Part shown: positions 1 through 64,000 of the stretch, piece by piece
How positions within the stretch are numbered: the first letter of the stretch is position 1
Layout: each line of letters starts with the position of its first letter
NCBI RefSeq assembly: GCF_020921035.1
Contig: NC_063150.1
Coordinates: 8,556,001 to 8,620,000, forward strand
DNA length: 64,000 nt
From: Rhodamnia argentea
Taxonomy: Eukaryota > Streptophyta > Magnoliopsida > Myrtales > Myrtaceae
Direction of reading: 5' to 3'
Position numbers and translations under genes: made by a program
The notes under the pieces: model-generated
Database searches by the model: none
What the model saw: the letters and a program-made list of their open reading frames with translations, nothing else
Told to the model about the DNA's origin: nothing

Positions 1-114
1 CTCCCCAAAGTTTTCCCCATCAAAAGCAAAAGGGAGAAAAATTAGCCTCGATTGCACTAACAGGGCCAACATGTATATTGGGCTTCGTTTTTCGACACAC
101 ATATTAGGCTCCAT

Positions 115-285
115 TTTGTTTCGTGAAAAATTCTAAAAAGATCGCTTGTGTCGCTTAAAAAAATAAATGAAAATTTTCATATTCATAACCACAAAGATAT
201 TTAAATATGAACTATTTTCAATAACAAATTATTTTCCATTGACTAATATTTTAAGTGACACAGATAATTATTTTCAAGTGCATTA
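115..285. mobile_element. Small palindromic MITE, family Y copy 1
   Basis: The segment has inverted ends: AGATCGCTTGTGTCGCTTAAAA on the left (about 139-160) and, as reverse complement, TATCTGTGTCACTTAAAA on the right (about 251-268). A second copy with the same layout occurs at about 30440-30680. No coding capacity. Boundaries are approximate and no clear target duplication was found. Confidence 0.5.
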
Positions 286-391
286 GTGTGCTCGGGGTCA
301 CTTATCTCTTGAGGGAACTCCAAAGCATAGAGACTCAAATTGGGCAGGGAGTGCACTCAGGCGTGGCATCTGCTTTCATCCTTAAAAATAA

Positions 392-1166
392 GGAAATTTT
401 TTTAATAAGGGCCACAAATGCTCTCATTTTTTCAAATAAGGATTTGAAGTTGACCTTATTTTAAATAAGGACCTGAAGTGGATATTGTTTCAAATAAGTG
501 CTTAAAGTGGCCATATTAGTCTCAAAAAAAGGGCCTAACTCACCGATTGATAGGGGCATTTTCATCATTTCATTTTTTTCTTTGTTTTTATTTTTCTGCT
601 ATTAAAAAATTTGAAAAAAAAATAAAACTGCAAAAAAAGAAAAAGAAAAAAAGAAAGGAGATACAAACCGGAGGGGGCTGCCCTCCCGCCGATGGGGCTA
701 CAATGATGGCCTTGAGGTCACCGACACCTCGACGGGGACCTACTAGCCCTCACCGGACTAGGGGGTGCCAATCGTGCCCTCGGCCGGATTTGAGAGAGGA
801 TCGCGACTATCTCCTACGAGGGCCGGCGCCCTCGCCGCCCATCGTTGCTACCCCACCGGTGCCTTCTCGCTTGTGTATCTCCTTCCTTTTTTTTTTTTTT
901 TTCACTTTTACTTTTTTAAATTTTATTTTAATAATCTAAAAATTGGGTTAAAATTATATTTGACGAAAATACCATTGATCAACCGAAATATTTGATTAGC
1001 CTGTGAACCGTCAATATCGGGCTCTTATTTGAAACGGGCATCACCACTTGAGGCTTTTATTCGAAACAAAGAAGGGACTTTGACACCTTAATTAAAATAA
1101 GAACTACTTCATGTTCTCATTTAAAAAAAAGAAGGCACTTGAGACTTTTATGTAAAAATTTCCCCA
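392..1166. mobile_element. Long-inverted-repeat DNA transposon, non-autonomous
   Basis: The left end (from 392, GGAAATTTTT then AATAAGG-type steps) matches the reverse complement of the right end (to 1166) over well over 100 bases, with repeated AAATAAGG/CCTTATTT-type units. The centre (670-860) is sharply GC-rich while the arms are AT-rich. A possible 8-bp target duplication AAAAATAA is seen at 384-391 and 1167-1174, but it is too A-rich to count as proof. No transposase is encoded; the open frames across 547-995 are low complexity. Confidence 0.55.
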
Positions 1167-1516
1167 AAAAATAATAATACATGCTCAACAAGATTCCTAA
1201 TGGACGGACTTAGACACATCATCAGCCCGCCCAACTTAATCGAAGACAAGCGATTCAACCCACACGTGCACAGAGCTTAAGTGTCTGCAACTTCCGCAAA
1301 TCCGTGACTGATGATTAATTCTCAAAAATATCGAGAAATCTCAAGTGTTTCATCGAAGAGGCAATGTCAAGTCCAATCGACATCGAACGTCGACCCGGAC
1401 AAGGAAAACACGTGCGTTGGGTTTAATCCGACCTTTGAAAATTTAATCAAGACATTACTATAAAAATGCGCATGCGTTTGATTAGACCAGGTCACAAAAA
1501 TTACGTGCGAAGAGCA
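1167..1516. other. Short intergenic stretch without a recognised gene
   Basis: This lies between the transposon at 392-1166 and the end of the seipin coding region. It would hold the seipin 3' UTR and terminator. No open frame or repeat of note was seen. Confidence 0.4.
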
Positions 1517-2914
1517 CTAGCTCAAGCACACAGACTCCGAATCCCAAACCTCATCTTCCTCCATGCTCGCGCTCGTGTCTTCTCGAGTCACGTTCCTGCT
1601 GGACGCTGCTGACGAACCTTCACCTTGGAAAACAAACCTGGCCTTCCTCTTCCCTCTGCTCTGCTGCCACTTCCTCAACAACTCCGCAACCTCGTCTCCA
1701 TCGTCGCCGACTCTCGCCTCTTCTTCCCTCGCTCCGCCATCGCTCTTCTTCACATCGACCTCGGACACGCCGTTGTGCCCCATGGAGGAGACCCCCGTTG
1801 CCAACCCGGACGGCAGGACCAGGGTTTTGCAGCACCAGAGGAGGGCGAGCAGGAGAGTGGTGTACGTGCAGAGGGACGCCCACACGCAGAAGCTCCATCT
1901 CCAGTTGTGGACCACCTCTTTCGCCCATGGCAGCTGCGAGTTCATCGCGATCTGGGCCTCGTACACCTGCGGCAGCGGCAAAGTCCCCGCCCTCGGCATC
2001 AGTGTGATCCTGATGGCCGCTGTCCTGGGATGCCTTGGCTCCCTGTGCTTCAAGGCCTCAACTTTGATCTTCTGGGTCTCTGCTGAGACTCCTAGCAACA
2101 GAGGTATGCCCAGTACGAGCGTCCTGATGAGCCTCACCGGGAGGCTTCTGAAGCGCAGCATGCATGGCTGACTCGACCTTGCGATCACTTCCCCATTCAC
2201 CGATAGCAACTCTGCAGTCACCTGTGAGAACCACAGATGGATTGGACACCAAACCATTGCAAACTAATTCATTCACACTTGCTCGAAGTTCAGTAAAATA
2301 TAACAAAGAAGAGAGGGTAGAACCTGAAAAACACCAATGTGGCGATTATAGTCGGACTCAGGCGTCAAGAGCAACAGAGAGACGGAGAATGTGTGACCCA
2401 CAGGAATGCCCACATGCTTCTTCCTGTGAAACCCTTCACACAGGCCTATTCCGCCATCAACACCACCACAGAAGGAGACGATGGCCTGGGGATGAAGACG
2501 AGTATAGTCGAGATGCAACCTTTGTCTCACACACACAGGCTCCTCCACCCACATCCTCACCAACCCCACACCCACCACCACAGACAGAGCCATGAGCAGA
2601 GTCAAGACCATGCAGACATGGGCGGAGGCGATGAAGCCGAGGCCGAGCCTCTTGAGGAGGAGGGAGAGGTTGGAGGGGACCTGGTGAACAGCGGACTCGA
2701 CGGAGTCCTTGGTCTCCTCGGCGCGATGGTAAGAGTCGTGGGCCAAGGAGAGGAGACAGAAGATCGGGGACAAGAGAGACACGACGCACTTGTATATAAG
2801 CTCTGCTTGCAGGAGAAGGAGTCTTGTGAACCAGTGGGATTCCGGTGGCGGCGGCGGCGGTGTTTCACATGTGGGGTCTTCGTACAACATCCATTCTTCT
2901 TCTTCATCCTCCAT
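1517..2914 (-). CDS. Seipin-type lipid droplet protein (SEIPIN1-like), two exons
   Basis: Seipins sit in the ER membrane, form rings at ER-lipid droplet contacts and guide droplet formation. Exons: 2914-2324 and 2221-1517, joined in phase 0 at CAG|GT and CAG|GTG across a 98-bp intron; product 431 residues. The N-terminus is acidic with a proline run (MEDEEEEWMLYEDP). A first membrane helix lies near residues 96-118, then the lumenal seipin domain with family motifs such as HLDYT, IPVGHTF, PESDYNR and RSSQPCMLRFRSLP, and a second helix near 308-330. The C-terminal tail of about 100 residues is polar and Ser/Glu/Arg-rich. Plants have three seipins; the short N-terminal region before the first helix fits SEIPIN1 better than SEIPIN2/3, which carry long N-terminal extensions (family knowledge). 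The start is the first ATG of the long exon-1 frame. Family confidence is high, subtype moderate. Confidence 0.9.
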
Positions 2915-3084
2915 TGGAGTTTGCTATTAGCTCTGTGTTTCTGTACGAGAGAAGAGAGAGAGAGTGGTGGCCAGGTGGGGACGCAAATGCATGGCAAGAT
3001 ACAGGGGAGACTGAGCGACGTGGTGCTTTGGAAGAGTTACAAGCTGACATGTGTCCCTTGCTGCTGACCAACATTTGTCTTCTC

Positions 3085-3096
3085 GTTTTTATACAA
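3085..3096 (-). promoter_or_regulatory. TATA box of the seipin gene
   Basis: On the minus strand the sequence reads TGTATAAAAACG about 170 bases upstream of the seipin ATG. Transcription would begin near 3055-3060, giving a leader of about 145 bases that includes a GA-rich stretch near 2953-2963. The position fits a plant core promoter; no start-site data are available. Confidence 0.5.
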
Positions 3097-3135
3097 ACAT
3101 CATCAATTGGAATATGTTGCCTCAGGTTTCATTAA

Positions 3136-5176
3136 GAAGATGTCTCCAACTTGCTTTAAATTATGACGTTTCTCTCACAGTCAGACCGGCAACTTAAGAA
3201 TCACAAAGGAATCATTCTACAATCCTTTCTGAAGCGGACTCCCCCTAAAAACGCCCCCACTATTGGGTTGCACAATCACAAGCAAATCAAATTATGCGTC
3301 TTCGCAGAGGCGCCTCCTGCTATACTTTGCACCTAGCTCTGCTACAGGAGAGTATCTGTCGAGAGTCAAAATCAAGCCATTCTTAAGTGGCAGCATCTTT
3401 TTGCCTTCACGAAAACTTGCTTTTATGACCCAATGATTGATCATAGTCCTCTTTATTGTTATCTCCGGCACATTCTCTTGTCAGGATTGGTCAGATCTAA
3501 CACTCTCAGATCAAATTACCCGAGTCACATCACATGTACCCCTAGAGAAAATGATGGTGCACAATTGTCCCAGCTTTTCACCCTATTCGTCGGAAAAAAG
3601 GCAATTCCCAGGCCACGAGGACATTCCACTTTAACATCATAGCCATCTAGACTAAGAGAAAAACCACACAGAAGATAAAGTGATCGGCTCAGTTACAATG
3701 CAACAGCGTTAAAGCTCTTGCTTAGATCCTTCATCTTGGTATTCATTGTGAATTCGCCGTGATCAGCTCATGACAATGCAGAAAGACTGAAAGATCTATA
3801 CAAAGATAGTTTTCTCAATGGTGTGATTTTTATCCCTTCGCCTTTCTTAAGTACGCTAGCCTGCAAGAACCTCGAGAGCAGCCACTGCTCGTACATCTGA
3901 AAACATGTCATGTATCAATATTTCACATTGAGGTAACATGAGATTCTCCCCTTTTGCCGTGGACGTCACAAGCATATTCATCAACCTTGTCAACCAACAG
4001 GCAGTAAATAATCTACGACCAAGCTGACATTATGACTCGGTTACTGCGGCCGAACTCAAGAACAGGACAGTGCATTTCCCCATTTATCACTCTGCTATCA
4101 CCCTAGCATAGACAAATACCACCAACCAGCCTTCACGACCCTACGTAAAAGCAATCGGACTTTAGCTAGGAAGACCATCAAACCGCATTTTGATTGTCGC
4201 CACATGGTGAAAACAGAGGATCAAGCAGAAGATATTCCTCGTGTGACACAACTTGAGGTCAATCCACTCCAAGACATGCGAAAAGAAATTGAATCTATAA
4301 TTCACTCCATCACAGCTACATCTTAACATCCAAGTTCAGTTAAAGATGACACATAAGACAGCAGAAAGAAAAGATTGCATGCAGGATGAGAGATTTTTCC
4401 AGTTCCTTCATATTATGCACATGGCTATCACTTCCAGGAACAAAAATCCTCGTCCTCATTGATGTAGCTCATACATAAAGAGTACGCATATTCAAGCAAC
4501 ATGAAGCGTTGGCATAGTATCTGCTAGTGATCAAGTCAGCAAATTGATGCATTTTCTAAGCATGGAATAGCAGTAAATGATACCAATTCGAAAAACACCG
4601 TCACTTGATTGAGTGAGACAGAGGAGAGTGAAATTTCGTGTGTAGGGGTGAAATCCGGAGATCCACGATGGAAGGCCAAAAGAGGTTAGCTGTTTATCAT
4701 ACACTTCTGGCAGATTGTCCGTTCGTGGGTCATCCGGTATCACTTTAACCCATCACTTGATCGATTATATGTCCACTGGTCATCTGGTATTGCTTTTACT
4801 AGAAATACTTTCTCAATGGATCAGCCATCTTTAATTCAGAAAACATGAGACCAAATCTAACAGTACCCACAAAACAACTCTTCAGAAGGAAGAAGAGTTA
4901 TAACACCAACGCCCGCATATTGGATCACACAGATCCATAAACAGTAAGTAGGCGCAGGAATTCGAAAGTACATCATCGACATGAGCACATAACGATGTAA
5001 CAACTAAGACAGGACACTTCATCTCGATCATTGATAATAGGCGACTCTAAGACATCATAGTCCGAGACATATAATATACATCAAGCTTAGCCAAAGAAGA
5101 CAGCGTTTGAAAGATGGACAATCAAACCCCTTTCTCTCTCTCCCCCCCCCAACCTCCCACTCCTACCACAACTCCC
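3136..5176. other. Intergenic region, no gene recognised
   Basis: No open frame has codon structure or family resemblance. The right part next to 5177 probably contains the 3' UTR of the MBS1-like gene. Two short spaced repeats (GGTCATC[CT]GGTATY-type near 4728 and 4770) are the only internal similarity noticed. Confidence 0.4.
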
Positions 5177-5268
5177 TTCATCCAGTTAACATCACACCAT
5201 CAAATCCAACAGCAAGACAACGATAGAACAGAGCCGTGACCGGCTTTCGACAGAGTCGGGAGCTCCAA

Positions 5269-5583
5269 TCACTTCTTGTGACTACCTCGGATGCCGGGGC
5301 GAGTCTTGGACGTATCGCCGTTGAGGGAGGCGTGGAGGTTGATGAGCTTGGACTCGTCGAAGGGGATCTTGGGATGGCGAGCGTCGTGGTGAATCTGCAT
5401 GGACTTGACATCGGGGCAGGTGGTCTTGCAGTTGGGGCACTCGTACTTGGCGTGGCCGCCCTTCTCGATGCCCGACCGGTCGGCGAGGCCGGCCTTGCCG
5501 CCGCCCCTGTTGGTGGTGGCGGCGTCGACCTTGGCCGCGATCTCCTTGGCGGTGTGCTTCTTCGGCTTGGCCTTGCCGGTCAT
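5269..5583 (-). CDS. MBS1: C2H2 zinc-finger protein, METHYLENE BLUE SENSITIVITY 1-like
   Basis: A single-exon frame of 104 residues begins MTGKAKPKKHTAKEI and ends with GIRGSHKK, the hallmark ends of the small plant MBS proteins. MBS1 in Arabidopsis mediates nuclear responses to chloroplast singlet oxygen and associates with stress granules (established for the family). The zinc finger is Cys49-x2-Cys52-x12-His65-x4-His70. The basic, lysine-rich N-terminus and the NRGGGKAG segment are conserved family features. Length equals the family's usual size of about 105 residues. The ATG is preceded by a leader of about 85 bases downstream of a TATA box. GC content of the coding region is much higher than the flanks, as is common for short intronless plant genes. 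Two overlapping GC-rich frames on other strands are shadows. Confidence 0.9.
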   Translation of the reverse strand: MTGKAKPKKHTAKEIAAKVDAATTNRGGGKAGLADRSGIEKGGHAKYECPNCKTTCPDVKSMQIHHDARHPKIPFDESKLINLHASLNGDTSKTRPGIRGSHKK

Positions 5584-5696
5584 TGGCGATCGATCGCGGA
5601 ACCCTCAAGGGAGGAAAAAACCCTAATCGACGAATTTTGCAAATTGCAATGGTAAGGGGAGAGAGAGATTGACGCGCACAAGGAGAGTGTGTGTCT

Positions 5697-5706
5697 GTAT
5701 ATATAG
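5697..5706 (-). promoter_or_regulatory. TATA box of the MBS1-like gene
   Basis: The minus strand reads CTATATATAC here, about 115 bases upstream of the ATG at 5583, so transcription would start near 5665-5670. A GA-rich leader follows. Confidence 0.55.
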
Positions 5707-5719
5707 AGGGGGGGAAGGG

Positions 5720-6880
5720 TCTTATCGCTCGTGGCTTTCAAGAGGGGTGATCATATGCGGTGAGGTGTACCGCAATGGGCTTTGGAGCCCCTTGTTCATG
5801 TTTTGGGATTAACCCTAGTAAGCCTGTCTTTTCAAATCCTCCCACTTTAATCGGGTCGGATCGGAACCGGCGGGACGGACGGAGGGATCGGGTGGTGTAT
5901 CCCATGGCAGTCGCGGTACAAGCATGTAAGTACGTGAACGGTCTCGGGTGATATCGGTCACTGGAGAATGAAAATAGATGGCGGGTTAGGATTAGACTTC
6001 CCCTTCCCCTTCCCCTTCCCCTATTTCCCTATTTAGCATGAGAGAGATGGGGATTGATTAGTAGGGCAAAAAACTCCTCGAGATGCATCAATGGCCGGAG
6101 GAACGGTCGTCGCCAGTCAAATTAGTGTAACGGATCCACTAGTAAATTTTCAAATGAAACGCGCGAAAAATAGTGCATAAATTGAATCCGGTTCGAAAGA
6201 AGGATGTCCGAACAAATGAGCTCCTCAGTAATTCAATGTTTTCGGTTCTGCCAAAGTGGTAGAACTAACAAACTGAGAGCTATCAATTTGGTTCATCAAG
6301 CATGGCTGATATGAAATTCGGGACAGATATAGTAAAACTTCACAGTTAGAGATGGGCAGGCTTGGAGACCCCCATCTTGGTCAGGCACACCAATCCTAAT
6401 CCGAAACTCCTCTAACCATTCACAACATCATCTTGTTGCAGACAGGACGTGATGGCAATGTGTGCTGCTGTTGATCAATGTCCGAATCGACCAATCAATT
6501 TGCTGTCGATCGATCCAATCTTTCTCATTCTACTCGCCGGGCGACTTCCTACAGAATTCACCCTTCATTTCTTTTTCTGGGTCAAAACATTGTGTCGGTT
6601 CGCTGGTAACCAACAGATGCAACTGCCTGCTATTCTGGGAAATACTATTTGATTACTGCATAATCAAGCCATATCGATTGAACTCTGTAAATTTGGACGA
6701 GATCCAGAATAAGAAGCTTCTTAGTCCACCAAAGCAATGGTGATACTATATAATATCATATCTTGCCTATGATTCAAGCTTCATCTGGGATACAGTTTTC
6801 TTTTTACACAAATTAAATACGGGAGAAAGGTCTGAACTGACACCAAACATAACTCATCAGCATCATCCGCACGAAGAGGA
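5720..6880. other. Intergenic region with a short CCCCTT minisatellite
   Basis: Four tandem CCCCTT-type units lie at about 5998-6022. The rest shows no gene; small open frames near 6449-6743 lack family resemblance. The right end abuts the RIC-like gene 3' end. Confidence 0.4.
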
Positions 6881-6891
6881 GCAGTTCTCGC

Positions 6892-7884
6892 CTACGCGGT
6901 TGATCTGGAATGCTCAGGCTGTGCTAAACAAGCATCGGCAGAAGAGGGAAAGAGCAGATCATGCTGGTCGGGAGAGTGGAGCGGCTCGTGATCGGGAGGG
7001 ACGAGACGATCCCAGCCCTTGATGGGGTCGAGGGCTGCACATCCATCCCATCCGATGTGGGTCACATGCTTCACGTCTGTTGGGAGTCCAATTTCTATCT
7101 CCATCTCCTCCCCTTCCATGTCTTCCTCCTTGTACACTGAAACCATCAACTGGTTCTTATGACATGAAATCATGCTGGGAAATATAAGGTAAGATGATGA
7201 AACTTTTATAGAACTTGTCCCTAGATGTTTTTGGAAGTGGTGCTGCTGATAATGTCAGTATGTCATTGACAGGGCCAACTACATTTTCAGATGATCTTTG
7301 TCTAGTGAATTTACTTCATTAGACTGTTTTCCATGTCTTTCTAGCAGCAACACATTGAACGAACAAGTTATTATGTGTCTGAGAAAAATCTATAATGCCG
7401 ACGGATGTGCGATAAGAGTACAATTTACCAAATAAGTGAGAGAAGCTTCTGAAGCCTTTGAATAGCCTATGAATGCCGGTCGATATGTTGGGCTTTGATA
7501 GAGCCATCAAACTGAAGGAGCCATTCGCACTTTCATCGGGCAAGCTCCCTTCTTCCTCCTGGTCTCGATCTGTCGTTTCCTGATCAGTCCCTTCACAGAT
7601 TTGAGCCTGAATGTTACTAAGCACGCAAACAACCAGGGGGTAGATTTGAATTCGATGCATTTGTGCGTGCCTGTGTGCTGTGTCCAGTGCAACGTGCAAA
7701 TGCATTTTGCGTTCGCATTCAGTGTGTGTGTGTGTGTGTGAGAGCGAGAGAGAGAGAGACTTAATGGTGGTGAGCCACCATTCTTCGATTGCTGGTTATT
7801 CTGGTTAGCTACAGCGACACTTGATTCAGACATACAGCCGACGGCAAATGGGAGGAGGACAAGCCTTTCAATTCTGTCTCTCAT
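6892..7884 (-). CDS. ROP-interactive CRIB-motif protein, RIC4-like, three exons
   Basis: RIC proteins bind active ROP (plant Rho) GTPases through a CRIB motif and steer cytoskeleton and polar growth. Exons: 7884-7779, 7569-7429, 7136-6892, joined in phase 1 at both introns; total 492 bases, 163 residues. The N-terminus MRDRIERLVLLPFAVGCMSE is the conserved start of the RIC2/RIC4 branch. The middle exon encodes PNISTGIHRLFKGFRSFSHLF, and the last one VYKEED and then the CRIB core IGLPTDVKHVTHIGWDG at about residues 98-114 with His106 and His109. Intron 1 holds a (TG)n(GA)n microsatellite. The last intron boundaries are firm; the first intron's acceptor (CGACAG|AT) was chosen because it keeps frame and could be a neighbouring AG instead. 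The assignment to the RIC4 group is by N-terminal resemblance. Confidence 0.83.
7721..7759. repeat. Compound (TG)n(GA)n microsatellite in RIC-like intron 1
   Basis: About nine TG units followed by interrupted GA units lie inside the first intron of the RIC4-like gene, near its donor site. Likely length-polymorphic. Confidence 0.8.
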
Positions 7885-8084
7885 TTCTTGATGAATCGCC
7901 TGACAACAGAACAGGAAGAAAATATGCCTCTCTCAGAGAGAGATCCCGGCCTAGGAAGAGGAAACAATACACAATGCCGATTGCCGAGGGCGTGTCTCTG
8001 GATGACACAATAGCATCAGATATACAGGAAGAGGCAGTACTTATATCGTCGGCATCTGGTAGAGAGGGCTAAAAGGAAAAACTT

Positions 8085-10095
8085 GCTGGTCAGCTTCCCA
8101 AAATGATGGATTCCTTGTGGACGAGCTGTTGTTAGTGTTGCTGTTGTTCAGTAAAAATCTTGCAGATGGGTAAAGATTAACAACTAATTGACGTGGATGA
8201 ACAGTCCAGTCCAACCCCCACGTACACGTTAAATGGCTAAAACCATGGCTAAAGTACAACCTACTCATTCCAAATTCTGTTAAAACTTCAATCTTTCTGG
8301 TTTGGTGGGGGAACTCTTGCATACTCAAGAGTGCAAAGTGGGCTCCTACCCATCACTAACCTCGCTTGTGGAACAAGCCATACCCACCATTTTTCTTGAT
8401 GTGGACTCTACACATCTCACGACAGATGCTCGTCAAACTTTTGAAACTCCTAATTGGTGCTGGTGGAGTAGACACGCAGTACCCGGTCATTGCTTGATTT
8501 CAAAGGAGCCAAAGAAAGCATCATGTGTATTAGGAACGCATGGACCTTCGCTTGAGGAGATATCCAAGAGAGTATCCAAGTCCGAGCCCGTTAATAAATC
8601 CAGTTTAATCAACATTCACTCAAAAGTTTAAGTCAATGAGTTAAGAGAGTTACGAGCCAACCAGGACATATTAACTGCTGAACACAATATTAATTCTTCG
8701 ATGTGAGACTTTTTTAACATGACTCACACGTGTATCTCAATAATGGGACATGTGAGCCTCTTGTATTTGTAATATAGGAACAGACACTCGCACAGACAGA
8801 TTGGTTGTGGCCTTCTCTCTTTAGAGCAAAAAATCAGACGAGCCTTTCTCAGAAGAAAGGTGGATACTTTGTCTGCTCGAACGTCGTTTTCTCGTCTCAT
8901 GTCTTGGCTCCCTGTCTTACATAGATCAACTCGCCAAAGACATGTAACGATGACAACAACTACGACAATCGATGATTACTAATTAGTAGACAATGACGAG
9001 CTTTGGCGGGCTGCTGTCGTCGCATAACAATATTCGCTTTACAGTACGACAGTTGTAGTTGAGGAATGTGGATATAGAGGTGCATGATACTCAGTTGGCC
9101 CCTTTGAGTGGCAAATACTCCATCTTCTTGGTGGGAGGGCAATCACTTCATTACAATCTGATGACACTTACACCTACCGATTGCAAGACTCTGTAAGTTC
9201 CATATGTTTTGCGACAAATTAAAAATTTTGCGAAGTACAGTAGGTCAGAGAATTTTCCGACGTGTTAACTTATCTTAAAAGTGTCGAACTTCCGGAAAAT
9301 AGAGAGCAGGTCGTTCCTGCTTTCCTAAATATATAGATAAAACTTCTTGTTCACTCAGCAAAAGGAAGTATCACAGACTCTCAGATTGGCTGAAATTCAA
9401 CATGGTAATCTGTTTGGAATACCAATTCCATTGCAATTCTTTATCTTATGATTACCTTCTTATCCTGGTCTGTTGGCGAGACCATCGAATTTTTACGTCC
9501 GAGGAAAATGACGCTGAAAATACATCGAACGATGTCAAAATGAAGAATGTCATTTGGAATTGGAATTGAATACACAAGACTGATTCTACTCCAAATAGTT
9601 ACTTCGAGTGATTCTGCTCCAACATTCATTTTGAGCTACTCAACTATAGATGCGTTGGATTCCAGTGAAATTAGACTTCCAAGGCAGAACATAAAACGAG
9701 GTTCTCAGTTGCAATCAACTCGAGATGAATCAAGCTCTCAGAAGAAAATGCCTGATGAAGAGGGGTTCCAAAACTGCAACTTCATCTCTCAAGCATAACT
9801 AGGCAAAAAAACGCAAGCAGTTCGTGCTAGGCAACGGCAATTTAGGTCCTGCTGAGGTAGTCTTTCATTCTTTTTTTGGAATACACGAGGAACATGTTCG
9901 ACGCAGCCAAAACTTTTACGCCGTGGAAGGTACAATTCAAAATAGAGAAAGAAGGAGAATCAAAACCAGAAGCCTTTTAACATGGGCTAAAATTGTACAA
10001 AAGAGTACTGAAAAATCTGATTATCATCAGTTAATATCAACTTTCGCAGAGAAAATGAGGAAGCATGGGCTTTTCAGAGCCCGCAAAGAATCATG
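8085..10095. other. Intergenic region, no gene recognised
   Basis: The minus-strand motif GATATAAGTA near 8038-8047 may be the RIC-like gene's TATA box. At 8600-8770 is a segment (GTTAAGAGAGTT, CTTCGATGTGAGACTTTTTTAAC and so on) of a type I associate with dispersed plant repeats; no ends were found. Open frames at 9547-9798 and 9824-10099 have no recognisable family or flanking gene signals. Confidence 0.35.
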
Positions 10096-10112
10096 TTAGC
10101 CTACAATATCAC

Positions 10113-13100
10113 CTATAAGGGAGGGTAAAAATATGAAGACAAGGAAAAACCAAGAAAGAGAAGGCCACCGATGGTCGCGACTGTCCGCTGTGAGATCTTG
10201 GATGCTAACATGCTTCCACCCACCACTGCAACTGATGTACACATGGTGTGTCCTATTGTCGCCCCGACGGCCACTCCCACGGCATTCTTGTGTGTAGCCA
10301 GCTGCAACAAGAAGATAGCTCAACACTCCACTAGAACTCAGATAAACGTAAAATGGTGAATATTGTTAAGATATATCCAAACAAATGCATGCAGGATGAA
10401 TGGCCATGTGCCCACAAGATTCTGTCTTATAAAGCATAAAGAAGCTAAGATTTGTGTGCTAAATTCCACTGCTGATCAAGCAAACATCGTGAAAACGGAG
10501 AACTACACATGATTAATGGCATTTTCCTCATTTTTTCAGCAACCAATAGCTCAATATAAAAGATTCAACGCACCACACATGAGGACAACTGACATGCCAT
10601 AATGAGGTAAACTAAGGCAATCAAGGTGAGATAATATGAAAAGACAAGAATACCTATAGCTTAGACATGTCTAAAACAAATAAGCTTGCCAGCAAAGAAT
10701 AGGGTAAACAAAGAACACTGAAACTAAATCAAAACCAAGCTTTTTGAAAAACTCAGAAAGTTTCCAAAGAGATTCCAACGAAAGAAAGCAAAATCAAGGA
10801 ATTTGCTAAAAAGTTCAAAATACAGGCCCACAGAGAGTAGGAAGACTATAGTGAGGAAAAGTATCTTACAGCGATTGTAGCGATTTGGCTACGATCTCCC
10901 CATTCTGCTAAAAAAGTCAAAATAAAGGACTGTATAGGAGTAACAACATCGTTAGTTGCAGGAATTGCATAACAATTGGAAAAAATTCTGTAAAACAAGC
11001 TAGGAAACTGAATGTTGCAACAGCATATAAAGATAATCAGATCTTAGCAGAAGTCAGATGGAACAGATAGTCCAAATAAGGCACACCTCTAGAAAGATGG
11101 GCGTACAAAATCTTGAAAAGAAGCGGCGGAAGGTTGTCTTCCCTTGTCCAGTCTCTAGTTTCTCTTCAACCTGCATATATCAAATATAGAACGCATAAAA
11201 TTCTCAATTGGTAGCAGCCAAGGGAAAATAGTTCATAATAAATGCTTCGGTATTTAAATGAAAAAAGACAAGTGGAAATAGGAAAACTTCCACAATCCTT
11301 GCAAGTGTAACTACTGGACATTAAAGAACATAACACATTGCAAATATTGGGCCAATAAAAAAAAAAGGCACAGTAAACTAGGTGGTCCGTAAAAGCACCA
11401 AATTAATCAGTCTATCCAAAGTCAGCTTCATGGCAACAAATTCGGGTCATTAATAATGGCTCCATGCAACACTATTAAAATCACAAAGAAACATCCCTTC
11501 AAGCAATTTAATTTCAACCAACCATATGGCAGAAACAGAAGGTCACAATCTAGACAAATTGGATTCTAGAGGAACAATAACATAGTTTGGGAAAGGGTTA
11601 CTGACGAACATACCTCCTCCATTTCTTTCTTTTGAGATGACTTTGAATCCGACTTCCATGCTATATAAAGTAATCGCAACCCAAAAAATAGGTAGAGAAC
11701 TGAAATGGAAGAGAAAGTTAATTCATCAAACAACTGGCTTCCAAGATATGCTGTTCTCGCGAAATACAACCTATCAAAATGCCACAGAGGAATAGTGAAA
11801 GGATATCAACATCAACAACACCTTTATTCCAAACTAGTTGGGATCGGTGGTCGATGAACTCAAAAATAAATAAAATAAAAACAAGACCGATTGAGGGAAA
11901 ATAAAAATAATTATATAAATATATATAATATATATAGGAAAAAATGACTAAAAATGACAATTTGGAACATAGGAATTATGTCCCTCCACAATGCTAATAG
12001 CTTTCCTTCACTCCATTCTAAGACAAACCGTACGCCAATATATTTCTCACTTCATTAAATCTTATTTTACTACTTTCCTCCAGGTAAGTTTTGGCCGACC
12101 TCTTCCTTTCTTCATGTCATGCTTTCGGTAACAAACTTATGTTCTTACCGGAGCATCTAGGGATCTTCGAAGAATATGTTCAAACCATCTCAATCTATAT
12201 TCTCTCATCTTTTTCGCCACCAGTACTACTCCAACTTTTCGTTGAATATCTTCATTTCTTATCTTATCCATCCTTATATGACCACACATCCACCTTAATG
12301 TCCTCATTTCCGCTACAGGAACAGTGAAAGGATATCCCTATCATAATTTCAAATAGGAAAATACAAATGAAATTTATGATCTAAGTGCATCATTCTTAAG
12401 AATGTTTATCAAGCAACAATCGCATGGTGCCACACAAGTAATGGCAAGCTGTACCATGAAGATAGTCAATGGCCAAAATCCAACTTACTGTCACAGAACT
12501 ATTGGCTGAGAAGTCGAGTAGCAGAGACGGTACTAGTAGAATCTGAGGAATGAAACTTTGAAGAATGATGCTCACTTAAAAGATCCTACAGCATTTCAGG
12601 TAAATGCCAATGAAACTCTCTTCCCATGTGAAATCATTAGAAAGAATAGCCAAAAGTAACAGTGTAACATTCTCTTCAGAGTGTATCAACCTGTCGTGAC
12701 CTTTGAAACGCTAGATTTTCCTAAGAAAGATATCCTTGCATGTACTAAGGGCCAACAAGAAAAGGCAAACTCACAAAGAACACTAGTTATACAAAGCACT
12801 CGAGAACTGCACAGAAAAACTAGTGCATGTCTGAAATTTATTCCCAATTGAAAAGGCCACATGGCAAACTAGAAAAATTTATACCTGTGGCTGCACTATT
12901 TGTATGCTTCCTCGATATCAGATTTGGCACAATTCTTCCAAGTCCAGTGGAAAGCACCTAGGCGACATTGACAGCAATAAATCATAAACGGGACTCAGAA
13001 TAAATAAACACACGGCAAGCTTCAGACTTTGCAGAGCCATTTTGCAAGCCAAGAAATATCAGAAACAGGCGAAGCACAAGGACAAGAGAGTGAAAGAAAA

Positions 13101-14003
13101 AATCAATCATGAAAATGCAAATGCAAGCAGGAGCTTACTTACTGTCATTACAATCAATGCCGTGAGAGCGCCAGATAGCACAATTGACTTTGGGTGACGC
13201 ATTGCCATAAGAGCTGCTATTATAAAGGTCTCATCTCCAATCTAGCAGCATGAGAAAACATAAGTAAAGACAACTGTAAAGCCAATGTACCAAAAAAATC
13301 AGCTCAAGAAACATGATATGTGCAGCGATGTGATAAAAGCAGGCAAACCTCACTGACGAGGATCATTGACAGACTCGCAATGAAAGCATCAAAAATTCCG
13401 AGACCAGGACCATCCAAACCAATATTTATCCCAACAGAGGTGCCATCCTCGGCAGCAACATTACCCAGCTTGTTGAGGATAACCTGCACCAAGATTATCA
13501 TCTCGCAAGTACTTTAACCTTCCGGGCTTCCGGATATTCATGCAGATTGCACTTCAAAAAGAGAAATCCGCATGACAATGCCGGAGAAACCACCATTTCC
13601 CAATTTTGTATATGAAATTTATGCTGATGGAACTAGAATTTTCCCGGTGAAAGATCGCCCAAAGCTAAAAAGTCTCCATAATTTCCTCTGTTTACACAAC
13701 TTGCCGAGGTAGATGAAAAGTCAACTCACCTTGCTGCGCCGACCCAGATCCTTGACAATCGACTCGCGTTCTCCTTCCCTCTCAGTTCCAGCAAGAGAAT
13801 CCTAATCAATACACGCGACGCAACGTATCAGCACCACACGCACGCACGCACGCACATCCCCATGGACGAACACGACGGTGATTGAAAAGAAGAAGTTTTG
13901 ATACCTGGGAAGAGGCAATCGGAGCGACAGCCAAGAGGGCGAGAGCTACAAAGACCAGGAGACTAGGAGAGATGGCGCGAATTCTGATCGAGGACAGACC
14001 CAT
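10113..14003 (-). CDS. GDT1-like (UPF0016) Mn/Ca-proton transporter, PML3-type, nine exons
   Basis: Members exchange Mn2+ or Ca2+ for protons across Golgi, chloroplast or other inner membranes. Exons: 14003-13905, 13801-13730, 13483-13349, 13241-13143, 12957-12885, 11699-11614, 11170-11087, 10929-10870, 10301-10113; 897 bases, 298 residues. All introns are GT-AG. Residues 1-33 form a signal peptide, which points to the secretory (Golgi, PML3-like) branch rather than the chloroplast branch. The two family signature motifs are present: E102-IGDET, split across the exon 3/4 junction, followed by FIIAALMAMRHPK, and E225-WGDRSQ near the start of the second repeat. A cytosolic stretch SDSKSSQKKEMEEVEEKLETG separates the halves. 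The C-terminus KISQRTVATIGGLLF...SSYFYPPL is typical. Intron 5 (1.2 kb) carries a LINE fragment. Exact subfamily is an inference. Confidence 0.92.
11808..12316 (-). mobile_element. 5'-truncated LINE (non-LTR retrotransposon) fragment in an intron
   Basis: Read on the minus strand the segment encodes the end of a plant LINE reverse transcriptase, with the recurrent motif RWMCGHIRMDKIRNEDIQ, then KVGVV...KKMREYRLRWFEH. It closes with the usual CCCAACTAGTTTGGAATAAAGG end and a GTTGTTGTTGATG tail at 11808-11822. Perfect-but-one direct repeats of 20 bases flank it (11788-11807 and 12317-12336, core AGTGAAAGGATATC), which are the target-site duplication. The coding part is an old 3' fragment. It is antisense-free with respect to its host, lying in the same orientation as the GDT1-like gene. 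Confidence 0.85.
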
Positions 14004-14009
14004 CGTTCC

Positions 14010-15990
14010 CGATCGCCCTTTCCGATTCAGCTGAGACGAAAAGGAGGGATTTTTACTTCTGGGAATTTCTTGAATCTAGGCTAGAGCGACGCGGGCATGA
14101 ATTTGACAAGCTCAGATATGGGCCGGATCTGCATTCTTCCTCACGTCGAGAGAGGGAGGGAGAGATCGAGCGGAGATCTCCAAAAGCCGTGAAAAAAAGG
14201 CGAGGCTTCGTAGTATCATCCAAGCCAGAACTGGATCTTCAGTTTCACTTCGCCCCCGAGAAGGTTTGACCTTCTGGATCTCCTTTTTTTCAAACAAATA
14301 AAGAAAAAATTTGGGCACAAAAAGGGGAAAAACCAGCTTAATTTAGGCCGAAAGAGTAAATTTTGGTCTGCCAAGACTAAATTGAACTTGGTATTCAAGA
14401 ACACCACCATCCTAAAAAGTCATGTTGAAATTATTGAAAAGTTTAATCCGTATTGCATGAATTATTATTGAATTTTCGATCCTAAAGAACAGAAAAAAAT
14501 AGCATAATTTAATATTATTTTAAGTCATGCGCGGCATTATTAGTCCAAATTTAAATTACGACCTCAATCCAAGGTGCCATTCAATGATTTTGCGTGCAAA
14601 TTGTTTTGTATTTGTGACGCAAGCTTTGCCATACCTCTTCCACGTAGTTTCTTTACCATCTAAAGTTTTTCTGACATAAATGTGACTATTAAGCTTAAAA
14701 GGGACAGTATCTATCTCAACTGTTTGGCAGACTAAGATCAATGAAAACTAAAATTTATGCTCGGCCAACTTAGCCCCGCGAAAGAGTGCTGTAGTTGGGT
14801 TTTCTGTAGTCTCACAGAGAAAAGTTTCTGTTTTTAAATTTTTGGTGGGATGCAGAGAAAAGTTTAGGTTGGCCAAAAGTTCACAATATAGTGGCATAAT
14901 ACATTCCATTGGCGAAGATGGTTGAGTACCATTCAGTAATCTCGTGTTCTTGGAATAGAAGTGAGCATGTTGCAAGAGGAGAAGAATGCACATCATCTGC
15001 TGTTATGCCACTGACTCAAATGCCAGTTCGAGGATACTCATCATCTGCTTATAGTCATTTCAATTACGTGCTCAGCTTCCAGGATCAAACTCGGGGCTTC
15101 TTTTGCCGTGCGACCGGACATTTGTGCAACTCACTCGGTGAAACGCGCGTCCTGCTTCAGCTCAGTGTGACTCATATTCCCATTTGAGGCTGTTAGATTA
15201 CTTCCATTCTCTAAATCCACACTTTAGTCGAATAGAATGCACCCAAATCAGGACTACTTAGTTGAAAAAGCTGTCTGAACATGAAAATCACCTTTCCCGA
15301 AACATATATGTATGTGCTGTCTTCCGTGAAATAATTGTTTGGGGGACGGGCATTCGCGCTCTGCTTTCGTGTCGGTGTTGTTGACCTGCATAAGTGGGGA
15401 GATCTCCAATCAGGGTAGAAAAGATCAAAAAAGAAAAAAAAATTGACAGATTTATTAAAATATTTGGAAAGATTTCAACAGTTGTTTATGTAGACGGGTT
15501 GACCCTGTCTTTTACTTGATCAGCAGCAGTCAACAATTTCAGCCCTCTACATGTCCAAGTCCAAGTGACAGCTCAAAGATCCTCAACACCTCTCACGCTC
15601 ACCGCGGAGGAGGGACAAAGGAAGCAAGAGGGAAAAAAAAAAATCTTGTCTTGGCAGCAAACAAAACATTTAACAAAAAAATCAATGATGTTGACAAGTG
15701 AAGTACGAACAGCTTAGCAAAAAATATGGTACAATAAAGAACAGAGGTTAGAAAAAGTGAAGCATGAGGTATGAACAGAGCGGCCAAATGTCTTCCCATC
15801 CAAGACCGACCTCAGATCAAAAGAATCATACTTTTGAAGGGCCATGATTGATACACGTGGCCACATCGCCAATCTTGAAGTAGCTAAAATGGGTGTGAGT
15901 GTGTACACATCAGTGGACCTCCCACAACTAGGACTAGGAGTGCGACGGTGTGGGAAATAGTATTGCTTCCCAATTCCAGCAGCATCACTC
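14010..15990. other. Intergenic region, no gene recognised
   Basis: This is the shared upstream region of the minus-strand GDT1-like gene and the plus-strand cysteine-rich peptide gene. The 92-residue open frame at 14909-15187 has no recognisable motif and no splice context, so I do not call it. Nothing repetitive was seen. Confidence 0.35.
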
Positions 15991-16255
15991 CCCTCCTTCA
16001 CTTCTGTGGGAGAGAGTGAGTGGAGTGAGTGGCATAGTGCAGAGAAAACCCTTCTCTCTATTTCCTTTTACCAACCCAATTTCAACTTCTCTCCATTTCC
16101 ACTTTCAAGAGGCCCTGTAACAATTCAGCACCGTCTAAGCATCCCAAAAACCATTAGCAAGCGCCAAAGAACTCTCCTTGTTACTCAGATTGGAAAGCCC
16201 ACTTCTCCCGTCCACACAACCCAGCCATCAAGGCAACCCTCTGGAAAACAAAGTT

Positions 16256-16355
16256 ATGTCTACCCATGGGATTCTATCGTCTCTCTTTCTTGCCCTCTTC
16301 ATCGCCTTTGCCAGTGCCATCCCTCCAAATCAGGCAGCTTTACTCCATGTGAGTG

Positions 16356-16393
<38 letters not shown>

Positions 16394-16753
16394 CCTCTGC
16401 AATATAGCTCCAGAAGTCCTAGATCCCTTCATTCTCCTTCCCAAAGTTGTGATTTTTTTCATCTGGGTAATCACTGATTTGAATGTTTTTGGTAGGCAAA
16501 TGGGTCGGCAGCAGGGGAAGAGATGGTGCCATTGGTGGAGCATGGCAAATTTGAGATGGTGGAGTTGAATGAGACAAGGAGGAGATTGGGGAGCTTCCAG
16601 ATATGTGCACTGTGCACTTGCTGTGGTGGAGCAAGAGGGGTGTGCTTGCCATCTCCATGTTGCTATGCCATCAATTGCAACATCCCAAACCGCCCTTTTG
16701 GCTTCTGTTCTTTCACTCCCAAGACCTGCAATTGCTTTGGATGCCATCTCTGA
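16256..16753 (+). CDS. Secreted cysteine-rich peptide precursor (12 Cys), two exons
   Basis: Exons: 16256-16348 and 16496-16753 (CAT|GTGAGT and GGTAG|GCA), phase 0; 351 bases, 116 residues. Residues 1-21 (STHGILSSLFLALFIAFASA after Met) are a signal peptide. Residues 22-67 are a variable, Glu-rich pro-region ending in ETRRRLGSFQI. The last 49 residues hold twelve cysteines at 68, 71, 73, 74, 81, 86, 87, 92, 102, 109, 111 and 114 in a compact C-x2-C-x-CC...PCC...C arrangement. I recognise the C-terminal module (FQICALCTCCGG, NIPNRPFGFC, KTCNCFGCHL) as a conserved plant family of unknown function, possibly the one called DUF7866; I am not certain of that name. The tribasic RRR before the cysteine module could be a processing site (inference). 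Function unknown; apoplastic signalling or defence are possibilities. Confidence 0.85.
16354..16392 (+). repeat. (CT)n microsatellite in the peptide gene intron
   Basis: About nineteen CT units start five bases after the donor site, inside the 147-bp intron. The repeat may affect splicing if its length varies. Confidence 0.85.
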
Positions 16754-16849
16754 ACCCCCTCCTCTTAAAATCATATTTTGTCTTCATCTGTTCTACTTTA
16801 TTAAATTTGGGGGGTTAAGCATTATTCCTATGGGGGAGTGTGAGTAGGG

Positions 16850-17855
16850 AAGGCTATCTGTGTTAGATTCTTTAACACAAAGGAAGAAGAATTGTTTATA
16901 AGGTTACTTAAGTCGTAATTTGTTATCATCACATAGGGAATTGCTAGTTCCAGATGGGTTTTTGCTATTTGTAGCTGGGATTTATTTTTATTGTCATTTG
17001 GCAAGAGGAGGTGGTTTTTGCTGGAAATAGCAAAAACTTGCCTGTGCAAGCTCTGCAGTTTAGGATTTCTATGAACGTTGTCCTTCGTTTCAAGCAAATG
17101 GGTCTTATTTTTTATCTCTGGTCTCTCTGGCCCGTCATTGGGACTTGCATCTGTGGGTGGATCAGAAGTATAATTGTTCTTGACTCTTCTCCACTGAAGT
17201 TTAGTATTTCTAAAGTGTGATCAGATTATTTTTTCCCCTTCTTTCCTATTAAAATTTCTTTCGCAGCGGAACTTTTTTGGATTTATATCTTTGTTGGGTG
17301 ATGACATTGCCCGGATGATAAGCGAGAAGAGCGACTTTACATCATTGTTATTAAGACCAATGGTTGAGGCCAGTCAATGTGCTTCTCGTGTTGTTTGACT
17401 TTTGAGTTAAAAGGAGTCTTTTTCCAGATCTCCCTTTCGGCGTTGCGCTCCAGCGAGACGTGCTCTGCTTTTCCTTTGCACCAGTGGGTGTTTAACATTC
17501 GAATCTGTCTTGCATATACATGCATGGTCATCAGAGGAAGAGCTTGCTGAGAAGCAACGGGTCTTCTTCTTCCTAAGCTACTTTGTGAAGCAGGACTGCA
17601 GGTCTTGGCACGTGGTGAAGTAAATCATTCATGGGCTTTTTATTAGTTCATGAAGTAAATCGATCACGGGTGATTTAATAGAACATTTTCTTGGTCTTTC
17701 CTCGAGCAGATCAGGTACAGTCAGATTCTGGAGTCATCACTCATGGAGACAAGGGTTAAGGATTTAACCTTAGAGAATGTCCTGCCTGGTTCCCATGGGT
17801 CATGTCCTGATCTGGTCGGCAGCATGCTTTGATCAAATGGGGGCACCTTAGCTTT

Positions 17856-17897
<42 letters not shown>

Positions 17898-19480
17898 GAT
17901 TGTAATAGTTGGCAGAAAGATGGATGAGGGAAATTAATGAATGTAGGTGAGGCCAACCATATATTAAGGAGTGGGTGGAAGTTGGGGCCAATTAAACCAA
18001 GCTATATCTGCCCTATTCCTGTTGGCATTGCTTGGCTTGCCGCAGCTTCAACTGCATTATTCAATTCTACTGTTGGAATAAGATTTTATTAGGAATAGGC
18101 TTCTTATCCTTATTTCATAACATGGCATTTGTTTATTCATTCTTCAGAGGAGGAAATTTCTAAGAACTCTCACTATGACAGCAAGATTCAGTTGCAGTCC
18201 ACTTGTGCTGGTGTGCCTTGGGAGCGAAATAAATTTCTTTTTCAGTCTTGTGAGGCTCATCATACAAATCCAACGCTCATTCTGAATGTGTTGTCTTCAG
18301 AACCGTGCAGTGGAATCATTCTTAGGTTTCTGCTTTTCTATTTTTACAAAAAAAGCTTCTGGGCAGCACACCATGTGCCTCTTTGCTTCTTAGACCCACA
18401 ATTGTATCCTGAGTTCTGGTCTTTGTCCATGACACATTCAAGTCAAGTTGCTTCTACTAGAATGTCCTTCCACTGCATCAGCTATCCCTCTGTTGTTTCT
18501 CTTTTAACTCTTCCGGGATAATGAATTGGGCCAGTTCTGATTTCTGGCAGATCTCAGTTCTTTTATCTACTTATGTCCATGAGTATTTATCATTGCTATC
18601 TTCATAAGGAAAAGGATGAGAGATGCATTTTATAAGACCAATTTCATTGCCCGTTACTAAAACAAGATATGCTGTGGCTCTTCGCAATTAGATTGAGTCA
18701 ATACCAACGTTATCGACTTGTACTAGAGGAGCTTGCACTTGCACTAATTGTTATTATACAGAGAATGTAAATTTAGGCAAATGGAGACCTAAATATGAGC
18801 AATATCTAGTGGGAGGGTCATTCTCAATCATTCAATCCCCAGAAATGAAGCAAGGCTAGGCAGGCACTCCTCATGATTGCAACTCAACACAAATCATTAG
18901 CAGTGTCATTGAAAGTGCCCACCGCAACAGGGTAAAGAAGAGCCAAAAGAGAGAGCAATCATTTGCCACAGATTACCTCCGAATCAACAAGACAATCCAG
19001 AGAAACCTGAAATGGCAGTAATTCCTAAAGTTACAAACTTTAAAGTTTCTATAGCTTATTATGGCCGGTCATAATGTGCACTGGTCAATAGATAGTATGA
19101 GACAGTCCAAAGGAGTACAACCTTCATGAACCCTCTTTACAAGTTTTATGGAACATTGCCCAGCGGTATGAGACACAAGAGTGCGGTTTGTGAGAGTGAT
19201 ACAATAATTGCTTCTCAATCGGACAAACAGAAGGAATGATATCGAGGTATAGAGAATATTTACCTCGCAACCAAATCATCAATCTTGCAATCGAAAAGGA
19301 GGATTCAACTATATACAGGAGCAGCAGCACTAGGTACCCGGTATCTTTGAAACCCTGGCACTGCATCAACTATGCTTTAAGATCAAGGCTTATCTTCTCA
19401 ATGCCTGCAATCAACTGCTGCCTCGGTCCTCATTGCATTGTACACAGCCATCAATCTAAGGAATTCTTAACAAGAGGAGC
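16850..19480. other. Intergenic region with a (GA)n tract
   Basis: A (GA)n tract lies at about 17860-17894. A 130-residue open frame at 18129-18521 has no family resemblance and sits in AT-rich noncoding-like sequence. The right end holds the 3' UTR of the DUF707 gene. No transposon ends were seen. Confidence 0.4.
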
Positions 19481-19491
19481 GTCGCTGGACA

Positions 19492-22400
19492 TTAGGCCAT
19501 GATATTGTCCGTTGCAGCTTGAGGGTACGGATCAGTCCAACATTCATCTTCCTGGACAGCTTTCTTCCATCTTTTTCTGAATATTGCGAGCTCGACATAG
19601 GACTGCCTCCTCACCTGCAGACACATTAAGAATGTGATCCGATAGTCTTTCCCGAAATACAGTTAACTGCACTCGAAACCTCATTCACTAGCCCATGGGA
19701 AGATGAAAATTATCACCATACTAAGAGGCATGCATTTCTATGACAAGCAATGAACTTATCTATCATATAAGCTAGGAAGTTATCAGCAAACAAATCATTG
19801 AATCTAGTGTGACATTGCGATAAGTGATACCACTTCTCAACCCAACCATGTCAGCAATATGGAAAAAGAACTTCATTCTATATCCTCTCTTTCCTTAAAA
19901 GCCACAATTAGCTGTTTGCATAGACATCTCAGTTCATGAAAATAAAAGTCATGCTTTTAAAGTCAAATGAAGGGAAAAAACATTTAGGATGCGTCATTTG
20001 CTTCTCCTCCATTAGAATAGACGGTCAGGAAAATGTCACAAATGAGGGGAAACTTACTTCAACTCTAGGATCATGTTTATGAGACCTTGATGGTGCCTGC
20101 ACAAGAAGTTTCGCAATATACAATTCAAATCACTCAGATATTTGCCAGAAGTTTGAGATAAGCAATGAAGGTTAAAAAAACAGACAATACCTCTGATTCC
20201 ACTTTTTCAGTCTCAGAAGTATCATTGTGCGATTGTGAGTCCGACTGCAAACACAAGTTGTAAAAACGAAGAAAACAATCAAATATAACCTTAACAACCC
20301 AATTAACAACAGAAAATACTCAAGATAATTTTCACACTGAACTATTTCACCCTTAAATGATGTTCGCATAGCATGCAAACATTACGTTTTTCATAACTAT
20401 TTCTATATACGAGGATTCAGCATCCAAGATGGTGCCCCTTGAGAGAATGATAACTGTAATAGTCCAAACCTGGTTTTCATTGCCACCGCCGAGTGTCGGC
20501 CGATTATAATGCACTATATACTCGGCATCCACAATGCCTACAGTCTTGATTCGATCACCCTGTCAAGACAAACTGAAGTAAATAATCTCCGCCTTGGAGA
20601 TGTTTAAGAGGGAAAGCAGGTTGAGACTACATCGACGGCTGAGTAGAGAAAGTTAAACTGACTTGAGCGCAGTAACCAAGTTGTGTGTCTAGGCCCCAAG
20701 CATGGATCAAATCATTCTGTTAAGAAAGTTAAGAATGCATGCAGGGGTGAGTAACCAATCTGCTTCTGTAAGAGGTTAGGCTTAACTTGATCACCCTATA
20801 ACATCCATGAGTTTAAAATGTCAGGTAAAAGCCATATCTTGCAAATGGGTTTATAAGGTGAAATGCGGCAGTTTCCTACCTTATTATTCTGGTCCATATC
20901 AGACAGCAAGCATCGAATTCAAAGTCAAATTCAAGCTCAGACAATAAAGACATCATCTTCCACATCTTAATAGCTACATATGTAACCTAGACATTTCTTT
21001 CGAATGACATGGCCGCAATAAACAAGCAGACCCTTTCGATGTCCTAGAAAAAGACAAAAACCAGAGACAATTAAATGGAACACCTGAATCATATACCATA
21101 CACAGCGCCAGGCAGCTCTTGAGAAAACCGGAGCCATCATCTCTATCCACCTGCAACAGATTATATCCACTTAATTTCTACAGAAGATTATAATAGAAGA
21201 TCAGAAGGAAATAGAGAGTTAATTATCTCGAATAAAAAAGAGCCACAAGCATTGCCTGAAAAAACAGACAATCCATCCAACAATATAAAGTACACCCTAC
21301 AGATACAAGGAACTTTCAATAGTATATGGTGCGGTGCACCTACCCAGTGCATGGAGGAGCTGTACTGTTGGAACCACAACCTTTACCAGGACCACCAGGC
21401 TTGAAAGTCCTCCTGTTGACAAAAGAAGAAAGATAGTACTTCAATCCACAAATCAATAGCGCTCTATAGTTTTCAACCTAATATTGTCATTTAGTAAACA
21501 GATTGACATTTCCACAAGCTGTCCTTCGATGAACCCATTAACATTTTAGATGATACTACATGACTATTGTAGCCACCCCTACAAATCTCTGTTAACTGTC
21601 GAGTTATTCAAGTAAAAATTTATTGCATGGAAATCCCACGGATAAGTGCTACTGTAGCACAAAAAAAAAATTGTTTTGGATGGTTGAATCCCACCAATTA
21701 GTTGGTTCCGTGGTTATGGAAATTTTCTTAGGTGAGATCTCGAGGAGGCACAACATTGCTAAAGCCTGGTATGTCTGGATGTTGGGCAATACATTCATTT
21801 ACCTCCCCTAGTTCCATGTTCCCGTTTGAGACCATCCATCACTAGACAGAGGTTCGCACAATCCAACGATAAGCAAAATGACTTGGAACAATGATGCGTG
21901 TAGCAAGAGGCATCCATGAGATCAACCAGATTTTGGAGTCAAACTTTGGCAAAAGGTAATAGGACATAAGATCACCTGTGTACGACCGATCTCCTCCCAC
22001 GTGCAGTGATTTGATGATGCACATCTGATTTGGTAGGATCAAGGGCTGGTTGTGATATCTCAAGCCCTTCAGTCTTGATGATAGAGATGTACCTACAAGA
22101 ATTTGGTGTTTTGGAGGAGGGAAGAGCCAGATATCTTGTCAAAGGCATTTTGAAGTTGGACCACACCATAATCACCATTTCAAGTTTGCACACAATCATC
22201 AAAACAATTAGGTATGACAATCAATCCTTGCCAACAAGTTAACTAGAAGTATGCAAGGAAACATGAAGCTGTGTAAGTCATTGCGCTATCACTGTGCTAT
22301 CAAGAAACCAATTATCTGAATGAATGCAGATTTAACAGATATTTGATGAAGCATCACATACTAACAAAATGGAACACTGATACTCTCACGTCTTACACTC

Positions 22401-24746
22401 CCCATAAGGTAGCAAAGAAAATTGAATTGCTAATGAGGGGAAGCACACATACTTATCGGGGTGAAAATCTTCAACTCCTAGGTCCTCATCCCACAGAAAA
22501 ATATATTTGTATTCTGCAACTATATCTGGATGAAGGAAACGTTTGGCGAACCACCTAGTCATGTAGAACAAGATAAAAGATCCATTAGGATACAGTGAAT
22601 GATCATCACAAGGGTTGGAAGGACAAGACCACTTGCCATTTAGTTTGGTTAAATGCAGACACATGTATAACGCGACCACTCCATTCTAAGTCCTTCCACT
22701 CATCAACAACCCCATCATAGTGGAAAAGCATCACCACAAAATCATTTGACAGAAACTGCAAAGTGCAAAGTGAAAAATGACAACAATTAGCCTAGATAAA
22801 AGCTCAAGATAAAGGGACTAAGCAACAGCCAGAAAAATTTTCTCACCTTTGTAACCATTTTATTCACAAGATCCTTTTGCTTGATTCCAACAGCCACGGC
22901 AAACAAGTTAGACAAAGAACTAAGAGAGCCCTGTCCAAAGATCAAGCAAGTTAATGCATGTTCAGAACTATGATGTTATATCTTCCACAATGAAAAAACT
23001 ATTGTCATTTCAGGCTGTTTTTTTACCTCTGCAGAATTCCATAATGGCCTCATTTCCAAATCAGAAGAACTGGTAACAATACCGTCTGGTAAGGCCTCAC
23101 TTCCACGTGGTCTGCATTGATTCTGAAATGATAACACAAATAAGCTATTAAACAACAAGTGAGACATCTGGCATGGCACGAATGAACAGAAAGTGATGAG
23201 ATCCAAAACTGCCATTCTCTAATAACAAGATGGAAGGATGACATACTGCACAAGTGCTGGTGTTAGCACTCTGTGATTTATCAATTATCCTCCAATCCCA
23301 TCCTGAAAATTTCTGCAAAACATTTTCAGTTTCATTCATGACATTCAGCAAGTTAACTACCGGGACTGAGTTCAGCGAAAAACATGATAATCTGTAGAAC
23401 TAAGAATAGTAGATATACACCTCTCTGTAATCTGATGCCAACAGTGCACTCCCAATGAAAAGTGCTAGACAAAACAGAGATGCTGCAGGAAACAAGTTAC
23501 AGAAACAAGATTTTCTACACTTCTGATCTGCAAAGAGGGAAGCCTGAAGGAAGAGGAAAAACAGAATAATGTCAGAAGAAATGAAGGTTTCCAGTGTCCT
23601 TCTCATCAAGGAAACCAATGTACTCACTCACTAAAGAGAATAAAAGGAATGGATATACTATGGACACTTCGAAACTCATCAAGCTCTCAATTGCACGATT
23701 AAAACCATATATGCATCAAATACATTGACAAAAATGGTCAAGGAAACTACTTTTAGAATCTAAAGAAAAACCACTCCCAGCTACTGTAATTTCTAGGCTT
23801 ATAAAAATCTCATTTGCAGAGCTCAGGGTTTGCCCATAAACTAGTAATCCCTACCCTAACAAGTAATTATAGAAAAAGAAAGCCTAATTAACGCATGAAA
23901 TTAGGACATGACTGGATTGAAATAACAAAGTCTGAACATGTCATAGAATTCTTCAGCTATGTATATGCAACAGAGCTCAGTATCAGTAGTTCATTGAAAT
24001 GACAGACGTATTTCATGGCTGAAGTTTGCAATTTACAACTTAGCCGTGCTCAGTCCACACCAAAATCAGCTTGACTCTCAGACATGAATTTAATTCCACC
24101 ATCCAAAGACAGAGAAAAAAAACAGGATTCCTCCGAAAGAATAAGGTTCGTCTGTAGTTTTATGCGATGGAAACTCTAACAAGCCTCGCAAGCTATTGGC
24201 AAATCCCGCAGCTGATACTGTCGCATATTTGCCTTAAGAAGCAGCATATTCTTCAACAAACTTGAGCGCATTGTAAAAAAGCATCACTCATGGAGACAAC
24301 AATGAAAGAAAGATGCAAATTTATCAAAACAACAAAAAGCAAGAGCCACCTTCTTTTGTTCCCATTCCACTCATTGCAGTCTTTTGGAGGGAATCAAATG
24401 CCAAGCCGTTCGAATATTGCAAGCTAAGTTGAAAGTTAAATCAACCATCAAAACGCAAAAATCAAATGCTAAAGTCACTTTGTGAAACTTTTAGTTGACC
24501 AAGAGAATTTGATTAACTGAGACACCCTCAGCGGTTAACTTTTTGCACTAAAGTTCCAAACTTTGCTTTGTGTCAGCGAGTCATCAGCATGCCCACCGAG
24601 AAGCTCAATTAACTTCGAAAAGGAATGATCTTTATCAGATTGCATCGAGCAAGAAACAGGGGACAAGCACACAAAAATCACACGCGGAGAAGGGCATAAA
24701 CAAAAGAGAGGGGGGAACTCACAGCATTTGGAGGATTGATATCCAT
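19492..24746 (-). CDS. DUF707 family membrane protein, fifteen exons
   Basis: DUF707 proteins are plant type II membrane proteins of unknown activity, often labelled 'lysine ketoglutarate reductase trans-splicing related'; the name says little about function. Exons: 24746-24723, 23543-23421, 23312-23247, 23122-23027, 22930-22847, 22755-22637, 22554-22453, 22092-21976, 21412-21344, 21150-21084, 20716-20663, 20559-20470, 20244-20191, 20096-20058, 19614-19492; 1227 bases, 408 residues. A hydrophobic helix lies near residues 24-45, followed by DLEMRPLW, LFHYDGVVDEW, the family core WWFAKRFLHPDIVAEY and IFLWDEDLG (WDED at 192-195), GLEISQPALDP, VHHQITARG and the W-EMMAPVFSRAAWRCVW block. The Asp-Glu-Asp motif resembles a glycosyltransferase metal site, which is inference. 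The intron after exon 6 starts with GC, not GT. Exon 1 (MDINPPNA) is the least certain piece. Confidence 0.9.
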
Positions 24747-24949
24747 GGAAGTCGCCCAAGCGTGCAGAGAGAAGAGAGAGAGAGAGAGACAGAGAGAGAC
24801 AGGGGCAACGAACGACAAGTCTGCTATCTTATGTCGAGGTAAGTGGGGTCGATGAACAGCTTCAAGGAAAAAATACTGATCTTTCGGGTTTCGGCTTCTG
24901 GGTATTCTTAAGCAACGGCGACAAGCTTTCAAGAAGGACAAACTTGGCC

Positions 24950-25480
24950 AAAAACCGAAACTTTTCTTCTGGGAATCACCAAAACCGACAGATTGAAATG
25001 TTTATGATTGGACTTTCGGGGCGGTTCATTCAAAGTGTATTCTTTCTAGGGGGAGGAGGGGGAGGAGAGGTGGAAGACAGCCCGAGCATCACGGTAAATG
25101 GTGGGGAAGCGACGTTGCCACGATCTTCAATGTCATACAAAATATCATTTAAGAATTAGACTGCGATGTATGGTCTGCTTTCAATCTCCACAATTAACAA
25201 AGATTTGAAGTTTGAACACCCCACAAAGGTGCCTCTTTCTTTTGTCTTAAGTGTCGGTAGAAGCAGGGACGGTAACTCCCATGTTCCAGCGCGATTTTAC
25301 CCGGCATTCATGTTTTATAATCAATTAAGAACTAGCAAATCTTTTGTTCTGCAAATGTAATTCTTTTGGATATTTGGGTAATAGGTTTCCAAACAATACA
25401 ATCATTGTATTTTTCCATATTTTCATATGTAGTCATCTAATATAAATCACACAAATTTAGGTAGTAAATATTTACAAATG
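24950..25480. other. Upstream region of the DUF707 gene, no gene recognised
   Basis: It contains a G-rich run near 25050-25072 and AT-rich sequence. Small open frames look accidental. Confidence 0.3.
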
Positions 25481-25512
25481 ATTCTTTACGTATGTACGGA
25501 TTGTTGAAATAC

Positions 25513-25553
25513 ATGTATATTAGATGGTTTTTTTTTTCGGTCAATGTATATTA
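25513..25553 (-). mobile_element. Tail-only retro-insertion (poly-A plus a few bases)
   Basis: A short insert made of a poly-T run and CGGTCA (minus strand TGACCG then poly-A) is flanked by the 10-bp direct repeat ATGTATATTA at 25513-25522 and 25544-25553. This looks like the extreme 3' end of a LINE or SINE with its target duplication. Confidence 0.5.
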
Positions 25554-25803
25554 CATAGTTCAAATAACTGTTTATGACGAAATTTTGAAAGAGTTGAACA
25601 ATAGTGGATATATATAACAAATAACGCGGGTCGAAAGATTGATTTCATATCATGCTCATATTTGACAAACAAATGTATTAAAATCATATTTGAGATACAA
25701 TAATATTAATGATCAATCTCATTTTGGATCAAGAGACAACTTTGGCCAAAAATATGCATGTGTGTGGCTCTTGAAGCGGCAAATGGAGGCAACCATGACA
25801 ACT

Positions 25804-26090
25804 GAAAAAATTATCTAAAAAATCCTAAACCTATTGCACGGTGGTTAATTCAATTCTAAATCTTTCAATTGAATGCCAATAAACTTTTAATGATTTGCCC
25901 ATTTAGTCTTAATTTTATCAATTATGTCAATTTAGTCTTAAAATATTTGGCAATTTGTCAATTTCGTCCTCGGGCCACATGTAGGGAAACTTGCACATGT
26001 GATTAAGGCTAGAGACCCCGATATATTGTACTAATATGTGTAGGCCCCTAAATTTTTGATGATTTGTTAATTTAGTCCTCAACGTGCTAC
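25804..26090. repeat. Single-arm relic of the family X inverted-repeat transposon
   Basis: The segment has the family's signature steps (AATCCTAAACCTATTG, CAATTCAATTCTAAATCTTT, GTCAATTTAGTCTTAAA) in arm-1 orientation only, with a short related piece near 26047-26085. No second arm was found. Confidence 0.5.
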
Positions 26091-26169
26091 AAACCCTCCT
26101 CACATGAAGCAAAGGCTGCAATAAGTGCAAACAATCGCACAACCCTGTGTATGCGACAGATTCATGCAA

Positions 26170-26560
26170 TGGATCTAATGGTTATCTAGGTAATCGTCCC
26201 AGCCCCCGTTTCGCGCAATTGCCGCTTCCGAGCTCCCACCGTACGGCCTTTCCGACTTCCAAGACAGGGAAGGATGGTTCCACTTTCTTCTCCTTCTTAA
26301 GAACCGCCCCCTTTCGTTTTGAACCTTCCACCAATTCAATTCTCCTTTGCAAGCTAGAATTTTCCCATAGAAATCCTTCTATAATCGAACATAAAACGCT
26401 TCTAGCGGTTCGGGGGCGCTGCCCCCGCGACCCCCGCCCGCTCACCGGGGAGCGGGGACCCCCGTGCTGTCCGGTCGCAAGGGGCCTTTCGGAACCGTCT
26501 CATAATCTCTTAGATAACAGAATACAATACATCAACCTCAACATCCATGATTGCCATTCC
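26170..26560 (+). other. Possible insertion of mitochondrial DNA (NUMT)
   Basis: Composition and wording change sharply: a GC-rich core at 26405-26495 (GGGGGCGCTGCCCCCGCGAC and a CACCGGGGAGCGGGGACCCC stretch) lies in a long stop-free frame (26147-26764). Sequence of this kind is what I associate with plant mitochondrial intergenic DNA rather than nuclear repeats. I recognise no complete mitochondrial gene in it. This is composition-based inference only. Confidence 0.35.
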
Positions 26561-28257
26561 AAGCCAAATTCGTTTTTGTGGCCTTACCCCTGTCGCTTCG
26601 TTCTTCTTCCTGTCTCTGACTTGTCCATATCACTCAGCAGCATCCCAAGGAAAAGCCATCATGTGAGCGAACTCTTCTTCCTCTTTACGAAGAAATGGGC
26701 CGAATACCTGTCCTCTGTCTTCGGCATATCGGAGGTGAACTCGAGTTTTTCTGATGCCGCATGAACCAAGCTCTGTTTTAGGTCCATCTCTAGTTTTTGA
26801 GTCCTCTCGAACGACATCATTGGTCGGAGTTCAATTATCTTAAACATACCAAATAGGCCTTTCCGAAGCAATCTGGATGCACCATGGAATCGTCGAATTT
26901 AAATTTAACTACAGCAGCATCCTTTGCATTTTCAAGAACTCTAATGAAACCAGCGTCAAGTGGCGTTTGTACTACGTAAAACTACAAGCTCGTGTGGAAA
27001 ATGTCTAATACTTTAACTGGAGCTGTAATGTGGCAGTTTTTCTGCCAACTTAGGTCTTCTCTCATTTATAAGCGCCTCCAGAGTCTGCTTGGGAGCCCCA
27101 AAAGGAGGACCTTGAGTCACATTTGCATCTGGCCACCATATCACCTGGTCATGCACGTTTGCATCTGGTGGTGATAAATCAAATTTTGATACTGCACATT
27201 ACAAGGATTTGGATCCTGTCAATCACATTGAGCCAAAAAGAAAATTCATCTGGTGTGTTCAAAAGTACTAATGTGCCTCGTGCAGCCAAAGCAAGAAAGA
27301 GGAAAGAAAGAACACACGGTCTTGCGGTGGATCGACTGTGAGATGGCGATGTATCGGGGTAGAAGAATAGATCAAGTTGTAGTCCTCCTATTGAAAAATA
27401 AAGGGCTAAGGGGAGATATCACAACTAACAAGACAGTCCTGTTTCATGCCTTTCGATTGCAAGTTCGAGCACATAGAGTTATGAGATATCACCTACCAGG
27501 GCAAAAAGATAAAGAATCCCTCAGGAAATAAACTGCACAATCATCAGGGAAAAAGATACGAACACCACCTGCAGGCCAGAGATAGAATAGAACGAATTCC
27601 AAATATTCCCGTAACGATACTGACATCAAGTACCAATTCATTGTTACATCATTAATTCCACTATCGCTCATTCAGATCTTATCCAATCCTCAATAATCCT
27701 ACCTTATCTATGTACAGTATGAGCATAGGTAGTTTGAGCTAATGCGCATAGGGTATCAGGTGTTTCAAAAGGACACATTATTCAAGGAAAAACAAAATGA
27801 TAAACCATTTTACCGACCAAGAAACCTGATTCATGATATGACTGGCTATCGAGTATATGTATGCAAAGAAATCATGACAGGGCATGCTTCACGTCACTGA
27901 GACGCAGTAAAACAAAAATGCTGTACCCTAAACCTGCTGCTCAAATGAAAACAGATTGCAATTTGTCCCTCCTAGACAACAGAGGAAAACAAATCAAAAA
28001 GCTCCATCAGATTCTGGCTATATAGTATGCCCTATCTGGATGACATAAGGTGCTCGATGCCACCATTAATTAGCCACATATATTGAAAGCATATCAGCAT
28101 TATCCTCGGCGTTTAAGGAGCAGTAGGAAGACTGCCTCGAAGGCTAAAACAAAAATCCTTGATAGGCCCTTTCAATGTAAGATCAAACTAACTCCATTCA
28201 AAGGCAAAGGGTCACTACCTATCGCTCAGGAAACTTGCAAAAAGAAAGTAGACGTAG
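26560..28257. other. Intergenic region, no gene recognised
   Basis: A minus-strand frame at 26659-26871 (with SFERTQKLEMDLKQSLVHAA) looks protein-like but has no gene context and no recognised family; it may be a relic. The right end contains the 3' UTR of the SURF6 gene. Confidence 0.3.
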
Positions 28258-29298
28258 TTAACTTCCATCTTGATTAATATAACCTTCCTTGCGTCCTTCA
28301 AACCCTGGTCGGAGAAGCTTCTTCTCTCTTTTAGCAATCCGCCGCATCTTTTTGTCATGAGCCCTCTCAGCAATGTTATCCGACCTCTTCTGCTGCTTCT
28401 GCGATTTCATTTTCTCCGTGGTTTCAATCCTCTCCTTCCATTTTCCAGCATTCTTCTGGCGCTGCTTCTTCTCCTTCTTTATGCTCTTTTTCAACAATTT
28501 GGGATCATCATGAACCTTAAGACCAGCTGCCCTACTGGTTGCAGCTTTCCATGAAATCCTCTCCCCTTTATCTGGGTCCTTCTTTGCTTCTTCTAGTCTT
28601 TTTGCCTTTTCCAGCTCCTTAAGCTTTGAAACCTTCCTCTTCTTTTTCTTGTTGTCCCCATCATCCCCGAGCTTCACATAAGTGAGGGCGAGTTCCTTTG
28701 CCGCCTCCGATGCATCTTCCTCTATCTTCTCTGATGAATCACCATTTGCGGGCATATCTTCCTCCGATGCAGAGTCTCTCTTGCGTTTCTTTTGATCATC
28801 TTGTTTTTTCTCGCTTTGCTTTGGCCTATCAGGATTCCTAGTATTCCTATTCCCACGGAGTTCTTGAATTTTGCGATGAAGCCGTTGCCGGAGTTCTTCA
28901 TACGTTGCCGACCGCTCCTCACCTTCCATAGCAGACAATGTAGGTCTAGGTTCCATTACTTCTTCCTCCTTAGACTCGTCGCCCGATTTCTCCTTATCCA
29001 AGCTCTCCTTCAACAAGTCGAGGGTTGTTTTAGAAGATCTCTCGGGGTCTAATCGCTCTCTTCGAGCTTTCTTTATGTTCTCCATCGATTCCTTCTTGGC
29101 CGAAGCCTTGGCGTCTTTGCTGAGACCCTGAAACCACGGTTTGTCCTTGTCATCACTGGGCAGGTAGAATTTCGCAGGGACGAGCTCGATTAACTTGTCA
29201 AAGAACAGCGAATGCTGATGAATCAGAGACTTCAGATCAAGCCCAGAATCGGAAGCAAGGGTAGAATCGAGGGCAGATTTCTGCTTCTTCTTCTTCAT
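28258..29298 (-). CDS. SURF6/RRP14 family nucleolar ribosome-biogenesis protein
   Basis: SURF6 (yeast Rrp14) acts in the nucleolus in 60S and 40S subunit maturation. One coding exon, 346 residues, very rich in Lys, Arg and Glu. The N-terminal block LKSLIHQHSLFFDKLIELVP-AKFYLPSDDKDKPWFQGLSK is the conserved plant RRP14 start. The central motif SATYEELRQRLHRKIQELRG and the C-terminal SURF6 domain (SRAAGLKVHDDPKLLKKSIK, then KWKERIETTEKM, KRSDNIAERAHDKKMRR) are in the right order. The frame is open upstream to 29427, but the ATG at 29298 is chosen because it sits directly after a pyrimidine-rich CCTTTCCCAG and matches the family start MKKK-K; this suggests an intron in the 5' UTR ending just before the ATG. 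The donor was not located. Confidence 0.92.
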   Translation of the reverse strand: MKKKKQKSALDSTLASDSGLDLKSLIHQHSLFFDKLIELVPAKFYLPSDDKDKPWFQGLSKDAKASAKKESMENIKKARRERLDPERSSKTTLDLLKESLDKEKSGDESKEEEVMEPRPTLSAMEGEERSATYEELRQRLHRKIQELRGNRNTRNPDRPKQSEKKQDDQKKRKRDSASEEDMPANGDSSEKIEEDASEAAKELALTYVKLGDDGDNKKKKRKVSKLKELEKAKRLEEAKKDPDKGERISWKAATSRAAGLKVHDDPKLLKKSIKKEKKQRQKNAGKWKERIETTEKMKSQKQQKRSDNIAERAHDKKMRRIAKREKKLLRPGFEGRKEGYINQDGS

Positions 29299-29299
29299 C

Positions 29300-29751
29300 T
29301 GGGAAAGGTACAAGAACACAAAAAAAAAGTAAAAAGAAGCAAAAGAGGAGGTCAAAAACGAGAAACCAGAAATCGTAAAGCAAGATGCCTCCTGAATACT
29401 TCGTGTGAAGATTGCTCTCGGAGTCACAGCCTATCATCAGGCATCTCGATCGAAACTCGTTCCCCGTCAAACAATTCCAATTCAAGACGCAAAACCAGTA
29501 TTTTGACCTAGCAACGACGCACAAAACTAGTCTAGTCGGGGCGAAGATTCTCCCTTTTTTCCCTTGAGAGTTACCCTAGAAAGCATTTCCTATCAAAATA
29601 TACCCAGAATCACATGCCCAGAGGGATTTGTTGCCGTACCGAGAGAGGCGGGACTGGGATTGCCGCTGCGGGGGGCGAGCGAGGAAGGTATGCGGCCGCG
29701 GGAGCGAGCGAGCGAGGAAGGCTGGGCAGCGGCGGCGGAGCTGTACGAGCG

Positions 29752-29790
<39 letters not shown>

Positions 29791-29870
29791 GGAGAGGTAG
29801 GCTGAGCGCCGAGATTACAAGAAAGGGAGAGATGATGCGGGGCGGTTAGGGTTCACTCTCCTTTCGGCAA
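29300..29870 (-). promoter_or_regulatory. SURF6 leader and promoter region with (GA)n tract
   Basis: A GC-rich island (29630-29750) and a (GA)n tract (29754-29789) lie upstream of the SURF6 coding exon. The region from about 29600 rightwards has a diverged second copy at about 45800-46050, where no SURF6 gene follows. Confidence 0.5.
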
Positions 29871-29993
29871 CAGCATCCACAATTTGTTAGACTTAATTTC
29901 CAGAAAAAAAAAATCATAAAATTTTATATCATGCCTCAATTTTCCCCAAACTTCTTCTTCAAATAAAAAAAATTTACAATTTTTGTACAAAGT

Positions 29994-30045
29994 GAAAATT
30001 AAAGATTTGTTTGGACCAAAAAAAAAAAGAAAATTAAAGATTTGT
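29994..30045 (+). mobile_element. Tail-only retro-insertion with 17-bp target duplication
   Basis: An 18-base insert TTGGACC followed by eleven A residues (30011-30028) is flanked by the perfect 17-bp direct repeat GAAAATTAAAGATTTGT (29994-30010 and 30029-30045). This is the expected footprint of a retrotransposition event that copied almost nothing but the 3' tail. Confidence 0.65.
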
Positions 30046-30439
30046 CACTAGATAAAAAGAAATTCGAAATAAAATTGAGACTGAATCTTAGGTTTTCTTA
30101 GAGAATTTAGCCAAGGTTTCTTATTTATTTGGTTGGCATCAAGTCGTCAGCTTGCAAGAGGCCAGTCCGTTTCATGAGTTTAAGACTATATTCTTTCATG
30201 CTGTCTAAATGTTGATGTCAACATGAATTTTCTCGAGAAAAATAACATGTGAATTATTGTAACGGAGTAAATATATGTCTTGTAACCTTATTGTCCCATA
30301 AAAAAGAAAGCAGGAGACATAAAATTTTTAAGAGTTGTTAATGTAATACGAAAGCTTTTCTCCACCTGTGGAAGCATCTGACTTTCGCGTCATCGACTTG
30401 CTATGTGAGAAGCGAGTCAATTATTTGTGTAGGAATCTT

Positions 30440-30680
30440 ATTCGTGACCAAAAATAAATGATTTGAAAATATTTTTGAAAAACAATCGCTCGTATCGCTT
30501 AAAAGGATGAATGCACAAAAAAATATTGTCATTGTGAACGAAATTTTTTACACATAAATTATCGTCAATAATTAAAAAAAAATTCATTACTTAATTATTT
30601 TAACTTTTTAAGTGATCCAAGCGATAATTTTAAGAAAGCATTGTTTAAATTATTCATTTTTCACGAAACAAAAAATAAAA
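30440..30680. mobile_element. Small palindromic MITE, family Y copy 2
   Basis: Inverted ends CAATCGCTCGTATCGCTTAAAA (about 30483-30503) and, reverse-complemented, TTATCGCTTGGATCACTTAAAA (about 30603-30625) match those of the copy at 115-285. AT-rich, noncoding. Confidence 0.5.
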
Positions 30681-31338
30681 AAATAATAATAATAAAAACC
30701 TCGAAGTAAGACGTTTTTATTTTCTCTCCTAATCTTCTCCATGTGCGGACTCTCTATTTATGGAAATTCTCCATATAGTTTAATGGAATATTAAGGGAAA
30801 AGTGGTAAATTCAAATCGGTTGATGCCATATATGGAAAGCACCTTCCACACATACTCGTCCGCGTATTTAAAGTATGAACCAAATAATTTCTCTTTTTTG
30901 GGTCAAAAATCAAATAAATTTTCGTTCAGCAGCAAATAAACCTGACCAAAAAAAAAAAAAAAAACATCACGAGTTTTAATTTACTATTGGCGGTTCTTTG
31001 AGACACAAATTATTATTATTATTTTTTTGGCTATTGGTGTTTTTACGATGGTCACAATTTAGAGTTTTTGGTGGTATTTTGCCCATAGCGATATGCCAAG
31101 CATGCCTTCAATTATTTCATTTCTATCGAAACTTTCGATTAATTTTCATCAAATGCTTTCTCTCGAAAACACTGAAAATTGAAAATAGAAAATTATTCTC
31201 TCAAACCAAACTGGCTCTCAAATGTTCTCAATTCCTTAAGACTGAGCCATATTCCTCGCCCATAACGGAATTCATGCTAAGAAACTATTGTGAGGTTGTA
31301 CGTGCACCAACTTATGTGGTGCCAGGTGGGCTTGGTAA

Positions 31339-31919
31339 GGGGAAAATTGTAAAAAAATAAATAAATAAACATTTTTGCAATTTTACCAATTCGGTTATAA
31401 ACCTTTTAAGTTTGCCGATTTAGTTCTAAATCTTTTCATATTTTGCTCATTCAGTCCTATTGATTGAAAATCATTGACATGAACACCGACAATCGTATAT
31501 GGTATTGCAGATGCCGACGTTGATAATTATTGACAATATTTTAATATTTTTTTGCACTTTTTTATTTTTCCTCTTTTTTCCTTTTTATCTTTTCCTTTTT
31601 CCCTCTAGCCATCACCCTTAACCTTTGCCTCTGCCCTCATTGCCGGCAGGATGGTCGAAAGGAAAAAGGAAAAGAAAAAAAAGGAAAAAAGAAAAAAGAA
31701 AAAAATAAAATTTTAAAAAATTAATATTTTATTAAAAATTAGCCACTTCGGCGCCGGCGGTACCATATAAGACCGCCGCCATCCATGTCATCGATTTCCG
31801 ACCAATAGGGCTGAATTGGCAAAATGTGAAAAGATTTAGAGCTGAATCGACAAGCTTACAAAGTTTAAGATTGAATTGGCAAAAATACAAAGATTTAAGG
31901 CTATTTTATGATTTTCCCC
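31339..31919. mobile_element. Family X long-inverted-repeat transposon, in copy A
   Basis: Ends read GGGGAAAATTGT on the left and ATTTTCCCC on the right, with arms of about 110 bases built of 'AATTCGGTTATAAACCTTTT / TTTAGTTCTAAATC' steps and their complement. The centre is GC-richer. Flanking 8-mers CTTGGTAA (31331-31338) and TTTGGTAA (31920-31927) are the target duplication with one change. The same insertion exists in copy B (48238-48667), so it predates the duplication. No transposase; 8-bp duplications suggest a hAT-type element. Confidence 0.75.
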
Positions 31920-32465
31920 TTTGGTAACACATGTTTGAAAACTACGGTATTGTGAAGGTGGGGCTGCCTTTTAGAGTTATAGTGGGGTATCATAATTGGA
32001 TGGGGGCTTGCTAGAAAAAAAATATACGTAAAAACTTTTGAATTGAACATATATAAAACATAAGAAATGCTTTCCTGATAGTATTGTAAAATCCATATGT
32101 CATCATTGCGTGTTTTGCATAAAGTACTTATTGATTGGGAGATCGTGTGATTATAAATAACTGACAGTACTGTCAGATTATTAGGCTAACAATTCTCATA
32201 AAACATTCATGGACACACGAATCTCTTTTTGATAAACAAAAAGGAATTTTCCTTGATGTTCCTTGATGTTTAGCGATAGACTCACTTGTGAAGGCTCTAA
32301 GCGAGATGGGCCTCGAAGTGGGTAGACTAGTAAAGATGACGAATATTGAAGAGCCCGGCCCGAATTAGGTTCGCCATGAATTTCCTCATCGCTCTTGCAT
32401 TGATCCTCTCCTCCATTTTCCTCCCTTCAAATGTTTCTCCCCTAATATTTGATCTGGGTCAGCTC

Positions 32466-33178
32466 TTATATAACCTCCAAAGCAGCATGATAGGCTATCA
32501 GCAGTGGAAGAGATGCCAACGTGCTAAACGCCACCCTGCAATCATAGACAAGTGCAGATGCCTTCCTCAGACCAGTGAAAGTCAGATCTTGGCGAACATC
32601 ATGAATGGAACTAATTTAAAGGAATTCAGAAAACTTACGCGGTGCTAAGGATGCTCGCATGTAAACCATACTCTTTTGCGAAGATGAAAGTCGTGATCGA
32701 CTGAGGCAGAGCCGCCTGTAGAACGGGGAAAGGCCAAATCGCTCTTCTGGATCCATAGAAGTTAAATACAACTGACAGAAGCAGAGCTGCATAGTTTTGG
32801 AAGTTCCTATCACTAGGCTGGCTTAAGCAATGCTAGCTTCCGTTGGCGGGGTTAAACATCATCCCGTGGTCGAATATAGGCGATGGACTTTAGTTTCGCT
32901 ACCTGTATTATGGCGATCCTGAGAACATCGCCGTGCAGCCCCATGACAAGGGAGCTCACCGTCATTAGAGCCGGCCCAGCGATGAACCTCAATACCATTC
33001 CCAGAATTGTCATCTTGATGCCACAAGCTGTCACCTTTTTCTGCATCGTGATGAATATACCTGCGCATACATCAGATGACAGCAAATGTGAAATCCTACT
33101 ATTGTAAATGGATTTCACTTTAGCTCTTTACTTACCAATGTTGAACACAGTAGTTCCTACCCCCGCTCTTGATAGGAT
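32466..33178 (-). pseudogene. Truncated PIN5-like gene, 3' half only
   Basis: This is the copy-A counterpart of the intact gene at 49317-50851. Exon 5 (32535-32466), exon 4 (32715-32639) and exon 3 (33060-32903) are complete, with the same lengths (70, 77, 158 bases) and the same splice sites as the intact gene, and their reading frames are open. Exon 2 is present only as its last part (about 33178-33136). Exon 1, which encodes the first five helices and the loop, is absent. Similarity stops near 33178, and an LTR-element fossil follows a few hundred bases on. Without exon 1 it cannot make a PIN carrier. It is therefore a partial gene copy rather than a gene decayed by point changes. Confidence 0.85.
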
Positions 33179-33576
33179 ATGTATGGATCCGTAAATGAGT
33201 AAGAGAAAGCTTAATTACCGACTTGCACTCTAATATATCCGAACAGGAAATTGACAATTACTATTGTAAGCATGAATATTATTGAGATTATTGTGATCAG
33301 AAGCAACAGTGGCAAAGAAAAAATTTAAACCGTTTAAGCCAGTCAACCAATTTCCCTTGAAAAATGAGAGGTGCAAAAAGGACAGGCGCTACCCCCCAAA
33401 AATGATGTCACTATCTTCCTCTCTTTTACCAAAAATGACGGCACCGTCTTCCTCTCATTTCCCCAAACTTTATGAAAAAGCAAATTAATGAAAAATAAAG
33501 TATATCTCATTATTTTTTAGTAGATCTTCAACCCGCAAAGAAAATGAATTTTTTTTTACAGTTGGGTATAGTTATT

Positions 33577-36500
33577 ATTGACACCAAAAATCGGCTTGGG
33601 CCTTAGTTAGTCATAGAGACCACGGGAGTCACAAAGCCCACAAAGATATGCGCGTTGACAGCCGAGACATGGCAAACCGACTCTCTGTTAAGAAGGAACG
33701 TTGGGCAAACAGAAGCTCGGTTCAAGGGAAACGTCGGTGACACGGTTATGTCCGTATGTGGCGTTGACGGTTATGTGGAGTAGTTAGATACACGTTTAGA
33801 CCACCCTAAAGATAAGGAGGGCAGTTACCAAGGCGGATCTAAAAGTTTTAGGATAATGCGCACGTGAAGAAATTGCTTGAGATGGTTCTATTTTGTACTC
33901 ACCTATAAATAGTCGGAGATGGCTTTTTGTAAAAGACCTCAATTAATCAATCAACAACCTATCTTCTACTCTACAATTTATCTTATCAAGCATTTATCTT
34001 TCCTGCACTTTACTCATCGCACTGTTCATTATTTTTTGTCATTTACTTACTTCCCGTTCGAAATCGCTACAAGGGCATGTTTAAAACAATAAATCTGAAA
34101 GCTCTATACTTGTCGATAAAAGATCTTTCATTGCAGACGGTTCTAGCGAAATATCTTTTTTGCACTCTTGGTGGGACCATTTGTGGTTCAATTTGAGGAC
34201 TAGGAATCAAGATGGCGTCATTGGTGAGTCATTCTCCTCAGCGGTCGTCGAATGATGGCGAGAAAAATGTCAATGCAACTCTCAATGGAGTTCCAGGTGA
34301 TACACCCAGAGACCTTACTGATGAGCAAAGGAAGGAGTTGGCACCGGATGCTGTTACGGTGGCCACCATGAAAAGGGTGTTCGAGGAAAATCACAATGAG
34401 TTTGCCAACCATGTGGAGAATCGTCTTACCGATGTCCTTAAGCCTATGACTATCGATATGGTGACAAATTTGATGACTAAACCCAGTTCATCCAATCAAC
34501 CACCATTTGGCCAAGGAGCAAGCTTGCTCATGGATGGAGCGCTGACAAATCCTTTGGTCCCCAATGGAAGCGAAGGATTGACATAGGTCGTTCCTTCTAT
34601 AGTGGTGAGAATACTATAAAGAGATGATACCACTAATCACCAGAATCAGAATGGGGTTGGAGTTGGTAGTTTCAATAACCCAATTAATGTAAGGGGATTT
34701 CCACCAATTGTTAAGGATGGGAACGTTGCAGGGTTAAATTGGACATCGAATACGGTTGAAAATCCAATAATTAATGTGTTACCCAATTCGTGTGACAATG
34801 TTAGGCCACTCGGTAATGTCGGATATCCACCGGTAGAAGTGGTCAAACCACCGAACCCGATAAACGTCGGTTTGGGTATGCCTCCTAACCCTGACCAGTT
34901 TGTTTCGCATCTGTTGTACCCAGAGAATAACCTGGTGCGACCTTCGTATCCACCTAGCGGGCAAGGAGGAAACGTGGTTCAAGCGGTTGACCCTCTAAGA
35001 GACCAGCACATCGCTGAAAATGCTGCAGGCATAGTGATACAACGCATGGATACTGAAGGAGGGATGGTACCAAGGCTAATTTACCAAAAGTCATATCCTG
35101 ACTGGGTGGATAATGTAGCATTTCCACGGAGATATAAGATACCCAAATTTGCGGTGTTCACTGGTGAAGATGATCATTCTATCGTGGAACAGATAAGTAA
35201 GTTCACATCACAATGTGGTGACGCAAACGACTGGCACCCTATGCTGAGGTTGTTTTCGTTGTCTTTATCAAAAGTGGCTTTCACTTGGTACACAAGTTTG
35301 GCACCGAATTCTATATAGAATTGGGAAAACATGGAGAACAGGTTCCATACCTAGTTTTACCGGATGGTACCAGAGGTAACGCTATATGAATTGGCAAATA
35401 CAAGACAATACAGCAGTGAGTCTGTAGAGCAACACATAGAGCGGTTTAAAAGATTGAGAAACCGATGTATGTTTATTCTACCCAAAAAAGAAGTAACCGA
35501 CATGGCCAAAGCCGGTTTGAAGTTTAATCTTAGGGAGCGCCTTGAAGGCCAAAAATTCATAGATATATTTTCAATAATTGCTGTTGCAGTTAGGTTTGAG
35601 AATCTGTGGAAAGAAAAAGATAAGAAATACTACAAGGATTATAAACAAAACTTGGTTTCGGTAGACCAAGACATAGCGTGGTTTAAAAGATTGAGAAACC
35701 GATGTATGTTTATTCTACCCAAAAAAGAAGTAACCGACATGGCCACAGCCGGTTTGAAGTTTAATCTTAGGGAGCGCCTTGAAGGCCAAAAATTCATAGA
35801 TATATTTTCAATAATTGCTGTTGCAGTTAGGTTTGAGAATCTGTGGAAAGAAAAAGACAAGAAATACTACAAGGATTATAAACAAAACTTGGTTTCGGTA
35901 GACCAAGACAAGAATTCTAACGAGAATTTGGATCAGGATGAACCGATTGAGATTCTTGTGGCTAGGATGGTATTGGACAAGCTATATGTGTGTCGTGCTT
36001 TGAAACCAGCTAGGGTGAAAGAGTCGATCCTGGCAAGAACAAAAGAAGTCCAACATTATTCATTTGATGTGATGAAGTTGGATGACATCTTTGATCTTCT
36101 CTTGCAAGATGGTCTGATGAAGTTAACCGTAGGCTGGAAGATACCTAGTAAGGAAGAGTTAGCCGACAAAAGGTATTGTAAATGGTACCATTCTTGGAAT
36201 CACAGTACTATCTATTGTATTGTCTTCAGGCGAATTGTTCAGGAGGCAATATGCCAGGGAAAGATTAAGTTTGTTGAGGAACATGATAAGAAGATGGAAA
36301 TAGAAGGGAACCCTTTTGCTATGATGACCGGAATGATGCCGGCATCTTTTAGTGGAGGTTAACCCCCACCAGTGATGTTGTGTTAGAGGTGTCAACAAGA
36401 AATGAGTCATGACTACTCAAAAAGATATGGGAGGCGAAAGCCAAGGTATAAATGGCAGCAAAGCCATGGGAATCAGGAGATGAAAACCCATATAGGGAAC

Positions 36501-37956
36501 GTATTCATATCATCAAAATCATTACATACCGCTTTATTGAGGTGAAAATGCTAAGATGTTGGGTCCACAAAATAATGCGCATATTGTGCAACCTCCTATT
36601 AAGAAACCCCCATCCCAAGCTTCTCAGTCGAATGGGTTTGGTGACCAGTCGGAAGGGTAAAAAAAAGTGGCTGAGAAGTCATTCCGGTAGCATTATTTGG
36701 AGGGTGAGCATGAGATTACTACTTTGGACGTGCCAAGTGGGAAGATGGATCTCTACGTCCGCTAGTTGAAATCACCAAGTTTTGGAATTAGCATGAAAGA
36801 TGTTGTCTTGATAGGACAAGGTCTAGAACTCGAGGACGATGATTTTCCTCCATTACCAAAAAAGAAAGTTAAGCAAAAGCCTACGTTGAAGGTTCCACGT
36901 GATCCTCCCGTAGGACAATGGTTCTCCTTACAAGAGCAATAGGAGAGTCCAGGACAACCCAGCAGTTAGAATTTGGAGGGTATGTCTAGAACTAAGAGGC
37001 GTCGAATTCAAAGAAAGAAGAAGATCCAGGAGTTACAACTCTCATTGGAACGATTGAGTCGACAATAAAAAGGACCAGTTGTGAAGAAAGCCAAACCGAA
37101 GAGTTGGTTTTTGGAAAAGAGAGAAAAACGAGGGGGCAGGTGTCACGAGCCATCCTCGATCCATTGCTTTGATACCAATTTGCAACGGCCGCTCCTTAAC
37201 CCATGCATTGATTACATTCTGTTTTAATCTTTTATTACGTATAAGAGGGTGCACGCGGAAAATTAGACGAAAGTACAAGTGCATGTAAAACACATAGGTA
37301 GGCATGATGCCTAAGGAGTGTGGTTATAATAGTAGGGTTTCCTAAACCTAAATAAAACACGTGATTTTCAAGCAATAGAATTGGAAAAGAAAAGAAAATT
37401 GAGTTTATATAAATACACATATATCTTTTAGTAGGTTCATTACAAAAGTTCAAATATACATAAAGGGATTTACAAAGGAAAAACTACTCCAGAGTACTTT
37501 GGCACCATCTCCTTGTTCCGAATTTAGGTCGTCTGCTCCATCGCTACCTATATCCGGCTTCCTAGAAAAGAGGGCAACATCTACGGAATGAGCTGAAGCT
37601 TAGCAAGTAATGCATCTAACGTAATGACTAAACTATATATTCATTCATTTGGTTAAGCAGATTTTAATGGGCAACCAAGCAACGAAACACCAAAGAAGAC
37701 TTTCACAATACACCTACGTAGAGAGAAGTTGCAAAACAATTGTGGGTCTGTCCGATAAAACATTTCCAAAGAAAACGTAAAACTTCATCCCACTGCCGAA
37801 AGCATAAGGCTTTCCCTCCCTCCCATCAAACACAGAACTTTATCGCTTTTTGGCGTTTACTTATTTCCTGTTCGGAATCGCTACAATGGCCCTTTTGAAA
37901 CAATAAATCCGAAAGCTCTATGCTTGTCGATAAAAGATCTTTCGTCGTGGAAATTT
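33577..37956 (+). mobile_element. LTR retrotransposon fossil with gag only (Ty3/gypsy-like, TR-GAG-like)
   Basis: Parts: a left LTR of about 0.5 kb (33577 to about 34130, beginning TGACACCAAAAATCGG and containing a CTATAAATAG promoter near 33900); a gag-like coding region (34212-36362) of the plant Ty3/gypsy type; a purine-rich tract near 37118-37140; and a right LTR remnant (about 37855-37956) that matches the left LTR's end (34042-34130). No protease, reverse transcriptase, RNase H or integrase region was recognised. It therefore resembles the non-autonomous gag-only group called TR-GAG. Inside gag a 237-bp unit is present twice in direct order (35443-35679 and 35680-35910). Between the purine tract and the right LTR remnant lies about 0.7 kb of unrelated sequence. 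The element is broken, with several breaks, and old. It is absent from copy B. Confidence 0.75.
37141..37855. other. Unclassified sequence inside the LTR-element fossil
   Basis: It begins TGTCACGAGCCATCC immediately after the purine tract and contains no recognised gene. It may be another LTR or a later insertion; boundaries are approximate. Confidence 0.3.
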
Positions 37957-37999
37957 TTTTTTTTTTTTTGGTAAGGTAAGTATGTCGTCGTGGAAATTT
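37942..37999 (-). mobile_element. Tail-only retro-insertion with 15-bp target duplication
   Basis: A 28-base insert (poly-T then GGTAAGGTAAGTATG) is flanked by the 15-bp direct repeat TCGTCGTGGAAATTT at 37942-37956 and 37985-37999. On the minus strand it is a short unique piece followed by poly-A, the layout of a severely 5'-truncated retro-insertion. Confidence 0.55.
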
Positions 38000-38568
38000 T
38001 CGGTGAAACAGTTATTATAAATTACTTCCATCTATTTTGTGGTATACCACCTTCGTTAAGAGTAAAGTGAGTCCATCTATCTGTAAAATTGATTTGTTAA
38101 TAGTAAACTTTACTTGTTCGTGGTAAATCTTCACATTTTTTAGTAAGTAAACTGATAAACCCGTGATAAATTTATTCCGAACTAATTATTTGACTACCAA
38201 AAACACTAAACTGGCACATCTATGACAAATTTATCCTCCATTAGCTTCCATTATCATGAAAAACACCCAAATCTATATATTTATGGCAAACAAAGAATAA
38301 AAACTCCGAACTAATACAACTGTCAACTGCCACGTGTTATTTAACTCAGCAATTTAACGGCCAAAAGGGTAAATTTATTACATGTGTATCAATTTGAAGT
38401 TTTTCGTGATATTAACCCTCTTATCTATTACATAATTGTAATGACGCTATTTTCTTATTAAAAAATTAGAGAGAGATGGCTTGGAAGTGGCTCCATTGCT
38501 TTGAAAAAGGGTTGCGTGATCCTTGCTAGCCACCGTCAATTGTGTTAATGAACCCTTATTGTATACAA

Positions 38569-39549
38569 ATGAAAAACTTATCCAAAAAATCATTAATCTA
38601 TTATACTTTTGTCAATTAAGTCCTAAACCTTTTAATCATGCTAATAGAGTCATAAACCTTTTCATATTTTGCCAATTAAGTCAAACTAGCCAATTTTGGC
38701 TAGAAATTGCTAAAGTTGACGATGACCATCCTACGTGGCATGACAAGCACCGATGTAGATAATTTTAATATTTTTTAGATTATTAATTAATTTATTTATC
38801 TTTACTATTCTTTTCTTCGGTTTTTTACAACTATGGTCAGCCACAAGCGAGGGCCATGAGTAGAGGTGGCCAAATGGACCCGTGGGCCCGTGGGCTCGGA
38901 ACCGGCCCGTTGACCGGGCCCACGGTTCCAACCTGGAACCAGACCGGCCCTCAAGGGCCGGTTCCGGTTTGTAAATTGTTGGAACCGGCCCGGAATCGGC
39001 AGATTCGAACCGGTTCCAACCCGGTTTTATAAAAAAAAAAAAAGGAAGTAAGTTGGGTGAAAAGAGCAATTGGGCTTTGGAACCGGCGGTTCCAAACCCG
39101 GAACCGGAACCGGCTATTCAAGGGCCGGTTCCGGTTCCACCTTTTTTTGGAATCGGAACTGCCGGTTTTCGAACCGGAACCGGCCACCATTAGCCGTGAG
39201 CCCCTCGTCGGCCAACAAGTAAGGTGTCGGCCCATGCCTAGATGCGGGCGAGGGCTCGACGTCCTCACTTGTGGACGACGATGGTTGGCCGGCAACCTTG
39301 CCAGCTAGAGTTGTTAAAAAACTAAGAAAATAAAATCAAAAATAAAAATATTAAAAAATTATTAAAATTATTTACGTCAGCGCTGGCCGTGCTATATAAG
39401 ATAGCCATCGTATACGTTGGTCAAAATTGGCTGCATGGACTCAATTGGAAAAACGTGAAAAAATTTAGGACTCAATTGGCACAATTAAAAGATTTATGAT
39501 TGATTTGACGAAAGCACAATAAGTTAGGGCTTTTTAGACAATTTTTCCG
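38569..39549. mobile_element. Family X long-inverted-repeat transposon, larger copy in copy A
   Basis: Arms (about 38572-38700 and 39425-39548) are inverted repeats of the family X type (TTAAGTCCTAAACCTTTT steps). The interior contains an internal block rich in CCGGTTCC/GGAACCGG units (38880-39190), which also makes it fold. The corresponding element in copy B is at about 51540-52215. No transposase was seen. Confidence 0.65.
38876..39190. repeat. Array of GGAACCGG/CCGGTTCC units
   Basis: Short complementary units of the GGTTCCAACCCGG / GGAACCGGAACCGG type occur many times in both directions. Related but shorter arrays appear at about 41635-42060 and 53270-53760 in both duplicate copies. The units are self-complementary, so the transcript or single strand could fold. 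Confidence 0.6.
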
Positions 39550-39789
39550 AAACATTTCACCACAGATGCGAATCATTTATTTTATAGCATATGGATTTAC
39601 TATGTAGCTTTTGCTAAGAATAGTGAGAAACTTGATTAGCAAATAAATAAAAAATTGGACGGTCAAGATTGATCTCAATGTTTTTTAAAGGCTGGAGATC
39701 TAACCCTGTAATTCGGTGAGTCGATTATGAAAATCCCCGGGCACAGGAGAACGTGATGAATAGCCGTTTTGGGGAATACTATACTATAA

Positions 39790-41238
39790 CGTTAGTGCTT
39801 TGCTCGTTAAAAAGAAAAAAAAAACAATCAACCTTTCGAAAGGAGAAAGGCTCTTCCCTGCCTGTCTACACTGACGACAAGGCTCAGCTAAATGGAGTGC
39901 CTTTCTATGCCATCTCTAGGGAAATGCTTTTCTCCTAAAGGTACTGTCAAGAACGGTATAATCTCAACCGTAGATTCACACACCATCATCGTATATTTGC
40001 ATAATCGATAGTACTGTCGGACTGTCGGGCTAGCAGCTTCCATCACAATAATTTCGTGAAATTGGCAAATTGGATCATCATCACTCGATTACTCCAAAAG
40101 CTTACGTTAAAAAAGATGGGAAGTCCGATTCGTCATCCGAAAAGGTACTAAAAGTATGCCCAAGTGTCGACTCTTGTGTTTGAAGGGAGTTTAGAGAATG
40201 ATAAAAATCTAAGAATTGCGTGAGGAAGTCGTGCACACGACACCTTTTATATGGTTCATCGAAAGACCGAATCTCGGTGCATGACTAATCATAATCGTCG
40301 CGCTTGTTATTGCATCTTATACCAAAGTGTCGCAACACACAAATTTAGAAGGACTTAACGGCTGAGAATTTTCTTCTCCTTCGATTTCATGGACGCGACA
40401 TCCTTGAAGAATCGGATTCTCCATGAAGCCCATTGCACATGCACATCGTTAGTTATCTCCTTGGTGATGTCGTTATGGTAAGGACTGTTTAATACGGTGG
40501 AATCGAACCACGATTGCGGTGTATTGAGCTGGAGAACGAAGGGAATCCAAGAACTAGAATGAAATTTCCGAAAGTGGATAATGACATTAGACTCCTAACG
40601 AGAGAAGTTGTAGACTATCAAATATCATTACCTTCACGCATAAAACAGAATTCCGAGTCCATTTTCCATGTACCGTGTCATTGAAATAGCGATCTTCCTT
40701 ACATTGATCCTTCAAAAAATTAACTGTACTTCGTAACAGAGAACGATATGTCTTCAAAACATTCGTATGAGAATTTGACAAAAGACTATCCGATAGATTG
40801 ATTAATATTTGCTTAAAACATACCAAACTAGAGTATGGAGAAAGGACATTGACTTCGGACCATATCAAGGAAAAGAATCAAGGGGGCCTCAGATGTCAGT
40901 TCACTCTCAAGCACACGTTCGGGGACGAGGATGTGGAAGGACAGCCAACTGGCCATATTGTATGGATTGCGCAGATTGGATAGACAGAGGAGGAGTCCCC
41001 AAGAAAGTCGTGAGCTGTTTATTCGAACTTGACCTAGCCTTCTCTGTGTCTACCATAGAGAAAGTTTGGTTGGACTCTCTACCTGTGCGGGTCGTCTTTC
41101 TCTTCCGAGAAAGTTTGTGGCGGGAGCAGCAGCAGAATCCTAGAAAGTTACGCAGTAAAAGAAGAGGAAGGAGGAGGGGAGAGTTTGTCAGTGGTCTCTC
41201 ATGCCTACACTTAACAGTTTAAGCTTTTAAAATCGTTA
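39790..41238. other. Insert present in copy A only, unclassified
   Basis: Copy B continues without it from about 53115 to 53135. The shared 8-mer CGTTAGTG at both edges (near 39794 and 41236) could be a target duplication. Open frames at 40798-41222 are not recognisable. No terminal inverted repeats were seen. Confidence 0.4.
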
Positions 41239-42476
41239 GTGTTGACTGTTGAATAGGATGCCATGTTCATTGAATTATTTCTTTTGTATGTGCGTCGACT
41301 TCTCCGGTTTCCATTCCCTCCCAATGGTAGAAAATGATGCGCACTTATTCTTCACCGCGATCATCACGGATATGCCCTAGTTGTTCCGCTCAAATTGTTA
41401 ACAGTTGAACTCCAAGACTTTGACAGAAAATCCCACATATTTATTGATGAGTCGATCCTTTTCGAACTACAACTTTTCGGTACCTATCGACCGATGCTAC
41501 ATGTGTGTCGCACTTTGAAGAGCTCTGCTCAACACGTTAAGTCGATCCGACGCGGACGATGAGCGGTCGACGGGACAAGGGGAGGCTCAACCGGCGCTTT
41601 GGTGCTATATTTTAGGGCTAAGCATAATGGGCCGACTGAACTAGGAACCGCCTGGACTGCCTGGTTGGATCCGATTCTTGGGGGCTTCGTCCGTTCTCGA
41701 TTCTAGGGGGATTCGAACGGTCTAGTATATTTTCTATTTTTTTTTTCTTAATTGTAAACTTAAACCTAATATGTTTCGAATGCTTAGTATGACTTTTAGG
41801 ATTAGCAACAATGTGATGCAATTGATGAGAGGTGGTTCGGTGAATATGTAGTTAACGACAAAAATTTAACAACAAATCACTAAAAAAATTGCGACCTGCC
41901 CAATGATTGGACATCCCGTCGGTTCGGTCCAATTCCCGATCCTTGCAACTGGGAATCGATTTGATTTTCGGTTCCATGGTAAAACCGGACGTGCCGGGAA
42001 CCGATTACCTTGACCATATTTTCTTCAAAATTGTATCGAACAGGATAAATTACCCGATCCGACCTATATATCTCGTTCTCGTGAATTCGATCCGCAAGAC
42101 ACGGGATGGCTGGTCATTAATGTTTAGGGGCCTTAGTGTGAGGTTGTAATCTGACCCCAAAGTGTCCATCGCGTGATTCCTAATAATAAAAGTAGATGAA
42201 CTTTGCATCCGCATCAAATTCCGTCTCTGTTTTCCACACTAATAAGTAATAATCTAGTGCTTTCATCAAAAGTCTATGGTGAGTAGGTCGTCATTTGGCC
42301 GTAGGATCGATAAGTTCATAAACCGATCACGTCCAGCCCTTTTAACATGCGCAGATGTCTTGATTCAGAACGGTACGATATCCTCGTTTTAACATTGTTT
42401 TCCTTTTACCGGTCAAGTTTACATGCTCCGTCTACTTTGTTACTTACATTCTCATTTATATTTGCTATACGCGCAC

Positions 42477-43125
42477 ATGGATAAAATTCTCCAAGAAATC
42501 TCAAACCTATTATACAATGGCCAATTCAATCCTAAACTTTTTAATTGTCCAAATTTAATCATAAGTATATCAATTATGTCAATTTAGTCCTAAACTTTTT
42601 AACCACGACCAATTTAGTTCTAAACTTTTCTCGCAAGCTTAGGTGCAAGTGCCCCTCGCCCGAGACTAGCGATGACCTACGGAGGTAGAGAAAGGAAAAA
42701 GGAAAAGGAAAAGGAAAGAAAAGAAAAAAGGAAATTGAAAAAGTGCAAAAATTGTTCACATTAATGCCAGTCGGGCCAAGTTGGATGGTTAGTGCTGGCT
42801 AGATCGCTATATAAGTGATTTTTAGCCAAAATAGGCTGAAAAGACTAAATTGGCAAATTATTAAAATGTTTAGGACTAAATTACAAGTTGTTAAAATGTT
42901 TATAACAAAATTGACACAATTAATAGGTTTAGGGTTCAATTGCCCGCCATACAAAAGGTTTATTGGAAACCACCGAGAGAAGACACCCCTCCTATCCGTC
43001 TTTATAGATGATCTTGACTTCTTGCTTCAAAGCATATATCTTCTTTGTAAAGAATATTCTCGACACCTGTTAAGGTACCGTCCTTAGGTATTCTCATATG
43101 ATATCCACTTTTTGGATAATTTCGT
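42477..43125. mobile_element. Family X transposon, third locus, in copy A
   Basis: Arms of family X type (TTCAATCCTAAACTTTTTAA; later ATTGGCAAATTATTAAAATG) flank a core with GCCCCTCGCCCGAGAC. Flanking 8-mers ACGCGCAC (42469-42476) and CCGCACAC (43126-43133) are a decayed target duplication. The copy-B partner is at 54199-54691 with ACGCACAC/CCGCACAC. This copy holds about 150 extra bases near its right end. Confidence 0.65.
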
Positions 43126-44222
43126 CCGCACACATAGGTATAAGTCTTTCTCGAATTCAGAAAATTCGCAAGGGCAAAAATCGTGGTTGCTAACGTCTAA
43201 TCGTGCTTTCAATCGGTTCGCGACGATATGAATTGATGATTTTCAAACAAGAAGATGTCTCTTCATCCCAATTTCTCTGCGTCGAGAAATTATGTCCAAG
43301 TTGACATGAAATAGCTTTGGCCTATTGGGGAAAGGGCAGCAGCGTAAACAAACTGCTCAAAGCTCAAGAGAATCTGCGGCAGCAACTTAAAATCTTATGC
43401 GAACAAATTACAGAAGTTAATTATCAGGAATGAAATTCTCAAGTCGTATTAACCTATATTGGAAGTTGATTTAAAAGAAATGTAGAAAACGACCTTTCAA
43501 CTCAATGTAGGTAAGATGGAAATGTCTTCTTAGAATGAGTTTCAATGCTATTTCGACGTTCCAAGAGTATAAGGTATAATGTCGATTTTTATTTGGCACA
43601 ACCTCTTCGGGCGACAAAAGGACATTAACATTGTCGCAATTTCGTACGATGCTGATTTTGGCGATATAACTTTTCAATTTACCACTAAGCGCCCTAACTT
43701 AAAAAAAAAAAAAAAAAAGGTTCACTCAAATGACGTTGGTGATTTTCCTGACAGAAGATCCGATGTCACATTAAACTAATTTAAAAACGTCTGGTATGGC
43801 TTCTCAGCGAAATGACATAATTAAAAGCGCATGAACAAAGACATTTGAACCATTTCCTCCAAAATTGACAATGTGGGGCTAAATTAGGTCTCAATCGAAA
43901 ACCCTAACCCCATTTTTGCAAATAAAAAAAATTGCAAGTCATTAACTGGTGACGTCATGGGCAAAAGAAAAACGTAGAATACTAGAGAATTGAAAGAAAA
44001 AAAAGAGACCCCGGGCTTAACGTCACTTCGGACTTCTCTCTCTTGAGAAAGAAAAAAAGACATTTGAATATGTTCCTACTAAAATAGATTCACGCGGGAA
44101 TCGTCGGAGTTATGTTGCTGGAGTTGCGCAAGAGAAACACTTTTCAATAGTTTTTGGCACCTAAGCTATTGAACTAGAACTTATGACGTCATAATTAGCG
44201 CCGTACGAAAGAGCTAACATAT

Positions 44223-45498
44223 TGGGTTTTTTTTCCAATTTAATTTTTTTTTTAAATATTTTTTAAAAATAAATATTTACAGATTTGGGCATCGCTCGGC
44301 GGTTGGGTCGCCGAGCGAGGGCCGCTCGGCAGCCCAATTGCCGAGCGGCCCACTTGCTCGGCAGAGGTTGTCCCCCCCTTTTTTTAATTTCCTTTTTTTA
44401 AGTGTTTTAATTATTTATATTTATAACATTTAGTTTATTTCATATTTTTTTAACATGTTTACATTTATTTTATTTATAATTTTTTTCTTGTGAAGCTTAT
44501 CTTTATAACATAATTAGTAATAATTAATATAAAAATTATTAAGATCTATAATTAATAACTAATGTTATAATTATGTAATTAATTAAAAATTCACAAAATA
44601 AAATTGGTAAGATATATGAAATTAAGAAACCCCATTCTCAATTCAATATCTTTATAACATAATTAATCGAAAACCCATCCGGACGATCACGAATCACAAA
44701 AATCATCATTAATAAATTCCGAAAATACTAATAAAAATAGGAAAACCCATGTAGACGATCCCGAATCGCAAAAATCCATCGTTCGTCACCGCCAACGGCG
44801 GTGCATATTGATTAGGTCGCCGTTTCGTTTTAAGAGATCAAATTTGAGCTTGATCCAATGTCGTCGACCTGATCCGCCGATTCTTAACACATCACTGTTT
44901 TGCCTTTCGATTGAATTTCTGTCTGTCCAATCCATCTAGAAATGCACTACTAATACATTCCGCATCACTCTGGCAAAACTACAAAAGCCGATAAAATTTG
45001 TTATTTATGAAATGTAGGGAAAAGGCCAAAAGAAGGGTTTTTTTTTCCAATTTAATTTTAAAAAAATATTTACGAAATGACATCTAGATCCTCATCCTCC
45101 TTAATTTCATATATCTTACCAATTTTTTTTTTGTGAATATTTTCAATTAGTTACATAATTACAACATTATTTATGAATTATAAATCTTAATAATTTTTAT
45201 ATTAATTATTACTAATTATGTTATAAAGATAAGCTTCACAAGAAAAAAATTATAAATAAAATAAATGTAAACATGTTAAAAAAATATGAAATAAACTAAA
45301 TATTATAAATATAAATAATTAAAACACTTTAAAAAAGGAAATTTTAAAAAATAAAAAATAAAAAAAGGGAGCCAACCTTGCTCGGCAGCCCAGGTGCCGA
45401 GCAAGTGGGCTGCCGAGCGAGGTCCAAATTTGTAAATATTTATTTTTAAAAAATATTTTTGTAAATATTTAAAAAGAAAATTAAATTGGAAAAAAACC
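44223..45498. mobile_element. Fold-back transposon with about 410-bp arms and 9-bp target duplication
   Basis: Left arm (44223 to about 44635) and right arm (about 45097-45498) are near-perfect inverted repeats: the AT-rich stretches and a GC-rich block of CTCGGC/GCCGAG units (44290-44365 and 45383-45420) recur in reverse complement. The 9-mer CTAACATAT flanks both ends (44214-44222 and 45499-45507). Nine-base duplications and GGGTTT ends fit a Mutator-like element. The roughly 460-bp spacer has no transposase. A second terminal-like motif (GGGTTTTTTTTTCCAATTTA) lies at about 45037-45056 inside it, hinting at a nested or rearranged origin. Copy B has no element at the matching position (after 55570). 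Confidence 0.85.
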
Positions 45499-45799
45499 CT
45501 AACATATCATCGGTCCTATGACGACCGTCACCGACCACCTAGCATTCAAGTTTCGTGAAATTGCTCACTCCTCCTTTCACGTCCTCTCCACCTTTATCTC
45601 GGTCACTCGTACTACTTGGGCCCAATACTTCCTCTTTCCTGCTAAAAAAATCACCTGCAAAATGCTCTAGCATTGACATAATCCTCTATTCCTCAATTCC
45701 TCACTCCTAGCTGACTAGCGATTTGCTCGAAACAGGTTACCAAACACCGTTATTCATGACAAACGTTATTACGTTGCTCAATTAGAATAAGAAAATCAA

Positions 45800-46250
45800 A
45801 GAACTAATCACGAGAAAGGGAGTTACGAATTGATAGAAGCGGGGACTAGGGTTGCTACAGCGGGGGGAGCACAAGGAGGCTCTGCAATGTCGGCGGGGAC
45901 CGGTTGCATGCTGCGAGCGAGAGGAAAGAGAGATACAAAGAGGGAGGCTAAGCACCAAGGTTAGAAGAAAGAGAAAGAAATGTTGGCTTAGGGTTTCCCT
46001 CTTTTCCGACACAGAAAGTCTCTTTGTTCGGCATCAGCACCCTACAGTTTCTTATTTATCTCGCGGGAAAAATGACATGTGAAAAAATTAAAAACGAAAT
46101 AAATATTCACACCAATATAAGTTTGTCAGATCAATAAAAAGAAGACATGAGACATACAATTTTTAAGGGCGATTGAATCGTCTTATAAGTACACAAAATA
46201 CTGAGGTCTGTAAAGCATCGACTTTTGTGGGGAAAATTACTAAAACAAAG
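45800..46250 (-). other. Relic of the SURF6 promoter/leader region
   Basis: The order of features matches 29600-30380: GGCGGGGACTAGGGTTG-type block, GAGCGAGAGG, GGAGGCTAAGCACCAAG, TTAGGGTTTCCCTC, then TTTCTTATTTAT and the GAGACATACAATTTTTAAG stretch. No SURF6 coding sequence lies to its left, so the promoter-like DNA is an orphan. Confidence 0.6.
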
Positions 46251-46725
46251 TCCTAACAATTATTATAGTCGTGTCAACTTAGAAGAGATTTTTTACCGGT
46301 TTCTATAATATAAAATGATATAAATACACATTATAGTTCTGGAAGTTCACTAATTAGGGTTTAGGCCCCGAGATTTGTTGCCAGTTTCTGCTGCTTTAAC
46401 TCAGTATTTGTCATCGTATCTTGGGATATCCCTGTCTCTCCGGGATGAGAGCTCAGACACGGTGTCCGTCCTAAGTTTTTTCCATTGAGCTTTATGTCGG
46501 CCCATGTCATGACATGGGCCATTTACCTCTAGCCAATGTCCTCTTGACACATGGCGAAACACGCGTAATTGCAACTAAAGAGCTACAGTAAAATTCTTTC
46601 TGATGACATGTGGAGTGAATAAACTTGTTCAGCAGCAAATGAAGCTGAAAAGGTCAACAAAAAAAAAAAAAAAAACAAGCTTTAACGAAAGTCCACATAA
46701 AAGTTCACGAGTTTTAATTTATTTC

Positions 46726-47917
46726 TTCATGTCGAAATATAAATATACAAATAATGCATAGATTGCATGAAATGACAATTAAGGAATACGACCCTAGAAA
46801 AAGAAATTTCACTGTTCCGAAATAAAAGAATTTGCAAAGACATCTTCTAGTTTAATTTTCTGTTAATGCGTCTTTTTTTTTTAAGTTTAGAATTTCAAGC
46901 AACATTTTGACATATTCATGGAATTTTCTGCACTAATTTTGAAAAAGAGAGAGAATAAACTCATATAAAAAGTAGATTTACCAGCCTATGCACGTACAGA
47001 ACGACAATACATGGGTAAATCAATAGTAGGGGCAAGTCAAGCTCTCATAATGTAATTTCTGCTTCTTTCCTTACATTAAAGAAACTGGTCAAAAGTCGAA
47101 AAACCATTTTTCAGTACAGACAATCTTTCGCAGGTTATACAATTTCGGGGATGGTATGAAACTGTTTGAGTGAAAATTACATTGCATTGAATAATATAGT
47201 GCTCTTTTTGTTGAGTGATAGAACTTCAAGTTTTCTCTGGCACCCTTTCTTGTAATATCACAATTAGAAAATAATAGATATCGATAAGGTTAATACCGTA
47301 AAAAAATCTTAAACTAAACTTTTGTGACACCGATACCCACGACATTTTTCTATCATGAAAATACTAAATTGCACCCACTGTGATATCAATACCTCAAACT
47401 TTTTTTTTATGCCACTAAAACAACCAAACTTGTAGCAGCATGAGAAAAGTATGCTCTACCTACGAAAAAAATCCAAAACTTTGCCAATTGTTATAGCACT
47501 ATCCAAAGTTTTTCTTTGTATCCTCAATATTCCTAAACTTCCTAAATTTATACCAGTGTGACAAAAATACTCTCTGTCCCAATTTCGTCCGATGCAACTG
47601 TTAAAAATCTGGCGGAAGGTTACTTTAGGTCACTTTACAAGTGTGGAAGCGGAATTGAGGCAAAATGTACTTTTCTTTTTGGTCTAAGCAAAAGGTACTT
47701 TCACTGGTACAAATTTGGGGCATTGGTGATGTGAACAAAAGGTTTGAAGGTCCCAGTGTGCAAAATTTAGGATTTTGATGATAGATTGAGAATATTTTAT
47801 CATACTGATATAAGTTTGGTATATTGACACTATATATATATAGGTCTCACAATAGACAAAATTTAGGACTTAGGATGGTCAACATAGGGTGCTTTTGTCG
47901 AACTAGTGCAAGTTTGG
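46726..47917. other. Insert present in copy B only, AT-rich, no gene
   Basis: Copy A passes directly from the TTTTAATTTA at about 30985 to the GGCGGTTCTTTGAGAC at 30987-31003, whereas copy B has 1.2 kb between the equivalents. The right half (47280-47900) is made of 'CTAAACTT / AAGTTTGG' steps in opposite directions, as in a decayed inverted-repeat transposon. Ends not resolved. Confidence 0.4.
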
Positions 47918-48237
47918 CGGTTCTTTGAGACAAAATTCTTTTGGCTATTGGTGTTACAATTGCCATAATTTGGATTTTTTTGGTGATATTTGTCCAAAGC
48001 AACATACCAAGCATGCCTTCAATTATTTCATTTCTATCAGAACTTTCAATTAATTTTGATCGAACACTTTTTCGAAAAAATTGAAAAATGAAAATAGGAA
48101 ATTACTTTTCACAAACCAAATTGGCTCTCCAATGTTCTCAATTCGTTCAGACCGAACCATATCCGTTTCCCATAACGGAATTCATGCTAAGAAACTATTG
48201 TGAGGTTGTACTAGGTGTGTTTGGTAACGGGAAAATT

Positions 48238-48667
48238 GTCAAAAAATTCCTAAACATTTTGTACTTTTGCCAATTTAATCATAAACCTTTTAAGTTTGCG
48301 GAATCAATTCTAAAATTTTTCATTTTTTGCCAATTAAGTCCTATTAGCAAGAAATCGTTGACAGTAGACGCTGGATGTCTTACGTAGTATCACCGGCACC
48401 GACGTGAATAATTATTAATAATATTTTAATATTTTTTGGATTTTTTATTTTTATTGTTTTATTTTCTTTTTTTCCTCTGGCCATCACCCTCAACCTTCGT
48501 AGGCGTTGAGGAAGAAAAATAAAAAAATTAAAAGAAAACTATTATTAAAAATTGTTCACGTTAGCAATTTCCGGCCAATAGGACTAAGTTTGTAAAAGGT
48601 GAAAATGTTTAGGATTGAATGGACAAAAATGTAAAAAAGTTTAGGGCCTTTTTTGACAAATTTTCCG
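48238..48667. mobile_element. Family X transposon in copy B, perfect 8-bp target duplication
   Basis: Ends are CGGGAAAATTGTC on the left and GACAAATTTTCCG on the right, 430 bases overall. The 8-mer TTTGGTAA flanks it exactly (48230-48237 and 48668-48675). Arms share the family's 'TTTAATCATAAACCTTTTAA / AATTAAGTCCTATTAG' steps. Same insertion site as 31339-31919 in copy A. Confidence 0.8.
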
Positions 48668-49316
48668 TTTGGTAACACGTGTTTGAAAACTACAGTATCG
48701 GGAAGGTAGGTGGAGCTTCTTTTTAGAGTTTTTGTGGGGTATCATAATTGGATGGGAGCTTGCTGGAAAAAAATATACATAAGAACTTTTGATTTGATCT
48801 TGTATGAAACATTCATGGATACACTAATCTCTTTTCATAAACAAAAAGGAATTTTTTTTCCTTGATGTTTGGTTATTAGCTTAGTGATTAGTAAAGATGG
48901 CGAATATTGAAGAGCCCGGCCCCAATTAGGCTAGCCTGACCCTCATTACATCTCTAGAACATAAACATTGTACAAACCTAGAGTGGTTTTTGCAAATATT
49001 CCTGATCAAAAGCATTGAAAGAGTGCCTTCTCATGCCCGAAATTGGCGAGATGAAAGTACGGACGTCACCACGCATTTGACATTGATTAAGTTTGCGATT
49101 GAACCCCACTTTTGAAATTTCTTTTTCTATTGCGATTTCTGTACATGAACTCAGGGAATTTTTCGCCATAGGAATCACGACTAAGGAAATTCCCGACGTT
49201 ACAGAATTTATGAGTTGGTCGCCATGGATTTCCTCATCGCTCTTGCATTTGATCCTCTCCTCCGTTTTCCTCCCCTCAAATGTTTCTCCCCCTAATCTTT
49301 GGATCTGGTTCAGCTC

Positions 49317-50851
49317 TTATATAACCTCTAAAGCAGCATAGTAGGCTATCAGCAGCGGAAGGGATGCCAATGTGCCAAACACCACCCTGCAATCATAGAC
49401 AAGTGCAGATGCTTCTTCAGACCAGTGAAAGTCAGGTCTTGGCGAACATCATGAATGGAACTAGTTTGAAGTAATTCAGACCACTTACGCAGTGCTAAGA
49501 ACGCTCGCATGTAAGCCGTACTCTTTTGCGAAGATGAAAGTCGTGATCGCCTGAGGCAGCGCCGCCTGCAGAACGGGGAAAGGGCAAATTGATCTTCTGG
49601 ATCCATAGAAGTTAACCACAAGTGACAGAAACTTAAGCAGTACTAGTTTACGTTGGCGGGTTTGCAATATGAGCTATCGATTGCTCGAGTTTATAAACTG
49701 GAATGAAATTTGATAGCATCTTGTGGTCGAATATTGGCAATGGACTTTAGTTTTGTTACCTGTATGATAGCGATCCTGAGAACATCGCCACGCAGCCCCA
49801 TGACAAGGGAGCTCACGGTCATTAGAGCTGGCCCAGCGACGAACCTCAAGACCATTCCCAGAATTGTCATCTTCATGCCACAAGCTATCACCTTTCTCTG
49901 CATTGCGATGAATATACCTGCACATATATCAGATGATAGCAAATATGAAATCCTACTCTTGTCAATGGAGTTCATATTAACTCTTTACTTACCAATGTTG
50001 AACATAGCAGTTCCTAACCCAGCTCTTGATAGAATCTCTATCGATTCTTTGACGATGCCTGGCAATTTCACTTTGAACCTTACAAAAGAAATAGTTATGT
50101 GAGTCGACGGATGTTCAGCGACAATCTGACATTGCTCGGCTAAAGCAAAAGGTGTCTCTCGAATTGCAAACCTGTGCGCTATTACCGCCCAAGCGACGCC
50201 CACAACACAAGCGTAGATGTTGGGATTCAAAGCCAGTTTCAGACCCACAATTTTCATGGTGGTGCACAATCTTGGCCTTGTGTTATTGGTCTCCAGAGCC
50301 TCGGTCGTTCCCTCAATATCTTTGTCGGTCGGCGCCGGATCATCAGTCGTCGCTCTCCTTGGAGAGATGTCCATCCCCATTTTCCGACACTCGAGAAAAC
50401 ACAACAGAAGCGGAAACCACAGGATGGCCTGCACAACCGATAATTGAACCACAAGATCCACGCCCACCTGACCGTACATCGATCTCAGTATCGGTATCCC
50501 GACGACCAGGAGATTGGTCAAGGTGAGCAAGGAAAAGGTGGTGATGCACCAGCTATGGTCCACTCTGCTGCTGCATTTGGCGCATAGGACGAGCATCAGG
50601 ACGGCAAGGAACTTCGAGATGGCATCTGCCGCCAAGATGGAGTAATTCATCTTGAAGAGATTGGCGTGCGCAGCAGTGAACTCGAAGCCGAACAGAGGGA
50701 TGATGAAGTAGCAGACCATGCGGTTTATGCCGTCGCACTGCTCGGCTGTGAACATGCGCCACCACCTCACTGATCCGTACCCGAGCATCAGGGCGAAGTA
50801 CAGGGGCACCATGGCCGCGAACACCTTGTATATATCTTCCAATTCGATCAT
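49317..50851 (-). CDS. PIN5: Short PIN auxin carrier, PIN5-like, five exons
   Basis: Short PINs (PIN5, PIN8) lie mainly in the ER membrane and move auxin between cytosol and ER lumen, tuning auxin levels. Exons: 50851-50172, 50078-49993, 49917-49760, 49565-49489, 49386-49317; 1071 bases, 356 residues, close to Arabidopsis PIN5 (351). The N-terminal bundle begins MIELEDIYKVFAAMVPLYFA with YGSVRWWRMFTAEQCDGINR. The central hydrophilic loop is short (about residues 150-195, with two Asp/Glu/Thr clusters), the mark of the ER-type PINs. The C-terminal half has LALNPNIYACVVG, LSRAGLGTAMFNIG, KVIACGMKMTILGM and AALPQAITTFIFAKEYGLH. Splice phases (2, 1, 0, 2) match the PIN family pattern. Intron 1 is 93 bases, in frame and stop-free, so a 387-residue product is possible if it is kept. 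Intact; its partner in copy A is truncated. Confidence 0.93.
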
Positions 50852-50937
50852 GGTTCTTCTGTATAGAGAACTTAGCTGATAATTCTAGCAGCTAATTTGG
50901 ACTCACATCTGGGGTGCTCAGTTTAGTTTTGCAAGAC

Positions 50938-50945
50938 TATTTATA
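50938..50945 (-). promoter_or_regulatory. TATA box of the PIN5-like gene
   Basis: The minus strand reads CCTATAAATAGTC here, about 90 bases upstream of the ATG, giving a leader of about 60 bases. Copy A has lost this promoter along with exon 1. Confidence 0.6.
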
Positions 50946-51539
50946 GGAAGAGGGGGGCTTCTATGGCAATCGGTGAGGTGACTTCACCAGCACACTGCAC
51001 CACAACGTGAGGTCTTTCAACTGGTCAAAAGTCTCGAACTTGTTCATTTACAACAAATTTACTTCAAACTAATATTTTAACCATAAAAACCTTCAAAATG
51101 GTGCACCCACAACAAATTTACCTTCAGTTAACTTCTATTAAATTTGTTTAATACCACAAAAAACCCCAAACTAATACACTTACGATATACGGAGGGTAAA
51201 AACCCCAAACTAGTACATCCGTCAACTACCACGTGTCATCAAACTTAGCAATTTGATTGTAAAATTTAACAAAAGCTAACGGCGGGTAAATTTATCACAT
51301 GTGTAGCATTTTGAGATTTTGATAGTCAAAAAATTAATTTGGGGTAAATTTATCACATGTGTAACGTGTTTTAAAGTTTTTGCAGTATTAACCGTCTTTT
51401 CTATAACATAATTGCAATTGGGCTATTTTTTATTTGGAGAGAGAGAGAGAGGAGTGGCTCTATCGCTCTGGCAGGGACTGCGCTCTCCTGGCCGGCCACC
51501 ATCAAGGATGTTAATGAAACCCTATCGTATGGTAAGTGG

Positions 51540-52215
51540 GAAATTTTTTCAAAAATTGTAAATTTATTATACTTTTGTTAATTCAGCCCAAAATCTTTTA
51601 ATTATTCTAATTAAGTCCTAAACATTTTCACATTTTGTCAATTGAGTCTATCAAATTAATTTTGGCCAAAAAACGCTGACATGGACGCCAACTATCTTAC
51701 GTAGCATGACCGGTACTGATGTATATAATTTCAATAAATATTTGCAAATTTTTCTTGAATATATTTATTTATCTATTTATTTTTTTCTTCTTACAACTGT
51801 GGCCGGCTAGGGGTGAGGGTTATCCGGGCGAGGGACATGATGCCCTCGCCGGCCAACGAGTGAGGGTGGCGGCCCTCGCCCGGATCCGGGCAAGGGCCCG
51901 ATGCCATCACTCGAGGATGGTGACAGTTGGCCAGCAACTTCATCAGCCGGAATTGTTTAAAAAAAAAGAATATAGAAAAAAAGAAAATAAAAAGTCAAAC
52001 AAATATTAAAATATTAAATATAATTAAATTTTTTATATCAGCGTTAGTCGTGCCACGTAGGATCACCAATGTTAATGTCGGTCAAAATTAGACAAATGTA
52101 TTCAATTGGAAAAATGTGAAAATATCTAGGACTCAATTGACACAATTAAAATGTTTATGATTGAATTTGTAAAAGTGCAATAAGTTAAGACTTTTTGGAT
52201 AAGTTTCTGGAATAT
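51540..52215. mobile_element. Family X transposon, partner of 38569-39549
   Basis: Arms (about 51545-51655 and 52085-52205) are inverted repeats of the family type; the core (51800-51950) is GC-rich with CCCTCGCCGGCCAACG. It lacks the long GGAACCGG array of its copy-A partner, so the two have diverged since the duplication. Confidence 0.65.
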
Positions 52216-52309
52216 TTTACCACAAATACGAATCATTTATCTAATGGGAGACGTATTTACAAAGTAGCTTTTGATAAAAATAGTGGGAAACTTGATTAGC
52301 AAATTAAAA

Positions 52310-52987
52310 GGGCAAAAGTACAGCAGGAGTGCCAATATTTATGTATGTCATTCACTTTGGTGTCAATTTTTTTTTAGATCACTTAAGTGCCAAATCGGAG
52401 AAAAAACGATTACTAAAATGCCAATTTCGGCCAAAAATGATTATTTAAGTGCTAATTCCGACCAAACAGTTTACATGGCGTTTTTTTATTAATTTTTTAA
52501 TACCACGTGTCAATTTTTTTTTAACAAAATCAACCCATGTGGCGTCCACGTGTACTGTTCAACTTAAAAATAGTTAATTTATTTAAAAAATTAAAATTAA
52601 ACAAAAAAATAGCCTAAAAAAAAAAAGGAAGCATGAGTTTGCAGAGACGAGGGCCGTGAGACCTCGCCGCGGCCACCCTCACCTGGTAATGGTCGACAAG
52701 GGGTGGGGTCAACTATCGCCCACCCCTAGCTGCTGCAAATGACCTCTTTATTTTTTTTATATTATTTTTTTAATGTTTTTAACTTTTGGTTTTTTTTTTT
52801 TAGTTTCGACTTGGAAGTTCCGGTGAGCACGTGGATGCCATGTAGGATTTCCGGTAAAGCTCACCAGAGTTGGCACTAAAATAACAGTTTTTCAAAAAAA
52901 TTGACACTTACGTGATTAAAAAAAAAAATACTGGCACTAAAGTGATCGTCGTACACAAATATTGACACTCTCGTTGTACTTTTGCCG
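52310..52987. mobile_element. Family W inverted-repeat transposon with perfect 8-bp target duplication
   Basis: Ends: GGGCAAAAGTACAGCAGGAG on the left; the right end reverse-complements to CGGCAAAAGTACAACGAGAG. Arms of about 120 bases, GC-rich core at 52640-52740 (GAGGGCCGTGAGACCTCGCC). The 8-mer AATTAAAA flanks it at 52302-52309 and 52988-52995. Copy A (about 39640-39660) shows the uninterrupted site, so this insertion followed the duplication. Layout suggests a hAT-type non-autonomous element. Confidence 0.85.
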
Positions 52988-54198
52988 AATTAAAAGTAAA
53001 AAACTGTACGGTCAAGACTGATCTCATTTTTTTTTTGAAGGCTCGAGATCTAACCCTATGATTAGGTAAGTACATTATGAAAATCCCCGATATGGGAGAA
53101 CGTGATGAAGAGCCATTTTAGGGTATACTTCTTGGTGCTGGATTGGATGCTATGTTCATCGAATTGTTCCTTTTGTATGTGCATCGAGTTCTCCGGTTTC
53201 ATTCCCTCCCAACGATAGAAAATGGTGCTTTTGATTTGCCTTCTCATGATGGAGCGATCAAATCAAGAACCGTCCGGACAAGACCAAATCGACCGATTGG
53301 GTCTGATTCTTAGGGGCTTCGGTTTGGTTCCCGATTTCATAAAATTGGAACCGTTTACGGTCGATCCGTTCCCGGTTCCAGAGGGGAACGGGACTGCCTA
53401 GGCCCGACCGACTAATGTGTTTTTTTTTAAAATAAAATTTTCTAAATATAAACCTAAATCTAAACTTAAGATGTTTAGTATGAATTTCAGGTTTAGTGAT
53501 AACCTGATGCAATTAACGAGAGGTGATCCGCTGAATATGTCATTAATGAGAAAAATTTATTGACAAATCACCAAAAAAAAAAAAATGCAATCAATCCAAA
53601 GATTGGACCGCTCGGGATCCGAACCGGTGTGAACCCAAGACCATCCTGTCCGGTTTGCGGCGCTTGAAACTGGAAATCGAGAATCGAGAATCGATCACTC
53701 CTATTATAGTTTCTTCGCGCCCAATCTGGAACGGGATAAATTACTGAATCCGTTCTATCTTATTCTCGTGAATTCGGTTCGCGACACGCGAAATGGCTGG
53801 TCATTAATGTGTAGGGGCCTTAGAGGGAGGTCGGAATCTCGCCCCAAAATGTCCATTGTGTGCTTCCTAATGATTCAACCTCAGCATTATTCTTTGTTGG
53901 AGAATGATTCGACCTTAATGGCGGGCATAGAAAAAGTAGATGAACTTTGCATTTGTATCAAATTCCGTCGTGTCTGTTTTGCGCATTAATGAATAATAAT
54001 ATATTGCTTTCATCGAAAGTCTACGGTGAATAGATCGCCACTTGGCCGTAGGATCGATAAGCTCATAAATCGATTACGTCTTTGATTCAGAACGCTATGA
54101 CATCCTCGTTTTAACGTTGTTTTCCTTTTACCGGTCAAGTTTACATGCTTTGTTTACATTTTTATTGGCATTCTTATTCATATTTACTGTACGCACAC

Positions 54199-54691
54199 AG
54201 AGGGAAAATTTTCCAAGGAGTCCCAAACCTATTGTACGACGGGCAATTCAATTCTAAATCTTTCAATTATGCTAATTTAATCCTAAATCTATCACATGTG
54301 ACAAATTAATTTTAAACTTTTTAACCATGGTCAATCTAGTTATAAACCTTTCTCGCAAGCTCAGGTGTAGGCGCCTCTCGCCCGAGGCGGGCGATGAATT
54401 GCAGAGGTAAAGAAAGAAAAGAAAAAGCAAAAAAGAAAAGGAAAGAAAAGAAAAAGGGAATTAAAAAAGTACAAAAATTATTCATATCGGTGCCAACTGT
54501 CTTGACTAGATCGCTACGTCAGTAATTTTTTGCCAAAATTGACTGAAAGGACTAAATTGGCAAATCGTTAAAATGTTTAGGACTAAATTACAAATTATTA
54601 AAATGTTTTGAACTAAACAGGCACAATTGATAGGTTTAGGGCTCAATTGTCCACATGTGCAACACGTTTATGACTTTTTGAATAATTTCCT
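54199..54691. mobile_element. Family X transposon, partner of 42477-43125
   Basis: Ends AGAGGGAAAATTTTCC and (right) AATAATTTCCT, arms of family type, core with GCCTCTCGCCCGAGGCGGGC. Flanks ACGCACAC (54191-54198) and CCGCACAC (54692-54699) are an 8-bp duplication with one change. Confidence 0.7.
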
Positions 54692-55599
54692 CCGCACACG
54701 TAAGTATATGTCTTATTGGAATCCAAAAAATTCGTAAGGGCATACATCGTGGTTGCTAACGTCTAATCGTGCTTTCAATCGATTCGCGATGATATGAATT
54801 GGCGATTTTCAAACAGGAAGATGTCTCTTCATCCCAATTTCTCTGCATCGAGAAGTTATGTCCAAGTTGACATGAAATAGCTTTGGCCTATGGGGGAAAA
54901 GGGTAGAAGCGTCAGCAAACTGCTCAAAGCTCAAGAGAATCTACGGCAGCAATTTGAATTCTTATGCGAACAAATTACGGAAGTTAATTATCAGGAAAGA
55001 AATTCTCAAGTTGTATTAACCTATACAGTAAGTTGATGTAAAAAAAAAAATGTACAAAACGACCTTTCAACTCAATGTAATTAAGATGAAAATATCTTCT
55101 CAGAATGACTTTCAATGCTACTTCGACGTTTTAAGAATACGAGGTCTCACGTCGATTTTAATTTGGCACAACCTCTTCGGGTGGCAAAAGGACTTAACAG
55201 TGTCGTAATTTTCATATGACACTGATTTTGGCGATATAACTTTTCAATTAACCACTTAAGCGTCCTAACTTAAAAAAAAAAAAAAAAAGGTTCGCTCGAA
55301 TGATGCTAGTGACGTCATGGGCGAAAGAAAAACATAGTGTAGTAGAGAATTGAAAAAAAAAAAAAAATTTGTCCTTCGGGACCATGATCCCGGGCTTAAC
55401 TCACTTCGGACTTCTCCCCTTCGAAAAGAAGACATTTGAATATGTTTCTACTAAAATAGATTCGCGAGGGATTCCTCGGAGTTATGTTGCTGGAGTTACT
55501 CAAGAGAAAAACTTTTCAACAATTTTTGGCACCTAAGTCATTGAACTAGAATTTATGATATCATAATTAACGCCGTACAAAAATTATGTCAAGAATTTA

Positions 55600-57340
55600 C
55601 TGTCTTTTTCCCCTCTTTGGCACATTGGTCACCAGGGAGTTGCTTCTCAGTCTGCAAAACCCTATGTGGATTATCTAATTACTTCACGAATCTAGGAGTT
55701 ATAAGTCAATATGGCTCATAAAATCAAATTAGGTGTGCCACCTTGAGGTAAAAAAGATAATATAAACATAAAAATTCGACAATTAAGATAAGTAGTGGCT
55801 CAAACGCGCCCAACTCGGATTTACTAAGATAGAGTCTCCTTTGCCATTGTGCTAATTATGGGTTACCACTAAGTGGGATTGCTCAGCACCTTTGATGGAG
55901 TCATTTAACCATACTAACATCATTTGTCCTTTTCACTTGTTGGTATCAAATCTCCTTTACTAATAAACTGGACCTCATCAAATCTTTTGCTTTCAGACAT
56001 TGGTACCTCTCACTAAATGATTGACTAATTGAAATTAGAATCCAGTGAAGGTAAGATTATGAATGTAACCTAAGTTTAGTGACCCAACTAATGTGAATTA
56101 CCCTAAATTTGCATGCTAAAGTACTGTTCCTTAGTCATTTGACCCCCACTCACGGCATTTTCTATTGTTTATTGATGTCAAAATTTTCCTTAATCGATCA
56201 ACAGACCCTTTTCACTTTTTATTTTTCCTTGTTTGGATCCATGAAGTTTCAATTACATCAATTTGACCAACTCTCAGAAACTCTAATTACAATGAATCTA
56301 AATTTGGAGCTTAAGAAAAGGGATTCAAAGAATAAAAAAAATGCATATGTGGCCACTTGATATCGTGAAATAATTGAATGTTGTAATACCGTCCACCACC
56401 CTTAGACTACTATATGACCTAAGAATACAAATTGCAATCATACAATGGTATAGACAAATAAGATGTCTGAAGAGATGTGACTCAAACCTCTTTTGAAGTC
56501 ACGTAAACCTTTTGGGAAATCGCTATTGTACTTAAGTAGGTGAAAGTGCTATATTTGTACAACAAGGTTGGTTCGTACACGCTTCAACTCATTTTGACTT
56601 ATATTCATACACAACGAAATTTATTTTTAACACGTGTTGCACAAGAAATATTGTGTAAATTGTTGGATGAACCTGTTGTGAACGTATAACTGCAACACTA
56701 TTTAATGTCATGTGCTATGAATTGGATAAATTTATGATAAATCCATCCAACTCCAACCAGCAAATTGTTATTAATTTCCATATTCTCCTTCGAAGAAGAA
56801 TATTAACCTTTGTTCGAGGTGATTATTCAGATGAATGATGATTTGACTTTGCTTTGAAAACATCTAAAAGCCTCTCAAATTTGGCTTGATAAGATCATAA
56901 CGAGGACCGTGTTGAATAGTTCCACAATGGTCATTGCGTAAAACTTATTGAATATCTAAAATAATATATTGCTATGTCACAAGATCAGTTGAAAACCTCA
57001 AACTTTCTCTATTTAGCGATAAAGTTAATAACCTTTGCTCGAGGTAATTAGTGGGATGACCAATCTGATTATGCTTTAAAAACATCTAAAAGCCTCTCGA
57101 ATTCGACAAGATCATAATAGGGACCACAGTGAATGGTTCCACAATGGCCTTTGTGTAAAACTAAATTAATTTCTAAAATAACATATTGCGAGAAAGTTAG
57201 TAAACGTCTAATACTCACTCTACAAAAATCTTGCAAAGAAACAAAAACCAGCTCGACTATCTTGAAATAAACTTCCACATTGGTAAGAAATCCTTTACTC
57301 CCTTAATTGCTCCAACCATTCTTGGCAAGAAGAACTTACG
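55600..57340. other. Intergenic region with a 225-bp direct repeat
   Basis: Right of copy B. Two diverged direct copies start at AACCTTTG[TC]TCGAGGT (56805 and 57030) and run about 165 bases each, sharing AACATCTAAAAGCCTCTC and ATAATAGGGACC/CATAACGAGGACC parts. No gene was recognised. Confidence 0.55.
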
Positions 57341-57351
57341 CTATTCCCATT

Positions 57352-57358
57352 TATAAAA
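57352..57358 (+). promoter_or_regulatory. TATA box of the GT47 gene
   Basis: TATAAAA in a CATTTATAAAAG context. Transcription would start near 57385, leaving a leader of about 370 bases to the ATG at 57754, which contains an upstream open frame. Confidence 0.5.
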
Positions 57359-57497
57359 GAATTTGTTTTGCCCCTTCTCTATAAACTCGAAAAGGACAGA
57401 AGAAAAAAAAAATCAAGAAAAGGAAGAGGAGGAGAAAACCCTTTTTCTCTAAGGATCTCACGCAGTGTCTTCGGTTATCCTCTTCGTTTGAGGGTCG

Positions 57498-57770
57498 ATG
57501 AAGCGTCTTGAAAAGATGGGGTGCAAAGTCCTGAACCCTTCATGCCCTAGTTATGACCCCTTCAGATCATCGTACCGACAGCGACCGTTTCCATATGATC
57601 TGTTCTCGGCAACTCGGATGTGTCCAAACTCTTTAATTGCTCTTGCAAGAGCAGTAGCTTCATACGAGGAAAGTCAGAAGTGGGCGTTTTCTTGTTTGCG
57701 CAGTCTGGCGCCTCACCTTAAACTCACCCTCTGTACACCTTCCCTTAAAACCCATGCAACGAAACGATGA
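57498..57770 (+). other. Upstream open reading frame in the GT47 leader
   Basis: An ATG at 57498 opens a 90-residue frame (MKRLEKMGCKVLNPSC start) that overlaps the first candidate ATG of the GT47 gene (57754) in another frame and ends before the second one (57817). If transcription starts at the TATA box at 57352, this frame would be met first. It may limit use of the first main start. Whether it is translated is unknown. Confidence 0.4.
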
Positions 57771-60131
57771 GAAGGGAAGATACCTATGGACTGAGAGAGG
57801 GTTTGAAGAGCTTCCAATGACGAGGTCTTGCGACATCAGACGCTGGGTGATCTTCCCAGCTCTTCTTCTGCTTCTCCTCCTCGTGTTCTTTCTCTACCTG
57901 TCTCCGGCGGATCAGTCTGTTTCGACAGACTTTAGCCCTGTCCGAAACGCTGGCCGCGACGCCACGCGAGCCTTACCTTTGATCTCTTTGGACACCCTCA
58001 AATCTTCCCTCCATGTTGCTCATCAGACCAATCCTACTCTTGTCCAAATTAACAAGGTGAAGCATTGCTGTCTTCATTGTTTCGCTTAATCTTTGTGTTT
58101 CTATATGTAGCATGCGTTCATGTATGAATGGTGCATTTTCGTTTTCGGGGTTTTTGCTTTCTGTGAACCTAGGTGCAGAAGAAGATTGGCGGTTTGCGGA
58201 GAATAGAGAAAGATTTAGCTGAAGCCCGAGTGGCAATTCGCGACGCAGTTCGTGCACGGAACTATTCTTCGGACAACGAGGAAACGTTCGTCCCCAAGGG
58301 ATCCATCTACCGGAATGCTTATGCGTTTCATCAGTTGAGTTTGAGCCCGTTCTCGTCCTATTTACATTTGCCATTGTCTGTTTCAGACAACCATAATCTG
58401 AATTTAATCATAATTAGATGCATGCTATGCATATGTTTCAGTCATCTATCCAGTGGTTTTCTGCAAAACATCTTCTACGTACTGAATCTTTAACTGGACC
58501 TGATCTCCTTCTTTTCATTCATGAGACATATAACATGCTGGGTGAAAGAGTGTGGACTATAGGTGACTATTTTTAGGCTGGAGTATGGACGATAATAGTT
58601 GATTGTAATGTCCATTCTCGTGTTTAATTGCGTTGACTGATGGGAGCACCCATCTCACGAAGTCAGGCATGGAGAGTCTGAGGTTTTCCTCAAGGACAAG
58701 GACAATTAATGTCGAGAATTCAGATTGCTGAAACACTTGCAGATTACATCAACACGGAAAAATCATCAATAGTTCATCAATTATACTAACTAATCTGGCT
58801 TGCTCGAGCCATTGTTATTCGTCTCCGCGATGAGGAGTTTTAAGTAGTAAAAATGGATACGAGCACCCAGAATTTCTTCTCTGTGCTGCCGGTCTGATGC
58901 ATTTATATGACATAGTACTATGAAAACCATGGTTGCTTCACAAAATTGGGACCCCTTTGTCATTACACGAGACTTGTTTATGATTACAACACGATCCGCT
59001 GGATGACGATGATCAGGAGTCACATCGAGATGGTGAAGAGATTCAAGATATGGAACTACAGGGAAGGAGAGCTCCCCTTGGTGCATCTAGGGCCGGTCAA
59101 CAACATATACGGCATCGAGGGCCATTTCATCGACGAGCTGGAGAGTGGGCTCAGCCCCTTCTTGGCCTGCCGCCCCAACCAGGCCCACGCCTTCTTCTTG
59201 CCGGTGAGCGTCGCCAAGATCATAACCTACCTCTACCTGCCCATCACCACCTACGCCCGCGACCAACTCATTCGTACCTTCACGGATTACGTCGACGTGG
59301 TGGCTCATAAGTACCCTTTCTGGAACAGAAGCCGCGGTGCCGACCACTTCATGGTCTCTTGCCATGATTGGGTACGTGTGTGTGGGGGTGTGTCTTGATC
59401 AACTTGTTCAATTCTTCTCAATCTACTTCTTGAACTCTTCAAGTCCCTATTGAAAATGGGCATTTCAGGCACCAGAAGTCACGCAGGCAGACCCAAACAA
59501 GTTCAAGAACTTCATAAGAGTGCTTTGCAATGCAAACACATCTGAGGGATTCAACCCCACGAGAGATGCCTCACTCCCTGAGTTCAACTTGCATCCTTTC
59601 AAGCTCGCCATACCCCATCTCGGGCTGCCGCCGAGCGAGCGCCACATCTTTGCCTTCTTTGCCGGTGGCGCTCATGGGGACATCAGGAAGATCCTGCTTC
59701 ACCATTGGAAGGACAAGGACGGTGAAGTCCAAGTCCACGAGTACCTCCCCAGTGGCCAAAACTACATGCAATACATGGGCCAGAGCAAGTTCTGCCTTTG
59801 CCCGAGCGGCTTCGAGGTCGCGAGCCCTAGGCTGGTTGAGTCGATCTACTCGGGGTGCATCCCTGTGATCATTTCGGACCACTACTCACTGCCGTTCAGC
59901 GACGTCCTCGACTGGAGCAAGTTCTCGATAACGGTACCCGTCGAGAAGATTGCAGAGATGAAGGATATACTGAAGCGGGTTCCGGACCGCGAGTACTTGG
60001 AGTTGCAAAGGAGAGTGGCCCAAGTGCGGCGGCATTTCGAGCTGAATCGGCCGGCGAAACCCTTTGATGTGCTTCACATGGTGCTGCACTCAGTTTGGCT
60101 AAGGAGGCTCAACGTTGGCCTGGCAGAGTAG
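57754..60131 (+). CDS. Exostosin-family glycosyltransferase (GT47), four exons
   Basis: Plant GT47 enzymes are Golgi type II membrane proteins that build cell-wall polysaccharides; the substrate of this clade (resembling Arabidopsis At5g20260/At3g42180) is not established. Exons: 57754-58056, 58173-58333, 59017-59371, 59469-60131; 1482 bases, 493 residues. If the in-frame ATG at 57817 ([10 protein letters not shown]) is used instead, it has 472. A membrane anchor [20 protein letters not shown] lies near residues 31-50, then a stem with a basic/acidic helix. The exostosin domain runs from [20 protein letters not shown] through [94 protein letters not shown] (near residue 380) and the closing [13 protein letters not shown]. 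It looks complete. The exon-2 acceptor could be two codons further on (CAG|AAG). Confidence 0.92.
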
Positions 60132-60199
60132 TTCAGCGCCAAAGCACATTGCCAGTGCCCCTCTTCCCTGTGAAGTGTTTTGGGGCGATTGTTGGAATA

Positions 60200-61160
60200 T
60201 GATGAGACGCTAAATAGTAAATTTATCAGAAATATATAAATCAAAGTGCGTAAGTTCGAGAAATTTAAATTAGATAACAAATAAAATATAAAAGTTAATT
60301 TATTGGGATAACAAAGATGTTTGTAATACTAATGTTTAAAAATCATTTTTTGATTTGATGATGCGAGGCACTAATATAGATTAAGAAACATTCGAAGGAC
60401 AAGAGAAGTAAGTTAACTGACTTTGTCATCGTGTAAAGTTATGAAAAAGATGAAAAAGAAAAGATAAATAAATTGATGTGGGTAGCTATTTAGCACCGAC
60501 ACACTCGGAGAGCCTTCGTGTTGTGTCCGATATAGTCCGACACTTTCCGACGTGCGATCGACACGTAGTCGGCGTTCCGCACACAGCAATAACACACGAG
60601 TTCAACATCGCGATGAGCCATTTCGATATGCACAAGTCAATTTTAATCATTTTCAATAAATTAGGAGTCAAAATGTAAATTTATTAAAAATATATATTTA
60701 ATTTATATACTTAGCCACACCATAATTAATATACCCAGCAAATTCAAAAGAACTTAATCTTGAATCCCTAACCGAAGAAGAAGAAACTTATCGTTAATAT
60801 TTTTATATATACATGACAGCTTATCATTAATATATAAAAATTTATATTAAATACACAACGTGTCTAAACATGTCGAAATTTTTTATTTTATGATGAACTA
60901 CGTATCGGCGTATCGTGTTGTATCCTGTCGTGTCGGTGCTACATAAATCGCATGTACCAAAAAGAAGTTGAACCGGTTCTGGTTCGCGGACTGATTTCCC
61001 GGGTCAAACCGTCCCGGTCCTCTCCGACCGTAGTCACCGGAGCGTCGCGACCACTCGCCTGATGAAGAAACTAAGAGTTGATGTCCCTGTACGAAAAGAA
61101 TTGCAGTAGACAACAGTCAAGCTTTACTAACAGCAACAGCAACAGGAGTGAGAAGAGAGA
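60200..61160. other. Intergenic region between the GT47 and CLV2 genes
   Basis: It is AT-rich and holds one inverted-end element (60491-60941). No gene was recognised. The right part must contain the CLV2 promoter; no clear TATA box was seen. Confidence 0.4.
60491..60941. mobile_element. Inverted-end element (MITE-like), TAGCACCGACAC ends
   Basis: The left end TAGCACCGACACACTCGG (60491-60508) and the right end, which reverse-complements to TAGCACCGACACGACAGG (to 60941), are inverted repeats. Both are followed by CGTGTTGTGTCCG / CAACACGATACGCCG-type steps. The interior is AT-rich. No target duplication was found. Size 451 bases. Confidence 0.55.
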
Positions 61161-61209
61161 GAGGGGGGAATAAAGAGAGAAGCTTTATGCTTTCAATGGC
61201 GATTTTCTA

Positions 61210-61485
61210 ATGCTCAAAGGCAGAGCACCAAAGACTAAAGAGAACGGGAATGTCTGTTCTTCCATCAGACAGCTTCAACCGATCAAGCCTCCATTTTCGC
61301 GAGTGAAAACCTCTTCCCTCACCTCAGCACGTCTCCGCCACTGTTTCCTTCTCAAAGCTTCGCTCTTTAGACTCGTGCTTCGCAATGGAGACAAATTCGT
61401 CTCGACCCACAAAATTGCACGAGATGCTGCTCCTGCTCGTCTTCTTGGTGCTTCTGCTGAGCTTAAACCCTTGCGAGTCGCTTGA
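61210..61485 (+). other. Upstream open reading frame overlapping the CLV2 start
   Basis: An ATG at 61210 opens a 91-residue frame that runs past the CLV2 ATG (61385) in another frame. A shorter one (MLSMAIF, from 61188) precedes it. They matter only if the transcript starts upstream of 61188, which the sequence alone does not show. Confidence 0.35.
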
Positions 61486-63568
61486 CATTGACCCGCGAGA
61501 CGAGGCCGCGCTTTCGCTGTTCAGGTCTCGCGTGCAAGACCCGAGCCAGAGCTTGTCCACTTGGTTGGGGTCCAATTGCACGAACTGGACGGGCATCACC
61601 TGCTCGAGCGACAGTGGCAAGGTAATTTCGGTGAACTTGACCCATATGAACTTGTCTGGGGACATTCACCCCAGCTTGTGCAATCTCTCTTTTCTCGAGT
61701 CCTTAGTTTTGGCGCAGAATAGTTTCACAGGAGCGATTCCGCTATGTTTCGGCTCCCTCTATGGTCTCAAGACCCTTGATCTCAGCCACAATAGGTTTGG
61801 TGGAGCTTTGCCTGACACAATCAGTAGGCTTGGTAATTTGAGGGAGCTCATTTTGTCTTGGAACCAAGATTTGGGGAGCCTCATGCCGCCGTGGATCGGT
61901 AATTTCTCCGACAAGTTGGAAAAGCTTGATGCCGGTTTCAACTCTTTCCATGGGGAAATTCCCGACAGTTTGTTGTACTTGAAGTCCTTAAGGTACCTGA
62001 ACTTTGAGAACAATAATTTTGGTGGTAACCTGCAGGATTTTCAGCAGTCTTTGGAGATTCTCAATCTTGGATCGAATTCTTTATCGGGTACTCTGCCGTG
62101 TTTTTCTGCCTGTTCTGGATCTCTCAGTGTTCTGAATTTAGCAGATAATTATATAGTGGGAGGAATTCCTACATGTATCGCTTCACTCGAGGCCTTGACG
62201 CATCTAAACTTGTCACATAACCAGTTGAGCTACAAGATCTCTCCTAGACTTGTGTTCTCGGAGAAGATTCTCGTATTGGACCTTAGCTTCAATGATTTGG
62301 CCGGTCCTCTCCCGAGTACTATTGCAGAGGCGACTGAGAAAGGGCTCATACTCCTTGACCTGTCGCACAATCAGTTATCTGGTGAAATCCCGTCAAAGCT
62401 TACAGAGTTAAAGAGCTTGCAGGCGTTGTTTCTTTCGCATAATCTTCTCACAGGTGAGATACCATCAAGGATTGGAAATTTGACCTACCTCCAAGTGATT
62501 GATCTCTCGAATAATGTGTTGTCCGGTGCCATTCCGTTGAACATTGTTGGTTGTTTTCAGCTTCTTGCGCTGATACTTAATAACAACAATCTTACGGGTG
62601 TAATTCAACCAGAGTTTGATGCTTTAAGTGGTTTAAAGATTCTAGACATCAGCAACAACAAAATCTCTGGTGAAATCCCACAAACTTTGGCCGGGTGGAA
62701 ATCTCTGGAGATAGTGGATTTAAGCTCCAACAACCTCTCCGGGACATTGAACGATGCGATAACCAAATGGTCAAACCTTAGGTATCTATCCCTGGCTCGA
62801 AATAAGTTTAGCGGAAATCTCCCGAGCTGGGTATTCACATTCCAAGCAATTCGTATGATGGATTTCTCAGGAAATAATTTCTCAGGCATCATACCAGACA
62901 GTAACTTCAACTTAAGTTTGTATTACAACAACAGAGATTTTGCTAGACAGCCGGGTAACATCTCATTGGTTTCCATGGCGACCGTTGGGATCAAAGTTCA
63001 CGTGGTTGTTGCTGGTACCAATGAAGTGAGGCTCAACTATGATATTATTGCAGCTGTTGGGATTGATCTATCTGGTAATATGCTCCATGGGGAAATTCCG
63101 TCTGGACTATTTGGGCTGGAAGGCTTGGAGTACTTGAACATGTCCTACAATATTCTGACCAGTCGTCTTCCAGATTTAGAGAAAATGCGCAGTTTAAAGG
63201 CCTTGGATTTGTCGCATAATTCTCTATCAGGTCAGATACCAGAAAACGTCTCTGGACTTGAAGATCTAACCGTGTTGGACTTATCGTACAACTGCTTCTC
63301 TGGACATGTATCTAAGAAACAGGGATACTGGAGATTTCCAGGAGCACTTGCTGGGAATCCGAACTTGTGTGTGGAGTCATCAACTGGAGTTTGTGGCCGG
63401 GATAGTGTGCCAGTCGAGCCTGGTAAGGCATTTCAGGAAGAGATGGTTGAAGGGCCTATTTCCCTGTCGGTGTTCTTGCTAAGTGCTGCCATCACTTTCT
63501 ACTTCAGTATTGTATCTCTATTTTGTTCGGCTCGCGCTAGAAGATACATTCTTGAAACCAAGCTTTAG
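61385..63568 (+). CDS. CLV2: CLAVATA2 leucine-rich-repeat receptor-like protein
   Basis: CLV2 pairs with the pseudokinase CORYNE at the plasma membrane to sense CLE peptides and restrain stem-cell number in meristems; it also acts in root and nematode CLE responses. The gene is intronless, 727 residues (Arabidopsis CLV2 has 720). Residues 1 to about 32 are a signal peptide; LDIDPRDEAALSLFRSRVQD and WLGSNCTNWTGITC form the N-terminal cap. About 20 plant-type LRRs follow (for example LKSLQALFLSHNLLTGEIPS). A non-LRR island near residues 505-560 (FARQPGNISL, VVVAGTNEVRLNYD) interrupts them, as in CLV2. After the last LRRs come GYWRFPGALAGNPNLCVES, an acidic juxtamembrane part, a membrane helix near 690-713 and a short basic tail LFCSARARRYILETKL with no kinase. 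The SARAR-YIL-TK tail is a strong CLV2 signature. Intact. Confidence 0.96.
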   Translation: METNSSRPTKLHEMLLLLVFLVLLLSLNPCESLDIDPRDEAALSLFRSRVQDPSQSLSTWLGSNCTNWTGITCSSDSGKVISVNLTHMNLSGDIHPSLCNLSFLESLVLAQNSFTGAIPLCFGSLYGLKTLDLSHNRFGGALPDTISRLGNLRELILSWNQDLGSLMPPWIGNFSDKLEKLDAGFNSFHGEIPDSLLYLKSLRYLNFENNNFGGNLQDFQQSLEILNLGSNSLSGTLPCFSACSGSLSVLNLADNYIVGGIPTCIASLEALTHLNLSHNQLSYKISPRLVFSEKILVLDLSFNDLAGPLPSTIAEATEKGLILLDLSHNQLSGEIPSKLTELKSLQALFLSHNLLTGEIPSRIGNLTYLQVIDLSNNVLSGAIPLNIVGCFQLLALILNNNNLTGVIQPEFDALSGLKILDISNNKISGEIPQTLAGWKSLEIVDLSSNNLSGTLNDAITKWSNLRYLSLARNKFSGNLPSWVFTFQAIRMMDFSGNNFSGIIPDSNFNLSLYYNNRDFARQPGNISLVSMATVGIKVHVVVAGTNEVRLNYDIIAAVGIDLSGNMLHGEIPSGLFGLEGLEYLNMSYNILTSRLPDLEKMRSLKALDLSHNSLSGQIPENVSGLEDLTVLDLSYNCFSGHVSKKQGYWRFPGALAGNPNLCVESSTGVCGRDSVPVEPGKAFQEEMVEGPISLSVFLLSAAITFYFSIVSLFCSARARRYILETKL

Positions 63569-64000
63569 TCTACTCTAAGAGAAGGAACCTCAGAGTGTAT
63601 ATTCTTGCTGCTTTAATGACAAATCGGCCTGAGTTTTCTCCTCAGAACTCTTTGCTCGAAATATTACTGTTCAACTAGAGTATATATACTTACAGTATCT
63701 CACTCATTGAGTACCAGTGGTTTGGATACCGAAACTTAGAATTCAGTCAATGTGGAGTAAGCATTTGATGGCTTTTACTTAGGCTGCTAAATTTGAACTG
63801 GAATACGGATTTGATGGCTTTTTGTTTGCCTGCTGGACTCTGTCTACGTCCTCACCTCTCATTTAGAGTTTGCTCTCAGTCGAACATTGTCTATTTGACG
63901 ATTCGAATACCCATGCAGCATTCTTTTGATGGCTAGACGTAGTATGGTTGCTAATAAATTCAGATAGATGATGTCCTGGCTAGTTCAATCAACCATCTCC
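63569..64000 (+). other. CLV2 3' region
   Basis: No gene was recognised to the window edge. The CLV2 3' UTR and polyadenylation signals lie here. Confidence 0.4.

Follow-up and report, generated by a model that had tools for sequence, protein, structure and literature searches.

The window analysed here, a 64,000-nucleotide stretch of the Rhodamnia argentea genome (C1:8556001-8620000), holds two neighbouring series of similar blocks, and the question is whether these are the products of one duplication or simply dispersed repeats that lie in a similar order. A first-pass annotation had proposed a direct tandem segmental duplication spanning the SURF6 promoter, a PIN gene and shared transposons, linked by at least six collinear block pairs. 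When the plus strand of 29300-44700 was compared with that of 45500-56000, 32 matches were obtained at E<=1e-3, and 13 of them line up with conserved order and orientation in a single collinear chain (29768-44210 against 45915-55582, score 3890.6). With the left edges placed by local alignment, the chain defines two units:

29608..44210, plus strand: unit A of the tandem duplication
45806..55582, plus strand: unit B of the tandem duplication

Many of the A/B matches belong to a numerous element, termed family X here, as would be expected if they were dispersed repeats alone, in similar order by chance. Against this, control comparisons gave much lower chain scores than the observed value of 3,891: 469.9 with B reverse-complemented, at most 117.9 for three other parts of the window, and at most 547.7 for ten 10-kb genome stretches on both strands. 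Intervening non-repeat stretches moreover occur in A and B only. In a search of the whole genome (346.7 Mb in 74 contigs, of which C1-C11 together make up about 343.3 Mb, pointing, with the gene content, to eleven chromosomes), each of 30987-31340, 39645-39780 and 42188-42478 was found at exactly two places, one in A and one in B, and the matches are therefore more than the dispersed repeats that the first-pass annotation had named as fatal to its proposal. A chance arrangement is accordingly barely credible. The stretches unique to A and B sit between transposons. A haplotype or assembly doublet was also considered and, we infer, is ruled out by divergence of at least 12% in the large blocks.

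The chain covers about 5,689 of the 14,603 bases of unit A (about 39%), and the bases outside it represent insertion, deletion or decay; the non-repeat blocks themselves are unevenly diverged, with K2P distances from 0.10 to 0.53. We are confident that A and B represent an old direct tandem segmental duplication, later broken up by transposons. In this event a segment that takes in the SURF6 5' flank, a short PIN gene and, at its right-hand end, a block near 55.6 kb (block E) was copied in direct tandem, probably by unequal exchange or by end joining with template switching, either of which would fit the junctions.

The left end of the duplicated segment adjoins SURF6:

28258..29307, minus strand: SURF6 coding frame (Pfam RRP14 and SURF6)

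Unit A starts about 0.3 kb upstream of this frame. The left edge is the weakest part of the A/B comparison, with 62.3% identity over 220 columns, but on each side of a GA repeat its alignment score was reached by none of 300 shuffles, and the SURF6 5' flank is thus present in both units, as had been proposed. Between the units lie an inserted element and 0.3 kb of unmatched DNA:

44223..45498: junction element between A and B, bearing 0.4-kb terminal inverted repeats, with CTAACATAT on both flanks (flanks identified by eye)
45508..45805: junction DNA, single copy in the genome search

Compared with the SURF6 5' end and with the flank that follows unit B, this 0.3-kb junction DNA matches no better than shuffled sequences do, and the A/B joint can therefore not be read directly. 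Because unit B opens with the SURF6 5' flank and is preceded by 0.3 kb of unexplained DNA, one might suppose that a larger duplication included SURF6 itself, and that the second SURF6 was then lost to leave its 5' flank alone at 45.8 kb. Self-comparison shows no SURF6 remnant, however, and the junction DNA aligned to 28900-29600 scores only 33, a value reached by 15 of 300 shuffles, so that a larger duplication seems unlikely. A scan of 28000-58000 against Rfam gave no family at its gathering score.

Several of the blocks shared by A and B are repeats, among them family X elements at three loci, which the first-pass annotation had taken to predate the duplication:

31340..31917: X1A, a MULE-like element
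48224..48670: X1B, at the same insertion point as X1A, with TTTGGTAAC on both flanks
38563..39549: X2A, with an insert found in A only at about 38854-39196
51527..52210: X2B
42478..42966: X3A, followed by an A-only stretch to 43106
54199..54692: X3B
41600..42090: Y-type repeat-like stretch, copy A (classed by eye)
53270..53783: Y-type repeat-like stretch, copy B (classed by eye)

Family X is numerous, with 1,715 first-look candidates in one search, of which 40 were scored, and its members are nearly palindromic: X1A is 71.8% self-complementary over 31371-31894. We take it, from structure only, to be a Mutator-like non-autonomous element with long terminal inverted repeats, and the Mutator-like class fits both the near-palindromic build and the target duplications, at most 9 bases long, of some copies. 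Among 27 elements examined, both ends could be located in 16; four of these have flanks that agree at 8 or 9 of the 9 bases, compared with 7 of 240 mispaired flanks, while the other 12 are without such a match. A target duplication of 9 bases is likely, though less firm because lengths of 7 and 8 are also enriched (9/16 and 7/16 elements, respectively).

The ancestry of the three pairs was examined in a tree built from the 14 arms at this locus and 40 more belonging to 20 fetched copies (54 arms in all). For X2 and X3, the paired arms group as sisters (support 90, 98, 100 and 100), and on a whole-element score the X2 and X3 partners rank first. Neither of the X1 arm pairs is a sister pair; X1B ranks only 34th of 52 from X1A, while X1A ranks second of 52 from X1B. 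The X1 flanks carry TTTGGTAAC twice in B and match at 7 of 9 bases in A, and X2 has no target duplication in either unit (5 of 9 bases in both). The simplest reading is that X1 inserted shortly before the duplication, but it is conceivable that one X1 copy was replaced by conversion. The statement that family X is common to both units at three loci thus holds in that all three pairs occupy corresponding places and X2 and X3 are sisters, while for X1 it depends on position, from which its presence before the duplication would follow. Collinearity, the DNA unique to A and B, and the sister relationships of X2 and X3 together indicate that the duplication took place after the X elements and the Y-type repeat had settled.

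Other insertions are confined to one copy, again as previously proposed, the clearest example being in B:

52311..52987: element in B only, flanked by AATTAAAAG; the site is single-copy in A near 39645 (by eye)

This element has a target duplication. The chain comparison also reveals a retroelement and several smaller stretches in A only. Since each is present in one copy, A, B and the junction would have gained these further insertions later.

The fate of the PIN gene differs between the two units:

49317..50851, minus strand: complete short PIN gene of copy B, 5 exons, 356 aa
32371..33188, minus strand: PIN fragment of copy A, in which exons 3-5 are preceded by the end of exon 2 and the frame stays open to the same stop as in B
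33189..38160 (right edge approximate): A-only stretch at the place of B 50046-51054, a gap in the chain followed by a weak match (38168-38403 / 51055-51320)

The B gene has four GT-AG introns, and its product matches Pfam Mem_trans (PF03547) over positions 2-343 of 343 (E 1.9e-69). PIN5 and PIN8 represent the short type of PIN auxin carrier. PIN B resembles these carriers in its full Mem_trans domain and its short central loop, with some 45 residues between the halves, and is on this evidence a short PIN, for which the more specific name PIN5, given in the first-pass annotation, is putative; it differs in that, against structurally solved relatives, it scores higher with PIN3 (304.5 bits) and PIN1 (301.5 bits) than with PIN8 (263.4 bits). 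Other PIN-related loci, at C1:11.18 and 11.25 Mb, resemble the window in the 3' part of PIN and in repeats, but its block order is absent from both. Over 111 codons the A and B copies differ by Ks 0.255+-0.063 and Ka 0.058+-0.016, and the resulting Ka/Ks of 0.23 points to selection, during part of the period, on one copy or both.

It had been claimed that the duplication left one whole and one half PIN gene. Both are indeed present, but the half gene does not appear to have been left by the duplication. A break that cut the PIN gene as it was being duplicated would account for one copy being partial, but would not account for a chain that runs beyond the gap on both sides, resuming where 38367-44210 matches 51342-55582. 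Missing from A is a stretch of at least 1 kb, corresponding to B 50046-51054, that holds exon 1, intron 1 and the greater part of exon 2. As the chain extends to both sides of this gap, the duplication most likely copied an intact gene, and A lost the 5' half later; a break within the gene is highly improbable. Copy B, then, is still a complete PIN gene, while copy A would, after the duplication, have lost its 5' half, in whose place there are now about 5 kb with the remains of an LTR-retroelement:

33579..37957, plus strand (ends approximate): LTR-retroelement remains in copy A, with a 5' LTR-like start, a coding region and a 3' LTR tail

The first 0.4 kb or so of the A-only stretch has no match elsewhere among the scored candidates. 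The LTR itself has relatives in the genome, with at least 47 matches listed, its own included, when 40 of 63 candidates were scored. The other LTR end is represented by a 97-base tail alone, and the two 97-base tails differ by a K2P distance of 0.137+-0.041. In the three open reading frames scanned, neither a gag nor a pol family was found, and there was one weak match to DUF1348. The locus thus provides a worked example of an intact PIN gene next to a truncated copy, in which the loss can be traced to later replacement rather than to the duplication.

At the right-hand end, the duplicated segment proved to have a wider history:

43107..44210, plus strand: block E, copy A
54673..55582, plus strand: block E, copy B, which from 54878 is also the left part of a second duplication
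69353-70019 (window coordinates): block E, copy C, split by a repeat, with a further piece near 70.66-70.8 kb

A whole-genome search with 43107-43742 recovered, besides A and B, a third copy that is split in two and lies about 5.4 kb past the end of the window, and block E was found at this locus only. The third copy belongs to a second tandem duplication, mostly beyond the window, in which 54878-68250 corresponds to 69353-101359 (window coordinates) in a chain of 11 blocks. The original description of a direct tandem duplication is confirmed, with about the ends first given, but was incomplete: the locus was duplicated a second time, out to about 101.4 kb. This second event, which overlaps the first in block E only, copied the adjacent GT47, LRR and response-regulator genes. 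GT47 exons lie at 58.9-60.1 kb and an LRR gene at 61307-63568. The far copy contains, just behind the GT47 gene, a 15.4-kb LTR-like element bounded by two 0.94-kb direct repeats (K2P 0.038).

The two duplications are likely to be of similar age. Beyond its main coding stretches, the second duplication mostly diverges by 0.11-0.17 per window, and at the edges by up to 0.31, compared with 0.145 for the first, so that, block E aside, divergence in the second does not exceed that in the first; the Ks values overlap, at 0.255+-0.063 for PIN (111 codons) and 0.203+-0.041 for the last GT47 exon (219 codons). It could be argued that both arose in one complex replication-based rearrangement, given that they overlap in block E only and have similar background divergence, that the second junction (68.25-69.35 kb, where half an X element also lies) contains a partly inverted piece of an LRR gene, and that over 376 columns of block E the A-C and B-C distances are equal (0.194 and 0.188). 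The A-B distance over the same columns is smaller, however, at 0.127, and 995 of 1000 bootstraps pair A with B, leaving C outside; in a 122-column piece C is further off still (0.352 and 0.283, against 0.127 for A-B). A single rearrangement is, on balance, rather unlikely, and we favour two overlapping duplications.

Events of this kind are common in plants, and the duplication itself is an ordinary one, a new example of a familiar type. The accessible part of PMC8110574 gives 8,366 tandem arrays in Corymbia citriodora and 8,679 in Eucalyptus grandis, amounting to 23% and 24% of all genes, respectively. Insofar as that part describes them, A and B are like such arrays in the direct orientation of adjoining copies, and in that gene and intergenic DNA were copied together and later underwent decay and transposon insertion; they differ in that one gene copy was truncated by later replacement, and the locus differs in having two duplications that overlap in block E. 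With arrays so abundant in eucalypts, the two overlapping duplications are members of a common kind. The titles and abstract openings of the retrieved literature contain nothing on this locus, and the search gave no paper combining Myrtaceae, tandem duplication, genome assembly and MULE.

Because A and B share transposons, it had further been suggested that shared and copy-specific insertions give a relative clock for transposon activity. Repeats of known shared age can here be compared side by side with non-repeat DNA of the same age, and the two do not agree. The K2P distance is 0.145+-0.010 for non-repeat blocks (1,897 columns) and 0.326+-0.019 for X pairs (1,390 columns), a 2.2-fold figure that omits three left-edge blocks (29600-30979), the block before X2 (K2P 0.338), PIN (0.172) and Y (0.396). 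If the left-edge and pre-X2 blocks are kept, the values become 0.333 for X and 0.195 for non-repeat DNA, or 1.7-fold. The divergence of paired X elements is thus 1.7-2.2 times that of non-repeat DNA, according to which blocks are included, and the transposon clock is therefore biased and would run fast by this factor. The excess extends to transversions (0.096 per site in X pairs, 0.046 in non-repeat DNA) and to transitions outside CG/CHG (0.130 and 0.057 per site), and label shuffling over 15 blocks reached the divergence gap in 6 of 10,000 trials.

We tentatively suggest, while rating it at somewhat below an even chance, that co-duplicated transposon relics diverged about twice as fast as the adjoining non-repeat DNA, in transversions and non-CG/CHG transitions as well. 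If so, the block would serve as an internal calibration, in which dating by divergence overstates transposon ages about twofold at this locus, either because repeats mutate faster or because other members of this numerous family have served as donors in conversion; more generally, the excess may have its origin in the mutation rate, in conversion or in constraint acting on the flanks. Should it hold at other duplications of the genome, transposon ages would need correcting, and the excess divergence of shared repeats may merit follow-up. The GC content of the X copies is 29-40%, and that of six measured flank stretches 36-41%. According to the accessible part of PMC1865379, intergenic DNA in Arabidopsis falls into no obvious rate classes by transposon presence and its rate rises with GC; together with the low GC of X, these results count against a general cause of the excess.

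The second tandem duplication occupies 54878-64000 of the window and, counted in window coordinates, extends past the window end (loci L012-L015) as far as about 101.4 kb; its partner copy lies outside the window. It carries GT47, LRR and response-regulator genes. At its junction (68278-69352 in window coordinates, L012), half of an element of the MULE-like family X adjoins a partly inverted fragment of an LRR gene. The GT47 gene is preceded by a repeat of about 224 bases, present in two copies in the window (56801-57189) and in about eight in the partner (L012, 72137-73906 in window coordinates). The second GT47 gene is followed by a long element, whose end repeats are 96% alike and which, as judged by eye, has GAAAC on either side:

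76592-91983 (window coordinates, L013-L014): LTR-like element of 15.4 kb, directly behind the second GT47 gene

A much shorter tandem duplication, of 237 bases and 97% alike, is found at 35421-35910 of the window, within the coding region of the LTR-retroelement remains in copy A of the first duplication.

PIN-type sequence also occurs elsewhere on C1, and one such locus precedes the window:

C1:8550283-8552387 (L016), plus strand: further PIN-type gene, about 3.6-5.7 kb upstream of the window start

At C1:11.17-11.26 Mb (L018-L026), stretches of the window match paired places about 64 kb apart. This pattern suggests that the region, which would include fragments of the PIN 3' part, was itself duplicated segmentally in tandem.
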